Origin: Desulfonatronovibrio magnus
GTDB taxonomy: Bacteria; Desulfobacterota; Desulfovibrionia; Desulfovibrionales; Desulfonatronovibrionaceae
Assembly (NCBI RefSeq): GCF_000934755.1
Contig: NZ_JYNP01000024.1
Location: 1-64,000 of the forward strand
Direction of reading: 5' to 3'
Length of the DNA stretch: 64,000 bases
The position numbers were made by a program, and so were the translations under genes. This document shows, piece after piece, positions 1 through 64,000 of this stretch. The notes under the pieces are model-generated. The model was not told the origin of the DNA and did no database searches. It worked only from the letters and a program-made list of their open reading frames with translations. Numbering within the stretch: the first letter of the stretch is position 1; every line of letters starts with the position of its first letter.

Positions 1-25
1 CGTTGAATACACGCAGTGTAGGCGC

Positions 26-150
26 AGCCATTCAACTGGGGCGAGCGCGGCAATCCTTGTTGCGAGCGAAGCGAAGCAATCTCGTGTTAAGGCTGATTTT
101 TTAGTTATCCGCAGGCTCGGTCCCGGACCGCCCGGGTGAGGGGCTTAAAA
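26..150. repeat. Left copy of direct repeat flanking the zinc-ribbon gene
   Basis: This stretch begins AGCCATTCAAC, runs through a GAAGCGAAGCAAT segment and ends in a palindromic module (103-150, core CCGGACCGCCCGGG). The same order of motifs recurs at 1415-1528, just after the gene at 183-1406. The terminal module is the reverse complement of the palindromic repeat found at 19.7, 20.1, 31.7, 32.0 and 32.1 kb. Confidence 0.6.
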
Positions 151-182
151 AGAAATAAACTATTACTTTATGTGAGCAAGTT

Positions 183-1406
183 GTGAGTGGATTTTTGATT
201 GATCATCAGTGCCCTCAATGCGGTGCACCTGCAGTATTCAAGGATACGGACAAGCTTTTCTGTTGTGATTATTGTCGAGTAAGATCTATTTTAACCAGCA
301 GAGATTATTTCAGGTATATTCTTCCTGATTCAGCCCCCCCGGACAAGGATCTCATATACTTTCCGTATTGGAGGTTTCGGGGGTGTCATTTTGCAGTCTC
401 CAGGAACAGCATTGATCACAAAATAGTGGATGTAAGCAATATGGCAACCAATGCTCAAGATTTTCCCATATCCCTTGGTTTGAGAACTCAGACCCAGCGT
501 TTGAAATTTATGTCATCAGGGATAAATGCCAGGTTTTTGAAGCCGGATATTTCTCTGCGCAATGTCCTGCAGGGAATGATTAGAAGGTTTAATTCCAGAA
601 GCAAAGGGCCGCAACATCTTAACAGCTTTATTGGCGATAATATCAGCATGATCTATGCACCGTACTATATCGAAAATAATATACTTATAGATGCAATACT
701 TAACCGCAAAGCAACCAGGATCGAGTTGTTTGATCTTGAAAAATACAGTATGGACCAGCCAAACTGGAGTGTTGGTTTTGTCCCTGCTCTATGTCCTTCA
801 TGTGGATGGGACCTTGATGGACGTAGAGACAGCATTGGTTTTGCCTGCCACAATTGTGAATCCATGTGGGTGCATAATGGCAGGAATTTTCAGGGAGTAA
901 GTTATGCTTGTATTGAAGCAGATGAAAATGACAATGTTGTGTATTTACCGTTTTACAGGATTGATTCTGAAGTGTCTAAAATTGAGCTGAGCACATTTGC
1001 TGATCTTATTAAAACGGCAAACCTGCCCAGAGTGAACAGAAAAGAGTTTGAAAACCAGCCATTCTATTTTTGGACACCAGCCTTTAAAATAAGGCCAAAA
1101 GAGTTACTTGGATTTGCTACCAGACTAACCTTGTCCCAGCCAGTTGTGCAGGAAAAAAAAGCCTTTCCCAAGCTTGAACCTTACCCGGTAACTTTATCCG
1201 GCATGGAGGTACAGGGATTGCTGAAGCTTATAATAGCAAATTTCAAAAACCCCAGTCTTGCAGGGGATTTAGGAAAGATTGGTATAAAAGCAAAAGAATT
1301 CAGGGTAGTATATCTTCCTTTTCATGCCAGGGGACGTGAGTTGTACCAGTATGAATACAAATTGCGCTTGAATGCCAATGTGCTTGATTATGCAAAGTAT
1401 CTTTAA
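183..1406 (+). CDS. Uncharacterised double zinc-ribbon protein
   Basis: I do not recognise the family. The 407-residue protein starts at a GTG and has two four-cysteine zinc-ribbon-like sites: C10-x2-C13 with C28-x2-C31, and C204-x2-C207 with C222-x2-C225. Between and after them a short motif of the form (I/V)Y-x-P-aromatic-aromatic occurs four times, at about residues 58, 157, 253 and 376, which suggests an internally repeated beta-rich fold with a zinc ribbon at the head of each half. There is no signal peptide or membrane segment, so it is probably cytoplasmic. It is a lone plus-strand gene converging on pilE and is flanked by about 115-bp direct repeats. Zinc binding is inferred from cysteine spacing only. 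Confidence 0.8.
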   Translation: MSGFLIDHQCPQCGAPAVFKDTDKLFCCDYCRVRSILTSRDYFRYILPDSAPPDKDLIYFPYWRFRGCHFAVSRNSIDHKIVDVSNMATNAQDFPISLGLRTQTQRLKFMSSGINARFLKPDISLRNVLQGMIRRFNSRSKGPQHLNSFIGDNISMIYAPYYIENNILIDAILNRKATRIELFDLEKYSMDQPNWSVGFVPALCPSCGWDLDGRRDSIGFACHNCESMWVHNGRNFQGVSYACIEADENDNVVYLPFYRIDSEVSKIELSTFADLIKTANLPRVNRKEFENQPFYFWTPAFKIRPKELLGFATRLTLSQPVVQEKKAFPKLEPYPVTLSGMEVQGLLKLIIANFKNPSLAGDLGKIGIKAKEFRVVYLPFHARGRELYQYEYKLRLNANVLDYAKYL

Positions 1407-1414
1407 TGCATGAT

Positions 1415-1528
1415 AGCCATTCAACCAGGGGAGCGTGGTAACCCGTGCTTCGAGCAAAGCAATTTTGTGTTGGGGCATCTCAAGTTACTTGCAGGTTGGT
1501 CACGGGCCGCCTGGGTGAAGCGCTTACA
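1415..1528. repeat. Right copy of direct repeat flanking the zinc-ribbon gene
   Basis: This matches 26-150 in order and orientation: AGCCATTCAAC, then a CGAGCAAAGCAAT segment, then a degenerate palindromic module at 1483-1528 (AGTTACTTGCAGG to GAAGCGCTTAC). It lies between the convergent zinc-ribbon and pilE genes. Confidence 0.55.
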
Positions 1529-1607
1529 ATACAGTAAAAATTACAGGTTTAGTTCAAATGGAATACTTGTGACCTGAACATTAATATAAAAAGAATGTTA
1601 CAATAGA

Positions 1608-2033
1608 TCACCAGCAGTTGGAGGACGGACCGGAGGATCTTCTCCCCAAATGATCGATTGTGAAGAATTGACAATCAGAATCGCCTGCCTGCTCATTCTG
1701 GGCATCAGCCCTTACGATAAAACCCCTTGCCCAGGGGTTGTCTTCATTATCTGGACGTTCCGGAAAGCTAAGTAAGTAGTAACCTCTTTCAGAGGTCTCA
1801 TGTATCAAGTCATTGGCACCATCACCAATAGTTGCCCCGACATAAGTATTGTTGTTGGTAAAAAAGCGCTCCATTTTTTGGGCGGCTTCCAGTAGTGCTA
1901 CTTGTGCGTCTGCTCTTCGTGCCTTTGTAATATGGTTTGTGAAAGCTGGTATAGCAATGGATGCCAAGATTCCAAGCAGTGCAACTACTATCAAAACTTC
2001 AATCAAAGTGAATCCCGTCTTTGTTTTAGTCAT
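1608..2033 (-). CDS. pilE: Type IV pilin-like protein PilE
   Basis: This 141-residue prepilin has a short leader ending in Gly before F-T-L-I-E-V-L-I-V-V, with Glu at mature position +5, followed by the hydrophobic N-terminal helix. The next part (KARRADAQVALLEAAQKMERFF) is typical of PilE-type minor pilins. The C-terminus has two cysteines (DCQFF and NCW) that could form the usual C-terminal disulfide loop. In type IVa systems such proteins are processed by PilD and sit in or prime the pilus fibre. The gene is the last of the minor-pilin cluster and starts 10 bp after the pilY1 stop. The major pilin PilA, the PilB/T ATPases and PilQ are not in this window. Confidence 0.9.
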   Translation of the reverse strand: MTKTKTGFTLIEVLIVVALLGILASIAIPAFTNHITKARRADAQVALLEAAQKMERFFTNNNTYVGATIGDGANDLIHETSERGYYLLSFPERPDNEDNPWARGFIVRADAQNEQAGDSDCQFFTIDHLGRRSSGPSSNCW

Positions 2034-2043
2034 ATTTTATACC

Positions 2044-5000
2044 TTATCTGAGTTGTCGCCAAGATTGTCGTCCTGCTGATGCTGCATCTCCGGGGTTATT
2101 GACTATAGTTTCAACATCCCCGCTTGAGCTGCTTAAGTATTTTATTTCAAAGATGGGTGTATCAATTATTGTTGGGGGTGTGAGTATACCCCCACCACCA
2201 TTTGGTTTTATTGCGCTGGGGGGAATTGTCATTTCAATATTGTTAATGGTGACAGTTAGCATATCTTCAACAGTAAACATTCTGTCTGAGTTTAAATCAA
2301 AAGGAGGGTAGTCAAGTCTGGCACCGGTCAGGGCGTCAAGCTCCATAAGCCAGCTTGAGCCACCAAAATCACAAGGGATATCTGAAGGAATCATAGTAAC
2401 GAAAATTAAACGCCCCTTTTGTATAATGGCAGAGTGAACAACCATCTCACCTTGTTTACCGTAAACAGGGGAAATTAAATCCATGTACCAACCATGTCTT
2501 ATAGGGTTTTCATTTTCATCGGAGTCATCTGTGTAGTTTACGTCTTCATTAGTGCTCATTCGCAGAGAAACACCTAAATCGCTTTCAAATAACTCAGCAA
2601 TTATTGCTTGTTCCTGGAGATTTCCTTTTTCATCATTTCGGTCAACACTTGTTATGGAACTGCCAGTGTCACGCAGAGCGTAAAAGGTTGAATGTTGATC
2701 AATATTTAAAATATTGTCGCCAGTTTCAAAAAATTTTCCTGTACCAAAATAAACCATTACCCCCCCATCCGGGTGCCTTCCTACAGATGGTCTTGCTGTA
2801 ATAGGTTGAGGCTGCCCGTCTTGATTAAGAGCAGTATATAGAGGATCACCATTGAAATCTACTTTCCAGTTATTAATATTATTACCTGTAAAGTCAAATC
2901 TCCACATATTTCCGTGCAGATCCCCGGCATAAACATAATCTGTAATTCGATCGTTATCTTTATCTACAGGAATTGGAGATGACAGCCCGTTTGGATTATT
3001 TAGATCTCCTGCAGAAGTTTCAATTTTTTTGAGCTTTTCTCCGCTTTCAAGGTCTAATATGAAAAGTTTTGCAGATCCATCTTTACTGTTATATCCATTA
3101 CCGAAAATGGCAACCCAATGATTTGTTTTCAATCTTGCAATGGTTGGCTGCCCAATTGTGTATCCCAAGTCTTCATGCGCGAACTCCCAAAGCACATTTT
3201 GTTCAGAAAAATCATCCGGATCTGTTATATCCAAAGCAAAAACAGACTTACCACCAGCCCCGGTTGAGCCTACAAGTACTGTTCGCCACTGCTTGCCTAT
3301 GCTAGGGTTTACTTCAATATATGCATCTCCCACTCTGGGCGGGCCATCAACAAAATATAAGTGACTATAGCCTGGATCGGTCAATTCCAAAAGGTTGGGA
3401 ATTACTTCATTGGGGATAAATGCAAACATTTCATGACCATCCGATGCCCTGAAAGCATGTAGCATTCCATCATTGGCACCAACATATATCATGGGGGTCC
3501 TGTCTCTAACGCTGCTTAGAAACTGATTATATGCACCTTCTATATGTTCATCTTCAGTAAAACCTTCAGGAATAGACTCAATATTATAACCGAAGTTAGC
3601 TGTCCTGACAAATGCAGGGTTCGAATTTACAATGTCTCCTAACAGAGAATTTCTGTTCCGAAAAGTGCCGTTATTCTGCTCTTCATAGCTTTGATTTCCA
3701 CGAATATAGTCTAATACATCACTACTGCCAATGGCGATTTTTTGATCTTCATTTAGTTCTGACCATAGAAACTCAATGCCTTGATCTTGAGCTTCTGGGT
3801 TATACGTATATATTTTTCTACCAGGGTATGAGATCAAGCTGCCAGCTTCCCACTCAGGTTCATCAATACTGCCATCCATACGAATAGGATAAGCAATTAA
3901 CTCTCCTGACCAATCATCAGTTTTAAACCTCGCCTGATAAATGTATGTGTCTGAATCAATCCTGGATGAGTTGGCCACAACTGATGCAGCAGATCCGGTT
4001 GTTTCAACAACATCAATGAATACATCTTCCAGGTCCTGAGCTAATTTAGCTGGATCAATGGCAAAGTAGTAGTTATCAGGCAAGCCGTCACCTTGGGAAT
4101 CCCAGGAAGATTGATCAGAAGGAAAGCTTTTCTTTTTGTTGTATCCGCCCCATTTGGCGGCATAATAAAGAGGTGTCTGCAAAAGATCACCTGTAGATGA
4201 CCCGAGATCATAGGTAACAGCAGTTGCAGGATCTCCCATATTACAGTTGTTGCAGGAAAGAACGCCTGTTGGATCCGTATAACTGTAGCCATTAATGCCG
4301 GAGTGGGCGTGGTATCCATCCTGCGTGGTGCCGCTTATAATATATCCAAAAGCTAATTCTCTGGTAGATGATTGAGCAAAGACCTCAGTGGTTACGGTAA
4401 TTTCAGCGCTGGAAATTTGGTAGGACAAAATTCCGTTCATATCCATATCATAATCACCACCCCATTCAGCTGCTTCCCAGTTAATCAGAAACTTACCAGT
4501 CCCGGCAGCAATATCCTGATCAACTATCTTAAAGTCTACAAGGCCGCATCTGCCATTATCATCGATGTTTTCGCAGGCAGGAAGAATCTGGACTGCAGTT
4601 TCGGTCTGGTTTGGAAGAGGAATGTTGATGGTTGGTACAGCTGGAGCCATTTCTACAGCATAGGTTTTGGCCTGAATATCAACAGTATTCCCTTGGGAAT
4701 CGACCAAATCGGACCTCAGGCTTTGCGTATATGCATAATGAGAAAGCCCTGCAATATGAAAAGTGCCCTGCTGGCTTGGTGCCTCAGGGCATAGACCCTG
4801 AGTTTGTCCAAGGTTGGCAATGCTTTTTGGAGTACAAAGTCGGTCGTTTGTGCCGGTTCCAAATTCACCTACAAACCACGATTGGTTGTGAATCCCTTCC
4901 CCCTGTCCCACAACATCTGTGAGTTGACTTATGGAGCTTGCACCAATATCGCTCAAGCCGCCAAACTGATCATGATCATAAGATGGTATACTGGCATTTA

Positions 5001-6687
5001 TGGCAATGATGCTAAGAGGGGCACACCAAGTTTCTGTACATAGAGGATCATCCCAGTCAGCACTTGTTAAATCAGGTATTTTGTCATCACCTGACACTTT
5101 GAAATCAGGGTAGGGCTCATTAGTACTGGAAAAGTAACGTAGAGTTTCAAGAAACATTTCAGACATGGGATTGCCCCAGTTTGTACATCTGCCGTCTGTG
5201 AAGGTTTTCAGACCAAAAGGGCAGTGGTCGCCTGAGCTTGATTCATAAGTTCCATCATTATGGCTATATCCATAAATGCGCATCAGATTAAGCGATCCAA
5301 TGATACTTCCTTGAGCTGCTTCTTTGAAAGTGCCATCAGTCGAGATATTTACTTCATCTTCTAATTTGGAAGTATTTTTTCTTAGAACACCACCAGACTT
5401 GTTTCTGGAATAGCTGCCAGTCAAAAGTCCAAAGTGCAATCTACCGTCATCCCCGTAATGCTGGAGCAAGCCAATGGGTTTGTAGTTTCCATCGGGGTAT
5501 TGCTTGCAGCGCTCTGCGCCAATTAAACCATCTACACAGACTTCAACCCTTGCATTATAGTCATTTATGCCTAAGCCAACATCACTCTTATCAGGATTAT
5601 CAGAGTTTGCAGGAATCCCGGTAAAGCTATAAGCATTTCCATTGCTGAAATTTATACCTCCAACCCGCATTTCATTGTGTCCGGTACGATCCTTTTCGTC
5701 GCTCCAGCGACATTGCCAGCGTTCATTGGCTGTCCAGAGACTGTAGTTTCCGCTGGCCACACGAATGAGCGGAGGATCGGTGACATTTTGAGACCATGTG
5801 GTGCTCGATACCGTAGTATTACAGAAGCTTATTCCTTGCCGGGACTCGTTTATGATTTTCCAGTCATTATATGAGTTATTGTCTATCCCACTGCTATTGG
5901 TTACCTGAACACTAATCTCTCCACTGCCAGTACTGAAAGATATAATAACGCCTTCCATCCAAACAGTGTCCGGTGAACCTTGACTTCTTATGATTACCTG
6001 ATCTCCGACTTGAGCATCTTCTGCTGAATTCCATCCCGTGCTGAATGTTTTCCGATCTCCGCTGTCATTACGAGAACCAGCAGGAACTGACAGTGAAGTG
6101 CTACTCGTTGTTTCAGTTGCAGAAGGCAAAGAAAAAGGGGTGAGTTTGTTTATATCATCTCCATCATAGTACCGTACCCAACTGTGGGCGTCATTGGGAA
6201 GGTAGGTCCGCTCAAGCACAGTTTCATCCGGTGCATCAAGTGATCTGTATCCGCCATATAGAATTTTGCGAATGATATCGATTCTGGCCATGGAAATATA
6301 ATTAAGAAAATTGCCGCTCCAGTTATCATTGCAATACTTATCAGAGGTTTTAGACTCAGGAACAAAAAGGCCTTTGCTGTTATCATAGTTATAGCATTTG
6401 TAAGAATCAAAATAGCCGTAGTAATTTATATCATGGTTGTAAGTTCGTTCTGCTGCTCCATCGCCTGTGAGGTCTGCATAATCAGGGTAAGCCTCAAAAT
6501 ATAGCTGATGGTCATTAGACATGGTCAACATGACTTGGGGTGTGACTGATTGTCTGACAAGGAGTGGGACCTGGGAAATATTCATAGCAATTGCAATGTT
6601 TGCAAAATATAGGATCAAAAGAATGAAGATTATGAGTAAGGAAAACATTCTTGGGGATAGTTTTTCTTTCAATAGATATTCTTTCAT
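2044..6687 (-). CDS. pilY1: PilY1-type pilus tip/adhesin protein
   Basis: This very large exported protein has about 1547 residues from the preferred ATG at 6687, which is preceded by AAGAAG; a longer frame reaches 6741. An N-terminal hydrophobic signal segment is followed by the region typical of PilY1/PilC N-termini (tandem Tyr/Asp-rich YEAYPDYADLTGDG). The C-terminal half, from about residue 1020 (GDIVNSNP, then MIYVGANDGMLHAF), is the PilY1 beta-propeller. A DKDNDRITD loop near residue 1245 fits the calcium-binding loop that controls pilus retraction in known PilY1 proteins. No clear von Willebrand A metal site is visible near the N-terminus. It probably caps or presents the minor-pilin complex at the pilus tip, and it lies between pilX and pilE. 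Confidence 0.93.
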   Translation of the reverse strand: MKEYLLKEKLSPRMFSLLIIFILLILYFANIAIAMNISQVPLLVRQSVTPQVMLTMSNDHQLYFEAYPDYADLTGDGAAERTYNHDINYYGYFDSYKCYNYDNSKGLFVPESKTSDKYCNDNWSGNFLNYISMARIDIIRKILYGGYRSLDAPDETVLERTYLPNDAHSWVRYYDGDDINKLTPFSLPSATETTSSTSLSVPAGSRNDSGDRKTFSTGWNSAEDAQVGDQVIIRSQGSPDTVWMEGVIISFSTGSGEISVQVTNSSGIDNNSYNDWKIINESRQGISFCNTTVSSTTWSQNVTDPPLIRVASGNYSLWTANERWQCRWSDEKDRTGHNEMRVGGINFSNGNAYSFTGIPANSDNPDKSDVGLGINDYNARVEVCVDGLIGAERCKQYPDGNYKPIGLLQHYGDDGRLHFGLLTGSYSRNKSGGVLRKNTSKLEDEVNISTDGTFKEAAQGSIIGSLNLMRIYGYSHNDGTYESSSGDHCPFGLKTFTDGRCTNWGNPMSEMFLETLRYFSSTNEPYPDFKVSGDDKIPDLTSADWDDPLCTETWCAPLSIIAINASIPSYDHDQFGGLSDIGASSISQLTDVVGQGEGIHNQSWFVGEFGTGTNDRLCTPKSIANLGQTQGLCPEAPSQQGTFHIAGLSHYAYTQSLRSDLVDSQGNTVDIQAKTYAVEMAPAVPTINIPLPNQTETAVQILPACENIDDNGRCGLVDFKIVDQDIAAGTGKFLINWEAAEWGGDYDMDMNGILSYQISSAEITVTTEVFAQSSTRELAFGYIISGTTQDGYHAHSGINGYSYTDPTGVLSCNNCNMGDPATAVTYDLGSSTGDLLQTPLYYAAKWGGYNKKKSFPSDQSSWDSQGDGLPDNYYFAIDPAKLAQDLEDVFIDVVETTGSAASVVANSSRIDSDTYIYQARFKTDDWSGELIAYPIRMDGSIDEPEWEAGSLISYPGRKIYTYNPEAQDQGIEFLWSELNEDQKIAIGSSDVLDYIRGNQSYEEQNNGTFRNRNSLLGDIVNSNPAFVRTANFGYNIESIPEGFTEDEHIEGAYNQFLSSVRDRTPMIYVGANDGMLHAFRASDGHEMFAFIPNEVIPNLLELTDPGYSHLYFVDGPPRVGDAYIEVNPSIGKQWRTVLVGSTGAGGKSVFALDITDPDDFSEQNVLWEFAHEDLGYTIGQPTIARLKTNHWVAIFGNGYNSKDGSAKLFILDLESGEKLKKIETSAGDLNNPNGLSSPIPVDKDNDRITDYVYAGDLHGNMWRFDFTGNNINNWKVDFNGDPLYTALNQDGQPQPITARPSVGRHPDGGVMVYFGTGKFFETGDNILNIDQHSTFYALRDTGSSITSVDRNDEKGNLQEQAIIAELFESDLGVSLRMSTNEDVNYTDDSDENENPIRHGWYMDLISPVYGKQGEMVVHSAIIQKGRLIFVTMIPSDIPCDFGGSSWLMELDALTGARLDYPPFDLNSDRMFTVEDMLTVTINNIEMTIPPSAIKPNGGGGILTPPTIIDTPIFEIKYLSSSSGDVETIVNNPGDAASAGRQSWRQLR

Positions 6688-6862
6688 AATTAAACTTCTT
6701 GCTATTTGTATTCCGTTGTTAAAACAAATTAAAATGATCATTAATTCCAGTTTTATGGACTTTCCCTAACAACTTGTGAAAGGGTGGATAATGCTTTCAT
6801 AAAAAATAGCTAACTGCTGTTATCTTTTTATATAACTTGCAACTCAACTTTTTGCTTACATA

Positions 6863-6879
6863 TCAGTGTCAGACACTGA
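6863..6879. promoter_or_regulatory. Perfect 17-bp palindrome between pilX and pilY1
   Basis: TCAGTGTC-A-GACACTGA is an exact 8-bp inverted repeat around one base. It lies 45 bp beyond the pilX stop and about 180 bp before the pilY1 start. It could be an operator or a remnant of a repeat; a related GGTCTGACACC string occurs near 11.52 kb upstream of another stretch. It has no T-tract, so a terminator is unlikely. Confidence 0.3.
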
Positions 6880-6924
6880 AGTGATTAGCTAATTAAGAGG
6901 AAAAAAATAAAATTTTTGGCTGGA

Positions 6925-7443
6925 TTACCTTTTATAAGTTGTTTGTAATATTATTACAGTGCTTTTTCGACCACCGGATGCTTTTGCTGTAATTCTATAC
7001 ATCCCAGTATCCGGTATAGGTTCATCTGCTGCAAGACTATCAGTTTCACCAGGTACTGGAGGGAGTTCCTCAATTATATAGTGAGGCTTAGCAGAGAGAC
7101 CTTGGAGGCTTGTTGTAAAAATACGCGCATCAGTATTCCATACAGCATTATCAATTTGCCATAATTCAGGATCAGGCTGAAATAATCCGTTAGAGTTGTC
7201 AAACTCTGGCAAGGAGACAACCTCAAGAAGGCTCTCTCCTTCACGCAGCGCTGCTTCTGCAGCCTGGAAAGCCAGGTCACGATCTCTTAATCCGCTTGCC
7301 ATTCTTTCTTCAAGGGTTGTAACCCTCATGGATACAACGGACAAAAGAGTAAGCACCATTAAGATAATGATGCCGATAACTAAGACAGTTCCGCATTCAG
7401 AGTTTTTTTCAGATACTGATAAATTTATGTCGAATTTATTCAT
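6925..7443 (-). CDS. pilX: Minor pilin assembly protein PilX
   Basis: The 172-residue protein has an N-terminal hydrophobic helix (VLVIGIIILMVLTLLSVVSM), then the PilX N-terminal signature TTLEERMASGLRDRDLAFQAAEAALREGE. The leader ends SECG before TVLV, so the canonical Glu+5 of prepilins is missing, as is common for PilX/GspK-like proteins. In type IVa pili PilX joins PilV, PilW, FimT/FimU and PilE in a priming complex that carries PilY1. It lies between pilW and pilY1, with gaps of about 275 and 237 bp that are longer than in most such operons. Confidence 0.88.
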   Translation of the reverse strand: MNKFDINLSVSEKNSECGTVLVIGIIILMVLTLLSVVSMRVTTLEERMASGLRDRDLAFQAAEAALREGESLLEVVSLPEFDNSNGLFQPDPELWQIDNAVWNTDARIFTTSLQGLSAKPHYIIEELPPVPGETDSLAADEPIPDTGMYRITAKASGGRKSTVIILQTTYKR

Positions 7444-7717
7444 TGATTATGCTCACTATTGATACTGAAAAAATTTTCCATTAGTTAGCCGCCCAAAGTC
7501 AGTCTCTTTTGCCCCCAAAATTATGATACATCCAAAAAGCTATAATATAGAGCAATGCCTGCACTCAATTTTAATACGCTGCCAGCCTTTCTAAGGCTTG
7601 TCTTATCACTCTACATTGTAACCTTAAAAGTCAGAAGTCATAAAAAAACAAAGACTTATGAAGGTTATTTTTTGCAGAGAAAGATTTCCTTCCAACATTT
7701 TGCGGGTCAATACTTGA

Positions 7718-8791
7718 TTAAGGCAATCTATTCCTTAAGCCAACAGTGGTTGTGACTATTCTTCTGATGTTTTCATCATTGAATGGTCCGAATTCCTCAT
7801 CAAGAACTTGGTACTTGGTAGCTGAATTGTTGTCTGTAGTACGAATAGGATTAGGCGATCTCATAAGTAGAGCTATTCTTACGCTGTAAACATCAGACCA
7901 GTCGTTTACCTGATCTGCTGTAATATATTCATCAATATTTCGATCGTTATCATTATCAACTCCATACATAATTTGCATCGTTTCCACTCCTTCAACAAGC
8001 TCTTCAGAGTTATCTGTTCCAACCCTGCGATAAAGTGATGGAGTGCCTGCAGGATTGTAACGAATATAGTATACGATAGTTGAGTATTTCATTATTTCTG
8101 CACCAGGACCAAATCGTTCGCTTGCAGGAGCATTGGCTCCTCCCCATGATGAAATGGCATTGCCCGGATCTCCGCTTGCGGGATGGGTGATATTTAGCGA
8201 ACCAGAAGCAACTTGAATATTCCCTGCCTGAAAAACTCTCGATTTCTCACAGTCAGAAACAAGCAATATATCACCTTGACAAATGCCGCTCACTCGATCT
8301 GTTCCATCAGAGCAGGCTTTTTCTTCCTGAGAAGTTACACTGGCAAAAAGCTGAGCAGAATTATTGTTTTTAGTAATTTTAACACTGTCGCCAATGAGGG
8401 TTCTTACAACAATGACATCAGAATTGGGTACTGTCGGAATGCCGCCAAGGTCACTTACAGAAGATCCAACATTATTGAATCCTTCAATGCCTGAGGCATC
8501 GAATTTATAGCTCCACTCATCTGGGTTTTTTAAAGTATTGGTAAGAGGTCCATGGGAAGCACAGCCTCGATAGCCTGCCTGTCTTATATTGAAAGAAAGA
8601 ATATCCAGGGCAAATCTTCCATTTTCTTGAATGCGGGAAAGTCCTTCCTGCATCCTGTAATTTGCTGTTGATGTAGTGAAGACTTGATATACACCTGTAA
8701 TAATTACCAAACTTATTACCATCCCAACAAGCAGTTCAATAATAGTGAGTCCTGCTTGGAAAGTTTTATTGTATCCAACAAATTTGAGCAT
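7718..8791 (-). CDS. pilW: Minor pilin PilW
   Basis: The 357-residue prepilin has a leader ending in AG followed by L-T-I-I-E-L-L-V-G-M, with Glu at +5 and a hydrophobic helix. The sequence after it (YRMQEGLSRIQENGRFALDILSFNIRQAGYRGC) is the conserved PilW N-terminal region; the C-terminal VYSVRIALLMRS strand motif also fits. The length matches the family. It forms part of the tip priming complex with PilX, PilV and FimT. The 5' gap to pilV is 605 bp and contains dispersed repeats, so separate transcription from pilV is possible. Confidence 0.92.
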   Translation of the reverse strand: MLKFVGYNKTFQAGLTIIELLVGMVISLVIITGVYQVFTTSTANYRMQEGLSRIQENGRFALDILSFNIRQAGYRGCASHGPLTNTLKNPDEWSYKFDASGIEGFNNVGSSVSDLGGIPTVPNSDVIVVRTLIGDSVKITKNNNSAQLFASVTSQEEKACSDGTDRVSGICQGDILLVSDCEKSRVFQAGNIQVASGSLNITHPASGDPGNAISSWGGANAPASERFGPGAEIMKYSTIVYYIRYNPAGTPSLYRRVGTDNSEELVEGVETMQIMYGVDNDNDRNIDEYITADQVNDWSDVYSVRIALLMRSPNPIRTTDNNSATKYQVLDEEFGPFNDENIRRIVTTTVGLRNRLP

Positions 8792-8887
8792 ATAATTTAC
8801 CGGCGGAAGTAATTTAGATTGTAAGGCAGTTAACTTTTGCTAACATTTTTATAAGCTTTTGGGTGTTAAAAAAATTACCAGCAATTT

Positions 8888-9215
8888 TCAAGCGTTTCAC
8901 CGGGGAAACCGGGATCGAGCATTAGAATAACAGCCCTGATAAGCGGAGTCTGCATCCTGCAGGCAATTAAAAAACAGGCGACAGAAAACCGTCTTCACAT
9001 TGAAAATCATTCCCATATTGGGAAATTGGGATAGTCCCCGCGAGGTACTATAATGAAGATTTATACTGCATTGGTTCCTTGAAGAAATATGCCTTTATGA
9101 AAAAATTAACAAAGCGAGGGACAGTCCCTGAGCCAGGCGTAAAGTAACTATCTTTGACGGAATTATTTTGGTAAATGTGCATGAATCACTTGCAAAAATG
9201 ATGTAAATCTTGAAA
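8888..9215. repeat. Composite repeat block inside the pilin cluster (copy 1 of dispersed element)
   Basis: A degenerate palindromic module (8888-8935, CACCGGGGAAACCGGGA) is followed by a GCATCCTGCAGGC hairpin segment (about 8946-9005) that also occurs at 19801-19865. Then comes copy 1 of the dispersed element, from about 9020: GGGATAGTCCCCGCGAGG, ACTGCATTGGTTCC, GCGAGGGACAGTCCC, and CTTTGACGGAA. Copies 2-4 are at 20148, 31745 and 32169. The remainder of the 605-bp pilV-pilW gap (9216-9396) is AT-rich with no recognisable gene. Confidence 0.7.
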
Positions 9216-9396
9216 AAAAATAAATATATTAATTTGTTAAAATGAAATTTTATAAATTTAGAACTTAAAAAAATGGTTTATCTGTTTTACAAATTTGGCA
9301 TGAGTGATACTTGAAAGACGATTTCACGAAAAAATTAATATATCCAGATGCTGCAAGAGAAACTTAGACTACCCGATTAATACATAAAATATATAA

Positions 9397-9885
9397 TTAT
9401 AATTGAGATTGTGTTCTGAATTCTGTCAAATCTTGTTCTTCTTCAATTTCTGATCTTGACTCGTTCCATTTTATAACAACAGTGGCAATATCTGCATTCA
9501 GGCCAATAGACACTTTTCTTAGTTGTGGTAGGTTATTTGAAAGATTGGTTATCCAATACAGTATATCATCATAGATAACTTGAGGGATTTCAGGATTATT
9601 AAGAAAATTTTCTGTGATATTGATAATATCATCGTTTTCTAAAAAATCTAGCTCAAGGTTGTAAAATTCTGCCAGTGCATGGTTTCTATTAGCTCTCATT
9701 CTATCCATAATGTCATATGAAGCAAAAGTAGCTTGTGAATATAGATATGCACTATTATTGCTTCTTAAGCTTGTTATTTGCAAACCTGCAATTGCCAATA
9801 GTCCAATTGCCAGAATTGCAAGTGAGATAAGGATCTCCACAAGGGAAAAACCATAATTTCGATTTGCTTTTTGATTAGGCATCAT
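9397..9885 (-). CDS. pilV: Minor pilin PilV
   Basis: This prepilin has a G before F-S-L-V-E-I-L-I-S-L (Glu+5) and a long hydrophobic helix (AILAIGLLAIAGLQ), then the conserved PilV segment SLRSNNSAYLYSQATFASYDIMDRMRANR. I chose the double ATG at 9885/9882, giving about 162 residues with a short leader; the frame is open up to 9915. No strong ribosome site precedes either start. It is a component of the minor-pilin priming complex. The C-terminal half is Asn- and acid-rich and poorly conserved, which is normal for PilV. Confidence 0.85.
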   Translation of the reverse strand: MMPNQKANRNYGFSLVEILISLAILAIGLLAIAGLQITSLRSNNSAYLYSQATFASYDIMDRMRANRNHALAEFYNLELDFLENDDIINITENFLNNPEIPQVIYDDILYWITNLSNNLPQLRKVSIGLNADIATVVIKWNESRSEIEEEQDLTEFRTQSQL

Positions 9886-9915
9886 TGGCTCAAATTTAAT
9901 GTTAAAATTGATCAT

Positions 9916-10361
9916 AGCATAGATGAGAGGCTTTGTGAATCTAATGTTGTAGTCCTAAGTATTATTGGAATTATTAAACGTTTAGACAACGGTTACTGGA
10001 CTGTCAAAAATTATCGTGCATCCCTTTGGATTGACTGGTCTTTTTCATGCGATGTTTACAGTCATTCAGACACATAGAAAGCATAACCGCCTGAAATTAT
10101 ATGTATTTATTTCATATGCCAAAAAAATAACTGATAACTTTTACCGACACTAAAGAACAATTACTTTGTGCAAATTATGCAGTTCTTGACTAGCTGACAT
10201 TGGGTCCTCCCCAGCTAGTTTTAAAATAACGCGTAATGATCATTCCTGATGGTATACCTATCAATAACCTAACAAAATATGGCAACTTTTAAGATTCTAA
10301 CATCTTAAGAAAGAGTTATGACAAACCTGCTTAGGGGTGACTATCTACTCCAAGCTGTTAT
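9916..10361. other. Intergenic region fimT-pilV
   Basis: No convincing gene lies here. A stem-loop at 10189-10219 is the only clear structure (see separate entry). A plus-strand frame at 9871-10077 overlaps the pilV start, has no recognisable domain and is not called. Confidence 0.5.
10189..10219. terminator. Stem-loop downstream of fimT
   Basis: ACTAGCTG and CAGCTAGT form a perfect 8-bp stem around a 15-base loop, about 140 bp past the fimT stop. On the plus strand it is followed by TTTTAAAAT; on the minus strand, the direction of the pilin genes, no T-tract follows. It could attenuate fimT transcription or be only a repeat remnant. Confidence 0.25.
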
Positions 10362-10913
10362 TCACGAGCAGGTAGTTCTTTCAGATCGCATACGACCTGT
10401 TCTGATTAACCTTAATTCTATACCTTGTTTATGACTACATAAAGTAATAGTTCCTGTACCAATACCAGCCACAGCTCCGTTTGCTAAAAAGGTAATACTT
10501 CTTTGAACGTTTGTGTTGCCCACCATTTTTACATTGTTGTCAAGAGGACCACGAATGCGAAGAAGTTGATCGTCCTGCTCAACAGTATTGTTTGCTTTAG
10601 GGTCTACAAAAATAATCCATCCTTGATCCCAGGAACCCTCTGTAGCGCAGGTTTGTCCGTCAACACTTACGCATAGCACAACCCTCTCGCTTCTTCTTAC
10701 AGCCTCGCTACGAGCAAGGTTAAGATTACCTATAAATTCATTGGCAAGCGCGGCAACCCTGTTTGAATGAAACATTCCTTGTAAACGCGGAATTCCAACG
10801 GAAGCAATAATAGATATAATAGCTATTGCTATTACCATTTCAATAATGGTGAGGCCTGTCTCCTTTATAGGAAATTGCTGGCAAATTATTTTATGTGATT
10901 TTAAGTTTATCAT
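10362..10913 (-). CDS. fimT: GspH/FimT family pseudopilin
   Basis: The product has about 183 residues from the ATG at 10913, which has AAAGG five bases upstream; the frame itself opens at 10997 but that start would put 28 odd residues before the leader. The prepilin leader ends in ETG before L-T-I-I-E-M-V-I-A-I (Glu+5). The GspH domain is recognised by NRVAALANEFIGNLNLARSEAVRR and the WDQGWIIFVD block. The cysteine near the C-terminus (TTCS) and ITLCS are typical of FimT/FimU. It is the first gene of the minor-pilin cluster and belongs to the pilus tip complex; some FimT proteins also bind DNA during natural uptake. Confidence 0.9.
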   Translation of the reverse strand: MINLKSHKIICQQFPIKETGLTIIEMVIAIAIISIIASVGIPRLQGMFHSNRVAALANEFIGNLNLARSEAVRRSERVVLCVSVDGQTCATEGSWDQGWIIFVDPKANNTVEQDDQLLRIRGPLDNNVKMVGNTNVQRSITFLANGAVAGIGTGTITLCSHKQGIELRLIRTGRMRSERTTCS

Positions 10914-10997
10914 AAAACCTTTATTGAAAGATATATGCTTTGATTTGCTACCTGTTTGATTTAATAGCTGTTGTAAATAAATGAGTAAGATAGCCAT

Positions 10998-11557
10998 GCT
11001 AAACGTTAAAAATCATTAGAAACCCTGTATATCAGAAATAAGCAAATTAAAAGCCAAATATAATAAAATGAGACATATCGAATGAAAGCCAGTAAAGAAA
11101 AGCAGGAGAAAACTACAAAAGACTTGGCCGAATAGCCAAGATATCATAGGCATGGAGTGTCTATACCATAAGGGTAATCGAGATTACAAAATTGTTACTC
11201 ATTTCTCTTTGGCTATATGTAAAAAAATACTTTCTCCGAGACTTCGACCTTTTATAGGATTAAGATTTTTCGTTGAGTTTTTAACGTTAAAAATCTTCCA
11301 TAAGTCTATCGCACAATTGCCCCAATTAGCTGCAATGAGCTCTGAAAAACAGACGGAACACTGTCAACATAATTAAACTGGCAACACAAAGCCACAACAT
11401 TCTTTGCGTTTGAGGCAAAACGTGGCAATATTACAACTGCGCGATCTTTTGTTCCACTTTAATTATTGTGTCGGATACAAAAAAATCGATAAATAACCCA
11501 CATCCTTTATTCTCTGGTTAAGGTCTGACACCGACAATAAAAATATAATACTTTTTT
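10998..11557. other. Gene-free region between fimT and the stress-protein gene
   Basis: This is an AT-rich stretch of about 560 bp. I see a small 6-bp stem-loop at 11123-11140 (CTTGGC/GCCAAG) and a GTCTGACACCGACA string near 11523-11537. A 74-codon plus-strand frame at 11152-11376 has no domain, no ribosome site and no homolog I recognise, so it is not called. The promoter of fimT is presumably here, but no consensus is convincing. Confidence 0.45.
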
Positions 11558-12355
11558 TCATGGAATCAACAGTACCGAGCTTTTTACCCCAGAGGTGACT
11601 CTGGCGCATGTTGAGCCCAAAATCCTGGAAGGGAAGGGCTCATTGATTCGACCAAGGATTACCAGATCGCTTTTTTCCTGTTCAGCAGCAGCAATGATGT
11701 GTTTTGATGGAGAACCGATACGGGAAAAGTGTCTGATGTTTTCATAGTCGCTCTGAAATTTTGCTTTAAGCTCATCAAGCTTTTCTTCTACTCTTTCCCT
11801 GCGCAGTTGTTCTGTCAGAGGGTCGGAAGCTCTTTGCCCTACATGAAGAATAATTAATTCAGGAATAAAGCGACCAAGTCGAGAAACATGGGGCCAGGCT
11901 CTCTGGGCTGCTTCTGCAAAATCAGTGGCAAAGAGAACCTGTTGAACTGATTCATGGGCTTTTAGTGCAGGTCTTTGTTTGTGAACGAAGATTGGTATAT
12001 CCGACAATCTGATGACATCATCAGTGACACTGCCCAATAGGGTTGATACCAGGATGTTTTTAGTACTGGCAGGCATATAAATGACGTCTGCTTTTTCGTT
12101 CAGGGAAGCGGCCACAACTTCAGAAGCAGTACTGCCGGATGTGATTTTGTATCGAGCATTGATGTTGGATTTCTGCAAATCATTGACAATGCTGTCCAGC
12201 TTGGAACGAGCATGGAGTTCGTTACTGATTCCAGGGTTTAGCACATGGAGCAGAATAAGTTCACGACCGCCGAATTTATCGATAAAAACACAGCGTTTTT
12301 TTAAAGAAGAGGTCTGTTCACTTAATGATACTGGGTGTAAAATTTTTTTAAACAT
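11558..12355 (-). CDS. Tandem-domain universal stress protein (UspA family)
   Basis: The 265-residue cytoplasmic protein is made of two UspA domains, roughly 1-140 and 145-265. Each opens with a beta strand (MFKKILHPVS; VQQVLFATDF) and closes with a strand after a small-residue loop: domain 1 has LLGSVTDDVIRLSDIPIFV and domain 2 has ILGRINEPFPSRILGS, then VTSGVKSSVLLIP. Domain 2 roughly follows the ATP-binding G-x2-G-x9-G-S pattern with substitutions, so nucleotide binding is uncertain. USPs act in stress, energy limitation and sometimes redox signalling. It stands alone, about 430 bp downstream of the glutamate synthase genes. Confidence 0.88.
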   Translation of the reverse strand: MFKKILHPVSLSEQTSSLKKRCVFIDKFGGRELILLHVLNPGISNELHARSKLDSIVNDLQKSNINARYKITSGSTASEVVAASLNEKADVIYMPASTKNILVSTLLGSVTDDVIRLSDIPIFVHKQRPALKAHESVQQVLFATDFAEAAQRAWPHVSRLGRFIPELIILHVGQRASDPLTEQLRRERVEEKLDELKAKFQSDYENIRHFSRIGSPSKHIIAAAEQEKSDLVILGRINEPFPSRILGSTCARVTSGVKSSVLLIP

Positions 12356-12434
12356 GGTGATTATTTTTATTAATTACTTTGACAGTCGGCAAGATGCCGG
12401 CTCCACAATTTTAATGACAGATAGTTATCACTAT

Positions 12435-12484
12435 TTCTTGTTTTTTATGACAGGGTTTCAGGGGTTACAGGAGTAAGTTACTAA
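12435..12484. repeat. GTAAGTTACTAA-ending short repeat
   Basis: A TTTCTTGTTTTTT stretch followed by ACAGGGTT and ending GTAAGTTACTAA recurs at 26456-26497, and in reverse orientation near 31388-31430. In the first two copies a 7-bp tandem repeat follows closely, so the two repeat types travel together. Confidence 0.5.
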
Positions 12485-12512
12485 CAGTTTATATCTTTGA
12501 AGGCAAAAGAAA

Positions 12513-12628
12513 AGTCTCAGAGGTCGGGGATCAGAGGTCAGAGATCAGAGATCAGAGGTCAGAGATCAGAGGTCGGAGGGCAGAAGTCAGAGGGCAGAGG
12601 GCAGAAGTCAGAGGGCGGAGGAGGGGGC
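12513..12628. repeat. Heptanucleotide tandem repeat, CAGAGGT type
   Basis: About 16 imperfect copies of a 7-bp unit (CAGAGGT, CAGAGAT, CAGAGGG, CAGAAGT) lie in the gap between the glutamate synthase and stress-protein genes. There are no spacers, so it is not a CRISPR. Related heptad tracts occur at 26.3, 26.5, 27.4, 29.8 and 30.2 kb. The rest of the 12356-12787 gap shows no gene. Confidence 0.85.
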
Positions 12629-12787
12629 ACTGGGCTATGAGAGTTTGCCCACGGAACATACTGAAAATCACGGCATATGCGCTGTCTGGCAATGTTTAAT
12701 GACCTTCGTGTCTTGGTATACTCCGTGGGCAGTTATTTTTTATTTTTAAATGAAACACCATGCTGACCAGGAATTTGCAGTAAATGT

Positions 12788-15154
12788 CTAACCCATGGGA
12801 AAGTTTTCCACAAGGGCCCAGACTCCGCACGGGCAGCATCCAGCACAGAATCCACAGCCAATGCATCTATCCGGGTTTGCCTGTCTTTGAAAGCTGCCGT
12901 CCTTTTCAACGCGCTGGATGGCCCCGGTGGGGCAGACTGCATCGCAAAGGTTGCAGTCCATACACGCTCCGCAGGATGAGCATTGAGTGGCGCAGCTACT
13001 CAGGCCATCATACTCAGTAGTACGCGGATCATAATATTCTAAGGTCATGCGGGAATAATCAATTCTGTCTGCTGTCTCGCTGTACTCAATGGAATAGTTT
13101 TTAAGCCAGGAAAGCTGCTTGTCCGGCAGTTCTCCCTTGATGATGGCGTCTATGGCGGAAGATGCCCGGCGGCCTGCTCCAATGGCGTCGGTTAACAGGC
13201 CTGGCTTGACAATGTCGCCTATGGCAAAAACTTTGGGGTTGGAGGTCTGATTGATCTCATTAACCAGGATAAAGCCTCTATCTACGGCAATGCCAGTACT
13301 TAGAAAATCCAATTGGGGCACATCCCCTATGGAAATAATGACAGTGTCGGCAGGTATGACTTCTCCTGTGGTCAGAACCACGCCTTCTGAGGTAACTTCC
13401 TTAGTGAAACAAGGATATCTAAAACTCGCGCCCACTGCTTCAGCCTCTTTTCTTTCCTTACCAAAAGAAGCCGGTTCCTGGATGTCAATCAGGGTGATTT
13501 CTTCAGCGCCAAGTCTATGCGCTTCTGTGGCTGCGTCACAGCCAACATTGCCTGCTCCGATTATGACCACTTTTTTACCAACATCCTGAGAGTTTTTTCT
13601 GGCATTTTTAAGGAAGGTTAAAGCAGGGATGATTCTTTCAGATCCAGGGACTGGAATCGTTCTGGGTTGTTGAGTGCCTGCAGCTATGACCACGAATTCA
13701 TAATCCTTTTGCAGCTGTTCAAACTCTTGAGCACTCAGATTGTGCTGCAGCTGAATATGGGAAAGAACCTGGCGCACTCTTTTGAGTTCCGCACCCAATA
13801 CTTCAGGAGGCAGGCGGTGTTCAGGGATTGCTGAACTCATTTTACCCCCCAGTTCTTCTTCGAGATCATAGATGACAGCTTCATGCCCCTGAAGACGGAG
13901 CTGCCATGCTACAGATATGCCGGCAGGCCCACCGCCTATAACCGCGATTTTTTTGCCACTTAAAGGAGGCAGCTCTGGAGGCTTGGAATCAATGCCTTTT
14001 CGACCAAGTATGGTTATGTCTACGGGCTGAAGCCTGCCAATATTCTTGGTGCAGCCCTGCATGCACAGGTTAGGGCAGAGATAACCGCAAATGGAAGCTG
14101 GAAAAGGAGTAAAGGCAAGAGCTACATCATTGGCCTCGTCCACCTTGCCTTCCCGGATAAGTCGCCAGCGTTCCTGCACAGGTATTCCTGAAGGACAGGC
14201 TGCCTGACAGGGAGACATGTATTTTCGGTGTTCCCAGACAGGAACATATCTGCGCAGGTCCCCGGTGGTAACTAAGGGAACAGGACTTCTGTCCAGATCG
14301 GTCAGTTCCCCGATCATACCACCCTGTCCCAGTTCCTTGTCCCACACATTTTTGCGAAATTCGGACATGGATCGCCTTGCACTGCCCACCTTTTCCATGG
14401 GAGTTCTGGCAACAAGGCATTGCCACTCTTCTCTATGTGTTAGTTTATCCAGTAGTCCCGGCTTGCTGATTTTGTCCAGAAAACTGCCCAGGTTTGACTT
14501 CAGCCAGTCCCATTCATCTTGTGTTATGGGGGTAAGACGGGCATCTGTTGTGCTGTAACCCTGGATAGGGCCGCGAAAAAAGATTTTTCCTCCCACCATG
14601 CCCACACAGGGCCGGTACCCCAGAACATTCTCAGTATCTTGAGGGTTATGTCCGCAAATAACAGCCACACCACCAGCCATGAATTCCGCAAAATAGTCTC
14701 CAGTGGAACCAAGCACCCACAACTCCGGAGGGTCAAACCTGGGGTTATACTTGGTCATGGTCATGCCTCGCGAACCGATACAGCCTGCTATATAAACCTT
14801 GCCCTGGGCCATGGCATTACAGGCTCCATTGGTGGCGTATCCATGGACAATGATCTCAGCTCCGGCATTGAGCCAGCCTACATCATCGGAAACCGGACCG
14901 TGAACCTCTATGGTTGTACCCCGGGTGCCCATGGCGCCTGTTCGCTGACCAGGCGCACCAGTGATGTCGACTTTTATCTCTTGTTTGCAGGCCTCAAAAA
15001 TTCTGCCTCCAAGACCGTGCTGGCCAAATGCATTTATTTTTAAGTGTTTTACTCCATTGTGAACAGCCTGCTGAATCCTTTCTTCAAGAACCCGGGATGA
15101 TACCCGGGATGTCTGATCTTTTCCATGGAGTTCCATAGTGTCTTTATTGTTCAT
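12788..15154 (-). CDS. Glutamate synthase GXGXG domain fused to GltD-like NAD(P)H oxidoreductase and ferredoxin
   Basis: This 788-residue three-part protein starts with the GXGXG beta-helix domain (about 30-235; GATGKRT-like AGCIGSRGM and GGVAVICGHN turns), normally the C-terminal part of the glutamate synthase large subunit. Next comes a GltD-type flavoprotein (about 270-690) with the N-terminal Fe-S cysteines (CQAACPSGIPVQ, CGYLCPNLCMQGC), the FAD motif VIGGGPAGISVAW and the NAD(P) motif IIGAGNVGCDAA. A C-terminal two-cluster ferredoxin follows (CGACMDCNLCDAVCP and CIGCGFCAGCCPCG). It would pass electrons from NAD(P)H or ferredoxin to the FMN subunit encoded directly upstream (15-bp gap). 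Fused GXGXG-GltD proteins are known in sulfate-reducing bacteria and relatives. Confidence 0.9.
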   Translation of the reverse strand: MNNKDTMELHGKDQTSRVSSRVLEERIQQAVHNGVKHLKINAFGQHGLGGRIFEACKQEIKVDITGAPGQRTGAMGTRGTTIEVHGPVSDDVGWLNAGAEIIVHGYATNGACNAMAQGKVYIAGCIGSRGMTMTKYNPRFDPPELWVLGSTGDYFAEFMAGGVAVICGHNPQDTENVLGYRPCVGMVGGKIFFRGPIQGYSTTDARLTPITQDEWDWLKSNLGSFLDKISKPGLLDKLTHREEWQCLVARTPMEKVGSARRSMSEFRKNVWDKELGQGGMIGELTDLDRSPVPLVTTGDLRRYVPVWEHRKYMSPCQAACPSGIPVQERWRLIREGKVDEANDVALAFTPFPASICGYLCPNLCMQGCTKNIGRLQPVDITILGRKGIDSKPPELPPLSGKKIAVIGGGPAGISVAWQLRLQGHEAVIYDLEEELGGKMSSAIPEHRLPPEVLGAELKRVRQVLSHIQLQHNLSAQEFEQLQKDYEFVVIAAGTQQPRTIPVPGSERIIPALTFLKNARKNSQDVGKKVVIIGAGNVGCDAATEAHRLGAEEITLIDIQEPASFGKERKEAEAVGASFRYPCFTKEVTSEGVVLTTGEVIPADTVIISIGDVPQLDFLSTGIAVDRGFILVNEINQTSNPKVFAIGDIVKPGLLTDAIGAGRRASSAIDAIIKGELPDKQLSWLKNYSIEYSETADRIDYSRMTLEYYDPRTTEYDGLSSCATQCSSCGACMDCNLCDAVCPTGAIQRVEKDGSFQRQANPDRCIGCGFCAGCCPCGVWALVENFPMG

Positions 15155-15169
15155 ATATGTTTTCCTTTA

Positions 15170-16807
15170 TCAGACAGCATATTTGATCTGTAATCTATCC
15201 GCGGCCGCCCTGTCCGCGATACCGAGAGCATCGGACATGCCAATGGGCAGGGAAGTGGAGCGTCCTAAGGGTGCCACTATCTTTTTGAGTTCTGTATCAA
15301 AACCAGTATAAACATCAACCACCCGCTGAGCTACCTGTTCCGGGTCAAGACGTCGATACAGACGAGGATCCTGGGAAGTAATGCCCTTGGGACATCTGCC
15401 AATATTGCATATATTGCAGCGATCACCTTCGGTACCAAGACAACCGGCAGCAGCCTGCATGATGTATTTGCCGATCTGCACTGCACTGGCTCCCAGCATG
15501 AACAGTGCAGCAGAGTTAGCCGCAAGGTTGCCGTTTTTCCCAGTGCCGCCTCCTGCAATAAGGGGAATTTCATTTTGCATGCCCAGTTTGACCAGGTTGA
15601 GATAACAGTCCCGCAAATTAGAGGCTATGGGGTGCCCCATATGGTTCATGGAAACATTATATGCGGCTCCGGTTCCTCCATCTTCTCCATCAATGGCCAG
15701 TGCCGAGGCATATGGGTTTCTGGTCAGGTTGTTCAGTACAGCAAGAGAGGTGCTGGAAGCAGATATCTTGGGATATACCGGTACCCTGAAACCCCAGGCC
15801 ATGCTCATGGACTGGATCATCTTGGCCACAGCCTCTTCTATGGAATATTTGGTCTGATGTGTAGGGGGGCTGGGCAGACTGACTCCCGGAGGGACTCCGC
15901 GAATGGCTGCAATGAGCTGATTGACCTTGTGCCATTGCAGGAGACCGCCGTCACCGGGCTTGGCTCCCTGACCGTATTTTATCTCGACAGCACAAGGGTC
16001 TTCCTTCATTTCAGGAATGGCATGAATAATTTCATCCCAGCCGAAGTAACCACTGGCTATCTGCAGAATAACATATTTAATGAATCTGGATCTGAGCAGC
16101 CTGGGCGGGCAGCCGCCTTCGCCTGTACACATGCGGACAGGCATTTTAAGTTCTTCATTAAGGTACGCCACACCCATCTGCAGACCTTCCCACATATTAG
16201 GTGAAAGTGCCCCAAAACTCATACCTCCGATGAGCAGGGGGTAAATTTCACGTACAGGCGGGCTCCATCCATTTTCCAGGGTGGCCTCCAGGGCTTTGGC
16301 AGGTGACAGGATTCTGCCGATGAGGGTTTTGAGTTCAAATTCATGCCTGCCGGCATCTAATGCTGGATCAGTAAGCATGGATATGCGGATGAATTTGATC
16401 TGATCCAGTACACTGTCGGCAGAATTGCGCCTTCCACCTCTGGTTCTCGGCAATCCGGCCGAGTCTCGGTGAAACTTGAGGGAATCAGTATGTTCTGAAT
16501 GGACAGGGCTTATGGCGTTGTTGGGGCAGACAAGGTTGCACATGCTGCAGCCCACGCAGGCAAAAACCGGATCTGTTTTCTGTCTGATTCCATAATATAC
16601 GTCAGGGGTTGACTCAGGCTTTTGTGTAGATCCAAAGCCTGGAATATTGATTTGTCTTTTGCGGAAGGTTCCAAATTCAATGGCCTTTACAGGGCAGATG
16701 GAAGTACAGCGTCCGCACAGGGTGCAGGTGCTTATGTCCCATTTAATCTGCCACGGCAGTTCACGCCGGCTTAGCGTTGAAGGGGTAATGGCTGCGTTTG
16801 CCTGCAT
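15170..16807 (-). CDS. Glutamate synthase FMN-binding (synthase) subunit, archaeal type
   Basis: The product has about 545 residues from the ATG at 16807, which follows GGGAGGTGA; the open frame extends to 16825. The N-terminal ferredoxin region carries CTLCGRCTSICP and CVGCSMCNLVCP. The remainder is the FMN-binding glutamate synthase barrel with AIDGEDGGTGAAY and the 3Fe-4S cysteine cluster CNICNIGRCPKG. It converts 2-oxoglutarate plus ammonia to glutamate. Its ammonia should come from the amidotransferase gene, whose end overlaps its start by 37 bp, a sign of translational coupling. It corresponds to the central part of bacterial GltB with an added ferredoxin, as in archaeal-type enzymes. 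Confidence 0.93.
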   Translation of the reverse strand: MQANAAITPSTLSRRELPWQIKWDISTCTLCGRCTSICPVKAIEFGTFRKRQINIPGFGSTQKPESTPDVYYGIRQKTDPVFACVGCSMCNLVCPNNAISPVHSEHTDSLKFHRDSAGLPRTRGGRRNSADSVLDQIKFIRISMLTDPALDAGRHEFELKTLIGRILSPAKALEATLENGWSPPVREIYPLLIGGMSFGALSPNMWEGLQMGVAYLNEELKMPVRMCTGEGGCPPRLLRSRFIKYVILQIASGYFGWDEIIHAIPEMKEDPCAVEIKYGQGAKPGDGGLLQWHKVNQLIAAIRGVPPGVSLPSPPTHQTKYSIEEAVAKMIQSMSMAWGFRVPVYPKISASSTSLAVLNNLTRNPYASALAIDGEDGGTGAAYNVSMNHMGHPIASNLRDCYLNLVKLGMQNEIPLIAGGGTGKNGNLAANSAALFMLGASAVQIGKYIMQAAAGCLGTEGDRCNICNIGRCPKGITSQDPRLYRRLDPEQVAQRVVDVYTGFDTELKKIVAPLGRSTSLPIGMSDALGIADRAAADRLQIKYAV

Positions 16808-17901
16808 ATTTTCACCTCCCTGCAATCGGGTTGAACAATAACTGTATCTAAGTGCATGGGTTGAAAGTCCTTTGATTTATCCCTGTCAGAAATGACTGCG
16901 TCCAAACCGCAGGATTCTGAGGAAAAAGCATATAATCCGGGTTTTCCGCCTACAATTCCGGGCCGGAGTTTTTTTCTGTCCTGAACCATAAACATGGTTT
17001 TGTCAGGCAGACAGCCAATAACACAATTGGGTCCATCTATGATGAGTCTGCGGCAGGACTGTTTGAGTTTTTCCAGAAAATCCTTCTGAGGGTGTCTGGC
17101 CATGTCATGGTCCTGCAGCGGAGTGATGATGTGTTTGTATGCTTCAATGCCAAGTTTAAGCTCTTTGAGTGTGAAGTGCAGAATATGGGTAAATACTTCT
17201 GAATCAGACTGATAACCTTCATACCCCAGAACTCCCTGGGTGCTGAGATATTCTTTAATGGGAATGAAGGCTGTATTTTCACCATTGGTCATGCTGGCAA
17301 CACCCTGGATGAAAAATGGATGGCAGGCATAAAGATTGATGCCGTAATTGGTGTTCTGGCGGCCCTGAGCAAGAATACGCCGGGCGTATATATCTTCGCG
17401 GTCAAGGCCGAGATAGGTTCCAATCTCCATGGGATCGCCCACTTCCTTGATCATGACCACATCCGGCCAGAAGCTGAAGATGACCATATCTTCGTTTTGT
17501 TGACCCATGTGGCGCAGGGTGAGTCTGGTTCTGGTCAGTTCCTTTTCCTGCTGCTCAGGCGTAAGATCAGACCAGCTTTCTGGAGGTTCATAAACCTGAA
17601 TCAGGTATATCTCTCTTTTGGGAGTACCAGGCGGGGGAGCAACTCCTGCCTCTAAGGTCACGAGATGCCTGGGCAGAAATCCCTGGGATGACATATAGTC
17701 TTCCAATCGTCTCAAACCTGACTGGGTGAATATTCCGGAAAGAATGGGCAGGTCCTTATACTTGGCAAACGGCCCTTCAAGGTCTGATAAAAAAAGACCT
17801 ATGCCGGACCCGTCATGGCCCTCTTTCATCATGTCCAGCGCCTGTATGGCCTTCATGGGAGAGACCGGTTCAACACTGGTTAAAGAAAACAGTCGACACA
17901 T
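16771..17901 (-). CDS. Class II glutamine amidotransferase subunit of glutamate synthase
   Basis: The 376-residue protein begins Met-Cys-Arg-Leu from the ATG at 17901, preceded by GGAGGA. This start is required because class II amidotransferases use the N-terminal Cys (Cys2 before Met removal) as nucleophile; the upstream extension to 17928 would bury it. HDGSGIGLFL and the NGENTAF block fit the GATase-2 fold of glutamate synthase domain 1. It releases ammonia from glutamine for the FMN subunit. It lies 40 bp after nadE, whose C-terminal half needs the same kind of ammonia, and overlaps the next gene by 37 bp. Confidence 0.9.
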   Translation of the reverse strand: MCRLFSLTSVEPVSPMKAIQALDMMKEGHDGSGIGLFLSDLEGPFAKYKDLPILSGIFTQSGLRRLEDYMSSQGFLPRHLVTLEAGVAPPPGTPKREIYLIQVYEPPESWSDLTPEQQEKELTRTRLTLRHMGQQNEDMVIFSFWPDVVMIKEVGDPMEIGTYLGLDREDIYARRILAQGRQNTNYGINLYACHPFFIQGVASMTNGENTAFIPIKEYLSTQGVLGYEGYQSDSEVFTHILHFTLKELKLGIEAYKHIITPLQDHDMARHPQKDFLEKLKQSCRRLIIDGPNCVIGCLPDKTMFMVQDRKKLRPGIVGGKPGLYAFSSESCGLDAVISDRDKSKDFQPMHLDTVIVQPDCREVKICRQTQPLPLQR

Positions 17902-17941
17902 ATTTTTCCTCCACATATGGCCGGTCAATAATCAGCAGGGT

Positions 17942-19594
17942 TTACATTTTTGTAACTTTGGTGCAGCTTGCGGTGACAGGCATGCGCCAGCCTGTTCCAA
18001 AGGCCCGATCAGTTATTTTCAAACCTGGAGGACTCTGGCGGCGCTTGAATTCAGCCTTGCGCACCATGTTTATTACTTTTTTGACAACTGCCGGGGAATA
18101 GCCGCGAGCGATTATCTGTTCAAGGTGAAAATTACACTGGACGTGCAGATGCAGGATTTGATCCAAAGTTTCATAATCAGGCAGGCTGTCCTGATCTGTC
18201 TGGTCAGGTTTGAGCTCTGCAGAAGGCGGTTTTGTTATGATTTGCTCTGGAATGATGTTTTGCTCATGACTGTTAATCCAGCGGGCAATGGAATAAACCA
18301 GAGTTTTGGGGATATCTGCAAGAGGTGCCAGCCCTCCGGACATATCTCCGTAAATCGTGCAGTAGCCTACGGCCAGTTCGGATTTGTTGCCTGTAGCCAG
18401 TACTAACCATCCCATTTTATTGGAGATGGCCATGAGCAGGTTTCCTCTGATTCTGGACTGAATATTTTCTTCAGTAATGTCAGGTTCCAGGCTGTGAAAG
18501 ACAGGCGCCAAAGCATGGTCAAAGGATTGCATCAGATTGCTGATGGGGATTTCTAATGTTTTGATACCGATATTACGGGCCAGCTCTATAGAATCTTCTA
18601 CACTGCCTGTGCTGGAATAAGGTGAAGGCATCATGACCCCGGTTACTTTATCGGGGCCAATAGCCCTGGCTGCAGCCACTGCTGCCAGCGCAGAGTCAAT
18701 CCCGCCTGACAGGCCCAGAACAATGCCGGCAAAGTTGTTCTTGCAGGTATAATCCCTGATACCCGCTACAACAGCCTGCCAGGCTTCGGATTCCTTTGTG
18801 AAGTCGTGGTGTTGAACCCTGTTGCTGTCATAATTGTTTAGATCAACTATGAGCAGGTCTTCATCAAATTCCTTTGCAGCAGCAATCATGCGTCCATTAT
18901 GGTCTACAGCCATGCTTCTGCCGTCGAAGACAAGGTCGTCATTACATCCTGCCTGATTGCAGAAAAGAAAGGGCAACCTGTATTTCACAGCAAGAGAGCT
19001 GAGCATACCTTTTCTAAGAGCCTGTTTGCCAAGAGAAAAGGGAGAGGCGGAAAGATTGACAATTATGTCCGCACCCTGGTCAGAAAGGTGTTGAACCGGG
19101 TTGGTCCGGTACCTTTTATTTTCCCAGAAATCATCATCATTCCAGATGTCTTCGCAAATGGTGACCCCGATTTTAAGTCCATGATAGTCAAAAGAACCGG
19201 GATGCTCACTTGGTAAAAAGTAGCGTTGCTCATCAAAAACATCATAATTGGGCAAAAGGCTTTTGCCGAAAAAACCTGCAATTTTACCTTGCCAGAGCAG
19301 GCAGGCACCATTAAGCAATGCTTCTTTTTTGTGATGGCGCCAGGGTGTGCCAACCAGGACAGGAGGGCAGTCGTGGAGCTTGGAAGCCAGCCATTTCAAT
19401 GCTTGATGAGACTCATCAATTAGATCTGATCTGAAAAGAAGATCCCTGGGGGGATAACCGGTAATGGCAAGTTCAGGAGTGATACACATATCTGCTTTCA
19501 GAGCAAATGCCCGGCTGGCGGCTTTCAGGATGAGCAGGGCATTATTCTGGAGATCACATATGGTTGGATTGATCTGTAAAAGGGCTACTCGCAT
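17942..19594 (-). CDS. nadE: Glutamine-dependent NAD+ synthetase
   Basis: The product has about 550 residues from the ATG at 19594 (AAGGA seven bases upstream; open frame to 19612). The N-terminal nitrilase-type glutaminase domain (1-260) shows the Glu of TPELAITGYP, the Lys of FGKSLLPNY and the Cys of GVTICEDIW. The C-terminal synthetase domain (about 280-550) has the ATP-pyrophosphatase loop LGLSGGIDSALAA and the LATGNKSELAVGYCTIYGD block. It amidates nicotinic acid adenine dinucleotide to NAD+ using glutamine. It is the first gene of a likely operon with the three glutamate synthase genes, all concerned with glutamine nitrogen. Confidence 0.95.
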   Translation of the reverse strand: MRVALLQINPTICDLQNNALLILKAASRAFALKADMCITPELAITGYPPRDLLFRSDLIDESHQALKWLASKLHDCPPVLVGTPWRHHKKEALLNGACLLWQGKIAGFFGKSLLPNYDVFDEQRYFLPSEHPGSFDYHGLKIGVTICEDIWNDDDFWENKRYRTNPVQHLSDQGADIIVNLSASPFSLGKQALRKGMLSSLAVKYRLPFLFCNQAGCNDDLVFDGRSMAVDHNGRMIAAAKEFDEDLLIVDLNNYDSNRVQHHDFTKESEAWQAVVAGIRDYTCKNNFAGIVLGLSGGIDSALAAVAAARAIGPDKVTGVMMPSPYSSTGSVEDSIELARNIGIKTLEIPISNLMQSFDHALAPVFHSLEPDITEENIQSRIRGNLLMAISNKMGWLVLATGNKSELAVGYCTIYGDMSGGLAPLADIPKTLVYSIARWINSHEQNIIPEQIITKPPSAELKPDQTDQDSLPDYETLDQILHLHVQCNFHLEQIIARGYSPAVVKKVINMVRKAEFKRRQSPPGLKITDRAFGTGWRMPVTASCTKVTKM

Positions 19595-19740
19595 GAGGGA
19601 TCCTTGAGTCAATGTACGTGTAAATTGTAGACTTTGATTATCTTAGACCATGGTTAATTGTCAAATTTGTAAAAAATGGCCAAAAGCTGGGAGATAAAAT
19701 GACGTTTTTGTAATACTTTGTGATTTATTGCTGGTTTGGC

Positions 19741-19867
19741 TTGTAAGCTCCTCACCTGGGTGTACCGGGACCGAGGTTACGAGTAACTGCCTTTAAAGTG
19801 GAGTCTGCATCCTGCAGGCTATTAAAGATTAGGCGGCTGGAAGCCGCCTCCACATTGAAGAACAGAC
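19741..19867. repeat. Palindromic module plus GCATCCTGCAGGC segment
   Basis: The palindromic module (19741-19788, TTGTAAGCTCCTCACC to GAGTAACT) is followed by a GTCTGCATCCTGCAGGC stem and a GGCGGCTGGAAGCCGCC stem. The same order is seen at 8888-9005. This is part of the 995-bp gap between nadE and carB, which holds only repeats. Confidence 0.7.
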
Positions 19868-19885
19868 CCGTACTTACCCCTCGTC

Positions 19886-19994
19886 CCCAGGCTCCAGCCT
19901 GGGAACGTTTTGCTCTTGCGGCTCCAGCCGCTTCTTCAAGATGTGGTTAGAGCCACAAAAAAAGAGGTATTCCCAGGCTGGAGCCTGGGAATAA
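19886..19994. repeat. Inverted pair of CCCAGGCTCCAGCCTGGGA stem-loops
   Basis: CCCAGGCTCCAGCCTGGGAA near 19886 and its counterpart CCCAGGCTGGAGCCTGGGAA near 19970-19991 are each self-complementary and lie in inverted orientation about 85 bp apart, with GCGGCTCCAGCCGC between them. This is a typical intergenic palindromic repeat family of proteobacteria. It might act as a bidirectional terminator between nadE and carB. Confidence 0.6.
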
Positions 19995-20001
19995 GAAAAA
20001 A

Positions 20002-20084
20002 CCTGGATTCCGGCTTTCGCCGGAATGACGACAAAGAGTAGTAGTTTGCTTTAACCGTCACCCCGGACTTGATCCGGGGTCCAG
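20002..20084. repeat. Two short palindromic intergenic repeats
   Basis: GGATTCCGGCTTTCGCCGGAATGACG (written here as GGATTCCGGC, CTTTCG, CCGGAATGACG) at about 20004-20032 and CACCCCGGACTTGATCCGGGG near 20060-20080 are two widespread stem-loop repeats. The first recurs as an inverted pair at 31463-31556. Confidence 0.65.
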
Positions 20085-20093
20085 TTTTTTTGA

Positions 20094-20147
20094 AGTTACT
20101 TGTAAGCTCCTCACCCGGGCGGACCGGGACCGAACTTGTGAGTAACT
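20094..20147. repeat. 54-bp palindromic module
   Basis: It is bounded by AGTTACT and AGTAACT (exact inverse complements) with a CACCCGGGCGGACCGGGAC core. It abuts the left end of dispersed element copy 2, and a partial module (AGTTACTTGTAAGCGCCTC, 20398-20416) follows that copy. Confidence 0.75.
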
Positions 20148-20397
20148 TTACGAGTCTGTCACTTTTCTGGAAATTGGGACAGTCCCCGCGAGGTACTATA
20201 ATAAAGAACGATACTGCATTGGTTCCTGGAAGAAATTTGCTTTAATGATAAAATTTACACAGCGAGGGACAGTCCCTGTGCCAGGCGCAAAGCTCTCATC
20301 TTTGACGGAATTTTTCAGGCAAATGTGCATCAATCATAAGCAAAAATCGTAAAAATATGAAAATTCTAACCGTTTGATTTTATTAGCAAAACGATTC
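20148..20397. repeat. Dispersed element copy 2
   Basis: This unit of about 250 bp is TTTACGAGTCTGTCACTTTTC, GGGACAGTCCCCGCGAGG, ACTGCATTGGTTCCTGGAAG, GCGAGGGACAGTCCCTGTGCC, CTTTGACGGAA, and an AT-rich end. It has near-identical order to 31745-31995. No open frame in it looks coding, so it is probably non-autonomous. Confidence 0.75.
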
Positions 20398-20607
20398 CAG
20401 TTACTTGTAAGCGCCTCTTGAAAGTCCACCCATGTAAAAATATTGACCTTGCCAGCCATTACCGGTAGATATACAAATTTGCTGGTGTCATCTGTTGCAA
20501 ACCATTGGTTTGTGCTGCTCAAACTTTAAGAAAACTGACTTTGTCAGCTGATACGTTACCATGACGTAAATATTTATAATTAACCTTATATCCTAAAAAG
20601 ATCAGAC

Positions 20608-23600
20608 ATGCCCAAAAGAACAGATATTCAAAAGATTATGCTTATCGGATCCGGACCTATTGTTATCGGCCAGGCTTGCGAGTTCGACTACTCAGGCACT
20701 CAGGCCCTGAAGGCTTTGAAAGAAGAGGGTTATGAAGTCATCCTGGTCAACTCCAATCCGGCAACTATCATGACAGACCCTGAACTTGCTGACAAGACTT
20801 ATATCGAGCCAATTGAACCGGAGACTGTGGCCAGAATTATTGAGCGTGAGCGTCCTGATGCCCTGCTGCCTACTCTGGGCGGTCAAACAGGCCTGAATAC
20901 AGCAGTTGCTCTGGCTGAGGATGGTACTCTTGACAAATACGGGGTGGAACTGATTGGAGCGTCTTTGCCAGCCATTCAAAAGGCAGAGTCGCGACAGGAA
21001 TTCAGGCAGGCCATGTCCAATATAGGCCTCAAAGTCCCCAAAAGCGCAATAGCACGTAATATGGATCAGGTCAGAGACCTTGCCCAGCGCATTTCTTTTC
21101 CAATAATAATTCGTCCAGCTTATACTCTCGGTGGAACTGGAGGCGGAATTGCCTATAATATGGAGGATCTCGAAGCTATCTGTTATCAGGGTTTAGAGGC
21201 AAGTCTGAAAAGCGAGGTCATGCTGGAAGAGTCTGTTCTTGGCTGGAAGGAGTTTGAGCTTGAGGTCATGCGGGACAAGAATGATAATTGTGTAATAATA
21301 TGTTCCATTGAGAATGTGGATCCCATGGGAGTCCATACAGGAGACTCCATTACAGTTGCTCCAGCCCAGACTCTGACTGATCATGAATATCAGCTCATGC
21401 GTAACGCTTCCATTGATATTATGCGTGAAATCGGCGTGGAAACCGGTGGATCCAATGTTCAATTTGCCATCAACCCGGATAATGGCGACATGGTGGTCAT
21501 TGAAATGAACCCCAGGGTATCAAGATCTTCAGCGCTTGCATCCAAAGCTACCGGGTTTCCCATAGCCAAGATTGCAGCCAAGCTTGCTGTTGGCTATACA
21601 CTGGATGAGATTCCCAATGATATCACCAAGGAAACCATGGCTTCCTTTGAACCCACCATTGACTATTGCGTCATCAAGATACCCAGATTTACTTTTGAGA
21701 AATTTCCCGGAGCAAAAGATGTACTGGGCACTGCCATGAAAAGTGTGGGAGAAACCATGGCCATTGGAAGGACTTTCAAGGAAGCATTTCAGAAGGGACT
21801 GCGATCCTTAGAGACCGGGCAACTGGGGTTTGCTTCGGGTTTCAATGAGGCTTTGCCGTCTGAAGAAGATATAAGAACAGCTCTCAGGGTTCCCAACTCA
21901 CAAAGGATGTATGCCCTTCGTCAGGCCATCTTGCTTGGTTTGGGCACTGATGAAATATACAGACTGACGGGTATAGACCCATGGTTTATTCAACAAATGG
22001 AAGAGATTGTTGATTTTGAGAAACAACTGCTGGAATTGAGTCGCAAAGAGAAGCTGTCCATCAGTAATTCTGGTCTCAAGCCAGCGATAATCAAGGCCAA
22101 GGAAATGGGTTTTTCAGATCGTCAACTGGGGCTGATCTGGAAAAAATCAGAGGAAGAAGTGCGCAAAATTCGCAAAAAGTTTAATATTGCACCAACATAT
22201 TATCTGGTTGATACATGCGCCGCAGAATTTGAAGCTTATACACCTTACTTTTACTCGACTTATGAAAAAAACAGTGAAGTATCCCCGGACAATCGTAAAA
22301 AGGTTCTGATCCTGGGAGGAGGCCCTAACAGGATAGGGCAGGGCATTGAATTTGATTATTGTTGCGTACACGCAGCCTATTCCCTGAAGGAAATGGGAGT
22401 AGGTTCCATAATGGTCAATTCCAATCCTGAAACTGTAAGTACGGATTACGATACTTCGGATTTTCTGTACTTTGAGCCCCTGACATTTGAAGATGTCATG
22501 AATATTATTGATTTTGAACAGCCTGACGGGGTGATTGTACAATTTGGCGGACAGACACCTCTTAATCTTGCTGTCCCGCTAATGAAGGCAGGGGTGCCCA
22601 TTATTGGCACATCTCCGGACAGTATAGACCGGGCTGAAGACCGGGAGCGTTTTCAGGCATTGATCAAAAAGCTTAACCTGCTTCAGCCGGCCAATGGCAC
22701 AGCCAAATCCATTGAAGGCGCAGCAGCCATTGCCTCGCAAATCGGTTATCCCATAGTGGTCCGGCCGTCATATGTCCTGGGAGGGCGGGCTATGGAAATA
22801 GTTTATGACCAGGAGCAGCTGCAGGCCTATTTTAAAAATGTAGTCATGGTTTCTCCTGATCATCCCATATTAATTGATAAATTTCTTGAGCATGCCGTGG
22901 AAGTTGATGTGGATGCCTTGAGTGATGGACAGGAAACATATGTTGCCGGCATCATGGAGCACATAGAGGAGGCAGGGGTGCATTCGGGAGATTCAGCCTG
23001 TGTTTTGCCTCCGCACTCCATTGATGCAGAAATTGTTCAGGAAATTGAAGAGCAGACCAAGAAGCTGGCCCGGGAATTGAATGTAATAGGCTTGCTGAAT
23101 ATCCAGTTTGCAGTCAAGGATGGACATGTATATATACTTGAAGTCAATCCCAGAGCTTCCAGAACATCGCCATTTGTGAGCAAAGCTACTGGAGTTCCTC
23201 TGGCCAAAATGGCCACGCAGGTCATGATGGGGCGTAAACTGAAAGACCTTGATCCATGGTCCATGCGTAAACAGGGATACTATTCTGTTAAGGAAGCAGT
23301 ATTGCCGTTTAACAAATATCCTGGAGTGGATGTGCTCCTGGGGCCGGAAATGCGCTCAACAGGAGAAGTCATGGGGATTGATGACAACCTTGGTCTGGCC
23401 TTTATGAAAAGTCAGCTCGGAGCTGGCCAGATGCTCCCTGAAAAGGGATGTGTCTTTATTTCAGTCAATGAGTACGACAAGCCTCACTGTGTTGAACCGG
23501 CAGCTGCTTTTCATGAGCTGGGCTTTGAAATAATGGCCACAAGGGGCACTGCTGCTCTTTTGAAAGAGCATAATATTCCCTGCAAGGTGGTAAACAAAGT

Positions 23601-23844
23601 CTTTGAAGGGCGTCCCAATGTTATTGACAGCATTAAAAATAAAGAAATCAGTCTGGTCATCAATACATCTTCAGGCAAAAAAACTGTAAGTGATTCGTCA
23701 TCTCTCAGGCAGGCTGCTGTATTGTACAGGATTCCATACACCACTACCATTGCTGCAGCCAAGGCGCTGGTTCTTGCCATCAAGGAAAAGGCGAACCTGG
23801 GTTTAAATGTCAAAAGCATGCAGGAATACTATATTACGAAGTAG
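20608..23844 (+). CDS. carB: Carbamoyl-phosphate synthase large subunit
   Basis: The 1078-residue protein matches the usual length (about 1073). The two halves each begin with a nucleotide-binding start ([50 protein letters not shown]) and contain ATP-grasp domains with metal-binding [20 protein letters not shown] and [20 protein letters not shown]. The C-terminal regulatory domain starts near residue 935 ([12 protein letters not shown]). It makes carbamoyl phosphate from bicarbonate, ammonia and two ATP for arginine and pyrimidines; the ammonia channels from CarA, which is not in this window. It is first in a plus-strand group with purF 7 bp later. The ribosome site before the ATG is weak. 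Confidence 0.97.
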
Positions 23845-23851
23845 TTATATC

Positions 23852-25237
23852 ATGAAAAAAGAATATTGCGGATTATTTGGTATATATGGACATTCTGAAG
23901 CCGCCCGTATGGCATACTTCGGGCTCTACGCCCTGCAGCACCGGGGTCAGGAAAGCGCTGGAATAGTTACCTGGGACGGCAGTAAGATCAGGGAGCAGAA
24001 GGGAATGGGCTTAGTGGCGGACGTATTCAGCGAGCATCACCTTGGTCACCAGCTCAAAGGTGATATTTCTCTCGGCCACATCAGATATTCCACCACTGGA
24101 GCTTCACTTATCAGAAATGCACAGCCATTTCTGGTCAGATTCAAGAATATGTCCATTGCCGTGGGGCATAACGGCAACCTGGTCAATACATATGAGCTGC
24201 GCCAGGAACTTGAGGATCAGGGAGCTATCTTTCAGACCACCATGGACAGTGAGATAATTGTCCACCTCATTTCCAGGTATATGAACGGAAATTCCTTTGA
24301 AGAAGCCCTTATCAAGGCTATGAAAAGAATAAAAGGAGCTTATACACTTTTGATTCTGGCCAATGACAAGCTCATTGCTGTTCGTGATCCACATGGCTTT
24401 CGTCCTCTTTCCATCGGCAGGGTGGGGGATTCATATGTTCTTGCTTCGGAAACGTGTGCCTTTGATTTGCTCGAAGCGGAATACCTGCGCTGTGTAAATC
24501 CAGGTGAAATGGTTATTATCGAGCAGGGCAAGCTCAGAAGTGTATTTTATGCAGAAAATCAAAAGAATGCTGCCTGTGCCTTTGAACTTATTTATTTCGC
24601 AAGACCTGATTCCATAGTATTTGGTCAGGAGGTTTATCAGTCCAGAAAAAGAATGGGTATGACACTGGCCAGGGAAGCCCCGGTTGATGCTGATTTTGTC
24701 ATGCCTTTTCCTGACTCGGGCATGTATGCCGGAGTAGGGTATGCTCAGGAGTCTGGTTTACCCTTTGAAATGGCCATGATCAGAAATCATTATGTGGGCA
24801 GGACCTTTATTCAGCCGTCTCAGGATATGCGTGACTTTGGAGTCAGAGTGAAGCTTAATCCAGCGAGAAGTATGATCAGAAACAGAAAGCTTCTTATTGT
24901 TGAAGATTCCATAGTCAGAGGCACTACAATTAAGACCAGGGTGAAAAAGCTTAGAGAACTGGGTGCCAGAGAAATTCATATGCGTGTAAGTTGTCCGCCC
25001 ATCCGCTTTCCATGTTTTTATGGTATTGATTTTTCATCCAAAGGAGAACTCATAGCCGCCAACCATGAAGTGAATGATATTGCCCGTTATATTGGGCTGG
25101 ACAGTCTCCATTATCTGTCCATCGACGGTTTGCTGAAAGCCATCAATAACAATCAGGGTTTTTGTCTGGCCTGTTTTAACGAAGATTATCCCGTTCCACC
25201 CGGCAGCCATTGCGGAAAAATGTGTCTGGAAGTGTAG
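23852..25237 (+). CDS. purF: Amidophosphoribosyltransferase, Fe-S type
   Basis: The start is set at 23852 (461 residues, MKKEYCGLFG), because the N-terminal glutaminase needs Cys near the mature N-terminus; here Cys6 would be exposed after removal of a five-residue propeptide. The glutaminase domain has CGLFGIYGH and GHNGNLVN; the phosphoribosyltransferase domain has LLIVEDSIVRGTT. The four cysteines that bind the 4Fe-4S cluster in the Bacillus-type enzyme are all present: Cys of ACAFELIYFARPDS, CPPIRFPCFYG, and C-L-A-C near the C-terminus. It commits PRPP to purine synthesis. It follows carB by 7 bp. Confidence 0.95.
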   Translation: MKKEYCGLFGIYGHSEAARMAYFGLYALQHRGQESAGIVTWDGSKIREQKGMGLVADVFSEHHLGHQLKGDISLGHIRYSTTGASLIRNAQPFLVRFKNMSIAVGHNGNLVNTYELRQELEDQGAIFQTTMDSEIIVHLISRYMNGNSFEEALIKAMKRIKGAYTLLILANDKLIAVRDPHGFRPLSIGRVGDSYVLASETCAFDLLEAEYLRCVNPGEMVIIEQGKLRSVFYAENQKNAACAFELIYFARPDSIVFGQEVYQSRKRMGMTLAREAPVDADFVMPFPDSGMYAGVGYAQESGLPFEMAMIRNHYVGRTFIQPSQDMRDFGVRVKLNPARSMIRNRKLLIVEDSIVRGTTIKTRVKKLRELGAREIHMRVSCPPIRFPCFYGIDFSSKGELIAANHEVNDIARYIGLDSLHYLSIDGLLKAINNNQGFCLACFNEDYPVPPGSHCGKMCLEV

Positions 25238-25239
25238 CC

Positions 25240-26235
25240 GTGCCCTTTGACTCGCATGAGTATCTGGATCTTGCTCGAACCGTGCTGGATATTGAGATAG
25301 AAGGCATAAAGGCGGTCAAAGAGGACCTTGACCATAATTTCAGCACTGCATTATCAAAAATGGCAGCGTGTTCAGGAAGAATCGTTATCACAGGTATTGG
25401 CAAGTCAGGGCTTATTGGCCGCAAGATTGCCGCAACCCTGAGCAGCACAGGCACCCCTTCCTTTTACCTGCATCCTGTGGAAAGCGCTCACGGCGATATG
25501 GGCATGATTACCTGCCATGACCTGATACTGGCCATCTCCAACAGTGGAGAAACCGACGAACTTAATTCAATTATTCCCAGTTTTAAGGCTCTCGGGGTGA
25601 GTATAATTGCCATTACCTCGGATTCTCAATCTTCCATGGCCCTATTGTCTGACATTACCATTAAAGTTAAGGTTCCAAGAGAGGCCTGCATGCTGGGGCT
25701 GGCACCCACTGCAAGCACTACTGCAGCTCTCGCCGTTGGAGATGCTCTGGCCATCTGCCTTATGCGCTGTAAACATTTTGAGCCGGCAGATTTTCAAAGA
25801 TATCATCCAGGGGGTTTTCTGGGGCAAAGACTTGGCAAAAATATTCTGGAGCTGATGCACACTCAGAACCTGCCTGTTGCAGATCATACTACCAGTTTGC
25901 AGAATGCTCTGGCTGTCCTGAACCAGGCTGGATTCGGAGTAGTGTTTATCGTTGATGATCAAAATATTCTTCATGGGGTTATTACAGATGGTGATGTTCG
26001 TCGTATGGTTTGTGCTGACAGGATTGTTCCCACCGAACCTGTATCCAGATTTATGAATCCCTCACCTTTAAGTGTTGATTCCGGGGTTAATGCCGGTGTA
26101 GTTCTTGATATTATGGAAGAAAACACAGTAACTGTGCTGCCAATAGTGGATCAACAGAAGAAAATTATGGGCATTATACATCTTCATGATCTCCTTGGTA
26201 AGGGAAAATACAAGTTTTCTGTATCGCATGCATAG
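25240..26235 (+). CDS. kdsD: Arabinose-5-phosphate isomerase
   Basis: The product has about 331 residues from a GTG at 25240, two bases after the purF stop and preceded by GGAAG; a TTG at 25210 would give 341 residues and a 28-bp overlap. The SIS domain (about 35-190) contains GIGKSGLIGRKIAATLSSTG and SNSGETDELN; a CBS pair (about 200-325) contains GVITDGDVRR and MGIIHLHDLLG. It interconverts ribulose 5-phosphate and arabinose 5-phosphate, the first step to Kdo for lipopolysaccharide, which supports an outer-membrane organism. Tight linkage to carB-purF suggests one transcript. Confidence 0.93.
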   Translation: MPFDSHEYLDLARTVLDIEIEGIKAVKEDLDHNFSTALSKMAACSGRIVITGIGKSGLIGRKIAATLSSTGTPSFYLHPVESAHGDMGMITCHDLILAISNSGETDELNSIIPSFKALGVSIIAITSDSQSSMALLSDITIKVKVPREACMLGLAPTASTTAALAVGDALAICLMRCKHFEPADFQRYHPGGFLGQRLGKNILELMHTQNLPVADHTTSLQNALAVLNQAGFGVVFIVDDQNILHGVITDGDVRRMVCADRIVPTEPVSRFMNPSPLSVDSGVNAGVVLDIMEENTVTVLPIVDQQKKIMGIIHLHDLLGKGKYKFSVSHA

Positions 26236-26256
26236 ATCAGCAGGGGCGGGTGGTTT

Positions 26257-26577
26257 CTAAGGTCTACAGTCTAAAGGCTAAAGTCTAATGCGGGCTGTGC
26301 CCACAACCCAGTTTAAACAAGAATAGTTGAGTTTGAACGATAACCTTACTTTTCAGACTGAAGACTGAAGGCTGAAGGCTGAAGGCTGAAGGCTGAAGGC
26401 TGAAGGCTGAAGAATAAGGATCTTGGGCATCATTGCTCTTTCAAGGTTAAATCAATTTCTTGTTTTTTTCTACAGGGTTGAAACGGTAAGTTACTAAAGT
26501 CCAAGGTCCAAGGTCCAAGTTCTAAGGTCCAAGGTCTAAGGTCCAAGGTCTAAGGTCTGATGTCCAAAGTCTAACGT
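26257..26577. repeat. Three heptanucleotide repeat tracts after kdsD
   Basis: Tract 1 (26257-26289) has AGTCTAA-type units. Tract 2 (26354-26413) has about eight GAAGGCT/GAAGACT units, nearly perfect. Tract 3 (26497-26577) has about eleven GGTCCAA/GGTCTAA units and follows a GTAAGTTACTAA repeat (26456-26497). GCGGGCTGTGCCCAC near 26291 recurs in reverse near 32423. A second GTAAGTTACTAA lies near 26606-26617. There is no gene in this 600-bp gap. Confidence 0.85.
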
Positions 26578-26837
26578 GGATTATGCCTGCAACACCGGCT
26601 GTAAGTTACTAACCGCTTCAATCCTGTTAGTCCGCAAGCAAATTCGAGGGATTTCCTGCACAGCAGGGCTTTTCCGGGGCAGCAAAAAATTATTTTTATA
26701 CTGACAAGAGCAATAATGTCCAAGAACCTGAATCTTCCACCTTTCACATTCAGCCTTCAGTCTGAAAAGTCCAGTTATGCCCCCAACTTGACGATCCTTG
26801 TTTCTGTTGGCTTTTGGGTAAAGCCCGCATTATTTTC

Positions 26838-27389
26838 ATGGTAAGTATCACCCCTCCTGCAACTTCAGACTACGTCTGTGTCAGGTGCAGTCAGGTCAAT
26901 CCAACGTGTTGTCGGATCAATCCTGGTGCGGAAAAATACTGTTTTCCCTTGTCAAATCACGAAATTCAGACCATAAGTGCTTATTCGGCATCTCATGATT
27001 TTTATATTGAAGAACCAAACCAGGCAGATTTTATCCATAGATTAGGCAAGCTTCTGCCCTGGCCGAGAAAAAAACTGTTATCCATTTTCAGCCTTGACAA
27101 TTCTCACTTTCGTCTAAACAATACTGAAGATTACTCGTGCGTTTTTCTTGGTAATAATGGATGCTCCCTGCCCCACGATTTAAGGCCAGTTTACTGCAGG
27201 ATTTACCCTTTCTGGTTTTACAATGACAAACTGTTTGTTCTGGAAGATCCCGGGTGTCTTGCACAGAATGAACAAAAATCCGTTCAGCAACTTATTCGAT
27301 TGTTTGGAGTTGATCCAGAAGATTTAAGAAAAAAATATCTGACCATGGTCAGTAATCTGGAAAGCAGCAAATCAAATTATAACTTATAA
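26838..27389 (+). CDS. YkgJ-type cysteine-cluster protein
   Basis: The product has about 183 residues from the ATG at 26838. Cysteine pattern: CVRCSQVNPTCC near the N-terminus, C in the KYCFPLS segment, CVFLGNNGCSLP in the centre and RPVYCRIYPFWF, matching the CxxC-rich UPF0153/YkgJ family thought to bind zinc or an Fe-S cluster. Function is unknown for the family. It lies 34 bp upstream of the penicillin-binding protein, and its last codons and stop are built from the 7-bp repeat that continues to that gene. Confidence 0.8.
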   Translation: MVSITPPATSDYVCVRCSQVNPTCCRINPGAEKYCFPLSNHEIQTISAYSASHDFYIEEPNQADFIHRLGKLLPWPRKKLLSIFSLDNSHFRLNNTEDYSCVFLGNNGCSLPHDLRPVYCRIYPFWFYNDKLFVLEDPGCLAQNEQKSVQQLIRLFGVDPEDLRKKYLTMVSNLESSKSNYNL

Positions 27390-27418
27390 CTTAGAACTTA
27401 GAACCCGGAACCCAGAAC
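27377..27418. repeat. Six-copy heptad tract spanning a stop codon and the next start region
   Basis: Six consecutive 7-mers read TTATAAC, TTATAAC, TTAGAAC, TTAGAAC, CCGGAAC, CCAGAAC. They begin inside the last codons of the cysteine-cluster gene, include its TAA and end four bases before the ATG of the penicillin-binding protein, occupying the place of its ribosome-binding site. Confidence 0.9.
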
Positions 27419-27422
27419 AATT

Positions 27423-29771
27423 ATGAAATTTTTAAAGATTATTCTGATTATATTTATTTTTCTCAGCATTGCCGCAGTTGGCGCTGGATATGGTGTCTAC
27501 AAATGGGCTGCTCAGGATCTACCGGATTATAAAGATATTTCTGACTACAATCCTCCTCTTGTCACAACTGTTTTGACGAGAGACGATGAAGTGCTTGGAT
27601 ATTTTTATCGTGAGATGCGTTTTCTTGTGTCTCTGAATCAAGTGTCTCCATGGGTAGTCAAGTCTTTCCTGGCTGCTGAAGATGCCGGATTTTATGAACA
27701 TGAAGGCGTGGAGTTTCTGGGGATTGTCAGAGCAGCAATTCAAAATTTTCAGGCAGGTGAAATTGTCCAGGGTGGGAGTACCATCACCCAGCAGGTAATA
27801 AAGTCACTTTTACTGACTCCTGAGAGAAGCTATACCAGAAAAATAAAAGAGGCTATTCTTGCATACCGCTTGGAAAATCATCTCACAAAAGATGAAATAC
27901 TGACCATTTACCTCAACCAGATTTTTCTCGGTGCCAGGGCTTATGGTGTAGAAGCTGCAGCCAGGATTTACTTTGGAAAAAATGCCAGGGACTTGACTCT
28001 TGCCCAGTCCGCATTGATCGCTGCATTGCCCAAGGCCCCGTCCAGACTTAATCCTTATCGCAATCCTCAGGGGGCAAGGCACAGACAGGTTTATGTTCTG
28101 AATCGCCTCAGAGATCTGGGCTGGATCACCTCAGAAGAGTTTGAGGAAGCAATGACAGAGCCCTTGGAATACGAGTCCATGCCGGATCCATCCTGGAGAC
28201 ACGGTCCCTATTATCTTGAAGAGGTTAGAAGGCAATTGATTCGTAAGTTTGGTGAAGACAAGGTTTATGAGGGCGGGCTTCTTGTAAATACCGGGGCTGC
28301 TATCAAGCATCTTGATGCAGCGCAATCTGCATTAAGGCAGGGGCTTCGCGAATCCACCAAAAGAAGGGGGTGGCGAGGCCCTTTGGATAATATTGAGCCT
28401 GACCAGTACGATAATTTCCTGAGTCAGGATATCAGTGATGATCAGTTACAGGGAAAGAGATGGTTGCAGGCTCTAGTGGAGGATGTGCAGGAATCAGGGG
28501 CCAGTGTCCGGTTTGGACCATATAAAGGCTGGATGGATGTATCCACCATGTCGTGGTGCAGAACTTTAGATCCGTCCAGAGCTCCGGAAGAGGTGCGAGC
28601 TGTTCGTGATGCCACAAGAGTGCTGAAAAAAGGGGATATTGTATGGGCTTCTATTAAGCTGACTGAAGATGATGAGCCGGAAATTCTGGAACTCGCTCTG
28701 GAACAGGAGCCAGTTGTTGAAGGAGCACTTGTTTCAGCTGATCCCAGGACTGGAGAAGTTCTGGCTATAGCGGGCGGCTATGATTTTAACCGCAGTCATT
28801 TTAACCGCGCTACGCAAGCCAAAAGACAGCCAGGCTCGGCTTTCAAGCCTTTTGTGTATTCCGTTGCCATGGATAATGGTTTTACTCCAGCCTCAACTGT
28901 GCTTGACGCTCCCATTGTATATGACGATTTCACCACAATGACCAGCTGGAGACCCAAGAATTTTGAAGGTGTTTTTTATGGGCCAACCTTGCTGCGTACT
29001 GCCCTTGTGAAGTCAAGAAATCTTGTGACGATCCGCATTGCTCAGCAGATGGGCATTAATGAGATGGTTTCGCGCTTCAGGGACTTTGGCATTGATGAAG
29101 AATTTCCAAGAGATCTTTCCATCAGTCTTGGGTCCGTGCCCATGTCTCTTTTGAATTTATGTCAGGCCTATTCAGCCTTTGCCAGAGATGGATCATACAT
29201 GCCCTTAAGGTTTGTCAACAGGGTAGCAGACTCATGGGGAAATGAGCTTTACCGTAATGAAGATCATCCTGTGCAGGCAACAACTCCTGAAAACGCTTAT
29301 ATTATTACAAATATTCTTCAGGAAGTGGTTCGTGATGGAACTGGCTGGAGAGCCAGGGTGCTTAACAGACCGGTGGCAGGCAAGACAGGTACCACCAATG
29401 ATCAAAACGATGCCTGGTATATTGGGTACTCTCCTTATCTTATTACCGGGGTCTATGTTGGCTTTGATCAATTGACGCCCATGGGAAGGTTTGAAACTGG
29501 TGCCAGAGCTGCCTCTCCTATATGGGTAAACTACCGTCAGCAGGTGGAAGAAGACTATCCTGTGCAGGACTTTTCTCGTCCAGCAGGGGTGACCATGGTC
29601 AGGATAGATTCGGAAACTGGTCTTCTGGCTGACTCCGGTGCTGAAGGCAGTTATTTTCTGCCATTTATCGCAGGCACTGAACCAACCCGCAGAAGTGTCT
29701 CATCAAGTACAGGAGAGCAGGCTCAGACAGGACCGAGCACTGAAGAAGATCTGTTAAGACAGATTTTTTGA
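27423..29771 (+). CDS. mrcA: Bifunctional penicillin-binding protein 1A
   Basis: The 782-residue inner-membrane protein has one N-terminal membrane anchor (about 4-26). The GT51 glycosyltransferase domain contains the catalytic EDAGFYEHEG near residue 87, GGSTITQQ and the RKIKEAILAYRLE block. A linker domain (about 290-430) precedes the transpeptidase with S472-A-F-K475, a SRN triad and K654-T-G. It polymerises and cross-links peptidoglycan in the periplasm. The length fits the PBP1A family. No classical ribosome site is seen; the 7-bp repeats occupy that region. The nearest cell-envelope neighbour is kdsD, two genes upstream. Confidence 0.95.
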   Translation: MKFLKIILIIFIFLSIAAVGAGYGVYKWAAQDLPDYKDISDYNPPLVTTVLTRDDEVLGYFYREMRFLVSLNQVSPWVVKSFLAAEDAGFYEHEGVEFLGIVRAAIQNFQAGEIVQGGSTITQQVIKSLLLTPERSYTRKIKEAILAYRLENHLTKDEILTIYLNQIFLGARAYGVEAAARIYFGKNARDLTLAQSALIAALPKAPSRLNPYRNPQGARHRQVYVLNRLRDLGWITSEEFEEAMTEPLEYESMPDPSWRHGPYYLEEVRRQLIRKFGEDKVYEGGLLVNTGAAIKHLDAAQSALRQGLRESTKRRGWRGPLDNIEPDQYDNFLSQDISDDQLQGKRWLQALVEDVQESGASVRFGPYKGWMDVSTMSWCRTLDPSRAPEEVRAVRDATRVLKKGDIVWASIKLTEDDEPEILELALEQEPVVEGALVSADPRTGEVLAIAGGYDFNRSHFNRATQAKRQPGSAFKPFVYSVAMDNGFTPASTVLDAPIVYDDFTTMTSWRPKNFEGVFYGPTLLRTALVKSRNLVTIRIAQQMGINEMVSRFRDFGIDEEFPRDLSISLGSVPMSLLNLCQAYSAFARDGSYMPLRFVNRVADSWGNELYRNEDHPVQATTPENAYIITNILQEVVRDGTGWRARVLNRPVAGKTGTTNDQNDAWYIGYSPYLITGVYVGFDQLTPMGRFETGARAASPIWVNYRQQVEEDYPVQDFSRPAGVTMVRIDSETGLLADSGAEGSYFLPFIAGTEPTRRSVSSSTGEQAQTGPSTEEDLLRQIF

Positions 29772-29794
29772 AGAGTGGAGGGAGAAGGATTATG

Positions 29795-29963
29795 GGAGAA
29801 GGCTGAAGGCTGAAGGTTGAAGACTGAAGGTTGAAGGCTGGAGGTTGAAGGTTGAAGGCTGAAGGTTGAAGGTTGAAGGTTAAAGGTTGAAGGCTGAAGA
29901 CTGAAGACTGGAGGTTGAAGGTTGGAGGCTGAAGGCTGGAGGTTGAGGGTTGAAAGCTGAAAA
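29795..29963. repeat. Heptanucleotide tandem repeat, GAAGGTT/GAAGGCT type
   Basis: About 24 imperfect copies of a 7-bp unit (GAAGGCT, GAAGGTT, GAAGACT, GGAGGTT) start 24 bp after the penicillin-binding protein stop. It is the longest heptad tract in the window. Confidence 0.9.
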
Positions 29964-29975
29964 CCTTGAATAGGA

Positions 29976-30125
29976 GTATCTGTTTAGCGCTTTGGATGTG
30001 GCACGGGGACTGGCTCTTCCGGGACCCACTTGTTCCAAAAATGAGTCACTTTGAGCACAAATTGATGCTCAAATGGGTCCCGGAGTGCCTGTCCCCTGCT
30101 TTCCTTAAAAGCGCTAAACAGATAC
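29976..30125. repeat. 150-bp hairpin element with 18-bp terminal inverted repeats
   Basis: The ends GTATCTGTTTAGCGCTTT and AAAGCGCTAAACAGATAC are exact inverse complements. Inside them GGGGACTGGC...CCGGGACCCA pairs with TGGGTCCCGG...GCCTGTCCCC, so the whole element can fold into one long hairpin. It has no coding frame. Its size and form fit a small non-autonomous mobile element or a REP-like doublet. Confidence 0.75.
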
Positions 30126-30182
30126 GAATAAGATTTTTTTGACTATGCCCCGGACTTTATACTTTATACATTAGCCCCATGA

Positions 30183-30277
30183 TTTTAGACTTTAGACTTT
30201 AAACGGTGGACCTTGGACCTTAGACCTTGGACCTTGGACCTTATACCTTGGACATTGGACTATTGACCCTGGACCCC
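30183..30277. repeat. Heptanucleotide tandem repeat, TTGGACC type
   Basis: About 13 imperfect 7-bp units (TTAGACT, then TTGGACC/TTAGACC) form the reverse complement of the GGTCCAA units at 26497-26577. The tract ends 20 bp before the start of the gate-domain gene. Confidence 0.85.
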
Positions 30278-30297
30278 CAAAATTAAACATACTCAGC

Positions 30298-31299
30298 ATG
30301 AAGTCTTTTGCAAAAGCTATATACAGCGTAATTAAAGAGTCATTTACAGCCTGGATTGAACTTTTGAAGATAATGGTGCCCATCATTATCGCTGTAAAGT
30401 TAATTGCTGAGCTTGGTTTGCTTCCTTACCTGGCATCTGCCCTGGAACCTCTGATGCACCTTATGGGGCTGCCCGGTATTATGGGGCTGGTGTGGGCTAC
30501 GGCCATGGTTAATAATATATACAGCGCCATGATTGTCTTTGTCTCTCTGCCTGAAAGCTTTGAACTCACCGTGGCTCAGGTTACAATATTATCAACAGCC
30601 ATACTTATGGCGCATGCCCTGCCAATTGAGCTGCGCATTGCACAAAGGGCAGGTACAAGATTGATTTTTCAGGGCCTGTTCAGGATAGGCTGTGCATTGA
30701 TACTGGGTATAATACTTAACTTTATTTATGAGTGGGGTGGTTGGCTGCAGGCAACTAATACCGTGGTCTGGCGGCCCAACCCCCAGCCCGATGGATTACT
30801 TTTCTGGATCTTTTCCCAGCTTAAAAACCTGGGAGTCGTTTTTGTAATTATTCTGATTTTGATGGCTGTCATTCGTTTTTTAGACCATATCAGGGCTACT
30901 GAATTGTTTATCTGGCTTCTTGGACCTCTTTTCAGGCTTATGGGTATAGGCAAAGAAGCTGCATCCATTACTATTGTAGGCCTGACCATGGGACTTGCTT
31001 ATGGTGGAGCGCTGATCATAAAGGAAGCCCGTACAGAAAAGATCAAAAAACAGGATATATTCTTTTCACTCACCTTAATGGGCATTGCCCACAGCCTTAT
31101 AGAAGACACTTTGCTAATGATGCTCCTGGGAGCACATCTTTCCGGCATTCTTTTGATCAGACTGATTTTTTCAGTGCTGATTATACTGCTCATGGTAAAA
31201 GTATGGTCGGTTCTTCCTGACAGATTCGTGCATAAATATCTCTACCCTCTACCTGAAGATAATCTCAACGCGAGAAACACAGCTTCACGCCCTGCCTGA
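30298..31299 (+). CDS. Nucleoside-recognition (gate) domain membrane protein
   Basis: The 333-residue polytopic inner-membrane protein has about eight hydrophobic segments arranged as two related halves, each with a gate/nucleoside-recognition-like stretch: MGLPGIMGLVWATAMVNNIYSAM in the first and MGIGKEAASITIVGLTMGLAYGGALI in the second, each followed by a helix with a conserved His (AHALPIELR; GIAHSLIEDTLL). The family resembles SpmA/SpmB and concentrative nucleoside transporter cores; its substrate is unknown. It stands alone after a repeat-filled 526-bp gap and has no clear ribosome site. Confidence 0.82.
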   Translation: MKSFAKAIYSVIKESFTAWIELLKIMVPIIIAVKLIAELGLLPYLASALEPLMHLMGLPGIMGLVWATAMVNNIYSAMIVFVSLPESFELTVAQVTILSTAILMAHALPIELRIAQRAGTRLIFQGLFRIGCALILGIILNFIYEWGGWLQATNTVVWRPNPQPDGLLFWIFSQLKNLGVVFVIILILMAVIRFLDHIRATELFIWLLGPLFRLMGIGKEAASITIVGLTMGLAYGGALIIKEARTEKIKKQDIFFSLTLMGIAHSLIEDTLLMMLLGAHLSGILLIRLIFSVLIILLMVKVWSVLPDRFVHKYLYPLPEDNLNARNTASRPA

Positions 31300-31387
31300 C
31301 CTGGTTATCATGGTTCGATTAAGTTTTATGTAAATAAATATAAATTTATACTCAAATGTCCTATGCTGTTTTTTCCCGCTTTGTTTT

Positions 31388-31556
31388 CTTTAGTAACTTA
31401 CCGCCTCAATCCTTTAGCAAAAAACAAAAAAATTTTTTCTTTGGTAACTTTTCAAAAACTCCGGGCAGTATTCCTGGATACCGGCTTCCGCCGGTATGAC
31501 ATCGCAATGCTATGATCTGTTCTCTTTCGTCATTCCGGCGAAAGCCGGAATCCAGG
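31388..31556. repeat. Reverse GTAAGTTACTAA repeat and inverted pair of CCGGAATCC stem-loops
   Basis: TTAGTAACTTACCGCCTCAA at 31390 is the reverse of the short repeats at 12.47 and 26.5 kb. CTGGATACCGGCTTCCGCCGG (31468-31490) and CATTCCGGCGAAAGCCGGAA (31532-31552) are the same palindromic family in opposite orientations, related to 20004-20032. The whole gap 31300-32453 is non-coding. Confidence 0.65.
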
Positions 31557-31699
31557 TCTTTTCTTGGGTTACGATTGCCGGAGTTTTTGAGAAGTTACTT
31601 TCTTTGATATGAGAAATAATGCCCAAGATACTGCTTCTTCAGCCTTCAGCATTCAGTCTGAAAAATCAGTCAACGCCTCAACTTAACTGTTTCTGTTTA

Positions 31700-31995
31700 G
31701 AAGCTCTTCACCTGGGCGGACCAGGACCGAACGTGTGAGTAACTTTACGAATCTGTCACTTTTCTGAAAATTGGGACAGTCCCCGCGAGGTACTATAAAT
31801 AAGAAGGATACTGCATTGGTTCCTGGAAGAAATTTGCTTTAATGGTAAAATTTACACAGCGAGGGACAGTCCCTGTGCCAGGCGTAAAGCTCTCATCTTT
31901 GACGGAACTTTTCTGGCAAATGTGCATCAATCATGAGCAAAAACCGTATAAATGTGAAAAATGTAAACATCTGATTTTATTGGCAAAACGATTGT
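31700..31995. repeat. Palindromic module and dispersed element copy 3
   Basis: A partial palindromic module (31700-31744, CACCTGGGCGGACCAGGAC) is followed by dispersed element copy 3 (31745-31995), which follows copy 2 (20148-20397) closely throughout: GGGACAGTCCCCGCGAGG, ACTGCATTGGTTCCTGGAAG, GCGAGGGACAGTCCCTGTGCC, CTTTGACGGAA. Confidence 0.75.
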
Positions 31996-32168
31996 AGTTA
32001 CTTGTAAGCTCCTCACCCGGGCGGCCCGGGACCGAACCTGCGAGTAACTGAAAATGAGTCTGTGAAAAATGTAAACATCTGATTTTATTGGCAAAACGAT
32101 TGTAGTTACTTGTAAGCTCCTCACCCGGGCGGCCCGGGACCGAACCTGCGAGTAACTGAAAATGAGTC
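31953..32168. repeat. Perfect 108-bp tandem duplication
   Basis: Copy A is 31953-32060 and copy B is 32061-32168. Each starts TGTGAAAAATGTAAACATC and ends GTAACTGAAAATGAGTC and contains one complete palindromic module (31996-32049 and 32104-32157, cores CACCCGGGCGGCCCGGGAC). I could find no difference between the copies by eye, so the duplication is recent or is kept uniform. Confidence 0.9.
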
Positions 32169-32403
32169 TCCTCTATGGACTTTGGGACAGTCCCCGCGAG
32201 GAAACGTTAAAAAGTTTGATACTGCATTGGTTTTTGGCAAAAATCGGTTTTAATGAAAAAATTTACATAGCGAGGGACAGTCCCTGTGCCAAGCGCAAAG
32301 TTCCCATCTTTGACGGAACTTTTTTGGTAATTGTAAGTGAATCTTAAGGAAAAATCGTAACAAGCTGAAAAACATAACAGCTTGAAATAATTGACATAAA
32401 AAT
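32169..32403. repeat. Dispersed element copy 4
   Basis: This is a diverged copy: GGGACAGTCCCCGCGAGG, ACTGCATTGG, GCGAGGGACAGTCCCTGTGCC, CTTTGACGGAAC, then an AT-rich end followed by a stub of the palindromic module (TAGTTACTTAGAAG, 32404-32417). It lies just beyond the 3' end of the MacB-like permease gene. Confidence 0.7.
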
Positions 32404-32453
32404 GTAGTTACTTAGAAGTGGGGTGTGGGCACAGCCCGCATTAGTCCATTCTC

Positions 32454-33701
32454 TTAAATATGTCTCAGAGCATCTACCGGATCCATTCTGGCTGCCTTGA
32501 CAGCCGGGTAAATGCCCGAGGCAATGCCTACCCCTATGGACATGAGCATAGCCAGGAGCAGAGACCAGGGGCTTATATATGTCTGCCACTGAATAAAAGA
32601 ACTGACAGACAAGGCAGTTACTGATCCCAGTAAAATGCCAAGTATTCCTCCCATTACTGTCAGCAGGATGGATTCTCCCAGAAATTGGGTGACAATATGT
32701 TTAGTGTTAGCGCCAATAGCTCTCCGGATGCCTATCTCTCTTGTTCTTTCAGATACGTTGGCCAGCATAATATTCATAATTCCTATACCTCCCACAATCA
32801 TAGAAATACCTGCAATGCTGCCGAGAACAATATTAAACAGGCGCTGGGCCTGTCTGGCCTGAGACAAAAGCTCAAGTGGTATAATAATCTCGAAGTTTTC
32901 CAGACCGTCCCGGTTCCACAAAAGTACCCTTCTAATAGCTGAGGTTGTTTGTTCGATATGGCTTACATCTGAAACTTTGAGTAATACTTCCGACAAACTT
33001 TCAGTTACGGCAAAAGACGACATTGATCCTGCGTCACTGCTTAAAGGAGTGATTACAGTATTGTCAAAATCTCTAAGAGTTAGCGGCAGTGCGTCCTGAT
33101 CTATACTGCCCCTTGAACGTAATATACCGATAATACGACAGGGCGTACCATCTAAGTGAATAGTTGAGCCTATTTCCGCCCCATGCCCGATTCGCCTGAC
33201 TAACTCTGCCCCAAGAACGCATACTTCATGACGGTTTTCCACGTCTAAGTCAGAGATAAATCTACCTCTCGCAAGATTGAGTCCTCTTGAATCTATGTAA
33301 GCGGGATTAACTGAAAGGTTTGTTGCTGAGCCTGATCGTCCTAATTCACTGATGACCGTTGAAGATTCTCTGACAGCTGATATGGATTCTAAACCAGGAA
33401 GCTGAGATAATTGAATGATATCATTGTATCCCAGATTGGGAGCCATTGATGGGATATCGCCCTCAAAAATAGATGTTTCGGAATTTCTGATAAGAATTGT
33501 ATTTGTTCCAAGACGTCCAATTTGTTCCAGGGTTTGCCTTTTGGCCCCTTCGGCTATTGCGAGCATAGTGACAACTGCCATCACAGCGAAAACAATGCCC
33601 AGAGTGCTTAAAAGACTGCGCATTCTGTGCAGTGTCAATGCTTGCCAGGCCTGCAGCCATACCTGTTTTCTGGCGAATGAAAAAAAAATTGATTTATCCA
33701 C
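32454..33701 (-). CDS. MacB-like ABC transporter permease
   Basis: The 415-residue inner-membrane protein has the MacB/FtsX layout: an amphipathic start, a first membrane helix (about 34-52), a large periplasmic MacB-type core domain (about 55-285) and three C-terminal helices (about 290-313, 341-369, 378-400). The cytoplasmic ERTREIGIRRAIGA coupling segment is characteristic. Unlike Escherichia MacB it has no fused ATPase; that is the preceding gene, which overlaps it by 8 bp. With the adaptor and TolC genes upstream it forms a tripartite mechanotransmission-type exporter for a peptide, lipoprotein or small molecule; the substrate is unknown. It is the last gene of the 31-kb minus-strand array. 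Confidence 0.92.
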   Translation of the reverse strand: MDKSIFFSFARKQVWLQAWQALTLHRMRSLLSTLGIVFAVMAVVTMLAIAEGAKRQTLEQIGRLGTNTILIRNSETSIFEGDIPSMAPNLGYNDIIQLSQLPGLESISAVRESSTVISELGRSGSATNLSVNPAYIDSRGLNLARGRFISDLDVENRHEVCVLGAELVRRIGHGAEIGSTIHLDGTPCRIIGILRSRGSIDQDALPLTLRDFDNTVITPLSSDAGSMSSFAVTESLSEVLLKVSDVSHIEQTTSAIRRVLLWNRDGLENFEIIIPLELLSQARQAQRLFNIVLGSIAGISMIVGGIGIMNIMLANVSERTREIGIRRAIGANTKHIVTQFLGESILLTVMGGILGILLGSVTALSVSSFIQWQTYISPWSLLLAMLMSIGVGIASGIYPAVKAARMDPVDALRHI

Positions 33702-34395
33702 TTAATGATCCATTTTTTATAAAGCATACTCTGTCAGCTGCTTCCGCAACTTCATCATCATGGGTGACCACAATGAGGGTGGTGCCTTGCCAATGCATTT
33801 CATGAAAGAGGTTGAGAATAGACTTGGTATTCTCATTATCCAGATTTCCCGTAGGCTCGTCTGCCAGGACAACAAGGGGCTTGATAATTAACGCCCTGGC
33901 TATGGCTGCTCTTTGCATTTCCCCACCTGATAACTGGTTGGGGCGGTGAGTTTCGCGTTCAGCCAGTCCGACTTTTTTCAAAGCTGTTCGTGCCAGATCA
34001 TAAATGTTTTCTGGAGGGGCAGGATGATATAAAAAAGGCATGGCCACATTATCAATAAGTGTGCATTGAGATATCAGATTATAGGCCTGAAACACAAAAC
34101 CAATTTTAGATGCCCGCAGTAAAGATAGCTCGATATCATCAAGCTGTAATATGTTTTTACCGTTCAGATGGTAAGATCCACTGTCAGGACGGTCAAGGCA
34201 GCCAAGTATATGCAGCAGGGTGGATTTGCCGGTCCCTGACGGACCCATTATTGCTATAAATTCACCATGAAGAATCTCCATATTAACGTTATATAATGGA
34301 TGGACAGTTTCGTTACCAGAGGTATAGCTTTTACACAGGTTTGCTGTTTTGATTAAGGGCAACGACTCAGGAAGTGAGTTTTTGATTCTATTCAT
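33694..34395 (-). CDS. ABC transporter ATP-binding protein (MacB/LolD type)
   Basis: The product has 233 residues from the ATG at 34395; the frame is open to 34515 but the first 40 residues of that version lie outside the domain. Walker A is GPSGTGKST (51-59), then the signature LSGGE (155-159), Walker B VVLADEP and the switch His of VVTHD. It is closest to the MacB/LolD/FtsE class. It energises the permease encoded immediately downstream (8-bp overlap). The 34396-34633 gap upstream holds no gene. Confidence 0.93.
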   Translation of the reverse strand: MNRIKNSLPESLPLIKTANLCKSYTSGNETVHPLYNVNMEILHGEFIAIMGPSGTGKSTLLHILGCLDRPDSGSYHLNGKNILQLDDIELSLLRASKIGFVFQAYNLISQCTLIDNVAMPFLYHPAPPENIYDLARTALKKVGLAERETHRPNQLSGGEMQRAAIARALIIKPLVVLADEPTGNLDNENTKSILNLFHEMHWQGTTLIVVTHDDEVAEAADRVCFIKNGSLSG

Positions 34396-34633
34396 AGCAG
34401 GATGATTTTGAATGATATGCAGCCTTAGAAATTGAAAGAAATAAGCATTAATTTGCACAATATTGCGAGCGGGGTGCTGAGAGAACTGCCGCGTTGGTTG
34501 CCAGACTTTTGCCAAACCTGAATGTCTGGAAGGATTATTACCGGCTGGTAAATATTCACAGTATTGATACTGTATGAAAATCGAGGTATATTAAAAAAAT
34601 GTTACAAAAAAGCACTTTGCAGTCTCAAAAAGT

Positions 34634-36106
34634 TTAAAAATACCTTGTTCTTAAAACTCTGTCATGAGGAGGTCTGCTCAGAGCAACATGCTCTCCTGGC
34701 TCAAGTCCTTTCTGGATTTCCACAAGCTCTTCGCTTCTTGCTCCGACTGCTATCTCTCTTCGTTCAAATCCTCTCCCTGACTGTACATAAGCAAAGTTCT
34801 GGTCACCTTCCCTGAATAGGGCGAATGAAGGAATTACCAACACGTCAGATTCTTCCTGACAAATAATATTGACTCTGGCTGTCATACCTGGCCTTAACCT
34901 GGGGTCTGACTGATCTAAACTGATGGTCACCCTGAAAAATTTACCTCTTTGACGGCCATCTGCACCTTGATCAGCCAGTACACCGATGGATTCAACACGC
35001 CCCGTCAGGTTAAGCTCAGGATAAGCATCAACCCTTGCCAGAGCTAACTTGCCAACATCAATCTTGTGCAGGTCAGTTTCTCGAACCTGGGTATTTACTA
35101 TCATCCGAGAGATATCGGGCAGATAAACCAGAGGCTGATTCTGCCAGACCTGATCACCCACTCTTGGTTTTCTATTGGTGTTGCCTCTGATCTGCTCAGC
35201 CAGAACAACCATTCCAGGACCTGGTGCTCGAATAACAGTCGCACTCAGTTCCTGCTGGGCTGTATTCAGGCTTTGTCTCGCAGTTTGTAACTCCTGCTCA
35301 GACCTCTCTAAGGCAGCCATGGCCTGTCCAATCTTGTATCCACCTCCAACTTTTGTCTGCTCAAGATTAACTTCAGCTGCAGTTATGGCAGCCCTGGCCT
35401 TTTCAAGTTGGACAGGCAACAGGTGGTCCCTGTAGCTTTCAAGTTGCATGGCAACCATTGTATAGGCCTGTCGTGATTCATCAATCATCTTTTTGATCTG
35501 GGCCTGTTCAGTGGGATTGGCAAACCCTCTCTCGCTGAGCTCCTCTAATGATTCATTAAAACTCAGTTTTTGATCATAGTCGTCTCTGGCCCGGTTTGCT
35601 TCAGCCTCAAGTCTGGCCAGTTCTCTGGGACCTTCACCTTTTTCCAGTCTGCGAAGTTCAAGCCTTGCAATCTGCAAATCACTTTCAGCCCTTGTTATTT
35701 CACGCTCCACCTGGTTTTTCTCCCATTGAAGGAGTTGGTCCTGGGCATCAACCAGAGTATCAAGTTCAATAACCCTTGACCTGAGCTTGATAACTTCTTC
35801 TTCAAAAACAGAAGGATCAAGTCTGACCAGAACATCACTTTCCTCAACATGCTTTCCATCTTCCACAAGATAGATAATTTTGCCCCGATCACCGCGAACC
35901 GAAGAGCTTAGGACTATAGAATTAGCAGCATCAAGTTCTCCTACAGTGCGGACTTCCACCACCATGTCAGTTTTGATGGCAGGGGTAGTAAGTATTTGGC
36001 TGGACGGGGTGGATGAATCAGAAAAGCTTGTATAGATTAGCAGCAGAAAAAGGATGGTTGCGCTGATTGAGATAATTATCTTGTTTTTGACTATGAATTG
36101 TTTCAT
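34634..36106 (-). CDS. HlyD/MacA-family periplasmic adaptor
   Basis: The 490-residue protein has an N-terminal membrane anchor (about 8-27), a first lipoyl half-motif (IVYLVEDGKHVEESDVLVRLDPS), a long alpha-helical hairpin (about 100-300, Glu/Arg/Gln-rich coiled coil), the second lipoyl half (TVIRAPGPGMVVLAEQ) and beta-barrel plus membrane-proximal domains to the end. It bridges the ABC pump to TolC across the periplasm. It lies between the TolC-like gene and the ATPase gene. The length is somewhat above the 370-residue MacA because of the long hairpin. Confidence 0.92.
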   Translation of the reverse strand: MKQFIVKNKIIISISATILFLLLIYTSFSDSSTPSSQILTTPAIKTDMVVEVRTVGELDAANSIVLSSSVRGDRGKIIYLVEDGKHVEESDVLVRLDPSVFEEEVIKLRSRVIELDTLVDAQDQLLQWEKNQVEREITRAESDLQIARLELRRLEKGEGPRELARLEAEANRARDDYDQKLSFNESLEELSERGFANPTEQAQIKKMIDESRQAYTMVAMQLESYRDHLLPVQLEKARAAITAAEVNLEQTKVGGGYKIGQAMAALERSEQELQTARQSLNTAQQELSATVIRAPGPGMVVLAEQIRGNTNRKPRVGDQVWQNQPLVYLPDISRMIVNTQVRETDLHKIDVGKLALARVDAYPELNLTGRVESIGVLADQGADGRQRGKFFRVTISLDQSDPRLRPGMTARVNIICQEESDVLVIPSFALFREGDQNFAYVQSGRGFERREIAVGARSEELVEIQKGLEPGEHVALSRPPHDRVLRTRYF

Positions 36107-36159
36107 AAAATGTGACTGATCGTCAATATTTTCAGTTCTAACCTTTATAAAATAACTGA

Positions 36160-37548
36160 TTATCTTTGTACTAAGGTACCGATGGCTGCTCTAAGTCTGT
36201 ATTGTCCTACGATATAGTCGATTACAGCTGAGGCAAGCTGTGTTTGGGAGCGCCTCAGTGAGATTTCTGCGTCAATGAGATCAAAGTTGTCTGCCATGCC
36301 GTGTTGAAATTTTATTCTGGAAAGTTCGAGCTGACCTCTGGATTGATGGATCTGCTCTTCCTGATTGTCAATGGCTTTGTCAAGCCTTTCAAGGTTTCGA
36401 AGTTCCCTTTTGACTTGAGCGGTAATGTCATCTCTTGTGAAACTTTGTCTTCTTGCTGCCTGTTGCAAACTTATGAGGCTTTCTTCATATGCAGCTTTTT
36501 GAGAAGTTCTCCGTAAGTCTGTGCTGGATCCCAGGCTGATACCCCATGAAGTGCTGTCGGGCATGGAACCGGGAAATCTGGATGAAGAGTCACCTGCCTG
36601 GCTGAAAGATAAGATCACGTCCAGTTCTGGGAGAGTGTCTTTTCTTGCAACATCACTCAGTCTTCTTGATTCAGCCAGGGCATCTCTGACTTGCTCAATC
36701 TCTATACGATTGTCCATGGCAGTATCAATCATTTCCTGCTCATCAGGATAAATTCTGTCAACTTCCAATGGCAGGGTAACAGATATATCTCTTTCAAGCG
36801 GCAATGCTAAAAAAATTTTTAATGCATCCAGAGCGTCAATATATGACTCCTGGCTTCTAATAAGTTCATCTTCAGCCTGGTTAAGCTGTATTCTAACTCT
36901 GAACAGATCCATGGAGTTGACAAGGCCCATACGCTCTTTGATGGCAGTGGCCTCAGCCAGATCACTTAGCCTTTGATATGATTCTTGCCGTAAGCGGAGA
37001 AGTTCGCGCTGACGAACTACCTCATATCCGTTACGCACAGCTCCAAGTACTGTTTCAATTTCCCTTTGCTGCTGGGCTCTCAAAGCGCTTCTTGTACCAT
37101 AGCGAGCGCTATAGACACCTGACATAGTGTAATCACGTCCTGCCCCTCTTAGCAAGGGCTGAATGATACGCAGGTTAGCTCTGGAACGGTATTCATTGTC
37201 AATTCTTTGCACAGATGGAGTAATGTCTACTCTTGTACCGACCTGAGTCTTTCTTTCCAGACTGATTTCAAGATTCAAATCAGTATCTGTTGATGAATCA
37301 TCTCCTCCTGATACACCTATTCCGGCTCCAGGATAAATTTTAAGTTCAAAGTCAGACTCTGCAGACTCAAGGCGTAAGTTTGATCTGTGAATATCATCCC
37401 GAGCGTCAATCATTCCCCAATTGGCTTCAATGGCCCGGTTGACGATTCTTTCAAGGTCGTAAATGTCCTGGGCATGGGCTGGGAAATTCAAACAAACTAT
37501 TAAGATTAAAGTGCTAGTCTTTATTTTTCTGAAAAAAATACCAATCAT
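36160..37548 (-). CDS. TolC-family outer-membrane efflux protein
   Basis: The 462-residue protein has a signal peptide (cut likely after AHAQ, residue 27), then two internally related outer-membrane efflux repeats: RIVNRAIEANWGMIDARDDI near 33 and the region from about 250 (DTAMDNRIEIEQVRDAL), each followed by long coiled-coil helices. The length and repeat structure fit the TolC/OEP family. It serves as the exit duct for the adaptor and ABC genes 53 bp downstream. In this context it could also export a product linked to the kinase/caspase genes upstream. Confidence 0.9.
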   Translation of the reverse strand: MIGIFFRKIKTSTLILIVCLNFPAHAQDIYDLERIVNRAIEANWGMIDARDDIHRSNLRLESAESDFELKIYPGAGIGVSGGDDSSTDTDLNLEISLERKTQVGTRVDITPSVQRIDNEYRSRANLRIIQPLLRGAGRDYTMSGVYSARYGTRSALRAQQQREIETVLGAVRNGYEVVRQRELLRLRQESYQRLSDLAEATAIKERMGLVNSMDLFRVRIQLNQAEDELIRSQESYIDALDALKIFLALPLERDISVTLPLEVDRIYPDEQEMIDTAMDNRIEIEQVRDALAESRRLSDVARKDTLPELDVILSFSQAGDSSSRFPGSMPDSTSWGISLGSSTDLRRTSQKAAYEESLISLQQAARRQSFTRDDITAQVKRELRNLERLDKAIDNQEEQIHQSRGQLELSRIKFQHGMADNFDLIDAEISLRRSQTQLASAVIDYIVGQYRLRAAIGTLVQR

Positions 37549-37733
37549 TTGTGCTTGCTATCTCTAAGTCAGTTTGATTGTGAAAAAAATAATGGTTTTT
37601 TCATATTATTCTGATTTATAGATAATGATTAATTTTCGAGCCAAGCTTAGCAATTACGATGGGGATCCGGTCCAAAATGTGTGCATTTGCAGCATGGTGA
37701 GCAGTTATGATTATTTTTATTTTATATTTTACC

Positions 37734-37774
37734 GGGTGCTGCCGTTCAAGGTGAAGTGTAATCAGGCGGCACCC
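37734..37774. terminator. Possible hairpin between the exported protein and TolC genes
   Basis: GGGTGCTGCC pairs with GGCGGCACCC (one G-T pair) around a 21-base loop, about 27 bp beyond the stop of the gene ending at 37801. No good T-tract follows on the minus strand, so termination is weak at best. It may separate the TolC-ABC genes from the array upstream. Confidence 0.3.
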
Positions 37775-37800
37775 AGTAAAAATAATTAAATATTTTGAGA

Positions 37801-38862
37801 TTATCCTGGAATAAAGGTATATGTCCAGGTCTTTGTGTATGAAGGACCCCAAGCTGGTACTGAAACCGTTACAGTATCAGTTACTCCGGGATCAGCTCCT
37901 TCAATAACAAAGCTGATTTGACCACTATTGTCAGAAATTTCCGTTCCACTGCCAGACCATCCATCTGTTCCCTGCCAGCTGTAGTCAACTTTAACACCTA
38001 GTGAGTTAACCCTTACATAAACAGTAACATCCTGGCCAGCTACAGGGTTAGAGGGCACATGCCATGAGCTCCAAGTTTGAGGATCAACTGGATCTGGGGA
38101 TGGCGAAGAGCCGCCACCACCAGAGCTGCCTCCAGCTGCGGCTGCGCCTCCTACTGCAGCAGCAGCGCCAACACCAAGGGCTACTGCACCAGCTGTTCCA
38201 ATGCCTGCAGCACTGGCACTAACTGTACCAGCAGTAGTTGCTGCGGCTGCAGACCCACTGGTTGATGAAGTGAGCTGGTAAAGTCCACCTGCTACTACAC
38301 CGAATCTTGCGCCAGATTCAACAGCGTTCATGGCAATATTGTCGGTAAAACCAGGGACATCTGCTGGTACCTGGTCCAGCTCCATACTGACGTGGATTTC
38401 ACTGTCAGCTGGGATGTCCTGCCAGGCAGGAGCCTTATCCTTATCTTCCTGATTGATGACAAATGTTTGTGACTTGACAACCTCATTGTTGGCATTGACT
38501 GCCAGAAACAGGTATTCAATCTGCTCTGTTGATCTGGAAGGAGCAGGAAGAACGCCTGCGAAGTTATTTCTTCTGGTATTGGTCATGGGTACAAAGACAA
38601 AGTCAGCTTCCCCGGCTGATTTAAAGTAGCAGCGAACCAGTTCAATTCCACTGGGGTCAGACACCTGTGCCTCAAGCTGAATCCGGTGTTCAGGTACAAA
38701 GTACTTGGGAGCAGTATGTCTCATGTTGGTCTGCGCTGAAGTTTCAGCGGCCATAAGAGCGGGTGCCAGGGTAGACAATACAAGTGAGAGGCACATGAAG
38801 ATAATCAGCGATTTTTCACCTGCACTGCGAAACTGTTTGATCCAGGGCATAATTCTTGTCAT
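37801..38862 (-). CDS. Exported Gly/Ala-rich protein of unknown function
   Basis: I do not recognise the family. The 353-residue protein has a signal peptide (hydrophobic about 19-37, cut near LMAAE). A beta-sandwich-like region (about 45-145; LEAQVSDPSGIELVRCYFKS) resembles Ig-like or periplasmic sensing domains. A very Ala/Gly-rich hydrophobic stretch (about 205-245) resembles a glycine-zipper membrane segment, followed by a GGSSGGGGSSPSPDP linker and a second beta-rich domain (about 258-353, VPSNPVAGQDVTVYVRVNSLGVKVDYSW) like an Ig or carbohydrate-binding fold. It follows the GNA1162-like gene by 38 bp. A membrane-inserting oligomer is conceivable but unproven. Confidence 0.75.
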   Translation of the reverse strand: MTRIMPWIKQFRSAGEKSLIIFMCLSLVLSTLAPALMAAETSAQTNMRHTAPKYFVPEHRIQLEAQVSDPSGIELVRCYFKSAGEADFVFVPMTNTRRNNFAGVLPAPSRSTEQIEYLFLAVNANNEVVKSQTFVINQEDKDKAPAWQDIPADSEIHVSMELDQVPADVPGFTDNIAMNAVESGARFGVVAGGLYQLTSSTSGSAAAATTAGTVSASAAGIGTAGAVALGVGAAAAVGGAAAAGGSSGGGGSSPSPDPVDPQTWSSWHVPSNPVAGQDVTVYVRVNSLGVKVDYSWQGTDGWSGSGTEISDNSGQISFVIEGADPGVTDTVTVSVPAWGPSYTKTWTYTFIPG

Positions 38863-38900
38863 AATTCCTCCTAAATGGGTTAAAAAATTAAAAGATATCT

Positions 38901-39584
38901 TTAGTCTGTTGCGCTTTGAACCTGAATAGCTCTTTGAAGCAGGTTGTCCTCCTGGATAGTAATTTTTCCAGGGGGCAGAGTTTTGAGCATTTCCTGTACC
39001 AGCCAGGCTATTCTATCAGATCTGGAAGCTGAAGAGTGGGCCATCAGGTTGATGATAGCGTTAAAAGGGTCTATCTGCCATTGTCTGTGAGCAGTACGCC
39101 ATTGTTCACTGCGCCACAGAAGTTGACCTGTCTGGCAATGAGTCAGTCTTAATGAACAGGAAACTACAACTGCATCATATACGCCCTGATGAATCGAAGC
39201 AGACTGATCCACTTGCCCCAGGAGTACCGCCTCAGTATTGAGTTTGCTGCATAGACGCTCAAGACTTATTCCCTGCAGTTGTCCAGGGGTCTGGATGCCC
39301 AGGTCATCCATTACATCTTGTACAGCTTCAACTGAAACTCTGCGGTAACCCTTGGCTTGCAGCCTCTGGTAAACTTCGCTGTACAAAACATCTTCAAGCT
39401 CAGGCTCCAATGAAAAGTTATCCATAGGTAAAACAGCGATCACATTGGGGGAGTACTTTTCATACTGGGGATTTACTTCCCAGAATTCCTGATCCTCTCT
39501 GGATTGTGCATGACCTGATGTTGCCATGGTTAAGCAAACCCAGGAAAAGAGTGTAATCAGCGTACCAGCCTTTTTGAAAAACAT
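38901..39584 (-). CDS. GNA1162/DUF799-like envelope protein
   Basis: The 227-residue protein has a signal peptide ending near GHAQ (about 26). The core VIAVLPMDNFSLEPELEDVLYSEVYQRLQAKGYRRVSVEAVQDVMDDLGI and the following SKLNTEAVLLGQV strand fit the GNA1162 (DUF799) family, a relative of the CsgG/TolB N-terminal fold. In that family the partner is usually a CsgG-like protein, and here one is encoded 26 bp upstream. Unlike classical members it lacks an evident lipobox. It is probably periplasmic; the role is unknown. Confidence 0.75.
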   Translation of the reverse strand: MFFKKAGTLITLFSWVCLTMATSGHAQSREDQEFWEVNPQYEKYSPNVIAVLPMDNFSLEPELEDVLYSEVYQRLQAKGYRRVSVEAVQDVMDDLGIQTPGQLQGISLERLCSKLNTEAVLLGQVDQSASIHQGVYDAVVVSCSLRLTHCQTGQLLWRSEQWRTAHRQWQIDPFNAIINLMAHSSASRSDRIAWLVQEMLKTLPPGKITIQEDNLLQRAIQVQSATD

Positions 39585-39610
39585 AATCTTACCTTACCAT
39601 TTTTCTAAAA

Positions 39611-40384
39611 TTAATTCAATATAACGCCACTGCCATCCTGCCTTATTTCCGGCTGTTTCGGCGCTTCCGGTTGTGACGGAGTTGTCGGCCTGCTGTGTCT
39701 GTTATAAGTTGAGATAAGCTCTACCAGGGCCTGGCCTATGGCCATGTCCAGAGCATCGTCTCCAGCGCTGCTGTCCCATGAACCAACCTGTCCGCCGGCA
39801 GGTCCTCCGGAAAAAGTCTGACGTATGGTATGTTCTCCCTGACCTGTGGAAAGATATTCTCCTGTCTGGGCATTCTGGAGGAGAAGGTCCACCCTGACGG
39901 TTGTATCTACAGTTCTTGCTCGGGATGTAGCACTGACCTGGGAATGGGTATGAACGTTGAATCTTGTAATGGCTCCGGAAATAAAATACTCACAGAGTAG
40001 AATTCTTCTGGCTCTCTGCATGTTTTCAGGACTTCTGATGATATCCACCTGACTTAAAGTATCCCAGTCAAAAAGACGTTTCATCTCTTCCCATTCCACA
40101 ACCCTGAAATAGCCTGCTCTGAGCAGGTGTGAGGCAAGAAACTGGCCGGAGGTGTCCCACAATCGGTCAGCGGAATAGGTGCTTTTGTTTTCAAAACCGG
40201 CAATAGCCACCAGCTCTCTGTCAGCAGGAGGCGGGGGTATTCTGCTCCAGTCAACCCTTTGCTCCTGGTCCTGCAATTGTGGCGGAGGTGATGAATATTG
40301 TCCTGAGTGATGGGCCTGGCATCCAGTGAGAGCCATTGCAAACATTAATAACGCAAACAGTGTTACTTGAAATTTTAATCTCAT
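39611..40384 (-). CDS. CsgG-like outer-membrane lipoprotein
   Basis: The 257-residue protein has a lipoprotein signal (lipobox LTGC, Cys22), a Pro-rich tether, then VAIAGFENKSTYSADRLWDTSGQFLASHLLRAGYFRVVEWEEMKRL, which is the CsgG N-terminal fold, and an LLCEYFISGAITRF strand. CsgG proteins form secretion pores or act as periplasmic accessory lipoproteins; the transmembrane beta-hairpin region is not obvious here, so pore formation is uncertain. It lies 25 bp after the caspase-like gene and 26 bp before the GNA1162-like gene. Confidence 0.8.
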   Translation of the reverse strand: MRLKFQVTLFALLMFAMALTGCQAHHSGQYSSPPPQLQDQEQRVDWSRIPPPPADRELVAIAGFENKSTYSADRLWDTSGQFLASHLLRAGYFRVVEWEEMKRLFDWDTLSQVDIIRSPENMQRARRILLCEYFISGAITRFNVHTHSQVSATSRARTVDTTVRVDLLLQNAQTGEYLSTGQGEHTIRQTFSGGPAGGQVGSWDSSAGDDALDMAIGQALVELISTYNRHSRPTTPSQPEAPKQPEIRQDGSGVILN

Positions 40385-40409
40385 GATTTATACCTGAAAG
40401 TGCTTAAGG

Positions 40410-42527
40410 TTATTGAAGTCTGACCAGAGGCAGGTCAGTTCCCTGCATCCTGAAGTAGGGGTGCTGCTGGCCGTTGGTCAATCTTGGAACTTGCCTGGAA
40501 ACAAACTGAAAAACTTCGTTTAAGGAAACGTATCCGTCCCTGTCATAATCTGCCTCGCCGCGCATGGCATTGACAAGGGCATAGGTAAATGCTCCATGCC
40601 CGGTAAAGTCTGGATCAAGGCGAAACTTGTCTGATTCCAGTGATACTTCTCCTGCCTTGGAAGCGGACAGGATATAGGTACCACTGGCTGCACTTATGGC
40701 ACCAGCTAAATCTTCACCTGTTCCGAGATTGCGCATGCCCACCTGCAGGGCTCCAGCATGACAGGTATCCATAGCGACTATTATTTTATCAACATTATGA
40801 GAGAGAATTCTGATGGATTCTTCAAAGTCAGACATTCTCAGTCCAGTAGATAAAAGATTGTTGAAATCAGAGTCAGAGGGCATGAAATAGTATGAGCCTG
40901 ACTGGCGATGCTTAATACCATGACCGGCCATGAATATAAAAATAATATCATTGGGAGCTGCCTTACCAAGATGAGTTGTAATGGCTTCAATTATTGCGTT
41001 TCGTGTCACATCCTCGTTTACAAGAGTCTTAAAATGAACTTCAGAAAAGGATTTGCCTTCATGGGCCTTGAAAAATCGTTCCAGCTTGAGGGCGTCCTGG
41101 TCAGCGTATCTAAGACTGATGGACGAACTGGTGTATTTGGAAACCCCAATGGCAAGCCCCCAGAAAACAGGCTTGCCTGAGGGTGATACAGGACCGAGTG
41201 AGCCTGAAGAGGCAGCAGCCCAGCCTGATTCGCCTCTCGCTATTTCCAGAGCCTTTCTGGTAATGTTGCCATGAATGTCAGCGGCCTGGATGGAAATAGT
41301 GCTGGTGGAGTCGTCCAGAGCGAGTTCGTGCATAAAGTGGCCAGTATCTGAAAAAGGAACGTCCTGGTCATTTACCCGGACAAAAAGGATATCACTTTCA
41401 TCACGGACAATGCCTTCAATTATAGTGCTTTTTATTTCAGGCCTCATGGCTATCTGAAAACCTCTCGTGACCTCAGGACGCAATAAGACCAGTTCAGGAG
41501 GGCTTGTATCGCTTCCTCTGTCTACTGCCAGATCTTTTGTTGACATTCGTCCGACAGTATTGACTGCCATAATCAAAAATCTATTTTCCCCAGATCCAAG
41601 TTCCACAGAATGCTGAAATCTTCCATCGTTATCATGCTCTACCTTTTCACCATTAATCCTGACCTCAGTTATGCCTCGAGAGTCGATGGCCATTCCCTCG
41701 ATGGTCAGTTCTCTTTGTCTGGCAACTGGAATAAAGCCTCTTGTGGCTGGGGGATTCAAGATGACCAGTTCAGGACCATTAGTGCCAGCAGGTTGAGCTT
41801 GAGCTGCTTCTTCCTGCTGCTCTGCTGATTGAGGCTGCAAAGCCGCAGCTTGAGTGGGCTGTGTGTCTGCTGGTTCGGGTTGCTGGGCTGAAGGCTCTGG
41901 TCTTGGGGCAGGTCTTGGGGCAGGTCTCGGCGTAAGAGATGATTTATAAGTTGACAACTGGCTTCTATCCTGTGCAGTCAGGCTGGAGGGCAGTTTTCGA
42001 GATGCAATTTGGGCTATTTCCTGAGACAGTTTCTGATAATTGGAATGGGAAGCTTCCTGTCCAGAACGGCTTGCAGTTGTAAATGACAGGCTGTCCATGT
42101 CAATTGTTCTTCCGGTTGCAGCGTTCACGATTCTGTATGAAGCTGAAGTAGCAGCCCTGCTCATCTGCATATTCAAAACTTCTTCCTGGGAGACCTGAGT
42201 TCTGACTTTTGCGCTGACAACAAACGCTGCGTTGTTCAGGACTGCTGCTTTTCTAAGTTCGGACATTGCTCCAGACCTGGCTGATTCTACTTCCTGTCTG
42301 GAAAGTCCACTCATTGGAGAGATATCATCGGAGGTCATTACTTCAAAGTCCTGCCTGAGAAGGTTTCTCGCTATGAGCATTTCGGTTTCTTTAATCAGGG
42401 ATGAACTGGTTTCGTCTCCTCTTTCCTGAACAACATTGATTAGTATTTTAGGAGTTGAAGCAACCACGCTTTGAGCATGCAAGGCAAAAAAAATGATGAA
42501 TATTGTAATTAAAAATATTTTTTTCAT
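40410..42527 (-). CDS. Periplasmic caspase-fold (peptidase C14) protein with tandem Ig-like domains
   Basis: The 705-residue protein has a signal peptide (cut near VVAS, about 23), a CsgG/TolB-like N-terminal region (25-190), a Pro/Ala/Gln linker (200-250), two clearly duplicated Ig-like domains (252-338 and 344-432, both opening PELV-L-x-P-x-x-TRGF), then the caspase fold (455-690). The catalytic pair is visible: His536 in FMAGHGI and Cys589 in MDTCHAG. A DYDRDGYVSLNEV segment (660-672) looks like an EF-hand calcium loop, and calcium often activates metacaspases. It should cleave after basic or acidic residues in envelope proteins; the target is unknown. It lies 43 bp after the kinase gene. 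Confidence 0.88.
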   Translation of the reverse strand: MKKIFLITIFIIFFALHAQSVVASTPKILINVVQERGDETSSSLIKETEMLIARNLLRQDFEVMTSDDISPMSGLSRQEVESARSGAMSELRKAAVLNNAAFVVSAKVRTQVSQEEVLNMQMSRAATSASYRIVNAATGRTIDMDSLSFTTASRSGQEASHSNYQKLSQEIAQIASRKLPSSLTAQDRSQLSTYKSSLTPRPAPRPAPRPEPSAQQPEPADTQPTQAAALQPQSAEQQEEAAQAQPAGTNGPELVILNPPATRGFIPVARQRELTIEGMAIDSRGITEVRINGEKVEHDNDGRFQHSVELGSGENRFLIMAVNTVGRMSTKDLAVDRGSDTSPPELVLLRPEVTRGFQIAMRPEIKSTIIEGIVRDESDILFVRVNDQDVPFSDTGHFMHELALDDSTSTISIQAADIHGNITRKALEIARGESGWAAASSGSLGPVSPSGKPVFWGLAIGVSKYTSSSISLRYADQDALKLERFFKAHEGKSFSEVHFKTLVNEDVTRNAIIEAITTHLGKAAPNDIIFIFMAGHGIKHRQSGSYYFMPSDSDFNNLLSTGLRMSDFEESIRILSHNVDKIIVAMDTCHAGALQVGMRNLGTGEDLAGAISAASGTYILSASKAGEVSLESDKFRLDPDFTGHGAFTYALVNAMRGEADYDRDGYVSLNEVFQFVSRQVPRLTNGQQHPYFRMQGTDLPLVRLQ

Positions 42528-42570
42528 ATGGATCCTCCTTGATGAAAAAGGTTTGTGACATACATGGCTG

Positions 42571-44343
42571 TCATTGCTGGATCAAGTATGTAGTAGTTGT
42601 ATGTTCAATATTTAGATTCTGCAGGGTTTCAAGCCTTGAAATCAGTTGCGTAGACTTCTTGGAATCTTCTGGTCCTACCACGAGAAAAGGGGTTGTCTGG
42701 CTGAATGATGAGCCCATCAGGTCAAAAGGTCTGGATGAAATGAGGGCTACCAGCTTGTCTGTGCCTGCAGGGCCTGTCACCTGCAAATCAAAGCCCATTT
42801 GTTCGTTGGGAACAGAGTACCTTCTCCCAGGCTGTATGAACTGACTGGATGAAAAATAGTTGGGAAAAACCTGTATAACTTCCCCCTTGGTGGTAAGAGT
42901 CAGAATTGTTAAATAACCAGGTTCAGTGCTTTCAAAGAAAAAACTTATGGGCTCTCCAATTCGATATGAACTTTTGTCTGTCCAGACAGAAAAACTTTCA
43001 GATGATTGTTCATTTCCTATATTCAGTATGATGTCGAAAAGTGATTTTTCCTGTACAGGTGCTGGATCTGGGCTGACTGGATCTGGATCAAACTGAGGTG
43101 AATGTTCAGGCAAAGATGCAATCTCCAATGGAGGTTCTTGTTCAGAAAGCTCATGATCTACCTGTGCATCCGGAACAGTTTTTTGAGTTATCTCCGCTGT
43201 TGCAAGCTCTTCCTCCTGTTTTCCTAAAGGAATAAGGATTGCCACGATGACCAGACTAACAACAAGTATCGTACTGAGGAATAAAAGTTTTTTATTCATC
43301 AAGACATCAACTAAGTTAGCTGGAGAAAGCTTTTGATCTTTTTTGTCTGACTGATTTTCCTCTCTGCTTTGAGAAATACCTGTCGAGTCTAATATTGTTC
43401 TATCTTCCTCAAGTATTGTAGAATCGATTACTGTCTGGTCATCAAGTATGGTTTTCTCATCATCAAGGTCTTGAAGTGGATGTTGATCCTGATCAGGTGA
43501 CTGCAGCTTGCCTGTCTGAAAGTCCTGAAGATCATGAAGAAGAGCCTCACAACTCTGATATCTATTTTCAGGAACTTTATCCAGTAACCGCATTATGATA
43601 TTGCCAAGCTGCCTTGGAATATCCGGGGTTGTTGCTTCGGGCCTTGCTGGTATTTCGTGGGCCTGGGCATAATATATGGCACTTGTGTCTTTGCCGTGAA
43701 AAGGATGCTTGCCTGTAACCATTTCATAAAAAACAAGGCCCAGGCTATACAAATCACTTCTTGCATCAACTGGATCGCCCTTGATTTGTTCAGGACTCAT
43801 AAATCTTGGTGAACCGAGAACTGTATTTGGAGCAGTCAAATCATTGTCACCAAGGTCTTTGGAAATACCAAAGTCAGTGATTACTACCTTTCCCCGACTG
43901 TCAAACATTATATTTGAGGGTTTAATATCTCGATGTATCACCTTTCGCTGATGGGCATGACCCAAGGCTTCAGTTATTTCTAACATTAATTCCAATGCTG
44001 TCTTAGTTTCAAACGCACCCTCTCTTTTGATGCGGGCCTGGAAGTTTTCTCCCTCAATGAAAGGCATTATTATATAGTCAAATTCATCGTTGGTTCCAAA
44101 GTCATAAATGTCGATTATTCCTGGATGATCAAGGCTGGCAGCCAATTTGGCCTCTCTGTAGAACCTGGCCTTAAAATGTTCGTTTTTTACCAGTTCCTGG
44201 TGAATAATTTTTATGGCAACTTTTTTGCCCAGAGCTTTATGAATGCCCAAAAAAATCTTTCCCATGCCACCGGCCTGGATCAATTCTTTAATTTCGTACT
44301 TATCGCCCAAGGCGTTATGAATCAATGTCTGACTGTCGCTCAT
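42571..44343 (-). CDS. Transmembrane Ser/Thr protein kinase with DUF4384-like periplasmic domain
   Basis: The 590-residue protein has a PknB-type kinase domain (15-275) with GGMGKIF glycine loop, Lys45, HRD (137-139), DFG (157-159) and SPE. It is complete and should be active. A juxtamembrane acidic region (295-322) carries four Thr-hydrophobic-hydrophobic-acid units (T298, T304, T309, T316). One membrane helix follows (351-373), then an acidic/Pro linker, then a periplasmic domain (about 450-555; FSVWTDKSSYRIGEPISFFF) of the DUF4384 type. It probably phosphorylates itself and the neighbouring FHA proteins. A 190-bp gap separates it from the FHA genes upstream, where a promoter could lie. Confidence 0.93.
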   Translation of the reverse strand: MSDSQTLIHNALGDKYEIKELIQAGGMGKIFLGIHKALGKKVAIKIIHQELVKNEHFKARFYREAKLAASLDHPGIIDIYDFGTNDEFDYIIMPFIEGENFQARIKREGAFETKTALELMLEITEALGHAHQRKVIHRDIKPSNIMFDSRGKVVITDFGISKDLGDNDLTAPNTVLGSPRFMSPEQIKGDPVDARSDLYSLGLVFYEMVTGKHPFHGKDTSAIYYAQAHEIPARPEATTPDIPRQLGNIIMRLLDKVPENRYQSCEALLHDLQDFQTGKLQSPDQDQHPLQDLDDEKTILDDQTVIDSTILEEDRTILDSTGISQSREENQSDKKDQKLSPANLVDVLMNKKLLFLSTILVVSLVIVAILIPLGKQEEELATAEITQKTVPDAQVDHELSEQEPPLEIASLPEHSPQFDPDPVSPDPAPVQEKSLFDIILNIGNEQSSESFSVWTDKSSYRIGEPISFFFESTEPGYLTILTLTTKGEVIQVFPNYFSSSQFIQPGRRYSVPNEQMGFDLQVTGPAGTDKLVALISSRPFDLMGSSFSQTTPFLVVGPEDSKKSTQLISRLETLQNLNIEHTTTTYLIQQ

Positions 44344-44533
44344 CTGACTCTCTTATTTCTAAATTTGCAGTTTGAACTTTTAGCATGACCGAAACATTTC
44401 ATGGAAAAGGCTGTTTTTGAGTCCGCTTAACCTGGAATATGAATAAATCAACAATGCAAAAGTGTCGTCTTAAATCGTTATGTTCCGAAAATTTTTACAA
44501 ATTTACAAAAATACTGATATGGGTTTTAAAATT

Positions 44534-46036
44534 TCAACGAAGCTTTCCCAAAGCTCTCTGGTAATAATCGTTGTCTTCAAAGGGCATTACTTCAAGTACT
44601 TCTCTCCACTTTTCAATGGCTCTGGAGCGCTGCCCCAATCCTTCATAAACTAACCCTTCCTGATACAACCTTCTGGCCTTAGATTCTACTTGAACAGAAA
44701 CTTCAGCCATTATCCGCTGAGCTTCCCTGTAATCGGGTGATACAATAACCACTTTCTGAAGGTAGTCCAAAGTACTGGTAAAATCTCCTTTTTCGTAGTG
44801 CTGCATAGCCTTTTTGTAATCTTCAGCAATATCCTCCTCGAGCAATTTTCTCAGCTGGGGTATTGCGTGTCTAATGTGAGCCGTTTCAGGACTTTCAATG
44901 TTCATGGCGATAACTTTTTCCCACTGCTGGAGTGCTGCAAGGAAATTTTCCTGGTCATAGTATCTCTGTCCAGCTTCAAAATGCTGCCTGAGCAGAGCAA
45001 CCTGTTCAGCTCTTTGCTGCTCCTGCTCCTCTCTTGTCATTTGCTGTTCATGAATGGCCTTTTCGATTTCATCTTTCAGTTTAATGACGTTAGGATCTTC
45101 AGGTTCCAAAAAAACTGCCTCAGCAATAATTTCCCGGGCATGTTCCAAGTTATTGGCAGTCATGGCCTGCCTGGCTCTCGAGGAAATGGCTCTTACCCTG
45201 TCCATACGTTCTCTTTCTTCTTCCAGAGCTAAACGGCGTGCCTCTTCAGCTTCAACAATTTTTTGTCTAGTCTGAGTCAAAAGCTCAAGTGCCTCAGTAT
45301 GTTCCGGGTCGAGCTCCAGAACTGCCTGAAATCTGATCAATGCCTCGCTGAAGTTTCCTGCATCAAACTGGGTCTTCCCGCTTTGCAAATATGTTGAAAG
45401 TCTATGCTGGCTCTCAAGGTCAAGCATGGTCTCTGTTCTGTCCTGTTCTCTGGACAAAACTGTCTCTTCAGAGTCCTGTTCATCGTTTTTAGATGAAGGC
45501 ATGATCAATATAATCAGAAATAGTGAAAATACTCCTGCGGCTACTCCTGCAATAATTTTATTTTTTTTAATCGGGGCAATTATTCTGTCTACAATACGAC
45601 TGTCAGCAGGCTGAGGGGTGATTAATGGTCCAGTGACCACAGTTTTGTCTAAGTCCTGATCATCTTCCAGGACAACAGTCCGGTCATCTTCCCTGACCAC
45701 CGTCTCTTCTTCATCCTGGTCCTGTTTCCAAATTATCTCTATTTGGTAATCTCCAATCTGAACATTATCACCATTTTTTAGCTTTTCACATTCAATCTTT
45801 TTTCCATTAAGCTTGGTTCCATTTTGGCTGCCGCGGTCTTCTATTATCCACTGACCCTTATCAAAGAAAATTCTACTATGGTTTCTTGAAACTCTTCGGC
45901 TTCTGAGTATCAAGTCAGAAAGCTCGTTGCGGCCTACATTTATTTCCTTGTCAGGAGAAAACTCTTTTTCGTAAGAAGTCTGAGCATCTTCATGGATAAT
46001 CAGTTTCAACTTGCTGCTATCGGGACTGGAGTTCAT
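44534..46036 (-). CDS. FHA-domain membrane protein with TPR repeats (FHA 3)
   Basis: The 500-residue protein starts with an FHA domain (10-105) carrying GR (35-36), R51-N-H53 and N72-G, the residues that bind phosphothreonine. A linker (110-140) has three Thr-Val-Val units in an acidic setting (T112, T120, T132). One membrane helix follows (about 160-180), then a mostly helical, TPR-rich outer part (210-500) with a Glu/Arg coiled coil in the middle. Its N-terminus is cytoplasmic and the TPR part periplasmic if the topology is simple. The start overlaps the end of the preceding FHA gene by 20 bp. Confidence 0.9.
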   Translation of the reverse strand: MNSSPDSSKLKLIIHEDAQTSYEKEFSPDKEINVGRNELSDLILRSRRVSRNHSRIFFDKGQWIIEDRGSQNGTKLNGKKIECEKLKNGDNVQIGDYQIEIIWKQDQDEEETVVREDDRTVVLEDDQDLDKTVVTGPLITPQPADSRIVDRIIAPIKKNKIIAGVAAGVFSLFLIILIMPSSKNDEQDSEETVLSREQDRTETMLDLESQHRLSTYLQSGKTQFDAGNFSEALIRFQAVLELDPEHTEALELLTQTRQKIVEAEEARRLALEEERERMDRVRAISSRARQAMTANNLEHAREIIAEAVFLEPEDPNVIKLKDEIEKAIHEQQMTREEQEQQRAEQVALLRQHFEAGQRYYDQENFLAALQQWEKVIAMNIESPETAHIRHAIPQLRKLLEEDIAEDYKKAMQHYEKGDFTSTLDYLQKVVIVSPDYREAQRIMAEVSVQVESKARRLYQEGLVYEGLGQRSRAIEKWREVLEVMPFEDNDYYQRALGKLR

Positions 46037-46892
46037 TTAAATACCTCAAAGAGTTGATATATTGATCACTGGATTTGTTTCTTGAAAGTTGGAGTACCAT
46101 CCTGAATTCATGTTCTGCTTGAGTATAACGCATATATTTGTAGTGAAGCATGGCATTTTGATAGTGTTTCCTGGCCTGATCTTCAATTTCTCTTTCAGCC
46201 CTTAGAAACCATGCTCTTGCGTCAGCATTGTTTGGGTTGACGCTAAGGGCCTGTTCCCATTCATTAACAGCTCTTAAAGTATTGCCGGTATCATAAAAAA
46301 ACATTCCCTGTCTGAAATGCTGGTCTGATCTGAGTTGATTTTCCGAAGATACTTCAATCTCTTCTGGTACCGGTAGTGATTCCAGCCTTTCGTACACCAC
46401 AGGAGGGCTGGTCTCCTCAACTTCTGCTGGTCTTGTTAAAGGAGAGCTGCCATCTGGTTGTTCTTTTTTTCCGGAGAGGCCGATAAAAATCATAAAGGTA
46501 CATAAAACAAGCAGCCCTGAGAGAATAATTAACTTTTTATTGCTGTTTCGTCCTGAAATCTTGTCCCTTCCGGGTACTTCAAGGACAAATAGGGAGTTGC
46601 CAACCTGGAACTGCTTGCCTGAACCTATTCTTGCCTTGGATACAGGTTTACCTTTGACTTGAACAGGGTTGGTAGAACTTAAGTTTTCAATAAGTATACT
46701 TTTGGCTTCAACTTTAATCAGAGCGTGTTTCCTGGATATAGTCTTGTCGGACTGATCAAGGCGAATATCGCACTCAGCAGATCTGCCAAGTGAATACTCC
46801 CCACCAGGATTAAGGGTAAATTTTTTACCCCTGTCTACACCTTCAAGGACTGTAATCAATATGTTATAAATGTCTTTGTTAGAATTTTTCAT
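46017..46892 (-). CDS. FHA-domain membrane protein with TPR repeats (FHA 2)
   Basis: The 291-residue protein has an FHA domain (12-106) with LGR (35-37) and S53-R-K-H56, then a basic stop region, one membrane helix (about 120-138), a Pro/Glu linker and two or three TPR units (190-285; DTGNTLRAVNEWEQALSVNPNNADA). The FHA Asn-Gly pair is replaced (SSTNPVQVKG), so phospho-binding may be weaker. It is a smaller version of the 500-residue neighbour and overlaps both flanking FHA genes (TAATG junction at 46892; 20 bp at the other end). Confidence 0.88.
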   Translation of the reverse strand: MKNSNKDIYNILITVLEGVDRGKKFTLNPGGEYSLGRSAECDIRLDQSDKTISRKHALIKVEAKSILIENLSSTNPVQVKGKPVSKARIGSGKQFQVGNSLFVLEVPGRDKISGRNSNKKLIILSGLLVLCTFMIFIGLSGKKEQPDGSSPLTRPAEVEETSPPVVYERLESLPVPEEIEVSSENQLRSDQHFRQGMFFYDTGNTLRAVNEWEQALSVNPNNADARAWFLRAEREIEDQARKHYQNAMLHYKYMRYTQAEHEFRMVLQLSRNKSSDQYINSLRYLNELQSR

Positions 46893-48331
46893 TAGGATAA
46901 TTTCCTGAAAATAATTAGTACCGAATTTTGATCCGAAAGCTTGTCAGATCTTTCCACGGTAAACTTCTGTCCCAGATACTCTATTTCAACTGGTTCTGAC
47001 ATTTGATTTTCAATCAACTCTGATACAGCCTGGATCAACTCAGAGTCAAAAGCTTCAATGATATGCGTATCAGGCTTGCAATGGTCTATCTGAAGTTCGC
47101 TCGAAAAGTTGTCAGATAGCTGGTTAAGACAGTATTCATCTCTGCTGATGATGCACCATGGATGCTCTATATCTTTTGAATTAATCATGTTTTCGTCACG
47201 GTTTTTCTGTAGAGAATCGTAAATATTAACTGACTGAGAATTAACGTCATTGTTCCCACTTTTTTGCTCTGAGGACATTTCGGGTTTTTCCTCAACGCCT
47301 TTCTCCTTGAGCCCACCCGGTTGTCTGAGAAGAATTCGATTGAATGCTACTTTGATATTTTCCATTTCAGGATTTGGAGCGAAATAATTTATACTGCTTT
47401 TCCCTTCCTTGATGGCGAGCTCTGCTTCTTCATAAAATCTTTTTAAAGGGTCATGAAAACTTTTCACAATAACCTGGCTTGCAACTAACACAAGAATTGT
47501 TAAAAAAATAAGGATAAAAAAAACAGTACCTCCCAAGCCCTGAACATCTCCTGATCCAGGTGAAAAACCAATAATAGCTGCTCCACTTAACTGTCCATGA
47601 CTATGAACAGGGTTGAAGATGATACGTTCTCCAGAGGACACCTGGTCTATCATTAATTGCCCTCCTCTGAGAGCCTGGGCAAGCTCTGGCCAGTTAAAAA
47701 AGTCCCCCTGCCTTTCACGGGGGGCAATTATTTTTCCATGGCTGTCCACAATAAAGGCGTATAGCACACCGTCTTCAACTGTGACTGGAGAGATGCGGAT
47801 TTTTGAGTGCTCTCCAGACTCAATGAATGTCCGGTTCATCTCTGCCAGGTATCTGCTTAACAGTATTCCATTTTTTAATGTTTCCTGGGTGTATATGCTG
47901 TTGACTCTTTTTTTCATGGGCGAGTAAATAACCAATGTGCTTAAGAGTACAAAAAACATCATGAAAATAATAATGCTGACTTTGAAGTTTTTTGCAATAA
48001 TGTCACTGAATCTGGATTCTTTATTAATACTACCAGGTTGATTTTCACTTTTGAGTTTGAGTGTATAAGGTTTTATTTCAAATTCAAATGAGTTATTGAA
48101 TTTTTTTTCTATAACTTTTTTGCCTCTGAAAAAAATACCGTTGGCACTTTGATTGTCTCTAATGATAAATTCAGAACCTTTAATTTCCAGTACAGCATGT
48201 TTTTTTGAAACAGCACTGTCAGATAGAGTTATATCAGATGAAGGTGACCTGCCTATTGTATAACTTCCATCTTCAAGATGGATAGTTCTTTCTGACTTTC
48301 CTTGCTTGAGTATGATTATTTCCTGAGACAT
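46892..48331 (-). CDS. FHA-domain transmembrane sensor (FHA 1)
   Basis: The product has about 479 residues from the ATG at 48331; the frame is open to 48490, but those 53 residues would put a lipoprotein-like signal before a domain that must be cytoplasmic, so the shorter start is preferred. FHA domain (5-95) with GR28, S42-K-K-H45 and N64-G65; membrane helix 1 (116-137); a periplasmic domain of about 130 residues (VLYAFIVDSHGKIIAP, PAS/CACHE-like); membrane helix 2 (269-290); and a cytoplasmic HAMP-like and acidic tail. It looks like a two-helix receptor whose cytoplasmic reader is an FHA domain rather than a histidine kinase. Confidence 0.85.
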   Translation of the reverse strand: MSQEIIILKQGKSERTIHLEDGSYTIGRSPSSDITLSDSAVSKKHAVLEIKGSEFIIRDNQSANGIFFRGKKVIEKKFNNSFEFEIKPYTLKLKSENQPGSINKESRFSDIIAKNFKVSIIIFMMFFVLLSTLVIYSPMKKRVNSIYTQETLKNGILLSRYLAEMNRTFIESGEHSKIRISPVTVEDGVLYAFIVDSHGKIIAPRERQGDFFNWPELAQALRGGQLMIDQVSSGERIIFNPVHSHGQLSGAAIIGFSPGSGDVQGLGGTVFFILIFLTILVLVASQVIVKSFHDPLKRFYEEAELAIKEGKSSINYFAPNPEMENIKVAFNRILLRQPGGLKEKGVEEKPEMSSEQKSGNNDVNSQSVNIYDSLQKNRDENMINSKDIEHPWCIISRDEYCLNQLSDNFSSELQIDHCKPDTHIIEAFDSELIQAVSELIENQMSEPVEIEYLGQKFTVERSDKLSDQNSVLIIFRKLS

Positions 48332-48552
48332 ATTGCTGCTTATTGTTGGTTGAACAGGTTTTGATGGGAGCATTACCCGTTTGTAAACAGAACCATTTTG
48401 ATGCTTGGGACAGGCACCCTGGCACTTATTTTTTGTTGAGCAAGAAATAAATATGAAAAATAAATGCCAGGAGAGCCCTTTGCCAAGCATAAAGTTTCAG
48501 GCTTTGATCCGGTTTTGTCATTTACAAACGGGTAATGCTCCCGGTTTTGATT

Positions 48553-49431
48553 TTATGGGCTGACAATAAATTGAATAATGTATGGTCCAAATATGATTAT
48601 AAATATTGTTGGAAAGATTAAGACCATCATAGGAGCCAGAAGTTTTTGAGATGCCTGTGCTCCGAGTCTTTCTGCCTTCATGAACCTTTCTGAGCGCATC
48701 CTTTCTGCCTGAGATTTCAGCACAGAAGATATGGGAGATCCCATTTTTTCAGCCTGTATTAATGTTGATGTAAAAGAGTCAACTTCCATAATATCTACTC
48801 TTTCCGCCATGATTTTCAATGCTTCCTGTCTTGATCGTCCTAATTTTATATTTTGATCCATAAGATAAAGTTCTGCAACAAAAGGATCCTTGTCTTCCTT
48901 AAAAATATTACAGACTTTTTGCACAGCCACGTTGAAGGCCAACCCAGCCTCAACAGAAAGAGAAAGCATATCAACTATATCCGGCATGGTGCGCTTTATT
49001 TCTTCCTGCCTTGTTTTCTTCTTTTCAAAGAGCCAGATATATGGAAAGCCAAGTCCCACTATAATAAAAATTGAGATGAACACCCAGTTTGAAAAGAAAG
49101 TGTACCCTATAAAGCCAAAGATAATCATGGTTGTAGCCTGAAATCCGATAATATCAGCAGGAGTAATCTGTCCCTCCAGTCCGGCAGTAATAATATGTTT
49201 TTTAATCAGGCTTTTATACTTCGGAAAAGGCAGTTTATCTATTACAGGAAACAACAGCTGATACAATGGTCTGAAGGCAAAAATAAACCTTGTTTCTTCA
49301 GTTTCAAACAGCTGCTCTTCTTTCCGGGGGCTGCCCTTTTTCTTAGCCTTTGAAATGCTTAAGTACAGAAAGATAAAAACTGAAGAAAAAAAGATAATTA
49401 TCCCCAGAAATTTTACCAGTAAGCTGTCCAT
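48553..49431 (-). CDS. tadC: TadC-like inner-membrane platform protein
   Basis: The 292-residue type II secretion F-domain protein has an N-terminal helix (about 3-26), two helices near 95-130 and one at the C-terminus (about 265-288). The cytoplasmic F domain reads LSLSVEAGLAFNVAVQKVC and ERVDIMEVDSFTSTLIQAEKMGSPISSVLKSQAERMR, characteristic of TadC. With TadB it forms the inner-membrane platform on which the ATPase acts. It lies 52 bp after the GspE/PilB-type ATPase gene and is separated from tadB by five genes, unlike the usual adjacent tadBC. Confidence 0.9.
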   Translation of the reverse strand: MDSLLVKFLGIIIFFSSVFIFLYLSISKAKKKGSPRKEEQLFETEETRFIFAFRPLYQLLFPVIDKLPFPKYKSLIKKHIITAGLEGQITPADIIGFQATTMIIFGFIGYTFFSNWVFISIFIIVGLGFPYIWLFEKKKTRQEEIKRTMPDIVDMLSLSVEAGLAFNVAVQKVCNIFKEDKDPFVAELYLMDQNIKLGRSRQEALKIMAERVDIMEVDSFTSTLIQAEKMGSPISSVLKSQAERMRSERFMKAERLGAQASQKLLAPMMVLIFPTIFIIIFGPYIIQFIVSP

Positions 49432-49483
49432 ATATTTATCCCCTGCTGATGAGTAATCTACTCAATTTTCGACCTGGTCAGAC

Positions 49484-51193
49484 TTAATCCATTGTTACTC
49501 TGATAACTTCCTCAATGGTTGTGCGACCGGATTTTAGTTTGTTCAGAGCAGCTTTTCTCAGAGTCACCATACCATCTTCAACAGCTGCTTCCTTAATGAT
49601 TTTGGATGGTTGATTGTTCAAGATTAATTCGATTAACTGGTCATTTATCTGCATAAGCTCATAAATGCCAATCCTGCCATTATATCCAGTTCCCGCACAC
49701 TGTGAGCAGCCTACTGGTTTGAAGTACTGCAAATTATTTTTGTCCAGTCCCATTGGTTTTAATATTTCCTGTTCCGGAAAATACTCTTCCTTGCACTTTT
49801 CGCACAGCTTTCTCATGAGCCTCTGGGCAATTATGGTCATTTGGGCGGAAGCTACCAGATATGACGGAATCCCCATGTTAATCAATCTGCTGACAGCTCC
49901 CGGTGCATCATTTGTATGCAGAGTGCTTAATACCAGGTGACCGGTCATTGCCGCTTTCAGGGCAATGTCAGCTGTTGGTACGTCACGGATTTCACCAACC
50001 ATAATAATATCTGGATCCTGCCTTAAAAATGAACGAAGGGCTTCATTAAAGGTCAGGCCGGTATCTGAAGTGCAGCTGACCTGTGTTAGTCCATCCAATT
50101 TGTATTCAACAGGATCTTCTGCAGTAACTATGTTTACATGATCCGTATTGAGCGCACTAAGTACAGCATACAGGGTGGTAGATTTGCCGCTTCCTGTTGG
50201 GCCTGTAACCAGAATCAGCCCAGTAGGCTTCCTCATGGCTGCGTTCAGCAACTTAGCATCTCTGCTCTCCATACCCAGATCAGTCAACGAAAGCTGCTTT
50301 TTATCTCTTTCCAGCACCCTCATTACAATTTTTTCACCATAAAGAGATGGAAGGGATGAAGTTCGAATATCAACGACCCTGTTTTTGATAATACCAAAGC
50401 TTATGCTTCCATCCTGAGGAAGGTTGCTTTGCTCAAGATCCATCCTGGCCAGCATTTTTAGCCTGGGCAGAATGGCCTGTTTGAAAATGGATGGGAGTAT
50501 CCAGGCCGTCTGCATGACTCCGTCTTTACGAAATCTTACCCGGAAGTCCATTTCTCTTGGCTCCATATGCAGATCACTGGAACCATTTATTACAAGAGTA
50601 TTGAGCATGAACTGCAACACACGGATAAGATAAGCATCATTAATCATGGCCAAAGGGCCACTGGACCCGGTCAAAAGCAGATTAAGTGATTTGAGTGCTT
50701 TATCAGAAAGCAGGCCAAATTCTTCCTCCAAAGGTTCCTTAACATCTGTTTTATTCTCATAATATTTTTGAATGCAGTTTGTTATAGCCGGGGTATTGCA
50801 GCTGTATGGCTTAATCCTACAGCCTGTAACAGCCTCAAGCCTGCTTATGGATGCACTGTCCTGTGGCAAAGACATGGCTACATGAAGAAATTCATTTTCA
50901 TGACGAACTGCAAAAGCCGTTTCCTCCTTGGCTGTTTTCCAGGGGAGCAAAGTGGTAATATGCTCTATGAATTTTGCATCAAAAGAAACAAAGGTTGGAT
51001 CAAGACTTTGTATTCCAGTAATCTCTTCCAGCACGGAATTGACAACACTGGCATCAACTTTACCCTGATCCAGCAGGTAGTCAGAGATAAGCCTGCTGTT
51101 CAGATCTGGAACAGCCCCTATCCTGATTCCCCTGAGCTGGAATGCAGTAAAAAGTTTTTTGTTAAACTCGACCATCAGTTCTTTTTTCAACAC
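49484..51193 (-). CDS. GspE/PilB-type secretion ATPase
   Basis: The product is 569 residues, or 563 from the second Met. The N-terminal MshEN-like domain (about 30-145) is followed by the ATPase: Asp-box region (SSDLHMEP), Walker A GPTGSGKST (331-339), Walker B DIIMVGEIRD, and His box TGHLVLSTLHTNDA. The four zinc cysteines of GspE/PilB are present (C464, C467, C496, C499). This is a second ATPase class beside CpaF in the same locus; Tad systems normally have only CpaF/TadA. It may power assembly while CpaF powers another step, or pair specifically with TadC. Confidence 0.92.
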   Translation of the reverse strand: MLKKELMVEFNKKLFTAFQLRGIRIGAVPDLNSRLISDYLLDQGKVDASVVNSVLEEITGIQSLDPTFVSFDAKFIEHITTLLPWKTAKEETAFAVRHENEFLHVAMSLPQDSASISRLEAVTGCRIKPYSCNTPAITNCIQKYYENKTDVKEPLEEEFGLLSDKALKSLNLLLTGSSGPLAMINDAYLIRVLQFMLNTLVINGSSDLHMEPREMDFRVRFRKDGVMQTAWILPSIFKQAILPRLKMLARMDLEQSNLPQDGSISFGIIKNRVVDIRTSSLPSLYGEKIVMRVLERDKKQLSLTDLGMESRDAKLLNAAMRKPTGLILVTGPTGSGKSTTLYAVLSALNTDHVNIVTAEDPVEYKLDGLTQVSCTSDTGLTFNEALRSFLRQDPDIIMVGEIRDVPTADIALKAAMTGHLVLSTLHTNDAPGAVSRLINMGIPSYLVASAQMTIIAQRLMRKLCEKCKEEYFPEQEILKPMGLDKNNLQYFKPVGCSQCAGTGYNGRIGIYELMQINDQLIELILNNQPSKIIKEAAVEDGMVTLRKAALNKLKSGRTTIEEVIRVTMD

Positions 51194-51229
51194 AGCCCTC
51201 CCTGGCTTACTTGATAACTATATGATGGA

Positions 51230-51754
51230 TCAGTAGTTGCCAATCTTTAAGGTATAGTCATTGTTGAAAAAGTAGGTAAAGTTTCCGGAATATTGATCAG
51301 TAGTCAGCTGTAAGGCGTTGACCAGAAACCAGAGTTCAATATCATCATTCCAGTCTCTTCTGACGCTTTCCTCAGGCGGTATGCCCTTGATGCGGTCAAT
51401 TTCATACCCATTGCGAAAAAGAATTACAGTTGGAAGCATTTCAAGTTTAAATCTTGAAGGGTCATCATGGACCTGCCAGTGAAATTTTGCAAATTTGGCC
51501 CGACCACCATACTGCGATGCCAGCCATTCAATTCTTCTGAGCATGTCCATGGATTGCCAGAACTGGTTGTTATAAAAAATTACAATGGCTGATCCGGAAT
51601 AGTTAGATATTTCCCGGGTAAAGGTTTGATGATTTACTGTGATGACTTCAGCGGGCGCTGGTTCCACCCGAACCGGTTCCGGAGCCTTGGGCGCACAGGC
51701 AGTAATGAAAGTCGCTACAAGTAAAAAAAATAAAAGTGAATTGATTTTTTTCAT
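51230..51754 (-). CDS. Thioredoxin-like lipoprotein lacking the redox cysteines
   Basis: The 174-residue protein has a lipoprotein signal with lipobox ITAC (Cys20) and a short Pro/Glu tether. The thioredoxin fold is recognisable: strand SAIVIFY, helix MLRRIEWLASQYGGRAKFAKF and the cis-proline strand LPTVILFRNG (Pro108). At the active-site position the WCxxC is replaced by NNQFWQSM, so no disulfide chemistry is possible. It is probably a structural or peptide-binding accessory at the outer membrane. It lies between the 1155-residue protein and the GspE-type ATPase (gaps 34 and 36 bp). Confidence 0.8.
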   Translation of the reverse strand: MKKINSLLFFLLVATFITACAPKAPEPVRVEPAPAEVITVNHQTFTREISNYSGSAIVIFYNNQFWQSMDMLRRIEWLASQYGGRAKFAKFHWQVHDDPSRFKLEMLPTVILFRNGYEIDRIKGIPPEESVRRDWNDDIELWFLVNALQLTTDQYSGNFTYFFNNDYTLKIGNY

Positions 51755-51788
51755 GCCTTACTCCTGACCATGTTATTGATATTATCTG

Positions 51789-54700
51789 TTATCTTGTTCG
51801 GAAAAGCCTGGGATCAATGCGATATAGATTCTGATCTATTTGATAAAGCCTTTGATCAATTTGATAGAGATCTCTGTCTACTTGATGAGCAGCAGGTTCT
51901 TCCTTAGTATCTGGGATCAGGGAAAATCCCGGCGAGTCATCCTGACCGGAAGAGCTTCCAGCAGGAAGCAGGACTCCAGAAGCTGAGTCCAGAATAGACT
52001 GAGTAAAGCTTTGCAAAAAAGGATTATTTAAAGGTGAAAAAGGGTTGTTAAATGGCATAAGGGGGTTGTAATAAAATGGCATATCTTTAAAAAAATAATC
52101 CTTTAAGCTTGGGATGGGGCCTGTAAGTCCCGGAAGGTTATCTTTAAGCCAGCCTGAGAAATCTCCAAGCCCCTGTTTCAAGCCTTCAAAATATTCATTC
52201 AGAACAGAGAAGTCAGTATCAAAGACCATTGGACCAAAGGGGTTGCCAAATGGAAAAAAAGGATTTCTATCAAATCCAGGTGAAATCATGAACGGTTGTT
52301 TGAGAGATGAAAAGAGGTTAGAAAAACTTGGTAGCAACCCACTGAAAAATGTAGCATTGTTCCATTGGTCCTTCATCCAGTCATAAGTGCCAGAAGCAGC
52401 ATCCAAGGACTCTTTGAGGGTCAGCCCTAAGGATGCAATCAATTGCACCTTGTCTTTAACCTTACTCCATTCAATGTGTGATAGTCTGTGGAAAAAGTTA
52501 GCAGCTTTTCCAGGCTTAAGCCCCATAAATGTCATATATTTTTGAAGGTTGGACATGCCAGCCCAGTTTTTAGCTCCTAAAACGTTCTTGTATCCACCAT
52601 GTAAAAATTTAGCCCATGTAAGTCCAGTTTTGAGAGTTTTTGCCCACTCATCAGATATTGTTCCATATTGTGAAAGAGTTTGGATATAACCTTTGCCTAT
52701 AGAGAGCAAAGCGTCAGATTTTAGAGCAGCAAGGATTTTTTTGCAGGCTATCAGGGCTGTTCCCATAGTTTTTACAGCAGCTACACCACATGCAACGCCA
52801 CTAATTGAGTAGGTTGCTATCTTTAGCCAGGAAGTTTCCTTCCATGTGTTTGATGCCCAGTCTCTGACACCTGTAAGTGTTGCGGATCCAAAGTCAGCAA
52901 CAGTATCAACCACGTTTCTAATGTTCTGAGCTGCTCGTTGTGCTCCTTGTCTGAAGGTCACTCTATATTTTCCAGCGGTCTCGCTAGCTGATTCCAGGAA
53001 ATTTGATGCTGACTTAGAAATAGACTGACCTGCAGGGACAACATGTCTATCCCAAACGTTAATGAGTCGTTGCGGTATCCATCTGCTCTGGCCTATATAG
53101 GGCGGATACAAGAGGTGATCTATACCAGTTGACAGACCTGCAAGTATTAGATCATCAGGGTCGCCCACACCTTTCAAAACAACTACCTTTGAGCCAACTG
53201 TAAAGGCAACATCAATGCTTTGAGGATTAAGGAAGAGATGAGGCTGCTCCCCAAGATTATGCATGATGGCGAACATGTTGCTGGCATGCGTAAACCTGTC
53301 ATCAGAGTTTATTGCCTGGCTGGTGTAAAAAGATTCAATGTCGGTCAGACTGTCAATCTGCCAAAGGGCATCAGATAGTGAATCGTCCAGCATAGCCATT
53401 TCTTCCCAGATAAATTCAAGCCCTGGGCAGTCAAGACAAAGTACAGGCTCAACTGAAAGCGGTTCTAAATCATTGGCCAATGAAACTATTTCATTTAGAA
53501 GGACTGATCGGTGCTGAAGTTCCTCCTGGACACCAACAAGAAAATCAAAGTAAGGGTTTTCTGAAGTAATGCTGCTTTGATTAAGAAGGTCAGCAAGCCT
53601 GGATGACTTTTTTTGAAAAAAATCATGCCCAAGAAGAGTTATTTTCATTCCCAGAGATTTCAGTTGCTCTGCCAGTTCTGCATCGTAATTCATGGCCTTT
53701 TGAATATCGAGCATGGCCTCGGAAATAATATCAAGAGCTTTGTACTTTTCTACATTTACCTTTTCCAACGTACTGAATGAGTTCAGACGATCCAGGTGTT
53801 CATGATTTGCGTTAATGAGCAGTGCGTACAGTTTCAGATCATAAGCTTTTACCAGTTGATCGATCTCTCTGCCCTGCATAACCAGTGTCTCAATTTCTCG
53901 ATTAAGTCTGAATGCCAGAGATGATTGAAGTTCACTGGTCATTATTGATTCTGGATTATTCAAGTTCAGCCTGTTACCAAGGTTTATGATCCGGTTAAGT
54001 GTTGAATCAATAATAGCAAGGCTGTCTCTCAGTTCTGCCTCTGAGTCAGCGCTTGCGGAGTTTACAGCTTGAAGATCAAACCGTGAAAAATCTCCTGATT
54101 CACTGGCAAGGGATTGAAAAAAAACCAGTTCCTGGGCAATACTTTGCTTGACGCCTGAAAGAGCAAGGTTGATCTTGCGGGCACTGTTAAGCTTTATATT
54201 GGTGTTGCCTAAAAGCCTTTTAACAATATCTCTGTATTCGTTTGCCAATGGAGCTGTTGTAGAGCTTTTTCCTGATTCTGATGGTATATGCAAAGGGTTT
54301 GCAAAGGTTTCCAAAGCTCCAATTGATCCAAGTTTATTATTTACTATGGCAAGCCGCTCATCCAGAGTAATATTGATCATGCGCAAAAGTTTGGCATGGC
54401 GGATTGAATTAGAACCACCTGAGTTCATTAAAAAATCAGATCTATTGCTGATGACTTGGATCAGCTCTTTAGTATTGGCCAGATCTTCTTTCATTTCAGC
54501 TGCGATGGCCCCATGGTAGTAAACCTGTGAGTATTCAAAGCCACCTCTAAGAACTGAAAGCTGCTGCAGTAATGACGTTGCCTGGCCAGTCAGTTCATTT
54601 ATTTTGTTAGCTGCCTGGTCAACACTATTTTTTCTTTCATTATAGACTGGACTCCTGGAAAGGTAGTTCATTGATAGATTTTTAGAAACTGCCTGGATAT

Positions 54701-55256
54701 GGAAAAGCATCTGCATCTTTATGCCCCAGAGATCATCCTGAAGATCATACAGATATGAAAGGCTTCTGATTTGTTCCAGAAATCCATCTGGGACAGCACC
54801 ATCTCTTTCAATGATTGTGTAAGCCTTTGCCAGTATTGCTTCCAGTCTTTCCTGTTCAGAGTGTATATGGCTTTGCATGTCTTTTGTGTCAGAAATTAGA
54901 AATTTTCTGGAAATATTGGCGTCCTGAACAAGATCTGCCATGTCAGGGTTTGATATTTGCATTGAAAACCAGAATTGATCTTTTTCAATAATCTTATTCA
55001 GATGGTCTGCTGTTTCCCTTAATGCCTCTCTTAAAGGCATAGAGCTAAACACATAATGAACAAGCTGAGAAATTAGAAATTTCTCTGGGAAAGTCATATG
55101 TTCATCAAAAAGTTTATCTTCAATAAGAATTTCCAGCGCTTTATTTTTAGCTGGTGCCTGCGTGGAAGAAAGCAGTACAGGAGGCAACATAGTCTGGAAG
55201 ACAAACAAAAATAAGGTAAAAAACAGGATTGATTTATTTAAGAGTTTAGTTTGCAT
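51789..55256 (-). CDS. Large exported protein with C-terminal heptapeptide repeats
   Basis: I do not recognise the family. The 1155-residue protein has a signal peptide (hydrophobic about 9-30). Residues 35-760 are mainly helical with coiled-coil character. A Gly/Ala hydrophobic segment lies near 810-845 (SISGVACGVAAVKTMGTALIACK). Residues 960-1085 are rich in Phe, Pro and Asn (NPFFPFGNPFGP, MPFNNPFSPLNNPF). The last 27 residues are a 7-residue repeat of the form L-Y-Q-I-D-Q-R. It is the largest protein of the Tad-like cluster, 64 bp after the transglutaminase-like gene. It could be a surface fibre, tip or substrate protein. Confidence 0.8.
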   Translation of the reverse strand: MQTKLLNKSILFFTLFLFVFQTMLPPVLLSSTQAPAKNKALEILIEDKLFDEHMTFPEKFLISQLVHYVFSSMPLREALRETADHLNKIIEKDQFWFSMQISNPDMADLVQDANISRKFLISDTKDMQSHIHSEQERLEAILAKAYTIIERDGAVPDGFLEQIRSLSYLYDLQDDLWGIKMQMLFHIQAVSKNLSMNYLSRSPVYNERKNSVDQAANKINELTGQATSLLQQLSVLRGGFEYSQVYYHGAIAAEMKEDLANTKELIQVISNRSDFLMNSGGSNSIRHAKLLRMINITLDERLAIVNNKLGSIGALETFANPLHIPSESGKSSTTAPLANEYRDIVKRLLGNTNIKLNSARKINLALSGVKQSIAQELVFFQSLASESGDFSRFDLQAVNSASADSEAELRDSLAIIDSTLNRIINLGNRLNLNNPESIMTSELQSSLAFRLNREIETLVMQGREIDQLVKAYDLKLYALLINANHEHLDRLNSFSTLEKVNVEKYKALDIISEAMLDIQKAMNYDAELAEQLKSLGMKITLLGHDFFQKKSSRLADLLNQSSITSENPYFDFLVGVQEELQHRSVLLNEIVSLANDLEPLSVEPVLCLDCPGLEFIWEEMAMLDDSLSDALWQIDSLTDIESFYTSQAINSDDRFTHASNMFAIMHNLGEQPHLFLNPQSIDVAFTVGSKVVVLKGVGDPDDLILAGLSTGIDHLLYPPYIGQSRWIPQRLINVWDRHVVPAGQSISKSASNFLESASETAGKYRVTFRQGAQRAAQNIRNVVDTVADFGSATLTGVRDWASNTWKETSWLKIATYSISGVACGVAAVKTMGTALIACKKILAALKSDALLSIGKGYIQTLSQYGTISDEWAKTLKTGLTWAKFLHGGYKNVLGAKNWAGMSNLQKYMTFMGLKPGKAANFFHRLSHIEWSKVKDKVQLIASLGLTLKESLDAASGTYDWMKDQWNNATFFSGLLPSFSNLFSSLKQPFMISPGFDRNPFFPFGNPFGPMVFDTDFSVLNEYFEGLKQGLGDFSGWLKDNLPGLTGPIPSLKDYFFKDMPFYYNPLMPFNNPFSPLNNPFLQSFTQSILDSASGVLLPAGSSSGQDDSPGFSLIPDTKEEPAAHQVDRDLYQIDQRLYQIDQNLYRIDPRLFRTR

Positions 55257-55320
55257 CTTTGTTCTCCTCCCATGAAAGCGAACTTGAATTGTTCATTATC
55301 CCACTCAATGTGTCTGGTTA

Positions 55321-56397
55321 CTATTTCTTGCCAAGTATTAAAATGTTTTGCTGCTGGCAGATTTCTTTACCATAAGAGTCTTCATCAAAAACATCATACA
55401 AGAAAATTCTTCCGTCTATTGATGCTGCTATCTGAGCATGGTTGAAGATAAATGGATCGGGAAGCTGATAGGCCCACTCAGTGCTTGTTTTTCCCGTAAG
55501 CACTACATAGGCTTCAACGCCAAGGGAAATAAGAAGTTCAGTTCCTAAAAGGGCAACATCTTTGCAATCTCCATAGCCTCTTTCAATTACCAAGTTTGAA
55601 TGGTAAGGAACCATTTGCCTGTCACCACAAGTGGCCGGCCGATATTCTATATTTTCAGCAAGGTAGTTGATAACCAGACTGATTTTTTCATGTATTCCTA
55701 AAGCTGAAACTTCCTTGCCCGATAGCAAAATATCGTAGGCATTCAAGCCTGAGTATTGAGATGAATAGAGATATGTGTAATGTCGGGAAACATCATCCCA
55801 GTTATTTACAGTGCTGATCATCAGCTTGACATCGTATACTTCTGAAGCGTCCCATGCGAAATAATCTCTTGTTACTATCTCTTCAAATTTATAACCTTCA
55901 TGTCTTATTCTATACTTGAAATCCATTTTTTCAGGAAACTGTAATGAATAAGAAATGTGATCTGCCGGATATTGAAGGCTTAAGTCTAAATAGTCTGCAA
56001 AGAATTTCTCAAAATTTGTAAACTTTACACTGGTTTGAAAGTCAACCCCGATGTTAATGGGTGATAACTCTAATTTGTTTTTCAAATTTTGTTCATTGAA
56101 GTTGTGCAGATTGTTTACTAATCTTCCATTATAAGTTAGTTCCAAGTCTGCATTGTTTTCGATTGTTTCTATAAATAGTGATATGTTTCTAAATCCATTG
56201 ACTGTAAGTACTTCAAATAAATATTTATAATTGCCGTATATATTCCATGAATCATCAATATTCACATCTTTAGCATGGTGAACTACTCTATAAGGATCTG
56301 CTGGCTGAACATTTATGCACAAAAAAAAAGATATAATTAGTATTGACCTTCTGGCTTGCTTCGCAGCATGAATTAGTTGTAAGTAAATCATTAGCAT
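55321..56397 (-). CDS. Transglutaminase-like exported protein
   Basis: The 358-residue protein has an N-terminal hydrophobic signal or anchor (about 17-30). The N-terminal half (60-200) is beta-rich and resembles the DUF3857-type domain that often precedes a transglutaminase core. The core (about 235-345) shows the catalytic triad in order: Cys278 in YGDCKD, His320 in FNHAQ, and Asp335 in LYDVFDE. Such proteins cross-link, deamidate or cleave peptide bonds. Placed between tadB and the 1155-residue protein, it might covalently modify or cross-link a pilus or surface protein; this is inference. Confidence 0.85.
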   Translation of the reverse strand: MLMIYLQLIHAAKQARRSILIISFFLCINVQPADPYRVVHHAKDVNIDDSWNIYGNYKYLFEVLTVNGFRNISLFIETIENNADLELTYNGRLVNNLHNFNEQNLKNKLELSPINIGVDFQTSVKFTNFEKFFADYLDLSLQYPADHISYSLQFPEKMDFKYRIRHEGYKFEEIVTRDYFAWDASEVYDVKLMISTVNNWDDVSRHYTYLYSSQYSGLNAYDILLSGKEVSALGIHEKISLVINYLAENIEYRPATCGDRQMVPYHSNLVIERGYGDCKDVALLGTELLISLGVEAYVVLTGKTSTEWAYQLPDPFIFNHAQIAASIDGRIFLYDVFDEDSYGKEICQQQNILILGKK

Positions 56398-56412
56398 TCA
56401 AAAGTTTTAACT

Positions 56413-57636
56413 CTATATCTTTACCTTAACAATTTTCATCATCCACCACACTCCAGTTCCAATCATAAGTGCAACAAGAGTGCTTACCATCCACCCTGGA
56501 ATGGTGGTATACATCAGCCTGAATACTTCGTTATTCATTGTATTTAATAGAAGAGCTATAATCAAAGGCAAGACAGCGAGTATCCATGCCTGAGTAACTC
56601 CTTCAGCTGTCATGGTTTTGATTTTTTGCTGTACTTTTTTTCTTTCCTGCATAGTGCTGGCCAGGCTGTCAAATCTTTCTGGAAGGTTGCCTCCTGATTC
56701 CAGAAGAATCAGTGCTGCATTAACCATAATTCTTGTATCATTACCAGGCATTCTCCTGGCAAGGTTTTTAAGTGAGTCGCCAATAGTTGCTCCAAGTTTG
56801 TGCTCTCTTAAAACCAGCTCGAACTCCTGGCTGACTGGGGGCTTTCCTTCTCTGGCAAGCATTTCAATAGCCTGGACCAGGCTTAAACCTGCCCTTAAGC
56901 CATTGGAAATCATTACCAGGCCATCTGCCAGCTGAGATTCAAATTTTTTTGATCTTCTCCAGCGAAGAAATGCAACTGTTCCTTTTGGAAAGTTAAAAGC
57001 TGCGTAGCCAAGCAGTGCTGCAAGAAACAATCTAATTCCAAGCTGATCGGTTATATTGCTTGAAAGGTTGTAGAGCCTTTCTTCAGAGATGACAAAATTG
57101 TCGGATTCTCTGGCTCTGGCTTCAGCAAAGGATGCATCGTTATGTCTGCCCATCAATGTGTAAAGTTCAGCAATGTTCTGGTGTGCCTTTCCATAGTGGG
57201 GCATAAGCCTGATTGCCTGCATAAGTTTTTTTTCAGCCTGTGCGTAGTTTCTGAGTCCAAGATAAGCAACACCAAGTTCATTATGAACCAGTGGAGAATC
57301 AATCCCTCTCAGTCTCTCAAGCTGCAGCACTGCTTCAGAGTACATCTGATTCTGGTTGTATTCCACAGCCCTTTCAATACTCATTCTGTACTCAATTTCA
57401 GATACCTTCCCAGGCAGAAAAAAACCCAGCAAAGCGCCTGCTATTGTCAAGCCAATTACCGTTCTGTAAATCTGAGTTTTGGAAACATTATAAAACATTT
57501 CAGACAAGGCGCTATGGAGGCGCTCAGTGTACTCATTAGTTTGCTGTTCATCTTTTGGCCTGGTGCGCAGGAGAAAGTATAAAGATCCCCAAAACAACAC
57601 AAAAAGTATTAATGATAAAATTATTGCTGTATTCAT
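56413..57636 (-). CDS. tadB: TadB-like platform protein with inserted TPR module
   Basis: The 407-residue protein has an N-terminal helix (about 3-23) and a second helix (about 57-75), then about 90 residues of TPR repeats (85-175; LGVAYLGLRNYAQAEKKLMQAIRLMP). A further helix (about 200-218) is followed by the type II secretion F domain (240-330; GLSLVQAIEMLAREGKPPVSQEFELVLREHKLG) and C-terminal helices (about 345-362, 378-402). The F domain identifies TadB. Usual TadB proteins are about 290-330 residues, so the TPR block is an addition. The protein starts 28 bp after the TadZ-CpaF stop. Confidence 0.9.
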   Translation of the reverse strand: MNTAIILSLILFVLFWGSLYFLLRTRPKDEQQTNEYTERLHSALSEMFYNVSKTQIYRTVIGLTIAGALLGFFLPGKVSEIEYRMSIERAVEYNQNQMYSEAVLQLERLRGIDSPLVHNELGVAYLGLRNYAQAEKKLMQAIRLMPHYGKAHQNIAELYTLMGRHNDASFAEARARESDNFVISEERLYNLSSNITDQLGIRLFLAALLGYAAFNFPKGTVAFLRWRRSKKFESQLADGLVMISNGLRAGLSLVQAIEMLAREGKPPVSQEFELVLREHKLGATIGDSLKNLARRMPGNDTRIMVNAALILLESGGNLPERFDSLASTMQERKKVQQKIKTMTAEGVTQAWILAVLPLIIALLLNTMNNEVFRLMYTTIPGWMVSTLVALMIGTGVWWMMKIVKVKI

Positions 57637-57664
57637 CAGGAATCCTTCAAAGTAACGTCAAAAA

Positions 57665-59728
57665 TTAGTTGCTGGCCCAGAAAACTTCTCTTGGGATATG
57701 AAGTCCTCTTTCTTCAAATCTTTCAATACATTTAGGAACATATCCTGTTGCAGAGAATTCTCCAAGTACTCGACCTGCCTCTTCCCCTTTTTGCTTATAC
57801 ATAAAGATATCTCCCAAAGTAATTACATCTCCCTGCATCCCGTCTACCTCTGAAACCTGAATCACTTTTCTGGAACCATCCTTAAATCTGCTGATTTGGA
57901 CGATGATATCTATTGCCCCGACGATCTGTTCTTTGATGGCCTTGATGGGCAGCTCAAAGCCTGCATAAAGTACAAGGGTTTCAAGCCTTGATATAGCCTC
58001 TCGAGATGAGTTGGAGTGTATGGTTGTAAGTGATCCATCATGGCCGGTGTTCATGGCTTGAAGCATGTCAAGAGCTTCAGCTCCACGGCATTCACCCACA
58101 ACTATCCTGTCGGGTCTCATGCGCAGGCTGTTTTTCACCAGATCCCTGATAACTACTTCTCCTTTTCCTTCAATGTTTGGAGGCCGGCTTTCCAGGGTGA
58201 CTACATGAGGTTGGCGCAGACTCAGTTCTGCAGCATCCTCAATGGTAATAATTCTGTCATCTTCCGGGATAAAACTTGAGAGAATGTTCAGCAGTGTTGT
58301 TTTTCCTGATCCTGTACCGCCAGAGATGAGGATATTTAACTTGGCCTGGACTGATGCTTTTAAAAATTCTACCATCTGATTGTTCAGGGTTCCAAAGTTA
58401 AGTAGTTCGGGCATGCCGATGGTATCCTCGGAGAATTTTCTTATGGTCAGACAAGAACCTCTGACTGCAAGGGGAGGAATGATAGCGTTGACTCTTGATC
58501 CATCTTTGAGTCTGGCATCTACCATGGGTGTGCTGGTGTCCACCTTACGTCCCAGAGGAGCAGTTATTCTGGTTATTATATTCAACAGATGCTGCTCTGA
58601 GAAAAACTTCTTGTTGATTCTCTGAAGCCTGCCTTTTTTTTCAACATAAATATCGTTCCAGGCATTAACCATAATTTCTGAAATACTTGAATCGACAAGC
58701 ATATCCTCTAAAGGTCCAAGCCCCATAGCCTCTTGCATAACTTCTTTAACAATGATTGCCCTGGTTGCCCGGTCTTTCACTGGAGAATCGAGGTCAAGGA
58801 TTTCAGAGATCTTTTGTGAAACAGTCATTTTCAGATCTTCAGCTTTCTCGTCATTCTGCCCAACCTCTGTATCGAGTTTTTTAAAATCTATGGATTCAAG
58901 CAGTTTTTCATGAACCGACCTTTTAACAGCATCAAGATCAATTTCCTCTTCTTTCTCAGGTGGAAGTAAGTTGGTATTATCTTTCTTAACAGTTCTTAGG
59001 TGCTGGACGAGCAAGTAAACAAGTTTGTCCAGAGCCTGAGTTAACTGATGTCTTGGCTGGACTTCAGGGTAGGTGCCCTGTAAAAGTATAGAAGCAGCTT
59101 CTGAGTCGAAAGGTATTGTTGCTTCTACATTTCTACCAATGTGAGTAGGCAAAGAGTCAGGATCGAATAAGCTATTTTTTTCATGTTTGTTATAGACTAC
59201 TTTGATCAACTCTCTTGGAAAATTTTTGCTTTGCAGAAGCTTCAGGTCATTCTGAGTTTGTCTTAAAGAAAGATAATCAGGAACCATGGGGATAAGGACG
59301 GCGCTTGAGTGATCAAAAAAACTTTCGATGGCTTCATCGAAGTATGAGCCAGTGTCTATGACAATATATTGATAAACAGTCTTGAGACTTGAAATCACTT
59401 TGGATATGGCTACAGGATCAACTCTCTCATGGAAACAGGAAAATCCGCTGTTGAAGCTTAAAACCTGTATGCCAGATGAGTGACTGGTTGAATACCCTTT
59501 AAGAAGGTTAGGGGTTATTTTGTCTGCCATAGACAGGATTTTGCTTAAGTTTTTTACATTATTCAGATTTAAAAAGAATGAGATGTCCGTGGAAAAAGGT
59601 CTTCCAAAATCAATGAGCAAAACCTTTTCTCTGGTATCCAGGTGCATATTTACTGCGAGGTTGGCAGCAATAAAGCTTTTACCTGTGCCTCCTTTCGAGC
59701 TGAATATGGATATTAGGTGTCCGCTCAT
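57665..59728 (-). CDS. TadZ-CpaF fusion: MinD-like localisation factor joined to secretion ATPase
   Basis: This 687-residue single frame contains two normally separate proteins. Residues 1-240 are a MinD/ParA-like ATPase of the TadZ/CpaE type (deviant Walker A KGGTGKS 12-18, [17 protein letters not shown]). An acidic/Lys linker follows (245-300). Residues 300-687 are CpaF/TadA ([11 protein letters not shown], Walker [10 protein letters not shown] at 470-478, RIVVGECRG, and [12 protein letters not shown]). TadZ marks the cell site and CpaF hydrolyses ATP to drive pilus assembly; the fusion fixes them one to one. It is placed between the secretin and tadB, where tadZ-tadA usually stand as two genes. 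No sign of a stop or frameshift joins the halves. Confidence 0.93.
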
Positions 59729-59768
59729 TCAAATGCCTTAACGATGCCTTGGGGAGAACAAGTCAATC

Positions 59769-61265
59769 TTACTGAACTTGCTGGCGTAAAGTTTCAAGGT
59801 CCTGTTGCATAAAGTCTCTTTCTACTCTCCTCTGGACTTCTACTGTGTCAACTGGAGTATCTGACAGTATTCTGGGAGTCACAAAGATTACCACTTCCCT
59901 GGTATCAGTTCCAGCTCTTTCAGCTCTATTGGCCTGAGCAAGCGAAGCGCTACCACCTGGCGGGGAACCTGAAAAAGCCTGGAGGTCTCTCTGGCCTATC
60001 AGACCACCCAAAGCAATGCTGTTACCACTTTGAACGCTTAATACAGTATTTAGATTATTTGAGCTTATTATCGGCGCACCACCGGGGCCTTCTCCGGTTA
60101 CATTGCTGGACTCAACTCTTATTGAGCTTATGATGTTGTCATAAGAGTCAATTGTAGGGCTGAAGCTCAAATTGACACCAATTTTTTTGAACTCAACAGA
60201 CATGGTACCTCCCTGCTGAGTGACAGGAATTGGAACTTCTGAACCAGCAAAAAAATCTGCTGAATCTCCACTCTTGGTGATTAAAGTTTGTTGCATAAGG
60301 GAGCGACCCTGGCCTGTTTCGTTTATTCTTCGTGTTTTAGGAAGAAGGTTAGACAATGTCCCCGCAAGAGATCCTGCAAGTCCTGGTGACTGACCACTGG
60401 CACCAGAATAAACTCCTGAAGCACCAAGAGTACCACCTGGATTCCAGTGAATTCCGAAATCACGCAGAGCATTTCTTTCTATTTCCATTATATTGACAGA
60501 CATTTCGATAAGAATTGGTCTAGGGGGAGGGGGGGGAGCCTGCTCTTTCTGTTTTGGGGCAGATGCTGCCACTGGCTGCGGCCTGGGCGTAGGCTTTCTG
60601 ACAGCCAGTGCATTGACAATCTCCGGCGAGAAAGCCTGAGCAATCCTCTGAGCCCGGCCAGATTCGTCATCACTGCTTACGTGTCCGGTAAGCATGAAGG
60701 TGTTTTTGGTGACGGATACCTCAACGTTGCGCATACCCTGCGCTGCAAGGGCCTTTTCAATTTCCTCTTTAACGATATCTTTCATTACAGGGCTGAGTTC
60801 TACTAAGTTTACAACATTGGGCAAACCTTCAATTACCCTTTCAATTCTTTTCAGGCAGTTATGGGTAAAAACCTCACCCTCAACAAACACTCTGCTCCCA
60901 ACAACCCTGACGCTGACTCCTTCAATGTCCTGAATGACCTCCCTGATTTCAGAGGCAGCAGCATCAATTTCCCTGCTGCGTACAGTTATTTGAATTTCTG
61001 CTTGCTGATTTGCTGTTCCCCAGATAAAAAAATTGCTTTGACCTGGTTTTTTAGCGTTTATTAGCAATTCCTGGTCGCTGGTTTTGACACCTCCAAGGAT
61101 ATCAGGGTCTCCTATGGCTATTCTATCAATATTATAACCCGTATTAAATACTCTGCTTTCTCCTGCCACCATTTCAATTCTTTCAGGCAACTGGGCACTG
61201 GCAGAAAGAGCATAAAATACACAAAGCAAAGTGCATATGGATGTTTTTGTGATAAATTGCATCAT
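59769..61265 (-). CDS. cpaC: CpaC/RcpA-type secretin
   Basis: The 498-residue outer-membrane protein has a signal peptide (cut near SASAQ, about 24), the pilus/secretin N-terminal domain (RIEMVAGESRVFNTGYNIDRIAIGDPDILGG), one or two BON domains (about 100-210), a Pro-rich linker with six consecutive prolines, then the secretin domain (245-480; ILIEMSVNIMEIERNALRDFGI, VPIPVTQQGG, EVVIFVTPRIL). It forms the gated outer-membrane ring for the Tad pilus or secreted protein. It lies 35 bp after the cpaB gene. No separate pilotin is evident nearby, although the lipoproteins downstream could serve. Confidence 0.93.
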   Translation of the reverse strand: MMQFITKTSICTLLCVFYALSASAQLPERIEMVAGESRVFNTGYNIDRIAIGDPDILGGVKTSDQELLINAKKPGQSNFFIWGTANQQAEIQITVRSREIDAAASEIREVIQDIEGVSVRVVGSRVFVEGEVFTHNCLKRIERVIEGLPNVVNLVELSPVMKDIVKEEIEKALAAQGMRNVEVSVTKNTFMLTGHVSSDDESGRAQRIAQAFSPEIVNALAVRKPTPRPQPVAASAPKQKEQAPPPPPRPILIEMSVNIMEIERNALRDFGIHWNPGGTLGASGVYSGASGQSPGLAGSLAGTLSNLLPKTRRINETGQGRSLMQQTLITKSGDSADFFAGSEVPIPVTQQGGTMSVEFKKIGVNLSFSPTIDSYDNIISSIRVESSNVTGEGPGGAPIISSNNLNTVLSVQSGNSIALGGLIGQRDLQAFSGSPPGGSASLAQANRAERAGTDTREVVIFVTPRILSDTPVDTVEVQRRVERDFMQQDLETLRQQVQ

Positions 61266-61300
61266 ATTTCAAACCTCCCTGGTAAGACCAACTGAACTTG

Positions 61301-62164
61301 TTAAAATCTGGAAAAAAAGTCAGCACCTCTGATTTCCACCCAGGCAGGGCTGGACCTCGGAATTATCGGCCTGTCTATTCCAAGAAAATCCTGAGCTGAC
61401 AGTGGAGGAAGATTTTCTACCTGCCCGGTATCAAAGCTCGAGCGTAAAGATGCTGACAATGTACCAATCTCCTGAGAAAGATTAAGTATCTGAACTTCTC
61501 TGGGGCTTACAGACAGGCTAAGAGTCTTTATCTGGGTGCTTCTACTTCCTGCAGCGGTGTTTCCGGCACTGAAAACGCTCCCAGGAGCCTGTTGGCTTGA
61601 TCCTGATGCAGTTCCGGTTCTGCGCACACTTGATGTCTGGTCTACTGCCAGAACAAGTATGTTTTCCAATGCTGTCTTGGTAATGACTTCTTCGCTTACG
61701 GCCCGTCCGTCTTGGAATGAGCCGATCTCAACTGTCACCATGATGTCCACCATATCACCGGGCTGGATAAGCTGGCCAACAGATGTTACATCTGTGACAA
61801 AAATACTGAATGCTCTTTTCCCTGTAGGAATTTTTGGGGCAATGCCCTCAATTTCTACATCAAAAAACATCGACTCCAAGACCTGAGTTCCTCTTAAGAC
61901 AGGGACATTGACGCTTCTGTTGACCACTCTTTGAATATCATTAAATGCTCCTGGCTGGACATATTTTTGCGGTACTGTCACCAACTCAATCATTCCGGGC
62001 TCTACCCTGGTTCCTTCAGGCATATCTCTCAAAGCAGCAACAACCTGAACTGGGGTAGCCAACTCAAGAATAGCTCTTTCTCTGCTGCTTATATAGTTCA
62101 TGAGCATTATTACAGCAAAAACAGCAACTAAAAGAGAAATGAGTAAAGCTTTTGTGTTTGACAT
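61301..62164 (-). CDS. cpaB: CpaB/RcpC-type pilus assembly protein
   Basis: The 287-residue protein has an N-terminal membrane anchor or signal (about 5-25). The SAF domain (about 40-100; VVAALRDMPEGTRVEPGMIELVTVPQKYV) and the following RcpC/CpaB domain (PTGKRAFSIFVTDVTSVGQLIQPGDMVDIMVTV) are diagnostic. SAF domains in CpaB are thought to bind peptidoglycan-like glycans or hold the secretin in the periplasm. It occupies the standard position immediately before the secretin gene. The C-terminal part is Ser/Gly-rich and low complexity in the middle (about 195-220). Confidence 0.92.
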   Translation of the reverse strand: MSNTKALLISLLVAVFAVIMLMNYISSRERAILELATPVQVVAALRDMPEGTRVEPGMIELVTVPQKYVQPGAFNDIQRVVNRSVNVPVLRGTQVLESMFFDVEIEGIAPKIPTGKRAFSIFVTDVTSVGQLIQPGDMVDIMVTVEIGSFQDGRAVSEEVITKTALENILVLAVDQTSSVRRTGTASGSSQQAPGSVFSAGNTAAGSRSTQIKTLSLSVSPREVQILNLSQEIGTLSASLRSSFDTGQVENLPPLSAQDFLGIDRPIIPRSSPAWVEIRGADFFSRF

Positions 62165-62173
62165 TATTACACC

Positions 62174-62590
62174 TTAATCCTGTATTTCAATCTGTCTGAC
62201 AAATCTTCCCCGGGTCCGATAAAAATTTATCCCTTCACCATGATAAGATCCTTCATAGTAGTCTATTCTCTGGGTTTGGGATATCGTTGGCGTCTTAAAT
62301 ACATCCTTCATTCTTCCAGGAACCTGTACATGTACATGTTCTTCCTTAAAAGCATGAGAGAACGGGCTTGCTGCATTTTGAGCCATTGATACTCTCATTT
62401 GGTAACGAATTTCACTCAGTGCCTTATTGTTTTTAGATGTAAATTCAGCTATAATCATCATAGAAAGAAGAATAAATGCAAGAAAACCCATGATTAGAGC
62501 TAACTCCATTACCGCTTGCCCTCTTTGGGAGCCTGACTGATCTGATTTATTTGTAGATAATCTGATCTTCGTGGATAATATGCGGTTCAT
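62174..62590 (-). CDS. TadE-like pseudopilin (second copy)
   Basis: The 138-residue prepilin has a basic leader ending in RG before Q-A-V-M-E-L-A-L, with Glu at +5, then a hydrophobic helix (about 27-48; LIMGFLAFILLSMMIIAEFT). The globular part is small and His/Arg-rich. It resembles TadE-type pseudopilins but is diverged. Its leader would need the prepilin peptidase of the Tad system (TadV/CpaA), which is absent from the window. It is 6 bp after the TadG-like gene and 9 bp before cpaB. Confidence 0.8.
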   Translation of the reverse strand: MNRILSTKIRLSTNKSDQSGSQRGQAVMELALIMGFLAFILLSMMIIAEFTSKNNKALSEIRYQMRVSMAQNAASPFSHAFKEEHVHVQVPGRMKDVFKTPTISQTQRIDYYEGSYHGEGINFYRTRGRFVRQIEIQD

Positions 62591-62596
62591 GGTTGC

Positions 62597-63451
62597 CTAC
62601 CTGATCAACAATGCCTGGTAATAGGGTTTTCCATCGTAAATATGTCCACCGGCAGGCCTGGCCATAGCTCTGGCTGTGAGAGTCGGCATGGCTCCAAAGA
62701 TTCTTTCAGCGATAAGAAAGTTCTGGGCTGGAAGTTCAAGTTCATACAACACATATGTTGGCCCAACTTTTCGGACCCGTTCACGGATTACAGTTGTTGT
62801 AGAAAAACTAACTGACCTTTTGGCTAGCAAATAAAAACTGCCATCATGGTTTCCGGCAAACCTTGGGTCTCCAGGATCAGACCAGAACAGATTTGCAACA
62901 GGAGAGCCAAGGGAATAGCTTGCTGTATAAAAACTGAATGAAACTGGTCGCTGCACTGCCGACAGGTGTGTAAGAACTTGTGTATTGTGTGCTGCTGACA
63001 ATGTGCTTAATGGCATGTTCATTTCTTTTACATTTTGCGCTACATGCTCGGCCATGGCTGCATATAATTCGTTGAAAAGATTTTGATAAGCAAATATATT
63101 GTCAATTACCCCAGTTTTTCCATTAAAGAAGTAACTTAGGGCAATTGCGGCTTGGCCAAAATCGTACCATGTTCCACTGCGCATGATTTTTACAAGATTT
63201 TCATGCTCTTTTGCCATTTCAATATTCAGATCAGCAATTTCATTCAGCCCAGTAGCTTGAACTGCAGCAGCAGAAAGGGCGCAGGCATCTACAGTATTCT
63301 GAAGCTTTATTTTAGTAAAAACAAGCTGGTTTATATTGATGATCAGCACAATCATCAGTACCATTGTCGGCAGCAAAAAAGCCACAGAAACAGTAATTGA
63401 TCCTTGCTCTTTTGATTTAGAGTGTCTTTTATGATTACTGATAGAGTGCAT
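62597..63451 (-). CDS. TadG-like pilus assembly protein
   Basis: The 284-residue protein has an N-terminal TadG/TadE-like hydrophobic helix (EQGSITVSVAFLLPTMVLMIVLIININQLVF), directly followed by TVDACALSAAAVQATGLNEIADLN, the hallmark of the TadG N-terminal (Flp pilus assembly) domain. There is no von Willebrand A domain, so it is shorter than full TadG. The globular part contains Tyr/Phe-rich strands. The gene overlaps neither neighbour and lies between the two TadE-like genes. Confidence 0.85.
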   Translation of the reverse strand: MHSISNHKRHSKSKEQGSITVSVAFLLPTMVLMIVLIININQLVFTKIKLQNTVDACALSAAAVQATGLNEIADLNIEMAKEHENLVKIMRSGTWYDFGQAAIALSYFFNGKTGVIDNIFAYQNLFNELYAAMAEHVAQNVKEMNMPLSTLSAAHNTQVLTHLSAVQRPVSFSFYTASYSLGSPVANLFWSDPGDPRFAGNHDGSFYLLAKRSVSFSTTTVIRERVRKVGPTYVLYELELPAQNFLIAERIFGAMPTLTARAMARPAGGHIYDGKPYYQALLIR

Positions 63452-63479
63452 AGTGGATTCTCTGTTTTATATGATGCGC

Positions 63480-63896
63480 CTAAAAATCATTATCGTCCTG
63501 CTCAAGACGGTTTTTATAATCAAGTTCATTAAACGTAGGGATTTCAATTTCAATGCTGAAACCTCTTCCTTGCGTTAGGAAATTGTTTATTCCAGAAGGC
63601 ATAGGTATCTGTCTTGCAACAGCTACCCTGTTTGTTTCAAAAGTCATTATAGAGTCGGAATCAATTTTTTCTGAAGTTTCTACTGCAGGTCCTATCCCTT
63701 GTACAGAAAATACTCTGGAAGCTGCAAACCCTGCAAATGTTGCCCGTTCATTTGCAGCAAAGAAAATAAAAAATTGTATAAATATTGCAAAAAAAAGCAG
63801 GAGGCCCATGAGAGCCAGAGCGAACTCTACTGCTGCGATGCCTTTTTCAGATGTCATCTTTTTGGTACTTTTTATATTTTGTTTGCAGTTAGTCAT
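63480..63896 (-). CDS. TadE-like pseudopilin
   Basis: The 138-residue protein has a basic leader ending in EKG before I-A-A-V-E-F-A-L-A-L, with Glu at +5, and a hydrophobic helix rich in Phe (about 25-50). This is the classical TadE N-terminus. The C-terminal part ends with an acidic EQDDNDF. It is the first gene of the array visible in the window; upstream genes (Flp pilin, TadV, regulators) may lie beyond 64000. The remaining 104 bp to the window edge contain no gene on this strand. Confidence 0.87.
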   Translation of the reverse strand: MTNCKQNIKSTKKMTSEKGIAAVEFALALMGLLLFFAIFIQFFIFFAANERATFAGFAASRVFSVQGIGPAVETSEKIDSDSIMTFETNRVAVARQIPMPSGINNFLTQGRGFSIEIEIPTFNELDYKNRLEQDDNDF

Positions 63897-64000
63897 TTTT
63901 TAGGAAGTTATTTTATTAAAATAATTGGGGAGCATTACTGGTACTGTAAGCTGCTCTCACTGAGATCATGAGAGATGTCGAAATTTTGAAAAAAGCAATG

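Follow-up and report, generated by a model that had tools for sequence, protein, structure and literature searches.

In the 64,000-nucleotide stretch analysed here (the window), 24 minus-strand genes in the ORF list lie between positions 32454 and 63896 (Table 1), and each plus-strand ORF of at least 90 aa listed in that interval overlaps one of them. A preliminary description of about 24 genes arrayed on one strand is thus borne out by the count, and its module identities are backed by Pfam, TadE only below the cut-off. The description had also allowed just three interruptions of any size. Those at 44344-44533 (190 bp), 37549-37800 (252 bp) and 34396-34633 (238 bp, provided that the MacB ATPase starts at 34395) are as it placed them, but a fourth, between tadC and FHA1, had been missed. 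The first genes of the array, a Flp-like ORF and a PP2C phosphatase, lie on the same strand just outside the window, and the gaps leading to them measure 403 and 235 bp. Scans returned 55 promoter sites (shuffled mean 33) and 26 terminator sites (shuffled mean 19), which is no proof of transcript ends; a tRNA scan found none, and Rfam gave no match at gathering score.

Table 1. Features of the array, in window coordinates unless the contig is named.
Feature	Position	Strand	Evidence and remarks
PP2C phosphatase	contig 64874-65629	same as array	outside window
Flp-like ORF	contig 64300-64638	same as array	112 aa, one hydrophobic segment, no Pfam match
TadE-like pseudopilin	63480..63896	-	Pfam TadE below cut-off, E 0.007; relatives at equivalent place in G056/G046
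TadG-like (Tad domain) protein	62597..63451	-	PF13400 E 1.5e-10
138-aa pseudopilin-like protein	62174..62590	-	no Pfam family over cut-off; in place in L036, L038-L040, 42-51%
CpaB/RcpC	61301..62164	-	PF16976 E 5.5e-22; TIGR03177 over cut-off
CpaC/RcpA-type secretin	59769..61265	-	PF00263, PF13629 (N-terminal pil_N), PF04972 (BON)
TadZ-TadA fusion	57665..59728	-	ParA/MinD-like N-terminus PF13614 + T2SSE PF00437
TadB platform protein with TPR	56413..57636	-	PF00482 + TPR
Transglutaminase-like protein, variable slot	55321..56397	-	PF04473; 27% partial relative at equivalent place in G489
1155-aa protein, hydrophobic N-terminus, variable slot	51789..55256	-	no family; 21% relative (1214 aa) in G489
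Thioredoxin-fold lipoprotein-like protein without CxxC	51230..51754	-	PF00085; 8-sequence alignment
Second secretion ATPase, PilB/GspE class	49484..51193	-	MshEN + T2SSE
TadC platform protein	48553..49431	-	PF00482; TadC tree
MITE-like repeat between tadC and FHA1	48366..48542		22-bp perfect terminal inverted repeats; further genomic copies
FHA1	46892..48331 (start corrected from 48490)	-	FHA, TM, extracytoplasmic Cache/PAS-like domain, TM, C-terminal cytoplasmic domain
FHA2	46017..46892	-	FHA, one TM, TPR
FHA3	44534..46036	-	FHA, linker with 3 [DE]xT-hydrophobic motifs, one TM, TPR
Transmembrane Hanks-type kinase	42571..44343	-	PF00069 E 3.4e-56; C-terminal DUF4384 PF14326 E 4.4e-22; 4 linker motifs
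Exported caspase-fold protein	40410..42527	-	PF00656, PF09136; AGHG / DTCHAG dyad, Ig-like repeats
CsgG-like protein	39611..40384	-	PF03783; lipobox-like signal peptide
GNA1162-like protein	38901..39584	-	PF05643
353-aa exported protein, Ala/Gly-rich segment	37801..38862	-	no family; 1 or 2 copies at equivalent place in relatives
TolC-family outer membrane protein	36160..37548	-	PF02321
HlyD/MacA-type adaptor	34634..36106	-	under MacA model cut-off
MacB-type ATPase	33694..34395	-	PF00005; ORF open to 34515, likely ATG start 34395
MacB-type permease	32454..33701	-	PF12704 + PF02687

The upstream half of the array resembles the Tad/Flp (T4c) pilus, with TadA, TadB, TadC, CpaB, a secretin, TadZ, TadE/G-type proteins (TadE and the 138-aa protein below cut-off) and a Flp-like ORF as candidate pilin gene; Pfam revealed no prepilin peptidase TadV among the 24 genes. 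The major Flp pilins carry the motif GxxxxEY. Unlike the Tad/Flp pilus as usually encoded, the array has TadZ fused to TadA, a TPR region in TadB, an added PilB/GspE-class ATPase beside TadC, and a kinase, a PP2C and three FHA proteins of its own. The fusion bears P-loop motifs in both halves and recurs at full length, at 68-71%, in four other loci (L036, L038-L040). The locus encodes two T2SSE ATPases against the usual single motor, a norm best known from Caulobacter and of unknown reach across the family (PMC11300603). In a tree built without the two additional T2SSE proteins encoded on contig C115 of this genome, the second ATPase falls into a clade of its own locus type (support 100/99), apart from five other genomic T2SSE proteins. 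It scores below the curated equivalog cut-offs for both PilB (564 bits vs 676) and GspE (512 vs 630), and at the end of the Walker A motif of PilB-like ATPases S or T varies. By these sequence comparisons it is of the PilB/GspE class but forms its own clade, and it is this ATPase, together with the TadZ-TadA fusion, that makes the Tad part unusual.

Behind tadC stand three membrane FHA proteins. Matches of relatives to FHA1 begin near codon 54 (48331), and the ORF start at 48490 is probably spurious. With the start moved accordingly, the tadC-FHA1 gap becomes 221 bp, compared with 1-67 bp in the 6 relatives measured (from the tadC stop to the start of the match). The gap between FHA3 and the kinase is likewise wide here, being 190 bp versus 14-29 bp in 5 relatives measured. 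In the predicted structure of FHA1, the sensor fold aligns with the WalK domain 4ywz_B (Z 16.3, rmsd 2.1, 126 aligned) and with DcuS 3by8 (Z 14.5, rmsd 2.6, 118 aligned), and a Cache/PAS sensor domain is predicted.

The transmembrane kinase carries a D-x-T-hydrophobic motif in its linker, 2-5 copies of which occur in 7/7 kinases of the supercluster lineage against a shuffled mean of 0.02-0.06, the motif having been chosen after inspection of the window; 48 other proteins, 21,043 aa in all, give a background of 7 occurrences. The same motif is found in 2-3 copies in the FHA3 linker in five of six cases, and once each in FHA2 of G056, G046, G055 and L042, where the linker stood outside the shuffle test (too short or with no anchor). 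It is missing from FHA3 of G489, G056, G046 and L042, from both Tad-less relatives of the kinase, and from both of the other kinases beside Tad loci (G056, G055). Because FHA3 in these four genomes or loci and the two Tad-adjacent kinases lack it, the docking site proposed below does not hold generally. The latter two kinases were rejected as orthologues, with about 32% identity over the kinase domain and other positions. When the C-terminal half of the window kinase, kinase domain excluded, was compared with PDB sequences, no match appeared. A PP2C gene adjoins the block not only in the window genome but also in G475 and in Desulfovibrionaceae loci. Judged from their motifs, the kinase, PP2C and FHA proteins look intact and, with the repeats resembling pThr ligands, fit phosphorylation control.

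Downstream of the kinase, the caspase (C14) His-Cys dyad, read as the sequence motifs AGHG and DTCH[AS]G, is present in 10/10 sequences, the window included. The CsgG-like model matches CsgG with E 2.5e-8, TM 0.42 and rmsd 10.1; since model confidence is modest and TM only 0.42, we make no claim of pore formation. The array also has a MacAB-TolC set of adaptor, MacB ATPase, MacB permease and TolC, which differs from the known exporter in that MacB is split over two genes, the adaptor falls under the MacA model cut-off, and the set is tied to caspase and CsgG genes. A kinase and a caspase together might also mark an anti-phage defence island, and PADLOC profiles for both do match. These matches are to generic kinase and caspase domains, however, and among the other 8 proteins scanned PP2C and TadZ-TadA gave one match each and 6 none, so that we regard a defence role as very improbable. 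Defence operons are not known to resemble a pilus core with export signals.

The order Tad genes, FHA1-3, kinase, caspase, CsgG, GNA1162 and MacAB-TolC is kept in Desulfobacterales relatives, and because it recurs in other species the array is, as far as sequence can tell, more than a chance assembly. The block of about 30 kilobases is rare in the genomes compared and keeps its order in a handful of sulfate-reducer-type bacteria. The contig is no binning error; its valS is 79% identical over the full length to that of two same-genus genomes. In the one same-genus stretch examined (G001 around valS), valS and the next gene matched and no clean empty site was shown. FHA relatives lie up to 10 kb from tadC in 27 of 38 loci found with a TadC profile (tblastn E<=1e-4), a sample that leans toward FHA linkage because four FHA-associated TadC proteins served to build the profile; part of the 11 misses are short contigs.

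The expectation that the blocks stay together held in part: order is kept and co-occurrence is strong, but each half is also found alone. A caspase orthologue is present in 6/7 genomes with this TadC lineage (389 Desulfobacterales genomes; Fisher p 1e-10). On the other hand, Tad/FHA/PP2C loci without the caspase occur five times (G046, G056, L042, L043, G475), genome-wide absence of the caspase being established for G046, G056 and G475 only. In three genomes (G702, G632, G708) there is no linkage between Tad and the caspase-CsgG-GNA1162-exporter module; G632 and G708 have no match to this TadC profile, and in G702 a more divergent Tad locus lies on a different contig. These unlinked modules include a kinase in G632 and G708, and a PP2C and FHA of their own in G702 and G632. 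As each block occurs without the other, the array consists of two modules that have been joined and is not a single machine that cannot be divided; both need not belong to the same pathway. It is a serious, if minority, possibility that two independent neighbours are involved, a phospho-regulated Tad pilus and a kinase-caspase-CsgG-MacAB/TolC module for envelope stress or export. The separate occurrences speak for it, as do the non-orthologous, repeat-free kinases next to Tad in G056 and G055. The 6/7 co-occurrence, the order fixed across species, the kinase lying 14-29 bp behind FHA3 in the relatives measured and the lack of linker repeats in the two Tad-less kinases argue against it.

Among known systems, the Kil system of Myxococcus has a Tad-like core with several FHA proteins, and contact signalling is suspected (PMC8460266, PMC12075869). 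A Kil-type apparatus for contact-dependent killing is nevertheless improbable here. Kil systems do occur in Deltaproteobacteria (PMC8460266), and the Bdellovibrio-labelled locus L049 has three FHA proteins behind TadC, together with a weak match to a SpoIIE-like phosphatase. Yet Kil, in the traits described, has a single ATPase that bears FHA at its N-terminus, a short secretin lacking N0 and no TadG (PMC8460266), whereas the array has two ATPases, one fused to TadZ rather than FHA (its N-terminus is ParA/TadZ-like), a secretin retaining its N-terminal domain (PF13629, residues 28-95) and a TadG-like gene. FHA is tied to the Tad motor in class III CpaF as well (PMC12019362), but the FHA domains of the array reside in separate membrane proteins. 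The threonine phosphorylation pathway (TPP) of the T6SS comprises PpkA-PppA-Fha1 with the ABC-like TagTS upstream (PMC10482370). Like this pathway (PpkA/PppA/Fha1, TagQRST), the array combines in one locus a transmembrane Thr kinase, a PP2C, FHA proteins, periplasmic and outer-membrane partners and an ABC-type pair. It departs from that pathway in its Tad effector machine, in having three FHA-TM proteins instead of one Fha and in a full MacAB-TolC with adaptor; no T6SS families appeared among the Pfam matches of the 24 genes. The best reading of these comparisons is that the array is neither Kil nor T6SS but may carry a switch based on threonine phosphorylation, comparable to the TPP of the T6SS. 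No Tad locus combining such kinase and caspase genes was found in the titles and abstract openings of open-licence PMC literature, among the matches listed.

Taken together, the make-up of the gene block suggests that a phosphate signal triggers a pilus or secretion device. We consider it somewhat more probable than its negation that a Tad-type (T4c) apparatus for filament formation or secretion, with two motors, is gated by a co-encoded threonine-phosphorylation circuit, to which a second signalling and export module was joined in one lineage. The tight seams in relatives (tadC-FHA1 and FHA3-kinase) count in favour of such gating; in the window genome, the MITE-like split of tadC from FHA1 and the wide gap before the kinase count against it. 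From the observed gene content, conserved order, motifs and predicted folds we infer phosphorylation, docking, gating and a substrate as follows. Outside signals would enter via the Cache-like domain of FHA1 and the DUF4384 domain of the kinase, the latter being predicted to lie in the periplasm along with CsgG, GNA1162 and the caspase. The D-x-T repeats of FHA3 and of the kinase itself would be phosphorylated by the kinase. FHA1-3 would dock on the pThr sites and, by means of their TM and TPR parts, permit the Tad core to assemble or fire, and PP2C would reset the switch. The caspase may trim an exported substrate, for which the 353-aa protein or the variable-slot proteins are guessed candidates, and the trimmed product might exit through MacAB-TolC and/or CsgG, the cargo being a guess. 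The fuller scheme, a distinct contact or secretion machine derived from T4 filaments, with a dual-motor Tad, a complete TPP-like circuit, an FHA-coupled Cache sensor, a periplasmic caspase activating cargo and release by its own MacAB-TolC/CsgG, appears unlikely.

If the gated Tad apparatus is what the block encodes, it would be a genome-encoded case of a pilus machine with its own phospho-threonine switch, as in the T6SS, and of a Tad system with two motors where one suffices in the best-studied case. The locus bears on the phosphorylation gating of Tad assembly, on the roles of FHA proteins around Kil-like systems, and on what a bacterial caspase may do in the periplasm.

The preliminary description of a same-strand array holds: 24 consecutive minus-strand genes make up the block within the window, which covers bases 1-64000 of a contig of 94,829 bp in a genome of 4.8 Mb, and the three interruptions it named are correct. 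As assigned with Pfam and in transcription order, the array encodes a TadE-like protein (below the Pfam cut-off), a TadG-like protein and a 138-aa protein (p138), and then CpaB, a secretin, a TadZ–TadA fusion (TadZA) and a TPR-bearing TadB; a transglutaminase-like protein, a protein of 1155 aa that matches no family and a thioredoxin-fold protein (trx); a second T2SSE ATPase, which has an MshEN domain (PilB-like), TadC and three FHA proteins (FHA1–3); a DUF4384-bearing kinase, a caspase-fold protein containing Ig-like repeats, CsgG and GNA1162; and a 353-aa protein, TolC, HlyD, MacB ATPase and MacB permease. Past the window edge, the head of the block continues with a PP2C phosphatase and a Flp-like ORF, followed by a divergent LuxR-type regulator.

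Positions of features in the window and in loci of relatives
Sequence	Feature	Positions	Remarks
Window	Array	63896 down to 32454	minus strand
Window	Interruption	44344-44533	
Window	Interruption	37549-37800	
Window	Interruption	34396-34633	
Window	Inverted-end element	48366-48542	177 bp; 22-bp perfect inverted ends; inner 71-bp unit
Window	Thioredoxin-fold protein	51230-51754	lipoprotein-like, without CxxC, also in relatives
Window	ComP-like type IV minor pilin	1608-2033	N-methylation motif present
L114	FHA domain fused to SLT lytic transglycosylase	12062-13513	Tad-unlinked caspase module
L115	FHA domain fused to SLT lytic transglycosylase	9889-11376	Tad-unlinked caspase module
L049	TadC, three FHA proteins, weak SpoIIE-like phosphatase match	10001-17181	Bdellovibrio-labelled; same order

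A TadC profile scan of an 84,980-species collection returned 38 loci. The blocks stay together in three Desulfobacterales loci (L036, L038, L039), which keep the order p138-cpaB-cpaC-tadZA-tadB-x-trx-PilB-tadC-FHA1-FHA2-FHA3-kinase-caspase, with csgG-gna1162-353aa next in the two whose contigs continue; the contigs of L037 and L040 end earlier. In the Desulfovibrionaceae loci G046/L041, G056, L042 and L043, Tad genes, trx, PilB-like, tadC and FHA genes are followed by PP2C; no caspase was found in these loci, nor in the whole genomes of G046 and G056 at E<=1e-10. Exporter genes come next along in the genomes of L036, L038, L039 and L040 (G101–G104), in three at 31-48% identity and in the window's order as far as contigs reach, and in the fourth at 50-60% identity with the order changed. 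Another relative, G489, retains tadZA through csgG; in the 16 kb beyond csgG neither gna1162 nor exporter was found, the sole match being one of 25% to an opposite-strand ABC ATPase. The slot between tadB and trx is variable, holding a transglutaminase and a protein of ~1200 aa in the window and G489, a 418-433-aa protein in L036, L038 and L039, a 306-aa low-complexity protein in L042 and nothing in L040; it might be a place for cargo or tip proteins.

The order of G103 was covered by 389 genomes; 15 of them matched the caspase at E<=1e-60, of which nine were counted as full-length orthologues (G101–G104, G775, G489, G702, G632, G708; the G101 gene is split across two contigs), the other six (domain-level match or other architecture) being excluded from the main count. 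The TadC profile matched seven genomes at E<=1e-97, the next match following only at 5e-62, with 38 further genomes down to the 1e-40 limit. TadC lineage and caspase occur together in six genomes, on separate contigs in G775; TadC occurs alone in G475, on a 6.5-kb contig carrying PilB-tadC-FHA1-2-3-PP2C whose TadC match contains one in-frame TAG, and the caspase without this TadC lineage in G702, G632 and G708. Fisher p values for the association (1.3e-10; 7e-9 with all 15 caspase genomes) are generous, owing to the shared ancestry of the genomes. On a different contig, G702 carries a Tad/FHA locus that is more distant (TadC E 3e-59) and that ends with a relative of the 353-aa protein. In a whole-phylum sample of 345 genomes, no full-length caspase orthologue was found except in the window's own genome; the caspase domain was matched in 47 others.

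Since the exporter lies alongside the caspase block in 7/8 relatives with full-length caspase, where sequence reaches, it is part of the caspase module rather than of Tad. The caspase dyad is present in 10/10 sequences. All three Tad-unlinked modules carry Lcl_C surface proteins; those of G702 and G632 have PP2C and an FHA–lytic-transglycosylase fusion, and those of G632 and G708 a kinase, none being seen on the G702 contig.

The PilB-like ATPase scores under PilB and GspE cut-offs and forms its own clade (100/99) with Desulfobacterales, Desulfovibrionaceae, G489 and one Acidobacteria locus, separate from five other T2SSE proteins of the same genome. It is present in 9/38 TadC-profile loci; the thioredoxin-fold protein occurs in eight of these nine and in none of the others. 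Two TadA-type ATPases replace it in the FHA-rich Tad loci L142–L144 (Desulfobacterales) and L034 (G055), one of them placed after the FHA genes. In Caulobacter, a single motor, CpaF, both extends and retracts, and the paper reporting this leaves its family-wide reach open (PMC11300603).

Inspected by eye, the translations appear to have intact HRD/DFG motifs in the kinase, metal-binding motifs in PP2C and GR/SxxH/N motifs in the FHA proteins. A single TM with TPR after it is predicted for FHA2 and FHA3, and two TMs for FHA1, whose structure model (pLDDT 77, pTM 0.35) shows an FHA fold over ~1-97 and, over ~142-267, a Cache/PAS fold resembling WalK 4ywz_B (Z 16.3, rmsd 2.1, 126 aligned), CitA 1p0z_A (Z 14.9, rmsd 2.8, 120 aligned) and DcuS 3by8 (Z 14.5, rmsd 2.6, 118 aligned). 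The motif [DE]xT[ILV][ILVF], defined on the window after inspection, has four copies in the kinase linker (66 aa) and three in that of FHA3 (50 aa), whereas 48 other proteins of the region, 21,043 aa in all, contain 7. Kinase linkers of the lineage with this gene supercluster hold 2-5 copies in 7/7 (window, L036, L038, L039, L084, L116 and L113, the G775 kinase, whose Tad is on another contig); the motif is missing from the two Tad-less relatives and from the non-orthologous kinases that adjoin the G056 and G055 Tad loci. FHA3 linkers of this lineage carry 2-3 copies in 5/6 (none in G489), FHA3 of G056, G046 and L042 none, and FHA2 of G056, G046, G055 and L042 one each. In Gammaproteobacterial Tad loci (L057, L058, L066, L067, L069-L073), FHA and PP2C genes lie downstream of tadC; L057, L066, L067 and L069-L072 also have an opposite-strand kinase ~10 kb off.

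The tight packing described behind tadC is probably ancestral and looser in this genome, judging from the short seams of relatives (tadC stop to FHA1 match start, 1-67 bp in 6 loci; FHA3-kinase, 14-29 bp in 5 loci) set against an insertion here. Because relatives' matches begin near codon 54 of an overlong FHA1 ORF and the inverted-end element precedes that point, the tadC-FHA1 seam holds a MITE-like insertion. The 42 genomic matches listed for it comprise the element itself, one near-complete copy at 93% identity and one at 71%, four that cover just the inverted ends of the element and of the 93% copy, and 35 partial ones.

The block was likely gained by horizontal acquisition, because the window TadC groups with five Desulfobacterales loci (99/93) apart from Desulfovibrionaceae, although the genome belongs to the same order as the latter; because in none of 17 same-genus or same-family genomes, several of them incomplete, did a match to TadZA score better than E 1e-15; and because valS on the contig is native. 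No empty insertion site came to light in a same-genus genome, the stretch covered being that around valS in G001.

Kil systems have the FHA-rich Tad theme in common with the block (PMC8460266). The block is unlikely to be a Kil system: three defining traits, an FHA-fused ATPase, a secretin without N0, and a single ATPase with no TadG, are all lacking here. The nearest working model is the T6SS threonine-phosphorylation pathway, in which, according to PMC10482370, TagQRST, an ABC-like pair included, turns on PpkA, Fha1 becomes phosphorylated and the system is reset by PppA. The same threonine-phosphorylation logic appears here to be wired to a Tad core instead of a T6SS.
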